Notes under the pieces: model-generated
The model's input: only the letters and a program-made list of their open reading frames with translations
Database searches by the model: none
Told to the model about the DNA's origin: nothing
From: Pontederia crassipes
Lineage: Eukaryota > Streptophyta > Magnoliopsida > Commelinales > Pontederiaceae
Reading direction: 5' to 3'
Length of the DNA stretch: 64,000 nt
Assembly: GCA_030549335.1 (NCBI GenBank)
Contig: JAUKPH010000018.1
Location: forward strand, 7,130,001-7,194,000
Made by a program: the position numbers and the translations under genes
Part shown: piece by piece, positions 1 through 64,000 of the stretch
How the letters are laid out: every line of letters begins with the position of its first letter
How positions within the stretch are numbered: position 1 is the first letter of the stretch

Positions 1-23
1 GATCTTTAGAACTTTAAATCTAT

Positions 24-40
24 TTCAAACCGAAGTTGAA
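24..40. repeat. Inverted repeat 1 of the monomer (5-bp arms, 7-nt gap)
   Basis: TTCAA at 24-28 and TTGAA at 36-40 are perfect reverse complements around ACCGAAG. The pair recurs in nearly every monomer. The gap carries the main class marks: aaaccg, aatccg, aagccg or accaaag. It could form a small hairpin, but no function is shown. Confidence 0.85.
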
Positions 41-41
41 C

Positions 42-61
42 CGTTACAATCAAAGATAACG
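42..61. repeat. Inverted repeat 2 of the monomer (5-bp arms, 10-nt gap)
   Basis: CGTTA at 42-46 and TAACG at 57-61 are reverse complements and carry two of the three CpG sites. Several classes break an arm at the CpG: class A has C60T, class E has C42T and G61T, and a few flank monomers have G43A or G61A. Confidence 0.8.
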
Positions 62-97
62 CTCTTGGGGATTATAGTCTTAGAGTAAGGTGCAAAG

Positions 98-110
98 CTA
101 TAAGTTATAG
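98..110. repeat. Dyad CTATAA-G-TTATAG of the monomer
   Basis: A perfect 6-bp-arm palindrome around a single central base recurs at this position in most monomers. Class C has ctataagtaatag, which breaks the right arm. Class A has ttataagttatag, which shortens it. Dense short dyads of this sort have been proposed to matter in centromeric satellites that lack a CENP-B box; that link is inference here. Confidence 0.9.
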
Positions 111-1183
111 ATACTTATTACAACCGTTGGGTGTCCTAAGAGGTGATAGATCTTTAGAACTTTAACTCTATTTCAAACCGAAGTTGAACCGTTACAATCA
201 AAGATAACGCTCTTGGGGATTAGAGTCTTAGAGTTGGGTTCAAAGCTATAAGTTATAGATACTTATTACAATCTTTGGGTGTCCTAAGAGGAGATAGATC
301 TTTAGAACTTTAAATCTATTTCAAACCGAAGTTGAACCGTTACAATCAAAGATAACGATCTTGGGGATTAGAGTCGTAGAGTAAGGTGCAAAGCTATAAG
401 TTATAGATACTTATTACAACCTTTGGGTGCCCTAAGAGGTGATAGATCTTTATAACTTTAACTCTATTTCAAGCCGAAGTTGAACCGTTACAATCAAAGA
501 TAACGCTCTTGGGGATTAGAGTCTTAGAGTAAAGTGCAAAGCTATAAGTTATAGATACTTATTACAACCTTTGGGTGCCCTAAGAGGTGATAGATCTTTA
601 GAACTTTAGCTCTATTTCAAACCGAAGTTGAACCGTTACAATCAAAGATAACGCTCTTGGGGTTAGAGTCTTAGAGTTGGGTTCAAAGCTATAAGTTATA
701 GATACTTATTACAACCTTTGGGTGTCCTAAGAGGTGATAGATCTTTAGAACTTTAAATCTATTTCAAACCGAAGTTGCACCGTTACAATCAAAGATAACG
801 CTCTTGGGGATTTGAGTCTTAGAGTAAGGTGCAAAGCTATAAGTTATAGATACTTATTACAACCTTTGGGTGCCCTAAGAGGTGATAGATCTTTAGAACT
901 TTAACTCTATTTCAAGCCGAAGTTGAACCGTTACAATCAAAGATAACGCTCTTGGGGATTAGAGTCTTAGAGTTGGGTTCAAAGCTATAAATTATAGATA
1001 CTTATTACAACCTTTGGGTGTCCTAAGAGGAGATAGATCTTTAGAACTTTAAATCTATTTCAAACCGAAGTTGAACCGTTACAAACAAAGATAATGCTCT
1101 TGGGGATTAGAGTCTTAGAGTAAGGTGCAAAGCTATAAGTTATAGATACTTATTACAACCTTTGGGTGTCCTAAGAGGTGATA

Positions 1184-1775
1184 GTTCTTTAGAACTTTAA
1201 CTCTATTTCAATCCGAAGTTGAACCGTTATAATCAAAGATAACGCTCTTGGGGATTAGTGTCTTAGAGTTGGGTTCAAAGCTATAAGTTATAGATACTTA
1301 TTACAACCTTTGGGGGTCCTAAGAGGTGATAGATCATTAGAACTTTGACTCTATTTCAAACCGAAGTTGAACCGTTACAATCAAAGATAACGCTCTTGGG
1401 GATTTGAGTCTTAGAGTAAGGTGCCAAGCTATAAGTTATAGATACTTATTACAACCTTTGGGTGTCCTAAGAGGTGATAGTTCTTTAGAACTTTAACTCT
1501 ATTTCAATCCGAAGTTGAACCGTTATAATCAAAGATAACGCTCTTGGGGATTAGTGTCTTAGAGTTGGGTTCAAAGCTATAAGTTATAGATACTTATTAC
1601 AACCTTTGGGGGTCCTAAGAGGTGATAGATCATTAGAACTTTGACTCTATTTCAAACCGAAGTTGAACCGTTACAATCAAAGATAACGCTCTTGGGGATT
1701 TGAGTCTTAGAGTAAGCTGCAAAGCTATAAGTTATAGATACTTATTACAACCTTTGGGTGCCCTAAGAGGTGATA
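1184..1775 (+). repeat. Dimer of classes K-L, tandemly duplicated
   Basis: Two monomers are repeated at 296 bp spacing. K starts gttctttag, has ggattagtgtc and ends gggggtcc. L starts gatcattag and has gactc and gatttgag. The two L copies differ (gtaaggtgcc against gtaagctgc, and gtgtcc against gtgccc), so the duplication is followed by some divergence. The same pair of dimers recurs at 10059-10650 inside the +8875 copy. Confidence 0.85.
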
Positions 1776-4142
1776 GATCTTTAGAACTTTAACTCTATTT
1801 CAATCCGAAGTTGAACCGTTACAATAAAAGATAACGCTCTTGGGGATTAGAGTCTTAGGGTTAGGTTCAAAGCTATAAGTTATAGATACTTATTACAAGC
1901 TTTGGGTGTCCTAAGATGTGATAGATCTTTAGAACATTCACTCTATTTCAATCCGAAGTTGAACCGTTATAATCAAAGATAACGCTCTTGGGGATTAGAG
2001 TCTTAGGGTAAGGTGCAAAGCTATAAGTTATAGATACTTATTACAACCTTTGGGTGTCCTAAGAGGTGATAGTTCTTTAGAACTTTAACTCTATTTCAAT
2101 CCGAAGTTGAACCGTTATAATCAAAGATAACGCTCTTGGGGATTAGAGTCTTAGAGTTGGGTTCAAAGCTATAAGTTATAGATACTTATTACAACCTTTG
2201 AGTGTCCTAAGTGGAGATAGATCTTTAGAACTTTAAATCTATTTCAAACCGAAGTTGAACCGTTACAATCAAAGATAACGCTCTTGGGGATTATAGTCTT
2301 AGAGTAAGGTGCAAAGCTATAAGTTATAGATACTTATTACAACCTTCGGGTGTCCTAAGAGGTGATAGATCTTTAGAACTTTAACTCTATTTCAAACCGA
2401 AGTTGAACCGTTACAATCAAAGATAACGATCTTGGGGATTGGAGTCTTTGAGTAAGGTGCAAAGCTATAAGTTACAGATACTTATTACAACCTTTGGGTG
2501 CCCTATGAGGTGATAGATCTTTAGAACTTTAACTCTATTTCAAACCGAAGTTGAACCGTTACAATCAAAGATAACGCTCATGGGGGTTAGAGTCTTAGAG
2601 TTGGGTTCAAAGCTATATGTTATAGATACTTATTACAACCTTTGGGTGTCCTAAGAGGTGATAGATCTTTAGAACTTTAAATCTATTTCAAACCGAAGTT
2701 GAACCGTTACAATCAAAGATAACGCTCTTGGGGATTTGAGTCTTAGAGTAAGGTGCAAAGCTATAAGTTATAGATACTTATTACAACCTTTGGTTGCCCT
2801 AAGAGGTGATAGATCTTTAGAACTTTAACTCTATTTCAAGCCGATGTTGAACCGTTACAATCAAAGATAACGCTCTTGGGGATTAGAGTCTTAGAGTTGG
2901 GTTCAAAGCTATAAGTTATAGATACTTATTACAACCTTTGGGTGTCCTAAGAGGAGATAGATCTTTAGAACTTTAAATCTATTTCAAACCGAAGTTGAAC
3001 CGTTACAAACAAAGATAATGCTCTTGGGGATTAGAGTCTTAGAGTAAGGTGCAAAGCTATAAGTTATAGATACTTATTACAACCTTTTGGTGTCCTAAGA
3101 GGTGATAGTTCTTTAGAACTTTAACTCTATTTCAATCCGAAGTTGAACCGTTATAATCAAAGATAACGCTCTTGGGGATTAGTGTCTTAGAGTTGGGTTC
3201 AAAGCTATAAGTTATAGATACTTATTACAACCTTTGGGGGTCCTAAGAGGTGATAGATCATTAGAACTTTGACTCTATTTCAAACCGAAGTTGAACCGTT
3301 ACAATCAAAGATAACGCTCTTGGGGATTTGAGTCTTAGAGTAAGCTGCAAAGCTATAAGTTATAGATACTTATTACAACCTTTGGGTGCCCTAAGAGGTG
3401 ATAGATCTTTAGAACTTTAACTCTATTTCAATCCGAAGTTGAACCGTTACAATAAAAGATAACGCTCTTGTGGATTAGAGTCTTAGGGTTAGGTTCAAAG
3501 CTATAAGTTATAGATACTTATTACAACCTTTGGGTGTCCTAAGATGTGATAGATCTTTAGAACATTCACTCTATTTCAATCCGAAGTTGAACCGTTATAA
3601 TCAAAGATAACGCTCTTGGGGATTAGAGTCTTAGGGTTAGGTTCAAAGCTATAAGTTATAGATACTTATTACAACCTTTGGGTGTCCTAAGATGTGATAG
3701 ATCTTTAGAACTTTCACTCTATTTCAATCTGAAGTTGAACCGTTATAATCAAAGATAACGCTCTTGGGGATTAGAGTCTTAGAGTAAGGTGCAAAGCTAT
3801 AAGTTATAGATACTTATTACAACCTTTGGGTGCCCTAAGAGGTGATAGATCTTTAGAACTTTAACTCTATTTCAAACCGAAGTTGAACCGTTACGATCAA
3901 AGATAACGCTCTTGGGGGTTAGAGTCTTAGAGTTGGGTTCAAAGCTATATGTTATAGATATTATTACAACCTTTGGGTGTCCTAAGAGGTGATAGATCTT
4001 TAGAACTTTAAATCTATTTCAAACCGAAGTTGAACCGTTACAATCAAAGATAACGCTCTTGGGGATTTGAGTCTTAGAGTAAGGTGCAAAGCTATAAGTT
4101 ATAGATACTTATTACGACATTTGGGTGCCCTAAGAGGTGATA

Positions 4143-4732
4143 GATCTTTAGAACTTTAACTCTATTTCAAACCGAAGTTGAACCGTTACAATCAAAGATA
4201 ACGCTCTTGGGGATTGGAGTCTTTGAGTAAGGTGCAAAGCTATAAGTTATAGATACTTATTACAACCTTTGGGTGCCCTATGAGGTGATAGATCTTTAGT
4301 ACTTTAACTTATTTCAAACCGAAGTTGAACCGTTATAATCAAAGATAACGCTCTTGGGATTAGAGTCTTAGAGTTGGGTTCAAAGCTATAAGTAATAGAT
4401 ACTTATTACAACCTTTGGGTGTCCTAAGAGGTGATAGATCTTTAGAACTTTGACTCTATTTCAAACCGAAGTTGAACCATTACAATCAAAGAAAACGCTC
4501 TTGGGGATTTGAGTCTTTGTGTAAGGTGCAAAGCTATAAGTTATAGATACTTATTACAACCTTTGGGTGCCCTAAGAGGTGATAGATCTTTAGAACTTTA
4601 ACTCTATTTCAAACCGAAGTTGAACTGTTACAATCAATGATAACTCTCTTGGGGATTAGAGTCTTAGAGTAAGGTGCAAAGCTATAAGTTATAGATACTT
4701 ATTACAACCTTTGGGTGCCCTAAGAGGTGATA
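4143..4732 (+). repeat. Left-flank F-C-D-E quartet (core-like order)
   Basis: Four successive monomers start at 4143, 4291, 4437 and 4585. They carry the marks of core classes F (ggattggagtctttgag), C (tagtactttaac, one base missing at two sites, ctataagtaatag), D (aagaaaacg, gtctttgtgtaagg) and E (aactgtt, caatgataactctc). The C unit is 146 bp, as in the core. It recurs at 13018-13607. Confidence 0.88.
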
Positions 4733-7700
4733 GATCTTTAGAACTTTAACTCTATTTCAAGCCGAAGTTGAACCGTTACAATCAAAGATAACGCTCTTGG
4801 GGATTAGAGTCTTAGGGTTAGGTTCAAAGCTATAAGTTATAGATACTTATTACAACCTTTGGGTGCCCTAAGAGGTGATAGATCTTTAGAACTTTAACTC
4901 TATTTCAAACCGAAGTTGAACCGTTACAATCAAAGATAACGCTCTTGGGGATTGGAGTCTTTGAGTAAGGTGCAAAGCTATAAGTTATAGATACTTATTA
5001 CAACCTTTGGGTGTCCTAAGAGGTGATAGATCTTTAGAACTTTGACTCTATTTCAAACCGAAGTTGAACCGTTACAATCAAAGATAACGCTCTAGGGGAT
5101 TTGAGTCTAAGAGTAAGGTGCAAAGCTATAAGTTATAGATACTTATTACAACCTTTGGGTGCCCTAAGAGGTGATAGTTCTTTAGAATTTTAACTCCATT
5201 TCAATCCGAAGTTGAACCGTTATAATCAAAGATAACGCTCTTGGGATTAGAGTCTTTGAATTGGGTTCAAAGCTATAAGTAATAGATACTTATTACAACC
5301 TTTGGGTGTCCTAAGAGGTGATAGTTCTTTAGAACTTTAACTCTATTTCAATCCGAAGTTGAACCGTTATAATCAAAGATAACGCTCTTGGGGATTAGAG
5401 TCTTAGAGTTGGGTTCAAAGCTATAAGTTATAGATACTTATTACATCCTTTGGGTGTCTTAAGAGGTGATAGATCTTTAGAACTTTGACTCTATTTCAAA
5501 CCGAAGTTGAACCGTTACAATCAAAGATAACGCTCTTGGGGATTTGAGTCTTAGAGTAAGGTGCAAAGCTATAAGTTATAGATACTTATTACAACCTTTG
5601 GGTGCCCTAAGAGTTGATAGATCTTTAGAACTTTAACTCTATTTCAAACCGAAGTTGAACCGTTACAATCAAAGATAACGCTCTTGGGGATTAGAGTCTT
5701 AGAGTTGGGTTCAAAGCCATAAGTTATAGATACTTATTACATCCTTTGGGTGTCCTAAGTGGTGATAGATCTTTAGAACTTTGACTCTATTTCAAACCGA
5801 AGTTGAACCGTTACAAACAAAGATAACGCTCTTGGGGATTAAAGTCTTAGAGTTGGGTTCAAAGCTATAAGTTATAGATACTTATTACAACCTTTGGGTG
5901 TCCTAAGAGGAGATAGATCTTTAGAACTTTAAATCTATTTCAAACCGAAGTTGAACTGTTACAATCAACGATAACGCTCTTGGGGATTAGAGTCTTAGAG
6001 TTGGGTTCAAAGCTATAAGTTATAGATACTTATTACAACCTTTGGGTGTCCTAAGAGGAGATAGATCTTTAGAACTTTGACTCTATTTCAAACCGAAGTT
6101 GAACCGTTATAATCAAAGATAACGCTCTTGGGGATTAGAGTCTTAGAGTTGGGTTCAAAGCTATAAGTTATAGATACTAATTACATCCTTTGGGTGTCCT
6201 AAGAGGTGATAGATCTTTAGAACTTTGACTCTATTTCAAACCGAAGTTGAACCGTTACAATCAAAGATAACGCTCTTGGGGATTTGAGTCTTAGAGTAAG
6301 GTGCAAAGCTATAAGTTATAGATACTTATTACAACCTTTGGGTGCCCTAAGAGTTGATAGATCTTTAGAACTTTAACTCTATTTCAAACCGAAGCTGAAC
6401 CGTTACAATCAAAGATAACGCTCTTGGGGATTAGAGTCTTAGAGTAGGGTTCAAAGCTATAAGTTATAGATACTTATTACAACCTTTAGGTGTCCTAAGA
6501 GGTGATAGATCTTTAGAAATTTAACTCTATTTCAAACCGAAGTTGAACCGTTACAATCAAAGATAACGCTCTTGGGGATTAGAGTCTTAGAGTAAGGTGC
6601 AAAGCTATAAGTTATAGATACTTATTACAACCTTTGGGTGCCCTAAGAGGAGATAGATCTTTAGAACTTTAAATCTATTTCAAACCGAAGTTGAACCGTT
6701 ACAAACAAAGATAATGCTCTTGGGGATTAGAGTCTTAGAGTAAGGCGCAAAGTTATAAGTTATAGATACTTATTACAACCTTTGGGTGCCCTAAGAGGTG
6801 ATAGATCTTTAGAACTTTAGCTCTATTTCAAACCGAAGTTGAACCGTTACAATCAAAGATAACGCTCTTGGGGATTAGAGTCTTAGAGTAAGGTGCAAAG
6901 CTATAAGTTATAGATACTTATTACAACCTTTGGGTGCCCTAAGAGGTGATAGATCTTTAGAACTTTAACTCTATTTCAAACCTAAGTTGAACCGTTACAA
7001 TCAAAGATAACGCTCTTGGGGATTAGAGTCTTAGAGTAAGGTGCAAAGCTATAAGTTATAGATACTTATTGCAACCTTTGGGTGCCCTAAGAGGTGATAG
7101 ATCTTTAGAACTTTAACTCTATTTCAAAGCAAAGTTGAACCGTTACAATCAAAGATAACGCTCTTGGGGATTAGAGTCTTAGAGTTGGGTTCAAAGCCAT
7201 AAGTTATAGATACTTATTACATCCTTTGGGTGTCCTAAGTGGTGATAGATCTTTAGAACTTTGACTCTATTTCAAACCGAAGTTCAACCGTTACAATCAA
7301 AGATAACGCTCTTGGGGATTTGAGTCATAGAGTAAGGTGCAAAGCTATAAGTTATAGATACTTATTACAACCATTGGGTGTCCTAAGAGGTGATAGTTCT
7401 TTAAAACTTTAACTCTATTTCAATCCGAAGTTGAACCGTTATAATCAAAGATAACGCTCTTGGGGATTAGAGTCTTAGAGTTGGGTTCAAAGCTATAAGT
7501 TATAGATACTTATTACAACCTTTGGGTGTCCTAAGTGGAGATAGATCTTTAGAACTTTAAATCTATTTCAAACCGAAGTTGAACCGTTACATTCAAAGAT
7601 AACGCTCTTGGGGATTTGAGTCTTAGAGTAAGGTGCAAAGCTATAAGCTATAGATACTTATTACAACCTTTGGGTGTCCTAAGAACTGAAAGATCTTTAG

Positions 7701-8875
7701 AACTTTAACTTTATTTCAAACCGAAGTTGAACCATTACAATCAAAGATAACGCTCTTGGGGATTAGAGTCTTAGAGTTGGGTTCAAAGCTATAAGTTATA
7801 GATACTTATTACAACCTTTGGGTGTCCTAAGAGGAGATAGATCTTAAGAACTTTAACTCTATTTCTATCCGAAGTTGAACCGTTACAATAAAAGATAACG
7901 CTCTTGGGGATTAGAGTCTTAGGGTTAGGTTCAAAGCTATAAGTTATAGATACTTATTACAACCTTTGGGTGTCCTAAGATGTGATAGATCTTTAGAACT
8001 TTCACTCTATTTCAATCCGAAGTTGAACCGTTACAATCAATGATAACGCTCTTGGGGATTAGAGTCTTAGAGTTGGGTTCAAAGCTATAAGTTATAGATA
8101 CTTATTACAACCTTTGGGTGTCCTAAGAGGAGATAGATCTTTAGAACTTTAGCTCTATTTCAAACCGAAGTTGAACCGTTTCAATCAAAGATAACGCTCT
8201 TGGGGATTAGAGTCTTAGAGTAAGGTGCAAAGCTATAAGTTATAGATACTTATTACAAACTTTGGGTGCCCTAAGAGGTGATAGATCTTTAGAACTTTAA
8301 CTCTATTTCAAACCGAAGTTGAACCGTTACAATCAAAGATAACGCTCTTGGGGATTTGAGTCTTAGAGTAAGGTGCAAAGCTATAAGTTATAGATACTTA
8401 TTACAACCTTTGGTTGCCCTAAGAGGTGATAGATCTTTAGAACTTTAACGCTATTTCAAGCCGATGTTGAACCGTTACAATCAAAGATAACGCTCTTGGG
8501 GATTAGAGTCTTAGAGTTGGGTTCAAAGCCATAAGTTATAGATACTTATTACAACCTTTGGGTGTCCTAAGAGGAGATAGATCTTTAGAACTTTAAATCT
8601 ATTTCAAACCGAAGTTGAACCGTTACAAACAAAGATAATGCTCTTGGGGATTAGAGTCTTAGAGTAAGGTGCAAAGCTATAAGTTATAGACACTTATTAC
8701 AACCTTTTGGTGTCCTAAGAGGTGATAGTTCTTTAGAACTTTAACTCTATTTCAATCCGAAGTTGAACCGTTATAATCAAAGATAACGCTCTTGGGGATT
8801 AGAGTCTTAGAGTTGGGTTCAAAGCTATAAGTTATAGATAGTTATTACAACCTTTGGGTGTCCTAAGTCGAGATA
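4733..8875 (+). repeat. Left-flank diverged monomers without a long duplicate
   Basis: About 28 monomers fill the rest of the 60-monomer interval. Several are mosaics. One starting near 5177 has H-like 5' marks with the C-like cttgggatt and agtaatag. The gttctttaaaac monomer near 7397 has relatives at 18491 and about 57350. The stretch from about 8284 resembles the stretch from about 2664 (offset 5620 bp), with shared tggttgccc and ccgatgttg. The last monomer, 8728-8875, has the private marks gatagttatt and aagtcgagat and abuts the start of duplication copy 2. Confidence 0.85.
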
Positions 8876-11800
8876 GATCTTTAGAACTTTAAATCTATTT
8901 CAAACCGAAGTTGAACCGTTACAATCAAAGATAACGCTCTTGGGGATTATAGTCTTAGAGTAAGGTGCAAAGCTATAAGTTATAGATACTTATTACAACC
9001 GTTGGGTGTCCTAAGAGGTGATAGATCTTTAGAACTTTAACTCTATTTCATACCGAAGTTGAACCGTTACAATCAAAGATAACGCTCTTGGGGATTAGAG
9101 TCTTAGAGTTGGGTTCAAAGCTATAAGTTATAGATACTTATTACAATCTTTGGGTGTCCTAAGAGGAGATAGATCTTTAGAACTTTAAATCTATTTCAAA
9201 CCGAAGTTGAACCGTTACAATCAAAGATAACGATCTTGGGGATTAGAGTCGTAGAGTAAGGTGCAAAGCTATAAGTTATAGATACTTATTACAACCTTTG
9301 GGTGCCCTAAGAGGTGATAGATCTTTATAACTTTAACTCTATTTCAAGCCGAAGTTGAACCGTTACAATCAAAGATAACGCTCTTGGGGATTAGAGTCTT
9401 AGAGTAAAGTGCAAAGCTATAAGTTATAGATACTTATTACAACCTTTGGGTGCCCTAAGAGGTGATAGATCTTTAGAACTTTAGCTCTATTTCAAACCGA
9501 AGTTGAACCGTTACAATCAAAGATAACGCTCTTGGGGTTAGAGTCTTAGAGTTGGGTTCAAAGCTATAAGTTATAGATACTTATTACAACCTTTGGGTGT
9601 CCTAAGAGGTGATAGATCTTTAGAACTTTAAATCTATTTCAAACCGAAGTTGCACCGTTACAATCAAAGATAACGCTCTTGGGGATTTGAGTCTTAGAGT
9701 AAGGTGCAAAGCTATAAGTTATAGATACTTATTACAACCTTTGGGTGCCCTAAGAGGTGATAGATCTTTAGAACTTTAACTCTATTTCAAGCCGAAGTTG
9801 AACCGTTACAATCAAAGATAACGCTCTTGGGGATTAGAGTCTTAGAGTTGGGTTCAAAGCTATAAATTATAGATACTTATTACAACCTTTGGGTGTCCTA
9901 AGAGGAGATAGATCTTTAGAACTTTAAATCTATTTCAAACCGAAGTTGAACCGTTACAAACAAAGATAATGCTCTTGGGGATTAGAGTCTTAGAGTAAGG
10001 TGCAAAGCTATAAGTTATAGATACTTATTACAACCTTTGGGTGTCCTAAGAGGTGATAGTTCTTTAGAACTTTAACTCTATTTCAATCCGAAGTTGAACC
10101 GTTATAATCAAAGATAACGCTCTTGGGGATTAGTGTCTTAGAGTTGGGTTCAAAGCTATAAGTTATAGATACTTATTACAACCTTTGGGGGTCCTAAGAG
10201 GTGATAGATCATTAGAACTTTGACTCTATTTCAAACCGAAGTTGAACCGTTACAATCAAAGATAACGCTCTTGGGGATTTGAGTCTTAGAGTAAGGTGCC
10301 AAGCTATAAGTTATAGATACTTATTACAACCTTTGGGTGTCCTAAGAGGTGATAGTTCTTTAGAACTTTAACTCTATTTCAATCCGAAGTTGAACCGTTA
10401 TAATCAAAGATAACGCTCTTGGGGATTAGTGTCTTAGAGTTGGGTTCAAAGCTATAAGTTATAGATACTTATTACAACCTTTGGGGGTCCTAAGAGGTGA
10501 TAGATCATTAGAACTTTGACTCTATTTCAAACCGAAGTTGAACCGTTACAATCAAAGATAACGCTCTTGGGGATTTGAGTCTTAGAGTAAGCTGCAAAGC
10601 TATAAGTTATAGATACTTATTACAACCTTTGGGTGCCCTAAGAGGTGATAGATCTTTAGAACTTTAACTCTATTTCAATCCGAAGTTGAACCGTTACAAT
10701 AAAAGATAACGCTCTTGGGGATTAGAGTCTTAGGGTTAGGTTCAAAGCTATAAGTTATAGATACTTATTACAAGCTTTGGGTGTCCTAAGATGTGATAGA
10801 TCTTTAGAACATTCACTCTATTTCAATCCGAAGTTGAACCGTTATAATCAAAGATAACGCTCTTGGGGATTAGAGTCTTAGGGTAAGGTGCAAAGCTATA
10901 AGTTATAGATACTTATTACAACCTTTGGGTGTCCTAAGAGGTGATAGTTCTTTAGAACTTTAACTCTATTTCAATCCGAAGTTGAACCGTTATAATCAAA
11001 GATAACGCTCTTGGGGATTAGAGTCTTAGAGTTGGGTTCAAAGCTATAAGTTATAGATACTTATTACAACCTTTGAGTGTCCTAAGTGGAGATAGATCTT
11101 TAGAACTTTAAATCTAATTCAAACCGAAGTTGAACCGTTACAATCAAAGATAACGCTCTTGGGGATTATAGTCTTAGAGTAAGGTGCAAAGCTATAAGTT
11201 ATAGATACTTATTACAACCTTCGGGTGTCCTAAGAGGTGATAGATCTTTAGAACTTTAACTCTATTTCAAACCGAAGTTGAACCGTTACAATCAAAGATA
11301 ACGATCTTGGGGATTGGAGTCTTTGAGTAAGGTGCAAAGCTATAAGTTACAGATACTTATTACAACCTTTGGGTGCCCTATGAGGTGATAGATCTTTAGA
11401 ACTTTAACTCTATTTCAAACCGAAGTTGAACCGTTACAATCAAAGATAACGCTCATGGGGGTTAGAGTCTTAGAGTTGGGTTCAAAGCTATATGTTATAG
11501 ATACTTATTACAACCTTTGGGTGTCCTAAGAGGTGATAGATCTTTAGAACTTTAAATCTATTTCAAACCGAAGTTGAACCGTTACAATCAAAGATAACGC
11601 TCTTGGGGATTTGAGTCTTAGAGTAAGGTGCAAAGCTATAAGTTATAGATACTTATTACAACCTTTGGTTGCCCTAAGAGGTGATAGATCTTTAGAACTT
11701 TAACTCTATTTCAAGCCGATGTTGAACCGTTACAATCAAAGATAACGCTCTTGGGGATTAGAGTCTTAGAGTTGGGTTCAAAGCTATAAGTTATAGATAC

Positions 11801-13607
11801 TTATTACAACCTTTGGGTGTCCTAAGAGGAGATAGATCTTTAGAACTTTAAATCTATTTCAAACCGAAGTTGAACCGTTACAAACAAAGATAATGCTCTT
11901 GGGGATTAGAGTCTTAGAGTAAGGTGCAAAGCTATAAGTTATAGATACTTATTACAACCTTTTGGTGTCCTAAGAGGTGATAGTTCTTTAGAACTTTAAC
12001 TCTATTTCAATCCGAAGTTGAACCGTTATAATCAAAGATAACGCTCTTGGGGATTAGTGTCTTAGAGTTGGGTTCAAAGCTATAAGTTATAGATACTTAT
12101 TACAACCTTTGGGGGTCCTAAGAGGTGATAGATCATTAGAACTTTGACTCTATTTCAAACCGAAGTTGAACCGTTACAATCAAAGATAACGCTCTTGGGG
12201 ATTTGAGTCTTAGAGTAAGCTGCAAAGCTATAAGTTATAGATACTTATTACAACCTTTGGGTGCCCTAAGAGGTGATAGATCTTTAGAACTTTAACTCTA
12301 TTTCAATCCGAAGTTGAACCGTTACAATAAAAGATAACGCTCTTGTGGATTAGAGTCTTAGGGTTAGGTTCAAAGCTATAAGTTATAGATACTTATTACA
12401 ACCTTTGGGTGTCCTAAGATGTGATAGATCTTTAGAACATTCACTCTATTTCAATCCGAAGTTGAACCGTTATAATCAAAGATAACGCTCTTGGGGATTA
12501 GAGTCTTAGGGTTAGGTTCAAAGCTATAAGTTATAGATACTTATTACAACCTTTGGGTGTCCTAAGATGTGATAGATCTTTAGAACTTTCACTCTATTTC
12601 AATCTGAAGTTGAACCGTTATAATCAAAGATAACGCTCTTGGGGATTAGAGTCTTAGAGTAAGGTGCAAAGCTATAAGTTATAGATACTTATTACAACCT
12701 TTGGGTGCCCTAAGAGGTGATAGATCTTTAGAACTTTAACTCTATTTCAAACCGAAGTTGAACCGTTACGATCAAAGATAACGCTCTTGGGGGTTAGAGT
12801 CTTAGAGTTGGGTTCAAAGCTATATGTTATAGATATTATTACAACCTTTGGGTGTCCTAAGAGGTGATAGATCTTTAGAACTTTAAATCTATTTCAAACC
12901 GAAGTTGAACCGTTACAATCAAAGATAACGCTCTTGGGGATTTGAGTCTTAGAGTAAGGTGCAAAGCTATAAGTTATAGATACTTATTACGACATTTGGG
13001 TGCCCTAAGAGGTGATAGATCTTTAGAACTTTAACTCTATTTCAAACCGAAGTTGAACCGTTACAATCAAAGATAACGCTCTTGGGGATTGGAGTCTTTG
13101 AGTAAGGTGCAAAGCTATAAGTTATAGATACTTATTACAACCTTTGGGTGCCCTATGAGGTGATAGATCTTTAGTACTTTAACTTATTTCAAACCGAAGT
13201 TGAACCGTTATAATCAAAGATAACGCTCTTGGGATTAGAGTCTTAGAGTTGGGTTCAAAGCTATAAGTAATAGATACTTATTACAACCTTTGGGTGTCCT
13301 AAGAGGTGATAGATCTTTAGAACTTTGACTCTATTTCAAACCGAAGTTGAACCATTACAATCAAAGAAAACGCTCTTGGGGATTTGAGTCTTTGTGTAAG
13401 GTGCAAAGCTATAAGTTATAGATACTTATTACAACCTTTGGGTGCCCTAAGAGGTGATAGATCTTTAGAACTTTAACTCTATTTCAATCCGAAGTTGAAC
13501 TGTTACAATCAATGATAACTCTCTTGGGGATTAGAGTCTTAGAGTAAGGTGCAAAGCTATAAGTTATAGATACTTATTACAACCTTTGGGTGCCCTAAGA
13601 GGTGATA
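8876..13607 (+). repeat. Left-flank segment duplicated at +8875 bp, copy 2
   Basis: Near-identical copy of 1-4732, shifted by exactly 60 monomers less 5 bp. It keeps all the private marks of copy 1. It ends with its own F-C-D-E quartet starting at 13018. The E unit at 13460 has aatccg where copy 1 has aaaccg. The next monomer differs at more positions, one further F-like unit matches again, and then homology is lost. The left junction, at 8875/8876 or a little before, is the likely recombination point. Confidence 0.92.
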
Positions 13608-13903
13608 GATCTTTAGAACTTTAACTCTATTTCAAACCGAAGTTGAACCGTTACAATCAAAGATAACGCTCTTGGGGATTAGAGTCTTAGAGTTGGGTTC
13701 AAAGCTATAAGTTATAGATACTTATTACAACCTTTGGGTGCCCTAAGAGGTGATAGATCTTTAGAACTTTAACTCTATTTCAAACCGAAGTTGAACCGTT
13801 ACAATCAAAGATAACGCTCTTGGGGATTGGAGTCTTTGAGTAAGGTGCAAAGCTATAAGTTATAGATACTTATTACAACCTTTGGGTGCCCTAAGAGGTG
13901 ATA
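13608..13903 (+). repeat. Two transitional monomers after duplication copy 2
   Basis: The first resembles F' (aaaccg, tgggttc, gtgccc). The second is an F-type unit with ggattggagtctttgag, identical by eye to the unit at 4881. They link the duplication to the K/L block that follows. Confidence 0.8.
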
Positions 13904-16900
13904 GATCTTTAGAACTTTAACTCTATTTCAATCCGAAGTTGAACCGTTATAATCAAAGATAACGCTCTTGGGGATTAGTGTCTTAGAGTTGGGCTCAAAG
14001 CTATAAGTTATAGATACTTATTACAACCTTTGGGGGTCCTAAGAGGTGATAGATCATTAGAACTTTGACTCTATTTCAAACCGAAGTTGAACCGTTACAA
14101 TCAAAGATAACGCTCTTGGGGATTTGAGTCTTAGAGTAAGGTGCAAAGCTATAAGTTATAGATACTTATTACAACCTTTGGGTGTCCTAAGAGGTGATGG
14201 TTCTTTAGAACTTTAACTCTATTTCAATCCGAAGTTGAACCGTTATAATCAAAGATAACGCTCTTGGGGATTAGTGTCTTAGAGTTGGGTTCAAAGCTAT
14301 AAGTTATAGATACTTATTACAACCTTTGGGGGTCCTAAGAGGTGATAGATCATTAGAACTTTGACTCTATTTCAAACCGAAGTTGAACCGTTATAATCAA
14401 AGATAACGCTCTTGTGGATTAGTGTCTTAGAGTTGGGTTCAAAGTTATAAGTTATAGATACTTATTACAACCTTTGGGTGCCCTAAGAGGTGATAGATCT
14501 TTAGAACTTTAGCTCTATTTCAAACCGAAGTTGAACCGTTACAATCAAAGATAACGCTCTTGGGGATTAGAGTCTTAGAGTAAGGTGCAAAGCTATAAGT
14601 TATAGATACTTATTACAACCTTTGGGTGTCCTAAGAGGTGATAGTTCTTTAGAACTTTAACTCTATTTCAATCCGAAGTTGAACCGTTATAATCAAAGAT
14701 AACGCTCTTGGGGATTAGAGTCTTAGAGTTGGGTTCAAAGCTATAAGTTATAGATACTTATTACAACCTTTGGGTGTCCTAAGTGGAGATAGATCTTTAG
14801 AACTTTAAAACTATTTCAACCCGAAGTTGAACCGTTACAATCAATGATAACTCTCTTGGGGATTAGAGTCTTAGAGTAAGGTGCAAAGCTATAAGTTATA
14901 GATACTTATTACAACCTTTGGGTGCCCTAAGAGGTGATAGATCTTTAGAACTTTAACTTTATTTCAAACCGAAGTTGAACCGTTACAATCAAAGATAACG
15001 CTCTTGGGGATTAGAGTCTTAGAGTAAGGTGCAAAGCTATAGTTATAGATACTTATTACAACCTTTGGGTGCCCTAAGAGGTGATAGATCTTTAGAACTT
15101 TAACTCTATTTCAAACCGAAGTTGAACCGTTACAATCAAAGATAACGCTCTTGGGGATTGGAGTCTTTGAGTAAGGTGCAAAGCTATAAGTTATAGATAC
15201 TTATTACAACATTTGGGTGCCCTAAGAGGTGATAGATCTTTAGAACTTTAACTCTATTTCAAACCGAAGTTGAACCGTTACAATCAAAGATAACGCTCTT
15301 GGGGATTGGAGTCTTTGAGTAAGGTGCAAAGCTATAAGTTATAGATACTTATTACAACCTTTGGGTGCCCTAAGAGGTGATAGATCTTTAGAACTTTAAC
15401 TCTATTTCAAACCGAAGTTGAACCGTTACAATCAAAGATAACGCTCTTGGGGATTAGAGTCTTAGAGTTGGGTTCAAAGCTATAAGTTATAGATACTTAT
15501 TACAACCTTTGGGTGCCCTAAGAGGTGATAGATCTTTAGAACTTTAACTCTATTTCAAACCGAAGTTGAACCGTTACAATCAAAGATAACGCTCTTGGGG
15601 ATTGGAGTCTTTGAGTAAGGTGCAAAGCTATAAGTTATAGATACATATTACAACCTTTGGGTGCCCTAAGAGGTGATAGATCTTTAGAACTTTAACTCTA
15701 TTTCAAGCCGAAGTTGAACCGTTATAATCAAAGATAACGCTCTTGGGGATTAGTGTCTTAGAGTTGGGCTCAAAGCTATAAGTTATAGATACTTATTACA
15801 ACCTTTGGGGGTCCTAAGAGGTGATAGATCATTAGAACTTTGACTCTATTTCAAACCGAAGTTGAACCGTTACAATCAAAGATAACGCTCTTGGGGATTT
15901 GAGTCTTAGAGTAAGGTGCAAAGCTATAAGTTATAGATACTTATTACAACCTTTGGGTGTCCTAAGAGGTGATAGTTCTTTAGAACTTTAACTCTATTTC
16001 AATCCGAAGTTGAACCGTTATAATCAAAGATAACGCTCTTGGGGATTAGTGTCTTAGAGTTGGGTTCAAAGCTATAAGTTATAGATACTTATTACAACCT
16101 TTGGGGGTCCTAAGAGGTGATAGATCATTAGAACTTTGACTCTATTTCAAACCGAAGTTGAACCGTTATAATCAAAGATAACGCTCTTGGGGATTAGTGT
16201 CTTAGAGTTGGGTTCAAAGTTATAAGTTATAGATACTTATTACAACCTTTGGGTGCCCTAAGAGGTGATAGATCTTTAGAACTTTAGCTCTATTTCAAAC
16301 CGAAGTTGAACCGTTATAATCAAAGATAACGCTCTTGGGGATTAGTGTCTTAGAGTTGGGTTCAAAGCTATAAGTTATAGATACTTATTACAACCTTTGG
16401 GGGTCCTAAGAGGTGATAGATCATTAGAACTTTGACTCTATTTCAAACCGAAGTTGAACCGTTATAATCAAAGATAACGCTCTTGGGGATTAGTGTCTTA
16501 GAGTTGGGTTCAAAGTTATAAGTTATAGATACTTATTACAACCTTTGGGTGCCCTAAGAGGTGATAGATCTTTAGAACTTTAGCTCTATTTCAAACCGAA
16601 GTTGAACCGTTACAATCAAAGATAACGCTCTTGGGGATTGGAGTCTTAGAGTAAGGTGCAAAGCTATAAGTTATAGATACTTATTACAACCTTTGGGTCT
16701 CCTAAGAGGTGATAGATCTTTAGAACTTTAACTCTATTTCAAGCCGAAGTTGAACCGTTATAATCAAAGATAACGCTCTTGGGGATTAGTGTCTTAGAGT
16801 TGGGCTCAAAGCTATAAGTTATAGATACTTATTACAACCTTTGGGGGTCCTAAGAGGTGATAGATCATTAGAACTTTGACTCTATTTCAAACCGAAGTTG

Positions 16901-17454
16901 AACCGTTACAATCAAAGATAACGCTCTTGGGGATTTGAGTCTTAGAGTAAGGTGCAAAGCTATAAGTTATAGATACTTATTACAACCTTTGGGTGTCCTA
17001 AGAGGTGATAGTTCTTTAGAACTTTAACTCTATTTCAATCCGAAGTTGAACCGTTATAATCAAAGATAACGCTCTTGGGGATTAGTGTCTTAGAGTTGGG
17101 TTCAAAGCTATAAGTTATAGATACTTATTACAACCTTTGGGTGCCCTAAGAGGTGATAGATCTTTAGAACTTTAACTCTATTTCAAACCGAAGTTGAACT
17201 GTTACAATCAATGATAACTCTCTTGGGGATTAGAGTCTTAGAGTAAGGTGCAAAGCTATAAGTTATAGATACTTATTACAACCTTTGGGTGCCCTAAGAG
17301 GTGATAGATCTTTAGAACTTTAACTTTATTTCAAACCGAAGTTGAACCGTTATAATCAAAGATAACGCTCTTGGGGATTAGTGTCTTAGAGTTGGGTTCA
17401 AAGCTATAAGTTATAGATACTTATTACAACCTTTGGGTGCCCTAAGAGGTGATA
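13904..17454 (+). repeat. K/L block with nested local duplications
   Basis: K monomers (ttataatc, ggattagtgtc, often gggggtcc) alternate with L monomers (gatcattag, gactc). A K with the rare gggctc starts at 13904, 15679 and 16715. The first spacing is 1775 bp (12 monomers, one of them 147 bp at 14940). The second is 1036 bp (7 monomers). The two later copies begin aagccg, a mark of class G, so they are G/K recombinants. Inside the 7-mer, 16123-16418 is repeated as a dimer at 16419. The block also holds E-like and F-like units. Confidence 0.85.
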
Positions 17455-17898
17455 GATCTTTAGAACTTTAACTCTATTTCAAGCCGAAGTTGAACCGTTA
17501 CAATCAAAGATAACGCTCTCGGGGATTAGAGTCTTAGAGTAAGGTGCAAAGCTATAAGTTATAGATACTTATTACAACCTTTGGGTGTCCTAAGAGGTGA
17601 TAGTTCTTTAGAACTTTAACTCTATTTCAATCCGAAGTTGAACCGTTATAATCAAAGATAACGCTCTTGGGGATTAGAGTCTTAGAGTTGGGTTCAAAGC
17701 TATAAGTTATAGATACTTATTACATCCTTTGGGTGTCCTAAGAGGTGATAGATCTTTAGAACTTTGACTCTATTTCAAACCGAAGTTGAACCGTTACAAA
17801 CAAAGATAATGCTCTTGGGGATTAGAGTCTTAGAGTAAGGTGCAAAGTTATAAGTTATAGATACTTATTACAACCTTTGGGTGTCCTAAGTGGAGATA
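17455..17898 (+). repeat. G-H-I/A trio outside the core
   Basis: Monomers start at 17455 (G: aagccg, ctctcgggg), 17603 (H: gttcttt, aatccg, acatcc) and 17751. The last combines the I-type gactc 5' half with the A-type acaaacaaag, aatgctc and aaagttataag 3' half. The same trio recurs at 22335-22778 in the first core unit, so the I/A hybrid is shared by descent. Confidence 0.87.
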
Positions 17899-20266
17899 GA
17901 TCTTTAGAACTTTAAATCTATTTCAAACCGAAGTTGAACCGTTACAATCAAAGATAACGCTCTTGGGGATTATAATCTTAGAGTAAGGTGCAAAGCTATA
18001 AGTTATAGATACTTATTACAACCTTTGGGTGCCTTAAGAGGTGATAGATCTTTAGAACTTTAACTCTATTTCAAACCGAAGTTGAACCGTTACAATCAAA
18101 GATAACACTCTTGGGGTTTAGAGTCTTAGAGTTGGGTTCAAAGCTATAAGTTATAGATACTTATTACAACCTTTGGGTGTCCTAAGAGGAGATAGATCTT
18201 TAGAACTTTAAATCTATTTCAAACCGAAGTTGAACCGTTACAATCAAAGATAACGATCTTGGGGATTAGAGACTTAGAGTAAGGTGCAAAGTTATAAGTT
18301 ATAGATACTTATTACAACCTTTGGGTGCCCTAAGAGGTGATAGATCTTTAGAACTTTAGCTCTATTTCAAACCGAAGTTGAACCGTTACAATCAAAGATA
18401 ACGCTCTTGGGGATTAGAGTCTTAGAGTAAGGTGCAAAGCTATAAGTTATAGATACTTAGTACAACCATTGGGTGTCCTAAGAGGTGATAGTTCTTTAAA
18501 ACTTTAACTCTATTTCAATCCGAAGTTGAACCGTTATAATCAAAGATAACGCTCTTGGGGATTAGAGTCTTAGAGTTGGGTTCAAAGCTATAAGTTATAG
18601 ATACTTATTACAACCTTTGGGAGTCCTAAGTGGAGATAGATCTTTAGAACTTTAAATCTATTTCAAACCGAAGTTGAACCGTTACAATCAAAGATAACGC
18701 TCTTGGGGATTATAGTCTTAGAGTAAGGTGCAAAGCTATAAGTTATAGATACTTATTACAACCTTTGGGTGTCCTAAGAGGTGATAGATCTTTAGAACTT
18801 TAACTCTATTTCAAACCGAAGTTGAACCGTTACAATCAAAGATAACGCTCTTGGGGATTAGAGTCTTAGAGTTGGGTTCAAAGCTATAAGTTATAGATAC
18901 TTATTACAACCTTTGGGTGTCCTAAGAGGAGACAGATCTTTAGAACTTTAAATCTATTTCAAACCGAAGTTGAACCGTTACAATCAAAGATAACGATCTT
19001 GGGGATTAGAGTCGTAGAGTAAGGTGCAAAGCTATAAGTTATAGATACTTATTACAACCTTTGGGTGCCCTAAGAGGTGATAGATCTTTATAACTTTAAC
19101 TCTATTTCAAGCCGAAGTTGATCCGTTACAATCAAAGATAACGCTCTTGGGGATTAGACTCTTAGAGTAAGGTGCAAAGCTATAAGTTATAGATACTTAT
19201 TACAACCTTTGGGTGCCCTAAGAGGTGATAGATCTTTAGAACTTTAACTCTATTTCAAACCGAAGTTGAACCGTTACAATCAAAGATAATGCTCTTGGGG
19301 GTTAGAGTCTTAGAGTTGGGTTCAAAGCTATATGTTATAGATACTTATTACAACCTTTGGTTGTCCTAAGAGGTGATAGTTCTTTAGAACTTTAACTCTA
19401 TTTCAATCCGAAGTTGAACCGTTATAATCAAAGATAACGCTCTTGGGGATTAGAGTCTTAGAGTTGGGTTCAAAGCTATAAGTTATAGATACTTATTACA
19501 ACCTTTGGGTGTCCTAAGTGGAGATAGATCTTTAGAACTTTAAATCTATTTCAAACCGAAGTTGAACCGTTACAATCAAAGATAACGCTCTTGGGGATTA
19601 TAATCTTAGAGTAAGGTGCAAAGCTATAAGTTATAGATACTTATTACAACCTTTGGGTGCCTTAAGAGGTGATAGATCTTTAGAACTTTAACTCTATTTC
19701 AAACCGAAGTTGAACCGTTACAATCAAAGATAACACTCTTGCGGTTTAGAGTCTTAGAGTTGGGTTCAAAGCTATAAGTTATAGATACTTATTACAACCT
19801 TTGGGTGTCCTAAGAGGAGATAGATCTTTAGAACTTTAAATCTATTTCAAACCGAAGTTGAACCGTTACAATCAAAGATAACGATCTTGGGGATTAGAGT
19901 CTTAGAGTAAGGTGCAAAGTTATAAGTTATAGATACTTATTACAACCTTTGGGTGCCCTAAGAAGTGATAGATCTTTAGAACTTTAGCTCTATTTCAAAC
20001 CGAAGTTGAACCGTTACAATCAAAGATAACGCTCTTGGGGATTAGAGTCTTAGAGTAAGGTGCAAAGCTATAAGTTATAGATACTTATTACAACCTTTGG
20101 GTGCCCTAAGAGGTGATAGATCTTTAGAACTTTAAAACTATTTCAAACCGAAGTTGAACCGTTACAATCAAAGATAACGCTCTTGGGGATTTGAGTCTTA
20201 GAGTAAGGTGCAAAGCTATAAGTTATAGATACTTATTACAACCTTTGGGTGCCCTAAGAGGTGATA
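17899..20266 (+). repeat. Older mosaic with an 11-monomer duplication (offset 1628 bp)
   Basis: Monomers starting at 17899, 18047, 18195 and 18343 match 19527, 19675, 19823 and 19971 at exactly 11 x 148 bp, with a few substitutions. Marks are ggattataatc with gccttaagagg, then aacactc, then aacgatc, then agctc. The same series recurs at 58534. Between the two copies, 18639-19230 is a diverged relative of 1-592 (ggattatagtc; tgggttc with aggag; aacgatc with gagtcgtag; gatctttataac with aagccg). Confidence 0.87.
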
Positions 20267-21744
20267 GATCTTTAGAACTTTAACTCTATTTCAAGCCGAA
20301 GTTGAACCGTTACAATCAAAGATAACGCTCTCGGGGATTAGAGTCTTAGAGTAAGGTGCAAAGCTATAAGTTATAGATACTTATTACAACCTTTGGGTGC
20401 CCTATGAGGTGATAGATCTTTAGTACTTTAACTTATTTCAAACCGAAGTTGAACCGTTATAATCAAAGATAACGCTCTTGGGATTAGAGTCTTAGAGTTG
20501 GGTTCAAAGCTATAAGTAATAGATACTTATTACAACCTTTGGGTGTCCTAAGAGGTGATAGATCTTTAGAACTTTGACTCTATTTCAAACCGAAGTTGAA
20601 CCGTTACAATCAAAGAAAACGCTCTTGGGGATTTGAGTCTTTGTGTAAGGTGCAAAGCTATAAGTTATAGATACTTATTACAAACTTTGGGTGCCCTAAG
20701 AGGTGATAGATCTTTAGAACTTTAACTCTATTTCAAACCGAAGTTGAACTGTTACAATCAATGATAACTCTCTTGGGGATTAGAGTCTTAGAGTAAGGTG
20801 CAAAGCTATAAGTTATAGATACTTATTACAACCTTTGGGTGCCCTAAGAGGTGATAGATCTTTAGAACTTTAACTCTATTTCAAACCGAAGTTGAACCGT
20901 TACAATCAAAGATAACGCTCTTGGGGATTAGAGTCTTAGAGTTGGGTTCAAAGCTATAAGTTATAGATACTTATTGCAACCTTTGGGTGCCCTAAGAGGT
21001 GATAGATCTTTAGAACTTTAACTCTATTTCAAACCGAAGTTGAACCGTTACAATCAAAGATAACGCTCTTGGGGATTGGAGTCTTTGAGTAAGGTGCAAA
21101 GCTATAAGTTATAGATACTTATTACAACCTTTGGGTGCCCTAAGAGGTGATAGATCTTTAGAACTTTAACTCTATTTCAAGCCGAAGTTGAACCGTTACA
21201 ATCAAAGATAACGCTCTCGGGGATTAGAGTCTTAGAGTAAGGTGCAAAGCTATAAGTTATAGATACTTATTACAACCTTTGGGTGTCCTAAGAGGTGATA
21301 GTTCTTTAGAACTTTAACTCTATTTCAATCCGAAGTTGAACCGTTATAATCAAAGATAACGCTCTTGGGGATTAGAGTCTTAGAGTTGGGTTCAAAGCTA
21401 TAAGTTATAGATACTTATTACATCCTTTGGGTGTCCTAAGAGGTGATAGATCTTTAGAACTTTGACTCTATTTCAAACCGAAGTTGAACCGTTACAATCA
21501 AAGATAACGCTCTTGGGGATTTGAGTCTTAGAGTAAGGTGCAAAGCTATAAGTTATAGATACTTATTACAACCTTTGGGTGCCTTAAGAGTTGATAGATC
21601 TTTAGAACTTTAACTCTATTTCAAACCGAAGTTGAACCGTTACAATCAAAGATAATGCTCTTGGGGATTAGAGTCTTAGAGTTGGGTTCAAAGCTATAAG
21701 TTATAGATACTTATTACAACCTTTGGGTGTCCTAAGAGGAGATA
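20267..21744 (+). repeat. Core HOR, leading partial 15-mer (10 monomers)
   Basis: Order G C D E F' F G H I J, the last ten positions of the 15-mer. This is the left edge of the homogenised core. The F' unit at 20857 has attgcaacc, the mark later found in the C/F' hybrids. The I unit at 21449 has gccttaagagttg and the J unit has aatgctc. Confidence 0.9.
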
Positions 21745-23812
21745 GATCTTTAGAACTTTAAATCTATTTCAAACCGAAGTTGAACCGTTACAAACAAAGA
21801 TAATGCTCTTGGGGATTAGAGTCTTAGAGTAAGGTGCAAAGTTATAAGTTATAGATACTTATTACAACCTTTGGGTGCCCTAAGAGGTGATAGATCTTTA
21901 GAACTTTAACTCCATTTCAAACCGAAGTTGAACCGTTACATTCAAAGATAACGCTCTTGGGGATTGGAGTCTTTGAGTAAGGTGCAAAGCTATAAGTTAT
22001 AGATACTTATTACAACCTTTGGGTGCCCTATGAGGTGATAGATCTTTAGTACTTTAACTTATTTCAAACCGAAGTTGAACCGTTATAATCAAAGATAACG
22101 CTCTTGGGATTAGAGTCTTAGAGTTGGGTTCAAAGCTATAAGTAATAGATACTTATTACAACCTTTGGGTGTCCTAAGAGGTGATAGATCTTTAGAACTT
22201 TGACTCTATTTCAAACCGAAGTTGAACCGTTACAATCAAAGAAAACGCTCTTGGGGATTTGAGTCTTTGTGTAAGGTGCAAAGCTATAAGTTATAGATAC
22301 TTATTACAACCTTTGGGTGCCCTAAGAGGTGATAGATCTTTAGAACTTTAACTCTATTTCAAGCCGAAGTTGAACCGTTACAATCAAAGATAACGCTCTC
22401 GGGGATTAGAGTCTTAGAGTAAGGTGCAAAGCTATAAGTTATAGATACTTATTACAACCTTTGGGTGTCCTAAGAGGTGATAGTTCTTTAGAACTTTAAC
22501 TCTATTTCAATCCGAAGTTGAACCGTTATAATCAAAGATAACGCTCTTGGGGATTAGAGTCTTAGAGTTGGGTTCAAAGCTATAAGTTATAGATACTTAT
22601 TACATCCTTTGGGTGTCCTAAGAGGTGATAGATCTTTAGAACTTTGACTCTATTTCAAACCGAAGTTGAACCGTTACAAACAAAGATAATGCTCTTGGGG
22701 ATTAGAGTCTTAGAGTAAGGTGCAAAGTTATAAGTTATAGATACTTATTACAACCTTTGGGTGCCCTAAGAGGTGATAGATCTTTAGAACTTTAACTCCA
22801 TTTCAAACCGAAGTTGAACCGTTACAATCAAAGATAACGCTCTTGGGGATTGAAGTCTTTGAGTAAGGTGCAAAGCTATAAGTTATAGATACTTATTACA
22901 ACCTTTGGGTGCCCTATGAGGTGATAGGTCTTTAGTACTTTAACTTATTTCAAACCGAAGTTGAATCGTTATAATCAAAGATAACGCTCTTGGGATTAGA
23001 GTCTTAGAGTTGGGTTCAAAGCTATAAGTTATAGATACTTATTGCAACCTTTGGGTGCCCTAAGAGGTGATAGATCTTTAGAACTTTAACTCTATTTCAA
23101 ACCGAAGTTGAACCGTTACAATCAAAGATAACGCTCTTGGGGATTGGAGTCTTTGAGTAAGGTGCAAAGCTATAAGTTATAGATACTTATTACAACCTTT
23201 GGGTGCCCTAAGAGGTGATAGATCTTTAGAACTTTAACTCTATTTCAAGCCGAAGTTGAACCGTTACAATCAAAGATAACGCTCTCGGGGATTAGAGTCT
23301 TAGAGTAAGGTGCAAAGCTATAAGTTATAGATACTTATTACAACCTTTGGGTGTCCTAAGAGGTGATAGTTCTTTAGAACTTTAACTCTATTTCAATCCG
23401 AAGTTGAACCGTTATAATCAAAGATAACGCTCTTGGGGATTAGAGTCTTAGAGTTGGGTTCAAAGCTATAAGTTATAGATACTTATTACATCATTTGGGT
23501 GTCCTAAGAGGTGATAGATCTTTAGAACTTTGACTCTATTTCAAACCGAAGTTGAACCGTTACAATCAAAGATAACGCTCTTGGGGATTTGAGTCTTAGA
23601 GTACGGTGCAAAGCTATAAGTTATAGATACTTATTACAACCTTTGGGTGCCTTAAGAGTTGATAGATCTTTAGAACTTTAACTCTATTTCAAACCGAAGT
23701 TGAACCGTTGCAATCAAAGATAACGCTCTTGGGGATTAGAGTCTTAGAGTTGGGTTCAAAGCTATAAGTTATAGATACTTATTACAACCTTTGGGTGTCC
23801 TAAGAGGAGATA
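21745..23812 (+). repeat. Core HOR unit 1, 14-mer (2068 bp)
   Basis: Order A B C D G H I/A B C/F' F G H I J; length 14 x 148 - 4 bp, because two C-type units are 146 bp. The I/A hybrid is at 22631 and the C/F' hybrid at 22927. The unit reads as two partial HORs joined by the I/A recombinant. Confidence 0.9.
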
Positions 23813-26027
23813 GATCTTTAGAACTTTAAATCTATTTCAAACCGAAGTTGAACCGTTACAAACAAAGATAATGCTCTTGGGGATTAGAGTCTTAGAGTAA
23901 GGTGCAAAGTTATAAGTTATAGATACTTATTACAACCTTTGGGTGCCCTAAGAGGTGATAGATCTTTAGAACTTTAACTCCATTTCAAACCGAAGTTGAA
24001 CCGTTACAATCAAAGATAACGCTCTTGGGGATTGGAGTCTTTGAGTAAGGTGCAAAGCTATAAGTTATAGATACTTATTACAACCTTTGGGTGCCCTATG
24101 AGGTGATAGATCTTTAGTACTTTAACTTATTTCAAACCGAAGTTGAACCGTTATAATCAAAGATAACGCTCTTGGGATTAGAGTCTTAGAGTTGGGTTCA
24201 AAGCTATAAGTAATAGATACTTATTACAACCTTTGGGTGTCCTAAGAGGTGATAGATCTTTAGAACTTTGACTCTATTTCAAACCGAAGTTGAACCGTTA
24301 CAATCAAAGAAAACGCTCTTGGGGATTTGAGTCTTTGTGTAAGGTGCAAAGCTATAAGTTATAGATACTTATTACAAACTTTGGGTGCCCTAAGAGGTGA
24401 TAGATCTTTAGAACTTTAACTCTATTTCAAACCGAAGTTGAACCGTTACAATCAAAGATAACGCTCTTGGGGATTGGAGTATTTGAGTAAGGTGCAAAGC
24501 TATAAGTTATAGATACTTATTACAACCTTTGGGTGCCCTAAGAGGTGATAGATCTTTAGAACTTTAACTCTATTTCAAGCCGAAGTTGAACCGTTACAAT
24601 CAAAGATAACGCTCTCGGGGATTAGAGTCTTAGAGTAAGGTGCAAAGCTATAAGTTATAGATACTTATTACAACCTTTGGGTGCCCTATGAGGTGATAGA
24701 TCTTTAGTACTTTAACTTATTTCAAACCGAAGTTGAACCGTTATAATCAAAGATAACGCTCTTGGGATTAGAGTCTTAGAGTTGGGTTCAAAGCTATAAG
24801 TAATAGATACTTATTACAACCTTTGGGTGTCCTAAGAGGTGATAGATCTTTAGAACTTTGACTCTATTTCAAACCGAAGTTGAACCGTTACAATCAAAGA
24901 AAACGCTCTTGGGGATTTGAGTCTTTGTGTAAGGTGCAAAGCTATAAGTTATAGATACTTATTACAAACTTTGGGTGCCCTAAGAGGTGATAGATCTTTA
25001 GAACTTTAACTCTATTTCAAACCGAAGTTGAACTGTTACAATCAATGATAACTCTCTTGGGGATTAGAGTCTTAGAGTAAGGTGCAAAGCTATAAGTTAT
25101 AGATACTTATTACAACCTTTGGGTGCCCTAAGAGGTGATAGATCTTTAGAACTTTAACTCTATTTCAAACCGAAGTTGAACCGTTACAATCAAAGATAAC
25201 GCTCCTGGGGATTAGAGTCTTAGAGTTGGGTTCAAAGCTATAAGTTATAGATACTTATTACAACCTTTGGGTGCCCTAAGAGGTGATAGATCTTTAGAAC
25301 TTTAACTCTATTTCAAACCGAAGTTGAACCGTTACAATCAAAGATAACGCTCTTGGGGATTGGAGTCTTTGAGTAAGGTGCAAAGCTATAAGTTATAGAT
25401 ACTTATTACAACCTTTGGGTGCCCTAAGAGGTGATAGATCTTTAGAACTTTAACTCTATTTCAAGCCGAAGTTGAACCGTTACAATCAAAGATAACGCTC
25501 TCGGGGATTAGAGTCTTAGAGTAAGGTGCAAAGCTATAAGTTATAGATACTTATTACAACCTTTGGGTGTCCTAAGAGGTGATAGTTCTTTAGAACTTTA
25601 ACTCTATTTCAATCCGAAGTTGAACCGTTATAATCAAAGATAACGCTCTTGGGGATTAGAGTCTTAGAGTTGGGTTCAAAGCTATAAGTTATAGATACTT
25701 ATTACATCCTTTGGGTGTCCTAAGAGGTGATAGATCTTTAGAACTTTGACTCTATTTCAAACCGAAGTTGAACCGTTACAATCAAAGATAACGCTCTTGG
25801 GGATTTGAGTCTTAGAGTAAGGTGCAAAGCTATAAGTTATAGATACTTATTACAACCTTTGGGTGCCCTAAGAGTTGATAGATCTTTAGAACTTTAACTC
25901 TATTTCAAACCGAAGTTGAACCGTTACAATCAAAGATAACGCTCTCGGGGATTAGAGTCTTAGAGTTGGGTTCAAGCTATAAGTTATAGATACTTATTAC
26001 AACCTTTGGGTGTCCTAAGAGGAGATA
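23813..26027 (+). repeat. Core HOR unit 2, 15-mer (2215 bp)
   Basis: Order A B C D F G C D E F' F G H I J. Two C units (-2 bp each) and one missing base in the J unit at 25881 (gggttcaagc) account for the length. The first F has ggattggagtatttgag. Confidence 0.92.
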
Positions 26028-27209
26028 GATCTTTAGAACTTTAAATCTATTTCAAACCGAAGTTGAACCGTTACAAACAAAGATAATGCTCTTGGGGATT
26101 AGAGTCTTAGAGTAAGGTGCAAAGTTATAAGTTATAGATACTTATTACAACCTTTGGGTGCCCTAAGAGGTGATAGATCTTTAGAACTTTAACTCCATTT
26201 CAAACCGAAGTTGAACCGTTACAATCAAAGATAACGCTCTTGGGGATTGAAGTCTTTGAGTAAGGTGCAAAGCTATAAGTTATAGATACTTATTACAACC
26301 TTTGGGTGCCCTATGAGGTGATAGGTCTTTAGTACTTTAACTTATTTCAAACCGAAGTTGAATCGTTATAATCAAAGATAACGCTCTTGGGATTAGAGTC
26401 TTAGAGTTGGGTTCAAAGCTATAAGTTATAGATACTTATTGCAACCTTTGGGTGCCCTAAGAGGTGATAGATCTTTAGAACTTTAACTCTATTTCAAACC
26501 GAAGTTGAACCGTTACAATCAAAGATAACGCTCTTGGGGATTGGAGTCTTTGAGTAAGGTGCAAAGCTATAAGTTATAGATACTTATTACAACCTTTGGG
26601 TGCCCTAAGAGGTGATAGATCTTTAGAACTTTAACTCTATTTCAAGCCGAAGTTGAACCGTTACAATCAAAGATAACGCTCTCGGGGATTAGAGTCTTAG
26701 AGTAAGGTGCAAAGCTATAAGTTATAGATACTTATTACAACCTTTGGGTGTCCTAAGAGGTGATAGTTCTTTAGAACTTTAACTCTATTTCAATCCGAAG
26801 TTGAACCGTTATAATCAAAGATAACGCTCTTGGGGATTAGAGTCTTAGAGTTGGGTTCAAAGCTATAAGTTATAGATACTTATTACATCCTTTGGGTGTC
26901 CTAAGAGGTGATAGATCTTTAGAACTTTGACTCTATTTCAAACCGAAGTTGAACCGTTACAATCAAAGATAACGCTCTTGGGGATTTGAGTCTTAGAGTA
27001 AGGTGCAAAGCTATAAGTTATAGATACTTATTACAACCTTTGGGTGCCTTAAGAGTTGATAGATCTTTAGAACTTTAACTCTATTTCAAACCGAAGTTGA
27101 ACCGTTGCAATCAAAGATAACGCTCTTGGGGATTAGAGTCTTAGAGTTGGGTTCAAAGCTATAAGTTATAGATACTTATTACAACCTTTGGGTGTCCTAA
27201 GAGGAGATA
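26028..27209 (+). repeat. Core HOR unit 3, 8-mer (1182 bp)
   Basis: Order A B C/F' F G H I J. The C/F' hybrid at 26324 replaces eight 15-mer positions (C D F G C D E F') with one. Private marks are ggattgaagtc in B, gataggtcttt and gaatcgtt in C/F', gccttaag in I, and gttgcaatc in J. Confidence 0.92.
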
Positions 27210-27357
27210 GATCTTTAGAACTTTAAATCTATTTCAAACCGAAGTTGAACCGTTACAAACAAAGATAATGCTCTTGGGGATTAGAGTCTTAGAGTAAGGT
27301 GCAAAGTTATAAGTTATAGATACTTATTACAACCTTTGGGTGCCCTAAGAGGTGATA
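27210..27357 (+). repeat. Monomer class A (reference copy)
   Basis: Marks: preceded by aggagata, then actttaaatc, acaaacaaag, aatgctc (C60T), and aaagttataag, which loses the agct and shortens the dyad. Every core HOR unit is counted from its A. Confidence 0.9.
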
Positions 27358-27505
27358 GATCTTTAAAACTTTAACTCCATTTCAAACCGAAGTTGAACCG
27401 TTACAATCAAAGATAACGCTCTTGGGGATTGGAGTCTTTGAGTAAGGTGCAAAGCTATAAGTTATAGATACTTATTACAACCTTTGGGTGCCCTATGAGG
27501 TGATA
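27358..27505 (+). repeat. Monomer class B (reference copy)
   Basis: Marks: aactccatttc, ggattggagtctttgag and the tail gtgccctatgagg. Sub-variants carry accaaag with acaataaaag, or ggattgaag. This copy has the private ctttaaaac. Confidence 0.9.
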
Positions 27506-27651
27506 GATCTTTAGTACTTTAACTTATTTCAAACCGAAGTTGAACCGTTATAATCAAAGATAACGCTCTTGGGATTAGAGTCTTAGAGTTGGGTTCAAAG
27601 CTATAAGTAATAGATACTTATTACAACCTTTGGGTGTCCTAAGAGGTGATA
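27506..27651 (+). repeat. Monomer class C, 146 bp (reference copy)
   Basis: Marks: tagtactttaacttatttc (one base missing), ttataatc, cttgggatt (one base missing) and ctataagtaatag. Both deletions occur together in every C unit, so each C shifts the array phase by -2 bp. The dyad at 27601-27613 is broken. Confidence 0.92.
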
Positions 27652-27799
27652 GATCTTTAGAACTTTGACTCTATTTCAAACCGAAGTTGAACCGTTACAA
27701 TCAAAGAAAACGCCCTTGGGGATTTGAGTCTTTGTGTAAGGTGCAAAGCTATAAGTTATAGATACTTATTACAAACTTTGGGTGCCCTAAGAGGTGATA
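27652..27799 (+). repeat. Monomer class D (reference copy)
   Basis: Marks: actttgactc, aagaaaacg, gatttgagtctttgtgtaag, and in most copies acaaactttggg. The 5' half resembles class I, which allows D/I exchange (see 51883). Confidence 0.9.
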
Positions 27800-27947
27800 G
27801 ATCTTTAGAACTTTAACTCTATTTCAAACCGAAGTTGAACCGTTACAATCAAAGATAACGCTCTTGGGGATTGGAGTATTTGAGTAAGGTGCAAAGCTAT
27901 AAGTTATAGATACTTATTACAACCTTTGGGTGCCCTAAGAGGTGATA

Positions 27948-28095
27948 GATCTTTAGAACTTTAACTCTATTTCAAGCCGAAGTTGAACCGTTACAATCAA
28001 AGATAACGCTCTCGGGGATTAGAGTCTTAGAGTAAGGTGCAAAGCTATAAGTTATAGATACTTATTACAACCTTTGGGTGCCCTATGAGGTGATA
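27948..28095 (+). repeat. Monomer class G (reference copy)
   Basis: Marks: ttcaagccg and ctctcgggg, which adds a fourth CpG and a CTCGGG site absent from most other classes. The rest is close to the general consensus, with gtaaggtgc. Confidence 0.88.
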
Positions 28096-28389
28096 GATCT
28101 TTAGTACTTTAACTTATTTCAAACCGAAGTTGAACCGTTATAATCAAAGATAACGCTCTTGGGATTAGAGTCTTAGAGTTGGGTTCAAAGCTATAAGTAA
28201 TAGATACTTATTACAACCTTTGGGTGTCCTAAGAGGTGATAGATCTTTAGAACTTTGACTCTATTTCAAACCGAAGTTGAACCGTTACAATCAAAGAAAA
28301 CGCTCTTGGGGATTTGAGTCTTTGTGTAAGGTGCAAAGCTATAAGTTATAGATACTTATTACAAACTTTGGGTGCCCTAAGAGGTGATA

Positions 28390-28537
28390 GATCTTTAGAA
28401 CTTTAACTCTATTTCAAACCGAAGTTGAACTGTTACAATCAATGATAACTCTCTTGGGGATTAGAGTCTTAGAGTAAGGTGCAAAGCTATAAGTTATAGA
28501 TACTTATTACAACCTTTGGGTGCCCTAAGAGGTGATA
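28390..28537 (+). repeat. Monomer class E (reference copy)
   Basis: Marks: aactgtt (C42T), caatgataactctc (G61T) and gtaaggtgc. Two of its three consensus CpG sites are lost. Confidence 0.9.
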
Positions 28538-28685
28538 GATCTTTAGAACTTTAACTCTATTTCAAACCGAAGTTGAACCGTTACAATCAAAGATAACGCT
28601 CTTGGGGATTAGAGTCTTAGAGTTGGGTTCAAAGCTATAAGTTATAGATACTTATTACAACCTTTGGGTGCCCTAAGAGGTGATA
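28538..28685 (+). repeat. Monomer class F' (reference copy)
   Basis: Near-consensus 5' half, then ggattagagtcttagagttgg and the tail gtgccctaagagg. Present only in the longer HOR units. It is the 3' donor of the C/F' hybrid: the copy at 20857 carries the attgcaacc seen in those hybrids. Confidence 0.85.
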
Positions 28686-28833
28686 GATCTTTAGAACTTT
28701 AACTCTATTTCAAACCGAAGTTGAACCGTTACAATCAAAGATAACGCTCTTGGGGATTGGAGTCTTTGAGTAAGGTGCAAAGCTATAAGTTATAGATACT
28801 TATTACAACCTTTGGGTGCCCTAAGAGGTGATA
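28686..28833 (+). repeat. Monomer class F (reference copy)
   Basis: Near-consensus 5' half with ggattggagtctttgag, like class B, and the tail gtgccctaagagg. Used twice in the 15-mer. Confidence 0.85.
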
Positions 28834-28981
28834 GATCTTTAGAACTTTAACTCTATTTCAAGCCGAAGTTGAACCGTTACAATCAAAGATAACGCTCTCG
28901 GGGATTAGAGTCTTAGAGTAAGGTGCAAAGCTATAAGTTATAGATACTTATTACAACCTTTGGGTGTCCTAAGAGGTGATA

Positions 28982-29129
28982 GTTCTTTAGAACTTTAACT
29001 CTATTTCAATCCGAAGTTGAACCGTTATAATCAAAGATAACGCTCTCGGGGATTAGAGTCTTAGAGTTGGGTTCAAAGCTATAAGTTATAGATACTTATT
29101 ACATCCTTTGGGTGTCCTAAGAGGTGATA
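28982..29129 (+). repeat. Monomer class H (reference copy)
   Basis: Marks: gttctttag in place of gatctttag, ttcaatccg, ttataatc, tgggttc and acatcctttggg. A sub-variant with aaaccg and gttgtgttc occurs at about 36365, 39025 and 49667. Confidence 0.9.
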
Positions 29130-29277
29130 GATCTTTAGAACTTTGACTCTATTTCAAACCGAAGTTGAACCGTTACAATCAAAGATAACGCTCTTGGGGA
29201 TTTGAGTCTTAGAGTAAGGTGCAAAGCTATAAGTTATAGATACTTATTACAACCTTTGGGTGCCCTAAGAGTTGATA
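29130..29277 (+). repeat. Monomer class I (reference copy)
   Basis: Marks: actttgactc, acaatcaaagataacg, gatttgagtcttagagtaag and the tail gtgccctaagagttg. It is the most frequent 5' partner in hybrids (I/A, I/J, I/F). Confidence 0.88.
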
Positions 29278-29425
29278 GATCTTTAGAACTTTAACTCTAT
29301 TTCAAACCGAAGTTGAACCGTTACAATCAAAGATAACGCTCTCGGGGATTAGAGTCTTAGAGTTGGGTTCAAAGCTATAAGTTATAGATACTTATTACAA
29401 CCTTTGGGTGTCCTAAGAGGAGATA
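29278..29425 (+). repeat. Monomer class J (reference copy)
   Basis: Near-consensus body with ctctcgggg in this copy, tgggttc, and the tail gtgtcctaagaggag that always leads into class A. Confidence 0.87.
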
Positions 29426-30607
29426 GATCTTTAGAACTTTAAATCTATTTCAAACCGAAGTTGAACCGTTACAAACAAAGATAATGCTCTTGGGGATTAG
29501 AGTCTTAGAGTAAGGTGCAAAGTTATAAGTTATAGATACTTATTACAACCTTTGGGTGCCCTAAGAGGTGATAGATCTTTAGAACTTTAACTCCATTTCA
29601 AACCGAAGTTGAACCGTTACAATCAAAGATAACGCTCTTGGGGATTGAAGTCTTTGAGTAAGGTGCAAAGCTATAAGTTATAGATACTTATTACAACCTT
29701 TGGGTGCCCTATGAGGTGATAGGTCTTTAGTACTTTAACTTATTTCAAACCGAAGTTGAATCGTTATAATCAAAGATAACGCTCTTGGGATTAGAGTCTT
29801 AGAGTTGGGTTCAAAGCTATAAGTTATAGATACTTATTGCAACCTTTGGGTGCCCTAAGAGGTGATAGATCTTTAGAACTTTAACTCTATTTCAAACCGA
29901 AGTTGAACCGTTACAATCAAAGATAACGCTCTTGGGGATTGGAGTCTTTGAGTAAGGTGCAAAGCTATAAGTTATAGATACTTATTACAACCTTTGGGTG
30001 CCCTAAGAGGTGATAGATCTTTAGAACTTTAACTCTATTTCAAGCCGAAGTTGAACCGTTACAATCAAAGATAACGCTCTCGGGGATTAGAGTCTTAGAG
30101 TAAGGTGCAAAGCTATAAGTTATAGATACTTATTACAACCTTTGGGTGTCCTAAGAGGTGATAGTTCTTTAGAACTTTAACTCTATTTCAATCCGAAGTT
30201 GAACCGTTATAATCAAAGATAACGCTCTTGGGGATTAGAGTCTTAGAGTTGGGTTCAAAGCTATAAGTTATAGATACTTATTACATCCTTTGGGTGTCCT
30301 AAGAGGTGATAGATCTTTAGAACTTTGACTCTATTTCAAACCGAAGTTGAACCGTTACAATCAAAGATAACGCTCTTGGGGATTTGAGTCTTAGAGTAAG
30401 GTGCAAAGCTATAAGTTATAGATACTTATTACAACCTTTGGGTGCCTTAAGAGTTGATAGATCTTTAGAACTTTAACTCTATTTCAAACCGAAGTTGAAC
30501 CGTTGCAATCAAAGATAACGCTCTTGGGGATTAGAGTCTTAGAGTTGGGTTCAAAGCTATAAGTTATAGATACTTATTACAACCTTTGGGTGTCCTAAGA
30601 GGAGATA
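29426..30607 (+). repeat. Core HOR unit 5, 8-mer (1182 bp)
   Basis: Order A B C/F' F G H I J, with the same private marks as unit 3 (ggattgaag, gataggtc, gaatcgtt, gccttaag, gttgcaatc). The C/F' hybrid is at 29722. Confidence 0.92.
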
Positions 30608-32823
30608 GATCTTTAGAACTTTAAATCTATTTCAAACCGAAGTTGAACCGTTACAAACAAAGATAATGCTCTTGGGGATTAGAGTCTTAGAGTAAGGTGC
30701 AAAGTTATAAGTTATAGATACTTATTACAACCTTTGGGTGCCCTAAGAGGTGATAGATCTTTAGAACTTTAACTCCATTTCAAACCGAAGTTGAACCGTT
30801 ACAATCAAAGATAACGCTCTTGGGGATTGGAGTCTTTGAGTAAGGTGCAAAGCTATAAGTTATAGATACTTATTACAACCTTTGGGTGCCCTATGAGGTG
30901 ATAGATCTTTAGTACTTTAACTTATTTCAAACCGAAGTTGAACCGTTATAATCAAAGATAACGCTCTTGGGATTAGAGTCTTAGAGTTGGGTTCAAAGCT
31001 ATAAGTAATAGATACTTATTACAACCTTTGGGTGTCCTAAGAGGTGATAGATCTTTAGAACTTTGACTCTATTTCAAACCGAAGTTGAACCGTTACAATC
31101 AAAGAAAACGCCCTTGGGGATTTGAGTCTTTGTGTAAGGTGCAAAGCTATAAGTTATAGATACTTATTACAAACTTTGGGTGCCCTAAGAGGTGATAGAT
31201 CTTTAGAACTTTAACTCTATTTCAAACCGAAGTTGAACCGTTACAATCAAAGATAACGCTCTTGGGGATTGGAGTCTTTGAGTAAGGTGCAAAGCTATAA
31301 GTTATAGATACTTATTACAACCTTTGGGTGCCCTAAGAGGTGATAGATCTTTAGAACTTTAACTCTATTTCAAGCCGAAGTTGAACCGTTACAATCAAAG
31401 ATAACGCTCTCGGGGATTAGAGTCTTAGAGTAAGGTGCAAAGCTATAAGTTATAGATACTTATTACAACCTTTGGGTGCCCTATGAGGTGATAGATCTTT
31501 AGTACTTTAACTTATTTCAAACCGAAGTTGAACCGTTATAATCAAAGATAACGCTCTTGGGATTAGAGTCTTAGAGTTGGGTTCAAAGCTATAAGTAATA
31601 GATACTTATTACAACCTTTGGGTGTCCTAAGAGGTGATAGATCTTTAGAACTTTGACTCTATTTCAAACCGAAGTTGAACCGTTACAATCAAAGAAAACG
31701 CTCTTGGGGATTTGAGTCTTTGTGTAAGGTGCAAAGCTATAAGTTATAGATACTTATTACAAACTTTGGGTGCCCTAAGAGGTGATAGATCTTTAGAACT
31801 TTAACTCTATTTCAAACCGAAGTTGAACTGTTACAATCAATGATAACTCTCTTGGGGATTAGAGTCTTAGAGTAAGGTGCAAAGCTATAAGTTATAGATA
31901 CTTATTACAACCTTTGGGTGCCCTAAGAGGTGATAGATCTTTAGAACTTTAACTCTATTTCAAACCGAAGTTGAACCGTTACAATCAAAGATAACGCTCT
32001 TGGGGATTAGAGTCTTAGAGTTGGGTTCAAAGCTATAAGTTATAGATACTTATTACAACCTTTGGGTGCCCTAAGAGGTGATAGATCTTTAGAACTTTAA
32101 CTCTATTTCAAACCGAAGTTGAACCGTTACAATCAAAGATAACGCTCTTGGGGATTGGAGTCTTTGAGTAAGGTGCAAAGCTATAAGTTATAGATACTTA
32201 TTACAACCTTTGGGTGCCCTAAGAGGTGATAGATCTTTAGAACTTTAACTCTATTTCAAGCCGAAGTTGAACCGTTACAATCAAAGATAACGCTCTCGGG
32301 GATTAGAGTCTTAGAGTAAGGTGCAAAGCTATAAGTTATAGATACTTATTACAACCTTTGGGTGTCCTAAGAGGTGATAGTTCTTTAGAACTTTAACTCT
32401 ATTTCAATCCGAAGTTGAACCGTTATAATCAAAGATAACGCTCTCGGGGATTAGAGTCTTAGAGTTGGGTTCAAAGCTATAAGTTATAGATACTTATTAC
32501 ATCCTTTGGGTGTCCTAAGAGGTGATAGATCTTTAGAACTTTGACTCTATTTCAAACCGAAGTTGAACCGTTACAATCAAAGATAACGCTCTTGGGGATT
32601 TGAGTCTTAGAGTAAGGTGCAAAGCTATAAGTTATAGATACTTATTACAACCTTTGGGTGCCCTAAGAGTTGATAGATCTTTAGAACTATAACTCTATTT
32701 CAAACCGAAGTTGAACCGTTACAATCAAAGATAACGCTCTCGGGGATTAGAGTCTTAGAGTTGGGTTCAAAGCTATAAGTTATAGATACTTATTACAACC
32801 TTTTGGTGTCCTAAGAGGAGATA
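30608..32823 (+). repeat. Core HOR unit 6, 15-mer (2216 bp)
   Basis: Same order and length as unit 4 and the same gaaaacgccc mark in the first D. The J unit has a private aactataactc, and the tail is accttttggtgtcc. Confidence 0.92.
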
Positions 32824-34596
32824 GATCTTTAGAACTTTAAATCTATTTCAAACCGAAGTTGAACCGTTACAAACAAAGATAATGCTCTTGGGGATTAGAG
32901 TCTTAGAGTAAGGTGCAAAGTTATAAGTTATAGATACTTATTACAACCTTTGGGTGCCCTAAGAGGTGATAGATCTTTAGAACTTTAACTCCATTTCAAA
33001 CCGAAGTTGAACCGTTACAATCAAAGATAACGCTCTTGGGGATTGGAGTCTTTGAGTAAGGTGCAAAGCTATAAGTTATAGATACTTATTACAACCTTTG
33101 GGTGCCCTATGAGGTGATAGATCTTTAGTACTTTAACTTATTTCAAACCGAAGTTGAACCGTTATAATCAAAGATAACGCTCTTGGGATTAGAGTCTTAG
33201 AGTTGGGTTCAAAGCTATAAGTAATAGATACTTATTACAACCTTTGGGTGTCCTAAGAGGTGATAGATCTTTAGAACTTTGACTCTATTTCAAACCGAAG
33301 TTGAACCGTTACAATCAAAGAAAACGCTCTTGGGGATTTGAGTCTTTGTGTAAGGTGCAAAGCTATAAGTTATAGATACTTATTACAAACTTTGGGTGCC
33401 CTAAGAGGTGATAGATCTTTAGAACTTTAACTCTATTTCAAACCGAAGTTGAACCGTTACAATCAAAGATAACGCTCTTGGGGATTGGAGTCTTTGAGTA
33501 AGGTGCAAAGCTATAAGTTATAGATACTTATTACAACCTTTGGGTGCCCTAAGAGGTGATAGATCTTTAGAACTTTAACTCTATTTCAAGCCGAAGTTGA
33601 ACCGTTACAATCAAAGATAACGCTCTCGGGGATTAGAGTCTTAGAGTAAGGTGCAAAGCTATAAGTTATAGATACTTATTACAACCTTTGGGTGCCCTAT
33701 GAGGTGATAGATCTTTAGTACTTTAACTTATTTCAAACCGAAGTTGAACCGTTATAATCAAAGATAACGCTCTTGGGATTAGAGTCTTAGAGTTGGGTTC
33801 AAAGCTATAAGTTATAGATACTTATTGCAACCTTTGGGTGCCCTAAGAGGTGATAGATCTTTAGAACTTTAACTCTATTTCAAACCGAAGTTGAACCGTT
33901 ACAATCAAAGATAACGCTCTTGGGGATTGGAGTCTTTGAGTAAGGTGCAAAGCTATAAGTTATAGATACTTATTACAACCTTTGGGTGCCCTAAGAGGTG
34001 ATAGATCTTTAGAACTTTAACTCTATTTCAAGCCGAAGTTGAACCGTTACAATCAAAGATAACGCTCTCGGGGATTAGAGTCTTAGAGTAAGGTGCAAAG
34101 CTATAAGTTATAGATACTTATTACAACCTTTGGGTGTCCTAAGAGGTGATAGTTCTTTAGAACTTTAACTCTATTTCAATCCGAAGTTGAACCGTTATAA
34201 TCAAAGATAACGCTCTCGGGGATTAGAGTCTTAGAGTTGGGTTCAAAGCTATAAGTTATAGATACTTATTACATCCTTTGGGTGTCCTAAGAGGTGATAG
34301 ATCTTTAGAACTTTGACTCTATTTCAAACCGAAGTTGAACCGTTACAATCAAAGATAACGCTCTTGGGGATTTGAGTCTTAGAGTAAGGTGCAAAGCTAT
34401 AAGTTATAGATACTTATTACAACCTTTGGGTGCCCTAAGAGTTGATAGATCTTTAGAACTTTAACTCTATTTCAAACCGAAGTTGAACCGTTACAATCAA
34501 AGATAACGCTCTCGGGGATTAGAGTCTTTAGAGTTGGGTTCAAAGCTATAAGTTATAGATACTTATTACAACCTTTTGGTGTCCTAAGAGGAGATA
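32824..34596 (+). repeat. Core HOR unit 7, 12-mer (1773 bp)
   Basis: Order A B C D F G C/F' F G H I J. The C/F' hybrid at 33710 replaces only four positions (C D E F'). Length is 12 x 148 - 4 + 1. The extra base is in J (gagtctttagagttggg). Confidence 0.91.
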
Positions 34597-36812
34597 GATC
34601 TTTAGAACTTTAAATCTATTTCAAACCGAAGTTGAACCGTTACAAACAAAGATAATGCTCTTGGGGATTAGAGTCTTAGAGTAAGGTGCAAAGTTATAAG
34701 TTATAGATACTTATTACAACCTTTGGGTGCCCTAAGAGGTGATAGATCTTTAGAACTTTAACTCCATTTCAAACCGAAGTAGAACCGTTACAATCAAAGA
34801 TAACGCTCTTGGGGATTGGAGTCTTTGAGTAAGGTGCAAAGCTATAAGTTATAGATACTTATTACAACCTTTGGGTGCCCTATGAGGTGATAGATCTTTA
34901 GTACTTTAACTTATTTCAAACCGAAGTTGAACCGTTATAATCAAAGATAACGCTCTTGGGATTAGAGTCTTAGAGTTGGGTTCAAAGCTATAAGTAATAG
35001 ATACTTATTACAACCTTTGGGTGTCCTAAGAGGTGATAGATCTTTAGAACTTTGACTCTATTTCAAACCGAAGTTGAACCGTTACAATCAAAGAAAACGC
35101 TCTTGGGGATTTGAGTCTTTGTGTAAGGTGCAAAGCTATAAGTTATAGATACTTATTACAAACTTTGGGTGCCCTAAGAGGTGATATATCTTTAGAACTT
35201 TAACTCTATTTCAAACCGAAGTTGAACCGTTACAATCAAAGATAACGCTCTTGGGGATTGGAGTCTTTGAGTAAGGTGCAAAGCTATAAGTTATAGATAC
35301 TTATTACAACCTTTGGGTGCCCTAAGAGGTGATAGATCTTTAGAACTTTAACTCTATTTCAAGCCGAAGTTGAACCGTTACAATCAAAGATAACGCTCTC
35401 GGGGATTAGAGTCTTAGAGTAAGGTGCAAAGCTATAAGTTATAGATACTTATTTCAACCTTTGGGTGCCCTATGAGGTGATAGATCTTTAGTACTTTAAC
35501 TTATTTCAAACCGAAGTTGAACCGTTATAATCAAAGATAACGCTCTTGGGATTAGAGTCTTAGAGTTGGGTTCAAAGCTATAAGTAATAGATACTTATTA
35601 CAACCTTTGGGTGTCCTAAGAGGTGATAGATCTTTAGAACTTTGACTCTATTTCAAACCGAAGTTGAACCGTTACAATCAAAGAAAACGCTCTTGGGGAT
35701 TTGAGTCTTTGTGTAAGGTGCAAAGCTATAAGTTATAGATACATATTACAAACTTTGGGTGCCCTAAGAGGTGATAGATCTTTAGAACTTTAACTCTATT
35801 TCAAACCGAAGTTGAACTGTTACAATCAATGATAACTCTCTTGGGGATTAGAGTCTTAGAGTAAGGTGCAAAGCTATAAGTTATAGATACTTATTACAAC
35901 CTTTGGGTGCCCTAAGAGGTGATAGATCTTTAGAACTTTAACTCTATTTCAAACCGAAGTTGAACCGTTACAATCAAAGATAACGCTCTTGGGGATTAGA
36001 GTCTTAGAGTTGGGTTCAAAGCTATAAGTTATAGATACTTATTACAACCTTTGGGTGCCCTAAGAGGTGATAGATCTTTAGAACTTTAACTCTATTTCAA
36101 ACCGAAGTTGAACCGTTACAATCAAAGATAACGCTCTTGGGGATTGGAGTCTTTGAGTAAGGTGCAAAGCTATAAGTTATAGATACTTATTACAACCTTT
36201 GGGTGCCCTAAGAGGTGATAGATCTTTAGAACTTTAACTCTATTTCAAGCCGAAGTTGAACCGTTACAATCAAAGATAACGCTCTCGGGGATTAGAGTCT
36301 TAGAGTAAGGTGCAAAGCTATAAGTTATAGATACTTATTACAACCTTTGGGTGTCCTAAGAGGTGATAGTTCTTTAGAACTTTAACTCTATTTCAAACCG
36401 AAGTTGAACCGTTATAATCAAAGATAACGCTCTTGGGGATTAGAGTCTTAGAGTTGTGTTCAAAGCTATAAGTTATAGATACTTATTACATCCTTTGGGT
36501 GTCCTAAGAGGTGATAGATCTTTAGAACTTTGACTCTATTTCAAACCGAAGTTGAACCGTTACAATCAAAGATAACGCTCTTGGGGATTTGAGTCTTAGA
36601 GTAAGGTGCAAAGCTATAAGTTATAGATACTTATTACAACCTTTGGGTGCCCTAAGAGTTGATAGATCTTTAGAACTTTAATTCTATTTCAAACCGAAGT
36701 TGAACCGTTACAATCAAAGATAACGCTCTCGGGGATTAGAGTCTTAGAGTTGGGTTCAAAGCTATAAGTTATAGATACTTATTACAACCTTTGGGTGTCC
36801 TAAGAGGAGATA
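34597..36812 (+). repeat. Core HOR unit 8, 15-mer (2216 bp)
   Basis: Full 15-mer order. Private marks: aagtagaac in B, tatatc at the start of the first F (35187), acatattac in the second D, gttgtgttc in H and aattctattt in J. The tatatc mark recurs at 48485, exactly 13298 bp away, in unit 18. Confidence 0.92.
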
Positions 36813-37550
36813 GATCTTTAGAACTTTAAATCTATTTCAAACCGAAGTTGAACCGTTACAAACAAAGATAATGCTCTTGGGGATTAGAGTCTTAGAGTAA
36901 GGTGCAAAGTTATAAGTTATAGATACTTATTACAACCTTTGGGTGCCCTAAGAGGTGATAGATCTTTAGAACTTTAACTCCATTTCAAACCAAAGTTGAA
37001 CCGTTACAATAAAAGATAACGCTCTTGGGGATTGGAGTCTTTGAGTAAGGTGCAAAGCTATAAGTTATAGATACTTATTACAACCTTTGGGTGCCCTATG
37101 AGGTGATAGATCTTTAGTACTTTAACTTATTTCAAACCGAAGTTGAACCGTTATAATCAAAGATAACGCTCTTGGGATTAGAGTCTTAGAGTTGGGTTCA
37201 AAGCTATAAGTAATAGATACTTATTACAACCTTTGGGTGTCCTAAGAGGTGATAGATCTTTAGAACTTTGACTCTATTTCAAACCGAAGTTGAACCGTTA
37301 CAATCAAAGAAAACGCTCTTGGGGATTTGAGTCTTTGTGTAAGGTGCAAAGCTATAAGTTATAGATACTTATTACAAACTTTGGGTGCCCTAAGAAGTGA
37401 TAGATCTTTAGAACTTTAACTCTATTTCAAACCGAAGTTGAACTGTTACAATCAATGATAACGCTCTCGGGGATTAGAGTCTTAGAGTTGGGTTCAAAGC
37501 TATAAGTTATAGATACTTATTACAACCTTTGGGTGTCCTAAGAGGAGATA
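36813..37550 (+). repeat. Core HOR unit 9, 5-mer (738 bp)
   Basis: Order A B C D E/J. The hybrid at 37403 has the E marks aactgtt and caatgata, then the J marks ctctcgggg, tgggttc and aggag. B carries accaaag and acaataaaag. Confidence 0.92.
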
Positions 37551-39472
37551 GATCTTTAGAACTTTAAATCTATTTCAAACCGAAGTTGAACCGTTACAAA
37601 CAAAGATAATGCTCTTGGGGATTAGAGTCTTAGAGTAAGGTGCAAAGTTATAAGTTATAGATACTTATTACAACCTTTGGGTGCCCTAAGAGGTGATAGA
37701 TCTTTAGAACTTTAACTCCATTTCAAACCAAAGTTGAACCGTTACAATAAAAGATAACGCTCTTGGGGATTGGAGTCTTTGAGTAAGGTGCAAAGCTATA
37801 AGTTATAGATACTTATTACAACCTTTGGGTGCCCTATGAGGTGATAGATCTTTAGTACTTTAACTTATTTCAAACCGAAGTTGAACCGTTATAATCAAAG
37901 ATAACGCTCTTGGGATTAGAGTCTTAGAGTTGGGTTCAAAGCTATAAGTAATAGATACTTATTACAACCTTTGGGTGTCCTAAGAGGTGATAGATCTTTA
38001 GAACTTTGACTCTATTTCAAACCGAAGTTGAACCGTTACAATCAAAGAAAACGCTCTTGGGGATTTGAGTCTTTGTGTAAGGTGCAAAGCTATAAGTTAT
38101 AGATACTTATTACAAACTTTGGGTGCCCTAAGAAGTGATAGATCTTTAGAACTTTAACTCTATTTCAAACCGAAGTTGAACTGTTACAATCAATGATAAC
38201 TCTCTTGGGGATTAGAGTCTTAGAGTAAGGTGCAAAGCTATAAGTTATAGATACTTATTACAACCTTTGGGTGCCCTAAGAGGTGATAGATCTTTAGAAC
38301 TTTAACTCTATTTCAAACCGAAGTTGAACCGTTACAATCAAAGATAACGCTCTTGGGGATTGGAGTCTTTGAGTAAGGTGCAAAGCTATAAGTTATAGAT
38401 ACTTATTACAACCTTTGGGTGCCCTAAGAGGTGATAGATCTTTAGAACTTTAACTCTATTTCAAGCCGAAGTTGAACCGTTACAATCAAAGATAACGCTC
38501 TCGGGGATTAGAGTCTTAGAGTAAGGTGCAAAGCTATAAGTTATAGATACTTATTACAACCTTTGGGTGTCCTAAGAGGTGATAGTTCTTTAGAACTTTA
38601 ACTCTATTTCAATCCGAAGTTGAACCGTTATAATCAAAGATAACGCTCTTGGGGATTAGAGTCTTAGAGTTGGGTTCAAAGCTATAAGTTATAGATACTT
38701 ATTACATCCTTTGGGTGTCCTAAGAGGTGATAGATCTTTAGAACTTTGACTCTATTTCAAACCGAAGTTGAACCGTTACAATCAAAGATAACGCTCTTGG
38801 GGATTGGAGTCTTTGAGTAAGGTGCAAAGCTATAAGTTATAGATACTTATTACAACCTTTGGGTGCCCTAAGAGGTGATAGATCTTTAGAACTTTAACTC
38901 TATTTCAAGCCGAAGTTGAACCGTTACAATCAAAGATAACGCTCTCGGGGATTAGAGTCTTAGAGTAAGGTGCAAAGCTATAAGTTATAGATACTTATTA
39001 CAACCTTTGGGTGTCCTAAGAGGTGATAGTTCTTTAGAACTTTAACTCTATTTCAAACCGAAGTTGAACCGTTATAATCAAAGATAACGCTCTTGGGGAT
39101 TAGAGTCTTAGAGTTGTGTTCAAAGCTATAAGTTATAGATACTTATTACATCCTTTGGGTGTCCTAAGAGGTGATAGATCTTTAGAACTTTGACTCTATT
39201 TCAAACCGAAGTTGAACCGTTACAATCAAAGATAACGCTCTTGGGGATTTGAGTCTTAGAGTAAGGTGCAAAGCTATAAGTTATAGATACTTATTACAAC
39301 CTTTGGGTGCCCTAAGAGTTGATAGATCTTTAGAACTTTAATTCTATTTCAAACCGAAGTTGAACCGTTACAATCAAAGATAACGCTCTCGGGGATTAGA
39401 GTCTTAGAGTTGGGTTCAAAGCTATAAGTTATAGATACTTATTACAACCTTTGGGTGTCCTAAGAGGAGATA
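37551..39472 (+). repeat. Core HOR unit 10, 13-mer (1922 bp)
   Basis: Order A B C D E F G H I/F G H I J. The I/F hybrid at 38733 joins actttgactc to ggattggagtctttgag. It is the junction of a 2660-bp tandem duplication whose first copy starts at about 36073. Confidence 0.92.
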
Positions 39473-40210
39473 GATCTTTAGAACTTTAAATCTATTTCAA
39501 ACCGAAGTTGAACCGTTACAAACAAAGATAATGCTCTTGGGGATTAGAGTCTTAGAGTAAGGTGCAAAGTTATAAGTTATAGATACTTATTACAACCTTT
39601 GGGTGCCCTAAGAGGTGATAGATCTTTAGAACTTTAACTCCATTTCAAACCAAAGTTGAACCGTTACAATAAAAGATAACGCTCTTGGGGATTGGAGTCT
39701 TTGAGTAAGGTGCAAAGCTATAAGTTATAGATACTTATTACAACCTTTGGGTGCCCTATGAGGTGATAGATCTTTAGTACTTTAACTTATTTCAAACCGA
39801 AGTTGAACCGTTATAATCAAAGATAACGCTCTTGGGATTAGAGTCTTAGAGTTGGGTTCAAAGCTATAAGTAATAGATACTTATTACAACCTTTGGGTGT
39901 CCTAAGAGGTGATAGATCTTTAGAACTTTGACTCTATTTCAAACCGAAGTTGAACCGTTACAATCAAAGAAAACGCTCTTGGGGATTTGAGTCTTTGTGT
40001 AAGGTGCAAAGCTATAAGTTATAGATACTTATTACAAACTTTGGGTGCCCTAAGAAGTGATAGATCTTTAGAACTTTAACTCTATTTCAAACCGAAGTTG
40101 AACTGTTACAATCAATGATAACGCTCTCGGGGATTAGAGTCTTAGAGTTGGGTTCAAAGCTATAAGTTATAGATACTTATTACAACCTTTGGGTGTCCTA
40201 AGAGGAGATA
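39473..40210 (+). repeat. Core HOR unit 11, 5-mer (738 bp)
   Basis: A B C D E/J. It appears identical by eye to unit 9, 2660 bp downstream. The hybrid is at 40063. Confidence 0.92.
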
Positions 40211-41540
40211 GATCTTTAGAACTTTAAATCTATTTCAAACCGAAGTTGAACCGTTACAAACAAAGATAATGCTCTTGGGGATTAGAGTCTTAGAGTAAGG
40301 TGCAAAGTTATAAGTTATAGATACTTATTACAACCTTTGGGTGCCCTAAGAGGTGATAGATCTTTAGAACTTTAACTCCATTTCAAACCAAAGTTGAACC
40401 GTTACAATAAAAGATAACGCTCTTGGGGATTGGAGTCTTTGAGTAAGGTGCAAAGCTATAAGTTATAGATACTTATTACAACCTTTGGGTGCCCTATGAG
40501 GTGATAGATCTTTAGTACTTTAACTTATTTCAAACCGAAGTTGAACCGTTATAATCAAAGATAACGCTCTTGGGATTAGAGTCTTAGAGTTGGGTTCAAA
40601 GCTATAAGTAATAGATACTTATTACAACCTTTGGGTGTCCTAAGAGGTGATAGATCTTTAGAACTTTGACTCTATTTCAAACCGAAGTTGAACCGTTACA
40701 ATCAAAGAAAACGCTCTTGGGGATTTGAGTCTTTGTGTAAGGTGCAAAGCTATAAGTTATAGATACTTATTACAAACTTTGGGTGCCCTAAGAAGTGATA
40801 GATCTTTAGAACTTTAACTCTATTTCAAACCGAAGTTGAACTGTTACAATCAATGATAACTCTCTTGGGGATTAGAGTCTTAGAGTAAGGTGCAAAGCTA
40901 TAAGTTATAGATACTTATTACAACCTTTGGGTGCCCTAAGAGGTGATAGATCTTTAGAACTTTAACTCTATTTCAAACCGAAGTTGAACCGTTACAATCA
41001 AAGATAACGCTCTTGGGGATTGGAGTCTTTGAGTAAGGTGCAAAGCTATAAGTTATAGATACTTATTACAACCTTTGGGTGCCCTAAGAGGTGATAGATC
41101 TTTAGAACTTTAACTCTATTTCAAGCCGAAGTTGAACCGTTACAATCAAAGATAACGCTCTCGGGGATTAGAGTCTTAGAGTAAGGTGCAAAGCTATAAG
41201 TTATAGATACTTATTACAACCTTTGGGTGTCCTAAGAGGTGATAGTTCTTTAGAACTTTAACTCTATTTCAATCCGAAGTTGAACCGTTATAATCAAAGA
41301 TAACGCTCTTGGGGATTAGAGTCTTAGAGTTGGGTTCAAAGCTATAAGTTATAGATACTTATTACATCCTTTGGGTGTCCTAAGAGGTGATAGATCTTTA
41401 GAACTTTGACTCTATTTCAAACCGAAGTTGAACCGTTACAATCAAAGATAACGCTCTTGGGGATTTGAGTCTTAGAGTTGGGTTCAAAGCTATAAGTTAT
41501 AGATACTTATTACAACCTTTGGGTGTCCTAAGAGGAGATA
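40211..41540 (+). repeat. Core HOR unit 12, 9-mer (1330 bp)
   Basis: Order A B C D E F G H I/J. The last unit at 41393 has the I-type gatttgag followed by the J-type tgggttc and aggag tail. B has accaaag and D ends aagaagtgat. It appears identical by eye to unit 14. Confidence 0.93.
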
Positions 41541-42870
41541 GATCTTTAGAACTTTAAATCTATTTCAAACCGAAGTTGAACCGTTACAAACAAAGATAAT
41601 GCTCTTGGGGATTAGAGTCTTAGAGTAAGGTGCAAAGTTATAAGTTATAGATACTTATTACAACCTTTGGGTGCCCTAAGAGGTGATAGATCTTTAGAAC
41701 TTTAACTCCATTTCAAACCGAAGTTGAACCGTTACAATAAAAGATAACGCTCTTGGGGATTGGAGTCTTTGAGTAAGGTGCAAAGCTATAAGTTATAGAT
41801 ACTTATTACAACCTTTGGGTGCCCTATGAGGTGATAGATCTTTAGTACTTTAACTTATTTCAAACCGAAGTTGAACCGTTATAATCAAAGATAACGCTCT
41901 TGGGATTAGAGTCTTAGAGTTGGGTTCAAAGCTATAAGTAATAGATACTTATTACAACCTTTGGGTGTTCTAAGAGGTGATAGATCTTTAGAACTTTGAC
42001 TCTATTTCAAACCGAAGTTGAACCGTTACAATCAAAGAAAACGCTCTTGGGGATTTGAGTCTTTGTGTAATGTGCAAAGCTATAAGTTATAGATACTTAT
42101 TACAACCTTTGGGTGCCCTAAGAGGTGATAGATCTATAGAACTTTAACTCTATTTCAAACCGAAGTTGAACTGTTACAATCAATGATAACTCTCTTGGGG
42201 ATTAGAGTCTTAGAGTAAGGTGCAAAGCTATAAGTTATAGATACTTATTACAACCTTTGGGTGCCCTAAGAGGTGATAGATCTTTAGAACTTTAACTCTA
42301 TTTCAAACCGAAGTTGAACCGTTACAATCAAAGATAACGCTCTTGGGGATTGGAGTCTTTGAGTAAGGTGCAAAGCTATAAGTTATAGATACTTATTACA
42401 ACCTTTGGGTGCCCTAAGAGGTGATAGATCTTTAGAACTTTAACTCTATTTCAAGCCGAAGTTGAACCGTTACAATCAAAGATAACGCTCTTGGGGATTA
42501 GAGTCTTTGAGTAAGGTGCAAAGCTATAAGTTATAGATACTTATTACAACCTTTGGGTGTCCTAAGAGGTGATAGTTCTTTAGAACTTTAACTCTATTTC
42601 AATCCGAAGTTGAACCGTTATAATCAAAGATAACGCTCTTGGGGATTAGAGTCTTAGAGTTGGGTTCAAAGCTATAAGTTATAGATACTTATTACATCCT
42701 TTGGGTGTCCTAAGAGGTGATAGATCTTTAGAACTTTGACTCTATTTCAAACCGAAGTTGAACCGTTACAATCAAAGATAACGCTCTTGGGGATTTGAGT
42801 CTTAGAGTAAGGTGCAAAGCTATAAGTTATAGATACTTATTACAACCTTTGGGTTTCCTAAGATGAGATA
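41541..42870 (+). repeat. Core HOR unit 13, 9-mer (1330 bp)
   Basis: Sub-variant of the 9-mer: C ends gtgttcta, D has gtaatgtgc, E starts gatctatag, and I keeps gtaaggtgc and ends gggtttcc. It differs from unit 15 at two places seen by eye (G: cttgg against ctcgg; tail: gatgag against gaggag). Confidence 0.93.
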
Positions 42871-44200
42871 GATCTTTAGAACTTTAAATCTATTTCAAAC
42901 CGAAGTTGAACCGTTACAAACAAAGATAATGCTCTTGGGGATTAGAGTCTTAGAGTAAGGTGCAAAGTTATAAGTTATAGATACTTATTACAACCTTTGG
43001 GTGCCCTAAGAGGTGATAGATCTTTAGAACTTTAACTCCATTTCAAACCAAAGTTGAACCGTTACAATAAAAGATAACGCTCTTGGGGATTGGAGTCTTT
43101 GAGTAAGGTGCAAAGCTATAAGTTATAGATACTTATTACAACCTTTGGGTGCCCTATGAGGTGATAGATCTTTAGTACTTTAACTTATTTCAAACCGAAG
43201 TTGAACCGTTATAATCAAAGATAACGCTCTTGGGATTAGAGTCTTAGAGTTGGGTTCAAAGCTATAAGTAATAGATACTTATTACAACCTTTGGGTGTCC
43301 TAAGAGGTGATAGATCTTTAGAACTTTGACTCTATTTCAAACCGAAGTTGAACCGTTACAATCAAAGAAAACGCTCTTGGGGATTTGAGTCTTTGTGTAA
43401 GGTGCAAAGCTATAAGTTATAGATACTTATTACAAACTTTGGGTGCCCTAAGAAGTGATAGATCTTTAGAACTTTAACTCTATTTCAAACCGAAGTTGAA
43501 CTGTTACAATCAATGATAACTCTCTTGGGGATTAGAGTCTTAGAGTAAGGTGCAAAGCTATAAGTTATAGATACTTATTACAACCTTTGGGTGCCCTAAG
43601 AGGTGATAGATCTTTAGAACTTTAACTCTATTTCAAACCGAAGTTGAACCGTTACAATCAAAGATAACGCTCTTGGGGATTGGAGTCTTTGAGTAAGGTG
43701 CAAAGCTATAAGTTATAGATACTTATTACAACCTTTGGGTGCCCTAAGAGGTGATAGATCTTTAGAACTTTAACTCTATTTCAAGCCGAAGTTGAACCGT
43801 TACAATCAAAGATAACGCTCTCGGGGATTAGAGTCTTAGAGTAAGGTGCAAAGCTATAAGTTATAGATACTTATTACAACCTTTGGGTGTCCTAAGAGGT
43901 GATAGTTCTTTAGAACTTTAACTCTATTTCAATCCGAAGTTGAACCGTTATAATCAAAGATAACGCTCTTGGGGATTAGAGTCTTAGAGTTGGGTTCAAA
44001 GCTATAAGTTATAGATACTTATTACATCCTTTGGGTGTCCTAAGAGGTGATAGATCTTTAGAACTTTGACTCTATTTCAAACCGAAGTTGAACCGTTACA
44101 ATCAAAGATAACGCTCTTGGGGATTTGAGTCTTAGAGTTGGGTTCAAAGCTATAAGTTATAGATACTTATTACAACCTTTGGGTGTCCTAAGAGGAGATA
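42871..44200 (+). repeat. Core HOR unit 14, 9-mer (1330 bp)
   Basis: Same sub-variant as unit 12, exactly 2660 bp downstream, so units 12-13 and 14-15 form an 18-monomer double repeat. Confidence 0.93.
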
Positions 44201-45530
44201 GATCTTTAGAACTTTAAATCTATTTCAAACCGAAGTTGAACCGTTACAAACAAAGATAATGCTCTTGGGGATTAGAGTCTTAGAGTAAGGTGCAAAGTTA
44301 TAAGTTATAGATACTTATTACAACCTTTGGGTGCCCTAAGAGGTGATAGATCTTTAGAACTTTAACTCCATTTCAAACCGAAGTTGAACCGTTACAATAA
44401 AAGATAACGCTCTTGGGGATTGGAGTCTTTGAGTAAGGTGCAAAGCTATAAGTTATAGATACTTATTACAACCTTTGGGTGCCCTATGAGGTGATAGATC
44501 TTTAGTACTTTAACTTATTTCAAACCGAAGTTGAACCGTTATAATCAAAGATAACGCTCTTGGGATTAGAGTCTTAGAGTTGGGTTCAAAGCTATAAGTA
44601 ATAGATACTTATTACAACCTTTGGGTGTTCTAAGAGGTGATAGATCTTTAGAACTTTGACTCTATTTCAAACCGAAGTTGAACCGTTACAATCAAAGAAA
44701 ACGCTCTTGGGGATTTGAGTCTTTGTGTAATGTGCAAAGCTATAAGTTATAGATACTTATTACAACCTTTGGGTGCCCTAAGAGGTGATAGATCTATAGA
44801 ACTTTAACTCTATTTCAAACCGAAGTTGAACTGTTACAATCAATGATAACTCTCTTGGGGATTAGAGTCTTAGAGTAAGGTGCAAAGCTATAAGTTATAG
44901 ATACTTATTACAACCTTTGGGTGCCCTAAGAGGTGATAGATCTTTAGAACTTTAACTCTATTTCAAACCGAAGTTGAACCGTTACAATCAAAGATAACGC
45001 TCTTGGGGATTGGAGTCTTTGAGTAAGGTGCAAAGCTATAAGTTATAGATACTTATTACAACCTTTGGGTGCCCTAAGAGGTGATAGATCTTTAGAACTT
45101 TAACTCTATTTCAAGCCGAAGTTGAACCGTTACAATCAAAGATAACGCTCTCGGGGATTAGAGTCTTTGAGTAAGGTGCAAAGCTATAAGTTATAGATAC
45201 TTATTACAACCTTTGGGTGTCCTAAGAGGTGATAGTTCTTTAGAACTTTAACTCTATTTCAATCCGAAGTTGAACCGTTATAATCAAAGATAACGCTCTT
45301 GGGGATTAGAGTCTTAGAGTTGGGTTCAAAGCTATAAGTTATAGATACTTATTACATCCTTTGGGTGTCCTAAGAGGTGATAGATCTTTAGAACTTTGAC
45401 TCTATTTCAAACCGAAGTTGAACCGTTACAATCAAAGATAACGCTCTTGGGGATTTGAGTCTTAGAGTAAGGTGCAAAGCTATAAGTTATAGATACTTAT
45501 TACAACCTTTGGGTTTCCTAAGAGGAGATA
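44201..45530 (+). repeat. Core HOR unit 15, 9-mer (1330 bp)
   Basis: Same sub-variant as unit 13 (gtgttcta, gtaatgtgc, gatctatag, gggtttcc). Confidence 0.93.
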
Positions 45531-46860
45531 GATCTTTAGAACTTTAAATCTATTTCAAACCGAAGTTGAACCGTTACAAACAAAGATAATGCTCTTGGGG
45601 ATTAGAGTCTTAGAGTAAGGTGCAAAGTTATAAGTTATAGATACTTATTACAACCTTTGGGTGCCCTAAGAGGTGATAGATCTTTAGAACTTTAACTCTA
45701 TTTCAAACCGAAGTTGAACCGTTACAATCAAAGATAACGCTCTTGGGGATTGGAGTCTTTGAGTAAGGTGCAAAGCTATAAGTTATAGATACTTATTACA
45801 ACCTTTGGGTGCCCTATGAGGTGATAGACCTTTAGTACTTTAACTTATTTCAAACCGAAGTTGAACCGTTATAATCAAAGATAACGCTCTTGGGATTAGA
45901 GTCTTAGAGTTGGGTTCAAAGCTATAAGTAATAGATACTTATTACAACCTTTGGGTGTTCTAAGAGGTGATAGATCTTTAGAACTTTGACTCTATTTCAA
46001 ACCGAAGTTGAACCGTTACAATCAAAGAAAACGCTCTTGGGGATTTGAGTCTTTGTGTAATGTGCAAAGCTATAAGTTATAGATACTTATTACAACCTTT
46101 GGGTGCCCTAAGAGGTGATAGATCTATAGAACTTTAACTCTATTTCAAACCGAAGTTGAACTGTTACAATCAATGATAACTCTCTTGGGGATTAGAGTCT
46201 TAGAGTAAGGTGCAAAGCTATAAGTTATAGATACTTATTACAACCTTTGGGTGCCCTAAGAGGTGATAGATCTTTAGAACTTTAACTCTATTTCAAACCG
46301 AAGTTGAACCGTTACAATCAAAGATAACGCTCTTGGGGATTGGAGTCTTTGAGTAAGGTGCAAAGCTATAAGTTATAGATACTTATTACAACCTTTGGGT
46401 GCCCTAAGAGGTGATAGATCTTTAGAACTTTAACTCTATTTCAAGCCGAAGTTGAACCGTTACAATCAAAGATAACGCTCTCGGGGATTAGAGTCTTTGA
46501 GTAAGGTGCAAAGCTATAAGTTATAGATACTTATTACAACCTTTGGGTGTCCTAAGAGGTGATAGTTCTTTAGAACTTTAACTCTATTTCAATCCGAAGT
46601 TGAACCGTTATAATCAAAGATAACGCTCTTGGGGATTAGAGTCTTAGAGTTGGGTTCAAAGCTATAAGTTATAGATACTTATTACATCCTTTGGGTGTCC
46701 TAAGAGGTGATAGATCTTTAGAACTTTGACTCTATTTCAAACCGAAGTTGAACCGTTACAATCAAAGATAACGCTCTTGGGGATTTGAGTCTTAGAGTAA
46801 GGTGCAAAGCTATAAGTTATAGATACTTATTACAACCTTTGGGTTTCCTAAGAGGAGATA
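45531..46860 (+). repeat. Core HOR unit 16, 9-mer (1330 bp)
   Basis: A further sub-variant: B has aactctatttc instead of aactccatttc, and C starts gaccttt. The rest follows unit 15. Confidence 0.93.
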
Positions 46861-47894
46861 GATCTTTAGAACTTTAAATCTATTTCAAACCGAAGTTGAA
46901 CCGTTACAAACAAAGATAATGCTCTTGGGGATTAGAGTCTTAGAGTAAGGTGCAAAGTTATAAGTTATAGATACTTATTACAACCTTTGGGTGCCCTAAG
47001 AGGTGATAGATCTTTAGAACTTTAACTCTATTTCAAACCGAAGTTGAACCGTTACAATCAAAGATAACGCTCTTGGGGATTGGAGTCTTTGAGTAAGGTG
47101 CAAAGCTATAAGTTATAGATACTTATTACAACCTTTGGGTGCCCTATGAGGTGATAGACCTTTAGTACTTTAACTTATTTCAAACCGAAGTTGAACCGTT
47201 ATAATCAAAGATAACGCTCTTGGGATTAGAGTCTTAGAGTTGGGTTCAAAGCTATAAGTAATAGATACTTATTACAACCTTTGGGTGTTCTAAGAGGTGA
47301 TAGATCTTTAGAACTTTGACTCTATTTCAAACCGAAGTTGAACCGTTACAATCAAAGAAAACGCTCTTGGGGATTTGAGTCTTTGTGTAATGTGCAAAGC
47401 TATAAGTTATAGATACTTATTACAACCTTTGGGTGCCCTAAGAGGTGATAGATCTATAGAACTTTAACTCTATTTCAAACCGAAGTTGAACTGTTACAAT
47501 CAATGATAACTCTCTTGGGGATTAGAGTCTTAGAGTAAGGTGCAAAGCTATAAGTTATAGATACTTATTACAACCTTTGGGTGCCCTAAGAGGTGATAGA
47601 TCTTTAGAACTTTAACTCTATTTCAAACCGAAGTTGAACCGTTACAATCAAAGATAACGCTCTTGGGGATTAGAGTCTTAGAGTTGGGTTCAAAGCTATA
47701 AGTTATAGATACTTATTACAACCTTTGGGTGCCCTAAGAGGTGATAGATCTTTAGAACTTTAACTCTATTTCAAACCGAAGTTGAACCGTTACAATCAAA
47801 GATAACGCTCTTGGGGATTGGAGTCTTTGAGTAAGGTGCAAAGCTATAAGTTATAGATACTTATTACAACCTTTTGGTGTCCTAAGAGGAGATA
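46861..47894 (+). repeat. Core HOR unit 17, 7-mer (1034 bp)
   Basis: Order A B C D E F' F. It shares gaccttt and gatctatag with unit 16. F' returns here, and the last F has an accttttggtgtcc tail that leads directly into A, so the F 5' part is fused to a J-type tail. Confidence 0.91.
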
Positions 47895-50110
47895 GATCTT
47901 TAGAACTTTAAATCTATTTCAAACCGAAGTTGAACCGTTACAAACAAAGATAATGCTCTTGGGGATTAGAGTCTTAGAGTAAGGTGCAAAGTTATAAGTT
48001 ATAGATACTTATTACAACCTTTGGGTGCCCTAAGAGGTGATAGATCTTTAGAACTTTAACTCCATTTCAAACCGAAGTTGAACCGTTACAATCAAAGATA
48101 ACGCTCTTGGGGATTGGAGTCTTTGAGTAAGGTGCAAAGCTATAAGTTATAGATACTTATTACAACCTTTGGGTGCCCTATGAGGTGATAGATCTTTAGT
48201 ACTTTAACTTATTTCAAACCGAAGTTGAACCGTTATAATCAAAGATAACGCTCTTGGGATTAGAGTCTTAGAGTTGGGTTCAAAGCTATAAGTAATAGAT
48301 ACTTATTACAACCTTTGGGTGTCCTAAGAGGTGATAGATCTTTAGAACTTTGACTCTATTTCAAACCGAAGTTGAACCGTTACAATCAAAGAAAACGCTC
48401 TTGGGGATTTGAGTCTTTGTGTAAGGTGCAAAGCTATAAGTTATAGATACTTATTACAAACTTTGGGTGCCCTAAGAGGTGATATATCTTTAGAACTTTA
48501 ACTCTATTTCAAACCGAAGTTGAACCGTTACAATCAAAGATAACGCTCTTGGGGATTGGAGTCTTTGAGTAAGGTGCAAAGCTATAAGTTATAGATACTT
48601 ATTACAACCTTTGGGTGCCCTAAGAGGTGATAGATCTTTAGAACTTTAACTCTATTTCAAGCCGAAGTTGAACCGTTACAATCAAAGATAACGCTCTCGG
48701 GGATTAGAGTCTTAGAGTAAGGTGCAAAGCTATAAGTTATAGATACTTATTACAACCTTTGGGTGCCCTATGAGGTGATAGATCTTTAGTACTTTAACTT
48801 ATTTCAAACCGAAGTTGAACCGTTATAATCAAAGATAACGCTCTTGGGATTAGAGTCTTAGAGTTGGGTTCAAAGCTATAAGTAATAGATACTTATTACA
48901 ACCTTTGGGTGTCCTAAGAGGTGATAGATCTTTAGAACTTTGACTCTATTTCAAACCGAAGTTGAACCGTTACAATCAAAGAAAACGCTCTTGGGGATTT
49001 GAGTCTTTGTGTAAGGTGCAAAACTATAAGTTATAGATACTTATTACAAACTTTGGGTGCCCTAAGAGGTGATAGATCTTTAGAACTTTAACTCTATTTC
49101 AAACCGAAGTTGAACTGTTACAATCAATGATAACTCTCTTGGGGATTAGAGTCTTAGAGTAAGGTGCAAAGCTATAAGTTATAGATACTTATTACAACCT
49201 TTGGGTGCCCTAAGAGGTGATAGATCTTTAGAACTTTAACTCTATTTCAAACCGAAGTTGAACCGTTACAATCAAAGATAACGCTCTTGGGGATTAGAGT
49301 CTTAGAGTTGGGTTCAAAGCTATAAGTTATAGATACTTATTACAACCTTTGGGTGCCCTAAGAGGTGATAGATCTTTAGAACTTTAACTCTATTTCAAAC
49401 CGAAGTTGAACCGTTACAATCAAAGATAACGCTCTTGGGGATTGGAGTCTTTGAGTAAGGTGCAAAGCTATAAGTTATAGATACTTATTACAACCTTTGG
49501 GTGCCCTAAGAGGTGATAGATCTTTAGAACTTTAACTCTATTTCAAGCCGAAGTTGAACCGTTACAATCAAAGATAACGCTCTCGGGGATTAGAGTCTTA
49601 GAGTAAGGTGCAAAGCTATAAGTTATAGATACTTATTTCAACCTTTGGGTGTCCTAAGAGGTGATAGTTCTTTAGAACTTTAACTCTATTTCAAACCGAA
49701 GTTGAACCGTTATAATCAAAGATAACGCTCTTGGGGATTAGAGTCTTAGAGTTGTGTTCAAAGCTATAAGTTATAGATACTTATTACATCCTTTGGGTGT
49801 CCTAAGAGGTGATAGATCTTTAGAACTTTGACTCTATTTCAAACCGAAGTTGAACCGTTACAATCAAAGATAACGCTCTTGGGGATTTGAGTCTTAGAGT
49901 AAGGTGCAAAGCTATAAGTTATAGATACTTATTACAACCTTTGGGTGCCCTAAGAGTTGATAGATCTTTAGAACTTTAACTCTATTTCAAACCGAAGTTG
50001 AACCGTTACAATCAAAGATAACGCTCTCGGGGATTAGAGTCTTAGAGTTGGGTTCAAAGCTATAAGTTATAGATACTTATTACAACCTTTGGGTGTCCTA
50101 AGAGGAGATA
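47895..50110 (+). repeat. Core HOR unit 18, 15-mer (2216 bp)
   Basis: Full 15-mer order, isolated among 9-mers. It shares tatatc (48485) and the H mark gttgtgttc with unit 8, 13298 bp upstream, but also has its own marks (aaaactataag in the second D). It is probably a long-range copy of the unit 8 lineage. Confidence 0.91.
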
Positions 50111-51440
50111 GATCTTTAGAACTTTAAATCTATTTCAAACCGAAGTTGAACCGTTACAAACAAAGATAATGCTCTTGGGGATTAGAGTCTTAGAGTAAGG
50201 TGCAAAGTTATAAGTTATAGATACTTATTACAACCTTTGGGTGCCCTAAGAGGTGATAGATCTTTAGAACTTTAACTCCATTTCAAATCAAAGTTGAACC
50301 GTTACAATAAAAGATAACGCTCTTGGGGATTGGAGTCTTTGAGTAAGGTGCAAAGCTATAAGTTATAGATACTTATTACAACCTTTGGGTGCCCTATGAG
50401 GTGATAGATCTTTAGTACTTTAACTTATTTCAAACCGAAGTTGAACCGTTATAATCAAAGATAACGCTCTTGGGATTAGAGTCTTAGAGTTGGGTTCAAA
50501 GCTATAAGTAATAGATACTTATTACAACCTTTGGGTGTCCTAAGAGGTGATAGATCTTTAGAACTTTGACTCTATTTCAAACCGAAGTTGAACCGTTACA
50601 ATCAAAGAAAACGCTCTTGGGGATTTGAGTCTTTGTGTAAGGTGCAAAGCTATAAGTTATAGATACTTATTACAAACTTTGGGTGCCCTAAGAAGTGATA
50701 GATCTTTAGAACTTTAACTCTATTTCAAACCGAAGTTGAACTGTTACAATCAATGATAACTCTCTTGGGGATTAGAGTCTTAGAGTAAGGTGCAAAGCTA
50801 TAAGTTATAGATACTTATTACAACCTTTGGGTGCCCTAAGAGGTGATAGATCTTTAGAACTTTAACTCTATTTCAAACCGAAGTTGAACCGTTACAATCA
50901 AAGATAACGCTCTTGGGGATTGGAGTCTTTGAGTAAGGTGCAAAGCTATAAGTTATAGATACTTATTACAACCTTTGGGTGCCCTAAGAGGTGATAGATC
51001 TTTAGAACTTTAACTCTATTTCAGGCCGAAGTTGAACCGTTACAATCAAAGATAACGCTCTCGGGGATTAGAGTCTTAGAGTAAGGTGCAAAGCTATAAG
51101 TTATAGATACTTATTACAACCTTTGGGTGTCCTAAGAGGTGATAGTTCTTTAGAACTTTAACTCTATTTCAATCCGAAGTTGAACCGTTATAATCAAAGA
51201 TAACGCTCTTGGGGATTAGAGTCTTAGAGTTGGGTTCAAAGCTATAAGTTATAGATACTTATTACATCCTTTGGGTGTCCTAAGAGGTGATAGATCTTTA
51301 GAACTTTGACTCTATTTCAAACCGAAGTTGAACCGTTACAATCAAAGATAACGCTCTTGGGGATTTGAGTCTTAGAGTTGGGTTCAAAGCTATAAGTTAT
51401 AGATACTTATTACAACCTTTGGGTGTCCTAAGAGGAGATA
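50111..51440 (+). repeat. Core HOR unit 19, 9-mer (1330 bp)
   Basis: Unit 12/14 sub-variant with the private aaatcaaag in B and caggccg in G. The aaatcaaag mark recurs in unit 21, 2068 bp downstream. Confidence 0.92.
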
Positions 51441-52178
51441 GATCTTTAGAACTTTAAATCTATTTCAAACCGAAGTTGAACCGTTACAAACAAAGATAAT
51501 GCTCTTGGGGATTAGAGTCTTAGAGTAAGGTGCAAAGTTATAAGTTATAGATACTTATTACAACCTTTGGGTGCCCTAAGAGTTGATAGATCTTTAGAAC
51601 TTTAACTCCATTTCAAACCGAAGTTGAACCGTTACAATAAAAGATAACGCTCTTGGGGATTGGAGTCTTTGAGTAAGGTGCAAAGCTATAAGTTATAGAT
51701 ACTTATTACAACCTTTGGGTGCCCTATGAGGTGATAGATCTTTAGTACTTTAACTTATTTCAAACCGAAGTTGAACCGTTATAATCAAAGATAACGCTCT
51801 TGGGATTAGAGTCTTAGAGTTGGGTTCAAAGCTATAAGTAATAGATACTTATTACAACCTTTGGGTGTTCTAAGAGGTGATAGATCTTTAGAACTTTGAC
51901 TCTATTTCAAACCGAAGTTGAACCGTTACAATCAAAGATAACGCTCTTGGGGATTTGAGTCTTAGAGTAAGGTGCAAAGCTATAAGTTATAGATACTTAT
52001 TACAACCTTTGGGTGCCCTAAGAGTTGATAGATCTTTAGAACTTTAACTCTATTTCAAACCGAAGTTGAACCGTTACAATCAAAGATAACGCTCTCGGGG
52101 ATTAGAGTCTTAGAGTTGGGTTCAAAGCTATAAGTTATAGATACTTATTACAACCTTTGGGTGTCCTAAGAGGAGATA
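51441..52178 (+). repeat. Core HOR unit 20, 5-mer (738 bp)
   Basis: Order A B C D/I J. C has the gtgttcta mark of the unit 13 lineage. The unit at 51883 starts like both D and I (gactc) and continues as I (aagataacg, agagttg). This is a different route to a 5-mer from units 9 and 11. Confidence 0.91.
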
Positions 52179-53508
52179 GATCTTTAGAACTTTAAATCTA
52201 TTTCAAACCGAAGTTGAACCGTTACAAACAAAGATAATGCTCTTGGGGATTAGAGTCTTAGAGTAAGGTGCAAAGTTATAAGTTATAGATACTTATTACA
52301 ACCTTTGGGTGCCCTAAGAGGTGATAGATCTTTAGAACTTTAACTCCATTTCAAATCAAAGTTGAACCGTTACAATAAAAGATAACGCTCTTGGGGATTG
52401 GAGTCTTTGAGTAAGGTGCAAAGCTATAAGTTATAGATACTTATTACAACCTTTGGGTGCCCTATGAGGTGATAGATCTTTAGTACTTTAACTTATTTCA
52501 AACCGAAGTTGAACCGTTATAATCAAAGATAACGCTCTTGGGATTAGAGTCTTAGAGTTGGGTTCAAAGCTATAAGTAATAGATACTTATTACAACCTTT
52601 GGGTGTCCTAAGAGGTGATAGATCTTTAGAACTTTGACTCTATTTCAAACCGAAGTTGAACCGTTACAATCAAAGAAAACGCTCTTGGGGATTTGAGTCT
52701 TTGTGTAAGGTGCAAAGCTATAAGTTATAGATACTTATTACAAACTTTGGGTGCCCTAAGAAGTGATAGATCTTTAGAACTTTAACTCTATTTCAAACCG
52801 AAGTTGAACTGTTACAATCAATGATAACTCTCTTGGGGATTAGAGTCTTAGAGTAAGGTGCAAAGCTATAAGTTATAGATACTTATTACAACCTTTGGGT
52901 GCCCTAAGAGGTGATAGATCTTTAGAACTTTAACTCTATTTCAAACCGAAGTTGAACCGTTACAATCAAAGATAACGCTCTTGGGGATTGGAGTCTTTGA
53001 GTAAGGTGCAAAGCTATAAGTTATAGATACTTATTACAACCTTTGGGTGCCCTAAGAGGTGATAGATCTTTAGAACTTTAACTCTATTTCAAGCCGAAGT
53101 TGAACCGTTACAATCAAAGATAACGCTCTCGGGGATTAGAGTCTTAGAGTAAGGTGCAAAGCTATAAGTTATAGATACTTATTACAACCTTTGGGTGTCC
53201 TAAGAGGTGATAGTTCTTTAGAACTTTAACTCTATTTCAATCCGAAGTTGAACCGTTATAATCAAAGATAACGCTCTTGGGGATTAGAGTCTTAGAGTTG
53301 GGTTCAAAGCTATAAGTTATAGATACTTATTACATCCTTTGGGTGTCCTAAGAGGTGATAGATCTTTAGAACTTTGACTCTATTTCAAACCGAAGTTGAA
53401 CCGTTACAATCAAAGATAACGCTCTTGGGGATTTGAGTCTTAGAGTTGGGTTCAAAGCTATAAGTTATAGATACTTATTACAACCTTTGGGTGTCCTAAG
53501 AGGAGATA
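52179..53508 (+). repeat. Core HOR unit 21, 9-mer (1330 bp)
   Basis: Unit 12/14 sub-variant with aaatcaaag in B, as in unit 19. D ends aagaagtgat and the last unit is I/J. Confidence 0.92.
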
Positions 53509-54838
53509 GATCTTTAGAACTTTAAATCTATTTCAAACCGAAGTTGAACCGTTACAAACAAAGATAATGCTCTTGGGGATTAGAGTCTTAGAGTAAGGTG
53601 CAAAGTTATAAGTTATAGATACTTATTACAACCTTTGGGTGCCCTAAGAGGTGATAGATCTTTAGAACTTTAACTCCATTTCAAACCGAAGTTGAACCGT
53701 TACAATAAAAGATAACGCTCTTGGGGATTGGAGTCTTTGAGTAAGGTGCAAAGCTATAAGTTATAGATACTTATTACAACCTTTGGGTGCCCTATGAGGT
53801 GATAGATCTTTAGTACTTTAACTTATTTCAAACCGAAGTTGAACCGTTATAATCAAAGATAACGCTCTTGGGATTAGAGTCTTAGAGTTGGGTTCAAAGC
53901 TATAAGTAATAGATACTTATTACAACCTTTGGGTGTTCTAAGAGGTGATAGATCTTTAGAACTTTGACTCTATTTCAAACCGAAGTTGAACCGTTACAAT
54001 CAAAGAAAACGCTCTTGGGGATTTGAGTCTTTGTGTAATGTGCAAAGCTATAAGTTATAGATACTTATTACAACCTTTGGGTGCCCTAAGAGGTGATAGA
54101 TCTATAGAACTTTAACTCTATTTCAAACCGAAGTTGAACTGTTACAATCAATGATAACTCTCTTGGGGATTAGAGTCTTAGAGTAAGGTGCAAAGCTATA
54201 AGTTATAGATACTTATTACAACCTTTGGGTGCCCTAAGAGGTGATAGATCTTTAGAACTTTAACTCTATTTCAAACCGAAGTTGAACCGTTACAATCAAA
54301 GATAACGCTCTTGGGGATTGGAGTCTTTGAGTAAGGTGCAAAGCTATAAGTTATAGATACTTATTACAACCTTTGGGTGCCCTAAGAGGTGATAGATCTT
54401 TAGAACTTTAACTCTATTTCAAGCCGAAGTTGAACCGTTACAATCAAAGATAACGCTCTCGGGGATTAGAGTCTTTGAGTAAGGTGCAAAGCTATAAGTT
54501 ATAGATACTTATTACAACCTTTGGGTGTCCTAAGAGGTGATAGTTCTTTAGAACTTTAACTCTATTTCAATCCGAAGTTGAACCGTTATAATCAAAGATA
54601 ACGCTCTTGGGGATTAGAGTCTTAGAGTTGGGTTCAAAGCTATAAGTTATAGATACTTATTACATCCTTTGGGTGTCCTAAGAGGTGATAGATCTTTAGA
54701 ACTTTGACTCTATTTCAAACCGAAGTTGAACCGTTACAATCAAAGATAACGCTCTTGGGGATTTGAGTCTTAGAGTAAGGTGCAAAGCTATAAGTTATAG
54801 ATACTTATTACAACCTTTGGGTTTCCTAAGAGGAGATA
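53509..54838 (+). repeat. Core HOR unit 22, 9-mer (1330 bp)
   Basis: Unit 13/15 sub-variant (gtgttcta, gtaatgtgc, gatctatag, gggtttcc). With unit 21 it repeats the alternation of the two 9-mer sub-variants. Confidence 0.92.
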
Positions 54839-55872
54839 GATCTTTAGAACTTTAAATCTATTTCAAACCGAAGTTGAACCGTTACAAACAAAGATAATGC
54901 TCTTGGGGATTAGAGTCTTAGAGTAAGGTGCAAAGTTATAAGTTATAGATACTTATTACAACCTTTGGGTGCCCTAAGAGGTGATAGATCTTTAGAACTT
55001 TAACTCTATTTCAAACCGAAGTTGAACCGTTACAATCAAAGATAACGCTCTTGGGGATTGGAGTCTTTGAGTAAGGTGCAAAGCTATAAGTTATAGATAC
55101 TTATTACAACCTTTGGGTGCCCTATGAGGTGATAGATCTTTAGTACTTTAACTTATTTCAAACCGAAGTTGAACCGTTATAATCAAAGATAACGCTCTTG
55201 GGATTAGAGTCTTAGAGTTGGGTTCAAAGCTATAAGTAATAGATACTTATTACAACCTTTGGGTGTTCTAAGAGGTGATAGATCTTTAGAACTTTGACTC
55301 TATTTCAAACCGAAGTTGAACCGTTACAATCAAAGAAAACGCTCTTGGGGATTTGAGTCTTTGTGTAATGTGCAAAGCTATAAGTTATAGATACTTATTA
55401 CAACCTTTGGGTGCCCTAAGAGGTGATAGATCTATAGAACTTTAACTCTATTTCAAACCGAAGTTGAACTGTTACAATCAATGATAACTCTCTTGGGGAT
55501 TAGAGTCTTAGAGTAAGGTGCAAAGCTATAAGTTATAGATACTTATTACAACCTTTGGGTGCCCTAAGAGGTGATAGATCTTTAGAACTTTAACTCTATT
55601 TCAAACCGAAGTTGAACCGTTACAATCAAAGATAACGCTCTTGGGGATTAGAGTCTTAGAGTTGGGTTCAAAGCTATAAGTTATAGATACTTATTACAAC
55701 CTTTGGGTGCCCTAAGAGGTGATAGATCTTTAGAACTTTAACTCTATTTCAAACCGAAGTTGAACCGTTACAATCAAAGATAACGCTCTTGGGGATTGGA
55801 GTCTTTGAGTAAGGTGCAAAGCTATAAGTTATAGATACTTATTACAACCTTTGGGTGTCCTAAGAGGTGATA
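54839..55872 (+). repeat. Core HOR unit 23, last partial unit (7 monomers)
   Basis: Order A B C D E F' F. Like units 16 and 17 it has aactctatttc in B, but C starts gatcttt. Its last F runs into diverged flank monomers with a gtgtcc tail, so this is the right edge of the homogenised core. Confidence 0.9.
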
Positions 55873-58800
55873 GTTCTTTAGAACTTTAACTCTATTTCAA
55901 TCTGAAGTTGAACCGTTACAATCAAAGATAACGCTCTTGGGGATTAGTCTTAGAGTAAGGTGCAAAGCTATAAGTTATAGATACTTATTACAATCTTTGG
56001 GTGCCCTAAGAGGTGATAGATCTTTAGAATTTTAACTCTATTTCAAACCAAAGTTGAACCGTTACAATCAAAGATAACGCTCTTGGGGATTAGAGTCTTA
56101 GAGTTGGGTTCAAAGCTATAAGTTATAGATACTTGTTACAAGCTTTGGGTGCCCTAAGAGGTGATAGATCTTTAGAACTTTAACTCTATTTCAAACCGAA
56201 GTTGAACCGTTACAATCAAAGATAACGCTCTTGGGGATTAGAGTCTTAGAGTTGGGTTCAAAGCTATAAGTTATAGATACTTATTACAACCTTTGGGTGC
56301 CCTTGGAGGTGATAGATCTTTAGAACTTTAACTCTATTTCAAACCGAAGTTGAACCGTTACAATCAAAGATAACGCTCTTGGGGATTTGAGTCTTAGAGT
56401 AAGGTGCAAAGCTATAAGTTATAGATACTTATTACAACCTTTGGGTGCCCTAAGAGTTGATAGATCTTTAGAACTTTAACTCTATTTCAAACCGAAGTTG
56501 AACCGTTACAATCAAAGATAACGCTCTTGGGGATTAGAGTCTTAGAGTTGGGTTCAAAGCTATAAGTTATAGATACTTATTACAACCTTTGGGTGTCCTA
56601 AGAGGAGATAGATCTTTAGAACTTTAAATCTATTTCAAACCGAAGTTGAACCGTTACAAACAAAGATAATGCTCTTGGGGATTAGAGTCTTAGAGTAAGG
56701 TGCAAAGTTATAAGTTATAGATACTTATTACAACCTTTGGGTGCCCTAAGAGGTGATAGATCTTTAGAACTTTAGCTCTATTTCAAACCGAAGTTGAACC
56801 GTTACAATCAAAGATAACGCTCTTGGGGATTAGAGTCTTAGAGTAAGGTGCAAAGCTATAAGTTATAGATACTTATTACAACCTTTGGGTGCCCTAAGAG
56901 GTGATAGATCTTTAGAACTTTAACTCAATTTCAAAGCGAAGTTGAACCGTTACAATCAAAGATAACGCTCTTGGGGATTAGAGTCTTAGAGTAAGGTGCA
57001 AAGCTATAAGTTATAGATACTTATTACAACCTTTGGGTGCCCTAAGAGGTGATAGATCTTTAGAACTTTAACTCTATTTCAAACCAAAGTTGAACCGTTA
57101 CAATCAAATATAACGCTCTTGGGGATTAGAGTCTTAGAGTTGGGTTCAAAGCTATAAGTTATAGATACTTATTACATCCTTTGGGTGTCCTAAGTGGTGA
57201 TAGATCTTTAGAACTTTGACTCTATTTCAAACCGAAGTTCAACCGTTACAATCAAAGATAACGCTCTTGGGGATTTGGTCATAGAGTAAGGTGCAAAGCT
57301 ATAAGTTATAGATACTTATTACAACCATTGGGTGTCCTAAGAGGTGATAGTTCTTTAAAACTTTAACTCTATTTCAATCCGAAGTTGAACCGTTATAATC
57401 AAAGATAACGCTCTTGGGGATTAGAGTCTTAGAGTTGGGTTCAAAGCTATAAGTTATAGATACTTATTACAACCTTTGGGTGTCCTAAGTGGAGATAGAT
57501 CTTTAGAACTTTAAATCTATTTCAAACCGAAGTTGAACCGTTACAATCAAAGATAACGCTCTTGGGGATTATAGTCTTAGAGTAAGGTGCAAAGCTATAA
57601 GTTATAGATACTTATTACAACCTTTGGGTGTCCTAAGAGGTGATAGATCTTTAGAACTTTAACTCTATTTCAAACCGAAGTTGAACCGTTACAATCAAAG
57701 ATAACGCTCTTGGGGATTAGAGTCTTAGAGTTGGGTTCAAAGCTATAAGTTATAGATACTTATTACAACCTTTGGGTGTCCTAAGAGGAGATAGATCTTT
57801 AGAACTTTAAATCTATTTCAAACCGAAGTTGAACCGTTACAATCAAAGATAACGATCTTGGGGATTAGAGTCTTAGAGTAAGGTGCAAAGCTATAAGTTA
57901 TAGATACTTATTACAACCTTTGGGTGCCCTAAGAGGTGATAGATCTTTAGAACTTTAACTCTATTTCAAGCCGAAGTTGAACCGTTACAATCAAAGATAA
58001 CGCTCTTGGGGATTAGAGTCTTAGAGTAAGGTGCAAAGCTATAAGTTATAGATACTTATTACAACCTTTGGGTGTCCTAAGAGGTGATAGTTCTTTAGAA
58101 CTTTAACTCTATTTCAATCCGAAGTTGAACCGTTATAATCAAAGATAATGCTCTTGGGCATTAGAGTCTTAGAGTTGGGTTCAAAGCTATAAGTTATAGA
58201 TACTTATTACAACCTTTGGGTGTCCTAAGAGGTGATAGATCTTTAGAACTTTGACTCTATTTCAAACCGAAGTTGAACCGTTACAATCAAAGATAACGCT
58301 CTTGGGGATTTGAGTCTTAGAGTAAGGTGCAAAGCTATAAGTTATAGATACTTATTACAACCTTTGGGTGCCCTAAGAGTTGATAGATCTTTAGAACTTT
58401 AACTCTATTTCAAACCGAAGTTGAACAGTTACAATCAAAGATAACGCTCTTGGGGGTTAGAGTCTTAGAGTTGGGTTCAAAGCTATAAGTTATAGATACT
58501 TATTACAACCTTTGGGTGTCCTAAGTGGAGATAGATCTTTAGAACTTTAAATCTATTTCAAACCGAAGTTGAACCGTTACAATCAAAGATAACGCTCTTG
58601 GGGATTATAATCTTAGAGTAAGGTGCAAAGCTATAAGTTATAGATACTTATTACAACCTTTGGGTGCCCTAAGAGGTGATAGATCTTTAGAACTTTAACT
58701 CTATTTCAAACCGAAGTTGAACCGTTACAATCAAAGATAACACTCTTGGGGTTTAGAGTCTTAGAGTTGGGTTCAAAGCTATAAGTTATAGATACTTATT

Positions 58801-60753
58801 ACAACCTTTGGGTGTCCTAAGAGGAGATAGATCTTTAGAACTTTAAATCTATTTCAAACCGAAGTTGAACCGTTACAATCAAAGATAACGATCTTGGGGA
58901 TTAGAGTCTTAGAGTAAGGTGCAAAGTTATAAGTTATAGATACTTATTACAACCTTTGGGTGCCCTAAGAGGTGATAGATCTTTAGAACTTTAGCTCTAT
59001 TTCAAACCGAAGTTGAACCATTACAATAAAAGATAACGCTCTTGGGGATTAGAGTCTTAGAGTAAGGTGCAAAGCTATAAGTTATAGATACTTATTACAA
59101 CCTTTAGGTGCCCTAAGAGGTGATAGGTCTTTAGAACTTTAACTCCATTTCAAACCGAAGTTGAACCGTTACAATCAAAGATAACGCTCTTGGGGATTAG
59201 AGTCATAGAGTAAGGTGCAAAGCTATAAGTTATAGACACTTATTACAACCTTTGGGTGTCCTAAGAGGTGATAGTTCTTTAAAACTTTAACTCTATTTCA
59301 ATCCGAAGTTGAACCGTTATAATCAAAGATAACGCTCTTGGCGATTAGAGTCTTAAAGTTGGGTTCAAAGCTATAAGTTATAGATACTTATTACAACCTT
59401 TGGGTGTCCTAAGTGGAGATAGATCTTTAGAACTTTAAATCTATTTCAAACCGAAGTTGAACCGTTACAATCAAAGAAAACGCTCTTGGGGATTTGAGTC
59501 TTTGTGTAAGGTGCAAAGCTATAAGTTATAGATACTTATTACAACCTTTGGGTGCCCTAAGAGGTGATAGATCTTTAGAACTTTAACTCTATTTCAAACC
59601 GAAGTTGAACCGTTACAATGAAAGATAACGCTCTTGGGGATTAGAGTCTTAGAGTTGGGTTCAAAGCTATAAGTTATAGATACTTATTACAACCTTTGGA
59701 TGTCCTAAGTGGAGATAGATCTTTAGAACTTTAAATCTATTTCAAACCGAAGTTGAACCGTTACAATAAAAAATAACGCTCTTGGGGATTATAGTCTTAG
59801 AGTAAGGTGCAAAGCTATAAGTTATAGATACTTATTACAACCTTTGGGCGCCCTAAGAGGTGATAGATCTTTAGAACTTTAACTCTATTTCAAACCGAAG
59901 TTGAACCGTTACAATCAAAGATAACGCTCTTGGGGATTAGAGTCTTAGAGTTGGGTTCAAAGCTATAAGTTATAGATACTTATTACAACCTTTGGGTGTC
60001 CTAAGAGGAGATAGATCTTTAGAACTTAAAATCAATTTCAAACCGAAGTTGAACCGTTACAATCAAAGATAACGCTCTTGGGGATTATAGTCTTAGAGTA
60101 AGGTGCAAAGCTATAAATTATAGATACTTATTACAACCTTTGGGTGCCCTAAGAGGTGATAGATCTTTAGAACTTTAACTCTATTTCAAGCCGAAGTTGA
60201 ACCGTTACAATCAAAGATAACGCTCTTGGGGATTAGAGTCTTAGAGTAAGGTGCAAAGCTATAAGTTATAGATACTTATTACAACCTTTGGGTGTCCTAA
60301 GAGGTGATAGTTCTTTAGAACTTTAACTCTATTTCAATCCGAAGTTGAACCGTTATAATCAAAGATAACGCTCTTGGGGATTAGAGTCTTAGAGTTGGGT
60401 TCAAAGCTATAAGTTATAGATACTTATTACAACCTTTGGGTGTCCTAAGAGGTGAAAGATCTTTAGAACTTTGACTCTATTTCAAACCGAAGTTGAACCG
60501 TTACAATCAAAGATAACGCTCTTGGGGATTTGAGTCTTAGAGTAAGGTGCAAAGCTATAAGTTATAGATACTTATTACAACCTTTGGGTGCCCTAAGAAT
60601 TGATAGATCTTTAGAACTTTAACTCTATTTCAAACCGAAGTTGAACCGTTACAATCAAAGATAACGCTCTTGGGGATTAGAGTCTTAGAGTTGGGTTCAA
60701 AGCTATAAGTTATAGATACTTATTACAACCTTTGGGTGTCCTAAGAGGAGATA

Positions 60754-62823
60754 GATCTTTAGAACTTTAAATCTATTTCAAACCGAAGTTGAACCGTTAC
60801 AAACAAAGATAATGCTCTTGGGGATTAGAGTCTTAGAGTAAGGTGCAAAGCTATAAGTTATAGATACTTATTACAACCTTTGGGTGTCCTAAGAGGTGAT
60901 AGTTCTTTAGAACTTTAACTCTATTTCAATCCGAAGTTGAACCGTTATAATCAAAGATAACGCTCTTGGGGATTAGTGTCTTAGAGTTGGGTTCAAAGCT
61001 ATAAGTTATAGATACTTATTACAACCTTTGGGGGTCCTAAGCGGTGATAGATCATTAGAACTTTGACTCTATTTCAAACCGAAGTTGAACCGTTACAATC
61101 AAAGATAACGCTCTTGGGGATTTGAGTCTTAGAGTAAGGTGCAAAGCTATAAGTTATAGATACTTATTACAACCTTTGGGTGCCCTAAGAGGTGATAGAT
61201 CTTTAGAACTTTAACTCTATTTCAATCCGAAGTTGAACCGTTACAATAAAATATGACGCTCTTGGGGATTAGAGTCTTAGGGTTAGGTTCAAAGCTATAA
61301 GTTATAGATACTTATTACAACCTTTGGGTGTCCTAAGATGTGATAGATCTTTAGAACTTTCACTCTATTTCAATCCGAAGTTGAACCGTTATAATCAAAG
61401 ATAACGCTCTTGGGGATTAGAGTCTTAGGGTTAGGTTCAAAGCTATATGTTATAGATACTTATTACAACCTTTGGGTGTCCTAAGATGTGATAGATCTTT
61501 AGAACTTTCACTCTATTTCAATCCGAAGTTGAACCGTTATAATCAAAGATAACGCTCTTGGGGATTAGAGTCTTAGAGTAAGGTGCAAAGCTATAAGTTA
61601 TAGATACTTATTACAACCTTTGGGTGCCCTAAGAGGTGATAGATCTTTAGAACTTTAACTCTATTTCAAATCGAAGTTGAACCGTTACAATCAAAGATAA
61701 CGCTCTTGGGGGTTAGAGTCTTAGAGTTGGGTTCAAAGCTATATGTTATAGATACTTATTACAACCTTTGGGTGTCCTAAGAGGTGATAGATCTTTAGAA
61801 CTTTAACTCTATTTCAAACCGAAGTTGAACCGTTACAATCAAAGATAACGCTCTTGGGGATTAGAGTCTTAGAGTAAGGTTCAAAGCTATAAGTTATAGA
61901 TACTTGTTACAAGCTTTGGGTGTCCTAAGAGGTGATAGATCTTTAGAACTTTAACTCTATTTCAAACTGTAGTTGAACCGTTACAATCAAAGATAATGCT
62001 CTTGGGGATTAGAGTCATAGAGTTAGGTTCAAAGCTATAAGTTATAGATACTTATTACAACCTTTGGGTGTCCTAAGAGGTGATAGATCTTTAGAACTTT
62101 AAATCTATTTCAAACCGAAGTTGAACCGTTACAATCAAAGATAACGCTCTTGGGGATTTGAGTCTTAGAGTAAGGTGCAAAGCTATAAGTTATAGATACT
62201 TATTACAACCTTTGGGTGCCCTAAGAGGTGATAGATCTTTAGAACTTTAACTCTATTTCAAACCGAAGTTGAACCGTTACAATCAAAGATAACGCTCTTG
62301 GGGATTGGAGTCTTTGAGTAAGGTGCAAAGCTATAAGTTATAGATACTTATTACAACCTTTGGGTGCCCTATGAGGTGATAGATCTTTAGTACTTTAACT
62401 TATTTCAAACCGAAGTTGAACCGTTATAATCAAAGATAACGCTTTTGGGATTAGAGTCTTAGAGTTGGGTTCAAAGCTATAAGTAATAGATACTTATTAC
62501 AACCTTTGGGTGTCCTAAGAGGTGATAGATCTTTAGAACTTTGACTCTATTTCAAACCGAAGTTGAACCGTTACAATCAAAGAAAACGCTCTTGGGGATT
62601 TGAGTCTTTGTGTAAGGTGCAAAGCTATAAGTTATAGATACTTATTACAAACTTTGGGTGCCCTAAGAGGTGATAGTTCTTTAGAACTTTAACTCTATTT
62701 CAAACCGAAGTTGAACTGTTACAATCAATGATAACTCTCTTGGGGATTAGAGTCTTAGAGTAAGGTGCAAAGCTATAAGTTATAGATACTTATTACAACC
62801 TTTGGGTGCCCTAAGAGGTGATA
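60754..62823 (+). repeat. Right-flank block matching the order of 2960-4732
   Basis: Successive monomers show A, a gttctttag unit with ggattagtgtc and gggggtcc, gatcattag, acaataaaa with cttagggttagg, aactttcactc units with aagatgtgat, then a gggggttag unit with ctatatgttatag. Three near-consensus units follow, with the F-C-D-E quartet at 62234, 62382, 62528 and 62676. The left flank shows nearly the same succession from 2960. The copies are less alike than the +8875 pair, so this relationship is older. Confidence 0.84.
62234..62823 (+). repeat. Right-flank F-C-D-E quartet
   Basis: F (ggattggagtctttgag, tail ctatgagg), C (146 bp, tagtac, cgcttttgggatt, agtaatag), D (aagaaaacg, gtctttgtgtaag, acaaac) and E (gttcttt start, aactgtt, caatgataactctc). 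It shows that this four-monomer order exists outside the core on both sides. Confidence 0.88.
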
Positions 62824-64000
62824 GATCTTTAGAACTTTAACTCTATTTCAAACCGAAGTTGAACCGTTACAATCAAAGATAACGCTCTTGGGGATTAGAG
62901 TCTTAGAGTTAGGTTCAAAGATATAAGTTATAGATACTTATTACAACCTTTGGGTGTCCTAAGAGGTGATAGATCTTTAGAACTTTAACTCTATTTCAAA
63001 CCGAAGTTGAACCGTTACAATCAAAGATAACGCTCTTGGGGATTAGAGTCTTAGAGTTAGGTTCAAAGCTATAAGTTATAGATACTTATTACAACCTTTG
63101 GGTGTCCTAAGAGGTGATAGATCTTTAGAAATTTAACTCAATTTCAAACCGAAGTTGAACCGTTACAATCAAAGATAACGCTCTTGGGGATTATAGTCTT
63201 AGAGTAAGGTGCAAAGCTATAAGTTATAGATACTTATTACAACCTTTGGGTGCCCTAAGAGGTGATAGATCTTTAGAACTTTAACTCTATTTCAAGCCGA
63301 AGTTGAACCGTTACAATCAAAGATAACGCTCTTGGGGATTAGAGTCTTAGAGTAAGGTGCAAAGCTATAAGTTATAGATACTTATTACAACCTTTGGGTG
63401 TCCTAAGAGGTGATAGTTCTTTAGAACTTTAACTCTATTTCAATCCGAAGTTGAACCGTTATAATCAAAGATAACGCTCTTGGGGATTAGAGTCTTAGAG
63501 TTGGGTTCAAAGCTATAAGTTATAGATACTTATTACAACCTTTGGGTGTCCTAAGAGGTGATAGATCTTTAGAACTTTGACTCTATTTCAAACCGAAGTT
63601 GAACCGTTACAATCAAAGATAACGCTCTTGGGGATTTGAGTCTTAGAGTAAGGTGCAAAGCTATAAGTTATAGATACTTATTACAACCTTTGGGTGTCCT
63701 AAGAGGTGATAGTTCTTTAGAACTTTAACTCTATTTCAATCCGAAGTTGAACCGTTATAATCAAAGATAACGCTCTTGGGGATTAGAGTCTTAGAGTTGG
63801 GTTCAAAGCTATAAGTTATAGATACTTATTACAACCTTTGGGTGTCCTAAGAGGTGATAGATCTTTAGAACTTTGACTCTATTTCAAACCGAAGTTGAAC
63901 CGTTACAATCAAAGATAACGCTCTTGGGGATTTGAGTCTTAGAGTAAGGTGCAAAGCTATAAGTTATAGATACTTATTACAACCTTTGGGTGCCCTAAGA

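Follow-up and report, generated by a model that had tools for sequence, protein, structure and literature searches.

The core array of the satellite DNA analysed here is very probably a young block derived from a single 11-monomer unit. Misaligned copies standing in register would have undergone homology-directed exchange, which fused the front part of one monomer with the back part of a second. At each such event a run of whole monomers would have been duplicated or lost, with one monomer left at the seam that can usually be recognised as a hybrid, and subsequent block duplications would have multiplied some of these hybrids. Switches that lie inside monomers and in register, eleven parental monomers that suffice, and near-identical blocks that end at several of the seams are all observed. 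The exchange could be either reciprocal unequal crossover or one-sided break-induced replication or template switching; the origin of higher-order repeats (HORs) is described as debated between unequal exchange and break-induced replication in the available part of PMC8997354.

The window, that is, the whole 64-kb stretch of Pontederia crassipes DNA, consists of one 148-bp satellite with a GC content of 35-37%. Cutting it yielded 432 whole monomers (388 of 148 bp, 35 of 146 bp, 8 of 147 bp and 1 of 149 bp), of which 241 (208 of 148 bp, 31 of 146 bp, 1 of 147 bp and 1 of 149 bp) make up the core at 20267..55872; this and all other features are given on the + strand. No truncated monomer was found in the core. 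Since all of its monomers measure 146-149 bp, the junctions are in register, and as the switch fit described below permitted in-register jumps only, the joins are to be read as in register within that limit. The cutting bore out the core bounds and the 148-bp phase proposed in a preliminary description of this DNA. The core is organised as an HOR, its monomer classes differing at 0-15 sites and the copies of a 23-monomer unit at 0.29 sites per monomer. In the left flank (1..20266) the monomers belong to the same satellite and are more diverged; fitting them to the 11-mer took 106 switches and left 355 mismatches over 20,276 columns. This flank has its own long repeat of 34 monomers (1-5028 versus 8876-13903, offset 8875 bp). 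The right flank (55873..64000), also diverged, gave 37 switches and 123 mismatches in 7,992 columns, and contains a C1-F-I-G-B and an A2-D-E-H-K stretch. Core and flanks together are assumed to be putative centromeric or pericentromeric eukaryotic DNA.

The parental order of the 11-mer, in the letters used here, is A2 D E H K A1 C1 F I G B. A slash denotes the front of one class joined to the back of another; the hybrids first described as C/F', E/J and I/J are D/K, H/G and I/G in our letters, V is the D/K hybrid of the 8-mer, and C2 is the C1/A2 hybrid. With the 11 parents in one order, the core was fitted by 41 in-register switches of 12 types, leaving 128 mismatches in 35,668 columns (0.36%). 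A 15-monomer reference fitted equally well (41 switches, 12 types and 128 mismatches), and its result was constant at switch penalties of 6, 8 and 10. Free switching inside monomers was better than any fixed switch position by at least 167 log-likelihood units for all 148 positions tried; the fixed-position fits were worse by 167 to 502 units, with 41 switches at 129 positions and 39 at 19. A reference built from four 15-mers of the left domain also accounted for the right domain: its 128 monomers took 24 switches, with 79 mismatches over 18,944 columns. Incompatible site pairs were less common at short distance (core, within 20 bp, p = 0.002), as is expected under recombination. Two results count against this reading: a PHI-like test on the 11 parents alone was negative (p = 0.91, 9 sites), and long identical tracts were not clearly favoured at the junctions (mean percentile of 0.64 for the 12 types). 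The mosaic fit supports the earlier proposal that the unit lengths result from recombination whose switch points fall within monomers.

Taken singly, the hybrids are weaker evidence: against a null of random class alleles, four of nine reached p < 0.05 and five did not. A single two-parent solution was found for H/G, both kinds of I/G, A1/G and C1/A2 (seven monomers), with both neighbours as the parents predict; for one of the seven, 20267, the monomer to the left belongs to the flank and is equally close to two classes, at 4 differences. Sites left over from the two-parent mosaic number 0 for 22187, 22631, 37403, 38733, 41393 and C2, 1 for 33710 and 47747, 2 for 42723, and 3 for V, or 2 with K in its 120G form as donor. 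In the human tool CentromereArchitect, as far as the consulted part of its paper goes, a hybrid monomer is the front of X plus the back of Y, is proposed as a source of new monomers, and covers infrequent monomers within 1% of X plus Y (PMC8336445); eight of our ten distinct hybrids lie within this 1%, which V (3 sites) and 42723 (2 sites) exceed. It is hardly credible that the hybrids are independent old monomer classes sharing marks with two parents by chance. V does have the private changes 2G and 41T, one I/G kind has 133T, and the five non-significant hybrids would suit such an origin; against this, the residuals are 0-3 per monomer, the neighbours agree with the parents, and duplicated blocks start at hybrids. 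Moreover, shuffling the order of the core monomers (5 shuffles) raised the number of switches required to 220-229, versus 41 observed.

The mark 66C, present in C, in G and in part of the F monomers, is not accounted for by simple crossovers and counts against the best explanation. Its short-patch look, and that of the B mark 60T in the G monomer at 21597, would suit hybrids made by gene conversion without exchange, the length changes coming from separate slippage. This is very improbable, as the register shifts too at the fitted switches, and conversion by itself should not alter the unit length and would often be expected to show two switches.

The block duplications also support the exchange model. 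Near-identical runs were collected at offsets of 4-99 monomers with each monomer pair within 1 difference; all six runs that match their offset in length to within one monomer begin at or just after a junction monomer, and the 26 listed junction monomers with their followers make up 0.21 of the core. In this count two runs are copies of one event, the list omits 9 H/K and 6 E/K junctions, and the seams were known beforehand.

An I/A hybrid at 38733..38880 is the seam that joins the copies 36073-38732 and 38733-41392 of an 18-monomer (2660-bp) tandem duplication. The copies share the rare mark 18T and differ at one base, the hybrid's own 16G. That some seams are assembly artefacts, from misjoined or duplicated reads, is improbable. 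Such near-identity would fit it, and the single-copy junctions at 22187, 22631 and 47747 stand without independent support; on the other side, the copies of other duplications show distinct differences (2 over 2068 bp, and 0.29 per monomer between the 23-monomer copies) and every junction was found in register.

The four hybrids reported as C/F' are indeed D/K hybrids, all with the switch between columns 68 and 106 and with 120G ('attgcaacc') in the right half. That of the 8-mer (V, 22927..23072, with copies at 26324 and 29722) bears the marks 2G, 41T and 120G. The three V monomers sit in three copies of one 23-monomer block and are not all separate events. This super-unit (8-mer plus 15-mer, three copies of 3397/3398 bp at 22779..32971) forms a 48-monomer run at offset 23 with a mean of 0.29 differences per monomer; the 47 differences of the final 23-monomer comparison are inflated by a 1-bp deletion in monomer 25881. 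The D/K hybrid of the 12-mer (33710..33855), which lacks 2G and 41T, is the seam of a 12-monomer tandem duplication with 4 substitutions over 11 interior monomers and a 1-bp insertion in 34448. Its left half shows 0 differences from the D at 35483, and its right half shows 1, the 120G, from the K at 31936. The absence of 120G from this predicted donor counts against the scheme, and the 33710 seam thus needs a further exchange, conversion or repeated mutation. As for the origin of the D/K fusion, 120G argues that it arose once, and the 12-monomer seam at 33710 argues for a second exchange.

Both E/J hybrids are H/G (37403..37550, copy at 40063) with the switch at 55-61. They lie one in each copy of the 2660-bp block and are likewise not separate events. 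H/G is the seam of a 738-bp duplication whose copies show just 3 differences, confined to the left part of the seam monomer. A five-monomer duplication is preferred on the ground that the four monomers in its interior show no difference; by arithmetic a deletion would do as well, and the marks favour neither. The I/J fusions were confirmed in all eight nine-monomer units and are of two distinct kinds. Kind 1 (41393..41540, copies at 44053, 51293 and 53361) has its switch at 75-87 (p = 0.002). Kind 2 (42723..42870, copies at 45383, 46713 and 54691) has its switch at 93-134 and the mark 133T; the monomer at 42723 forms the seam of a duplication of 18 monomers, and 10 of the 11 differences in 2660 bp fall in the seam monomer. 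The supposed D/I hybrid (51883..52030) shows 0 differences from a plain I monomer. A junction does exist there, in the range from column 124 of the D monomer (136 with 135T) to column 56 of the next, and the plain I stands at the seam of a tandem duplication of 14 monomers or 2068 bp (49815-51882 and 51883-53950) whose copies have 2 differences and share the rare mark 30T at 50259 and 52327.

Seven kinds of junction went unnamed in the preliminary description: E/A (22187), I/B (22631), I/A (38733), A/G (47747), C1/A2, E/K and H/K. C2 lies inside the 15-mer (24551..24698, switch at 83-134); it has seven core copies (20267, 24551, 27948, 31346, 33562, 35335 and 48633) and belongs to the 15- and 12-mers. 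The junction from E to A1 at 22187..22334 (single copy) is an E without 124A followed by C1; since six further E monomers lack 124A, it rests on its neighbours. The I/B hybrid (22631..22778, single copy) has its switch at 19-50 (p = 0.033). The A1/G hybrid (47747..47894, single copy) has 129T in common with 32676 and 34448, and its right arm matches the array from 34448 onward, with a 19-monomer run at offset 90.

Unit lengths of 2216, 1773, 1330, 1182 and 738 bp had been reported, and all are present in the core; the arithmetic value for 1773 is 1772, the extra base being the insertion in monomer 34448, and a 1-bp deletion shortens one of the five 15-mers to 2215 bp. Cut so that units end in B, the core gave 24 units (eight 9-mers, five 15-mers, three 8-mers, three 5-mers, and one each of 13, 12, 11, 7 and 6) besides a 6-monomer tail; the 11-monomer unit is cut by the core edge. 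A 14-mer, also listed earlier, was not found in the core under this cut. The hybrids C/F', E/J and I/J and the five unit lengths are thus real; the D/I hybrid falls away, and the rules relating the units need correcting. The 8-mer does not need an eight-to-one replacement, as the 11-mer minus 3 monomers gives it. The I/J fusion occurs in all 9-mers, and loss of the K monomer is also needed (11-1-1=9). Nor does replacement, which is deletion, hold as the rule: I/A, D/I, H/G, one I/G kind and the D/K of the 12-mer are best read as duplication seams of 18, 14, 5, 18 and 12 monomers, respectively. For D/K of the 8-mer, E/A, I/B, H/K, E/K and I/G kind 1, either deletion or duplication would serve.

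It is therefore unlikely that, as first proposed, the 15-mer was the base from which shorter units arose only by deletions, a hybrid replacing a run of monomers. The arithmetic of that scheme holds for the 8-, 12- and 5-mers, and its reference and the 11-monomer one fit equally well. The 15-mer itself contains two switches, including the C1/A2 hybrid, however, and the flanks keep A2-D-E-H without the insert; besides, I/A adds monomers, and I/A, D/I and I/G kind 2 stand at seams of near-identical tandem copies. The 11-mer would have come first, since each of the three flank D monomers is found within A2-D-E-H (two of them in copies of the flank's 34-monomer repeat) and none of the 191 flank monomers is nearest to C2; a fourth E-like flank monomer, at 59422 (3 differences), with no H after it and no D before it, counts against this. 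From the 11-mer, a C1/A2 duplication of 6 and an H-K loss may have produced the 15-mer; a D/K loss of 3 may have produced the 8-mer and then the 23-monomer repeat; loss of K, then I/G, would account for the 9-mers; and block duplications of 5, 12, 14 and 18 monomers probably took place.

In primate alpha satellite the monomer is about 171 bp and some monomers carry a CENP-B box. That family was ruled out by the 148-bp period and the lack of a CENP-B box, 0 matches being found in the present satellite at up to 1 mismatch to the 15-base pattern. In the parts available, human alpha-satellite HORs on chromosome 8 (ancestral 11-mer; derived 4, 7 and 8; PMC8997354) and D5Z2 on chromosome 5 (ancestral 10-mer; derived 4 and 6; PMC11062924) resemble the core in having a longer ancestral unit, shorter derived units and older material at the edges; the core differs from them in its 148-bp monomers, in classes differing at 0-15 sites, in lacking a CENP-B box, and in that several junctions here were resolved to single tandem-duplication seams. 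The switchgrass HOR, as given in the accessible text, has a 1,131-bp unit of six monomers and a truncated one (PMC4053949); it shares multi-monomer units in a plant satellite, whereas our core has no truncated monomer and its joins are in register. Likeness to the centromeric repeat of Fragaria (147 bp on 25 of 28 chromosomes, 148 bp on 1B, in the portion seen of PMC10807706) is in monomer length only, as is that to a 148-bp non-CentO repeat of rice chromosome 10, also judged from a partial source. Vaccinium VaccSat1 (138-148 bp) was dropped for its GC content of 18.4% versus 35-37% here. Six 20-25-base pieces of the satellite had no match in the literature searched, the stretches tested had none in plasmids, and one exact 20-base pattern had none in GTDB genome contigs or IMG/VR.

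Reshuffling by such block exchange is already well known from human centromeres, and the general picture is unchanged: an expected process is seen in another satellite. Its base-resolution steps and several clean duplication seams make this array a good test case outside primates. We suggest tentatively, at somewhat short of an even chance, that in this non-alpha satellite the unit lengths of the 35-kb core came from one 11-mer through about 12 kinds of junction, and that its growth was mostly through in-register duplications of 5-18 monomers, each made in a single step and with a seam that can still be read; one of them, unchanged outside its seam over 2660 bp, would be so recent that individuals should differ for it. 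If this is true, crossover, break-induced replication and conversion could be separated from sequence.

The whole window is one satellite, which we take to have a putative centromere role: Tandem Repeats Finder returned a single array of period 148 over bases 1-64000 (433 copies, 93% matches). By cutting at the monomer phase GATCTTTAG, 432 whole monomers were obtained and then clustered, with columns numbered 1-148 starting at GATC. The letters C, F', D, E, J and I of the preliminary description correspond to our classes D (146 bp), K, E, H, G and I, respectively. The palindrome CTATAAGTTATAG at columns 98-110 is intact in 350 of the 432 monomers, and 106A of the D monomers disrupts it.

The core (20267-55872) was modelled as a path along a circular monomer reference, in which in-register jumps between classes were permitted at any column (241 monomers, 35,668 columns). 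With a 15-monomer reference, the consensus of five 15-mers (higher-order units of 15 monomers), the best path had 41 jumps and 128 mismatches, identically at penalties of 6, 8 and 10. The 11-monomer subset A2 D E H K A1 C1 F I G B fitted equally well (41 jumps of 12 types, 128 mismatches), and the mosaic fit by itself gives no choice between the 11-mer and the 15-mer. The earlier proposal that switch points lie inside monomers was borne out, since confining the jumps to one fixed column worsened the fit at every one of the 148 columns, by 167 to 502 log units (129 columns gave 41 jumps, 19 gave 39). A reference built from the left domain only described the right domain (128 monomers, 18,944 columns) with 24 jumps and 79 mismatches, and five shuffles of the core monomer order required 220-229 jumps. 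The mosaic fit did not account for the flanks: the left one took 106 jumps with 355 mismatches over 20,276 columns, the right one 37 jumps with 123 mismatches over 7,992. The left flank holds a long repeat of its own: 34 successive monomers at 1-5028 return at 8876-13903, 60 monomers (8875 bp) further on, the two copies showing 0.21 differences per monomer.

Single hybrids were tested by fitting each to an ordered pair of parents from the 11 classes, which left 0 to 3 residual sites. A single parent pair, written front|back, emerged for H|G (37403, 40063), the two kinds of I|G (41393; 42723), A1|G (47747) and C1|A2 (20267, 24551). Both neighbours of these 7 monomers are as the parents predict, although the one to the left of 20267 is a flank monomer equally close to two classes (4 differences from each). 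For 22187, 22631, 38733 and the D|K monomers, termed V (22927, 26324, 29722, 33710), one parent has two to four candidates by sequence, from which the neighbours select one; 33710 is preceded by C2, which has A2 as its back half. The junction at 22187 is evident from the neighbours alone, because E without 124A recurs in six other core monomers. The D/I hybrid formerly proposed at 51883 proved to be identical to plain I. Against a null drawing an equal number of changes from alleles of the 11 classes, four of nine hybrids reached p<0.05 (41393, p=0.002; 37403, 0.028; 22631 and 42723, 0.033) and five did not (33710, 0.066; 47747, 0.17; 22927, 0.21; 22187, 0.28; 38733, 0.53). A PHI-like test on distinct monomers with permuted site order supports recombination within monomers (p at 20 bp/50 bp: core, 0.002/0.005; all monomers, 0.003/0.042; flanks, 0.004/0.030); restricted to the 11 parents it was negative (p=0.91). 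The F monomers 28982, 32380 and 34152 carry 66C, which marks C and G, possibly through a short gene-conversion patch or repeated mutation.

The preliminary description derived the unit lengths from replacement of monomers by hybrids. The C/F', E/J and I/J hybrids are real, but several of the junctions are best taken as seams of block duplications, joining near-identical adjoining blocks. Taking a run length equal to the offset (within one monomer) as the sign of one tandem duplication, we found six such runs in the core, each starting at a junction monomer or directly following one. Blocks 36073-38732 and 38733-41392 differ by one base in 2660, namely 16G, the mark that makes 38733 a hybrid. 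Blocks 36665-37402 and 37403-38140 have 3 differences in 738, all on the left side of the seam monomer, and the duplication whose seam is at 42723 has 11 differences over 2660 bp, 10 of them within the seam monomer. Between 49815-51882 and 51883-53950 there are 2 differences in 2068; both blocks have 30T (50259, 52327), a mark seen elsewhere in the window only at 61642. In the duplication of 12 monomers at 33710, the 11 interior monomers hold 4 substitutions; the seam has 120G, which the predicted donor at 31936 lacks. Across the whole window, 120G occurs only in the four V monomers and at 6952 and 20857.

Copies of a hybrid are not independent events: the three 8-mer V monomers have 2G and 41T in common and belong to three copies of a 23-monomer block, and the two H|G monomers lie one in each copy of a 2660-bp block. 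The two I|G kinds, the second marked by 133T (42723, 45383, 46713, 54691), differ in switch point and alternate through part of the 18-monomer (2660-bp) period; either the loss therefore took place more than once, or a later exchange remade it. The 9-mer domain also includes a 15-mer, at 47895-50700. This stretch is a distant copy of 34597-37402, which it matches over 19 monomers (offset 13,298 bp) and with which it shares the A1 mark 1T (35187, 48485).

The 15-mer had been regarded as the base unit, a view that is probably wrong, as it contains a C1|A2 hybrid and the flanks are without C2. C2, found in 15- and 12-mers, is that hybrid (switch at 83-134, 0 residual sites in two copies tested), and it was the nearest class of none of 191 flank monomers. 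The D and E consensus sequences are identical between both places in the 15-mer. All three flank D monomers (4291, 13166, 62382) stand within A2-D-E-H-K, 4291 and 13166 being one in each copy of the left flank's repeat; a fourth E-like flank monomer (59422, 3 differences) has neighbours departing from this order. C1-like flank monomers (at most 3 differences) are followed by F in 5 of 5 cases. Because C2 is a hybrid, the D and E copies are identical and the flanks keep A2-D-E-H-K without C2, we infer that the 11-mer is the core base unit and that the 15-mer arose from it as 11+6-2. The 8-mer would then be 11-3, by D|K, and the 9-mer would be 11-1 (loss of K)-1 (I|G).

Every junction found keeps the register. 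Outside the D and V monomers the core has just two indels, a 1-bp deletion (25881) and a 1-bp insertion (34448), and neither is at a junction. This pattern points to homology-directed repair rather than end joining. Identical tracts at junctions measure 6 to 129 bases and were not clearly longer than at random positions. The array is compatible with reciprocal unequal exchange and with break-induced replication alike, and both are discussed in the literature (PMC8997354). A human study describes new units of single origin with saltatory amplification, and patterns pointing beyond simple unequal crossover (PMC11062924). Human alpha satellite is already known to contain hybrid monomers and shorter derived units (PMC8336445, PMC11062924), and this Pontederia crassipes satellite is a further one in which that process is seen, with seams that are unusually legible.
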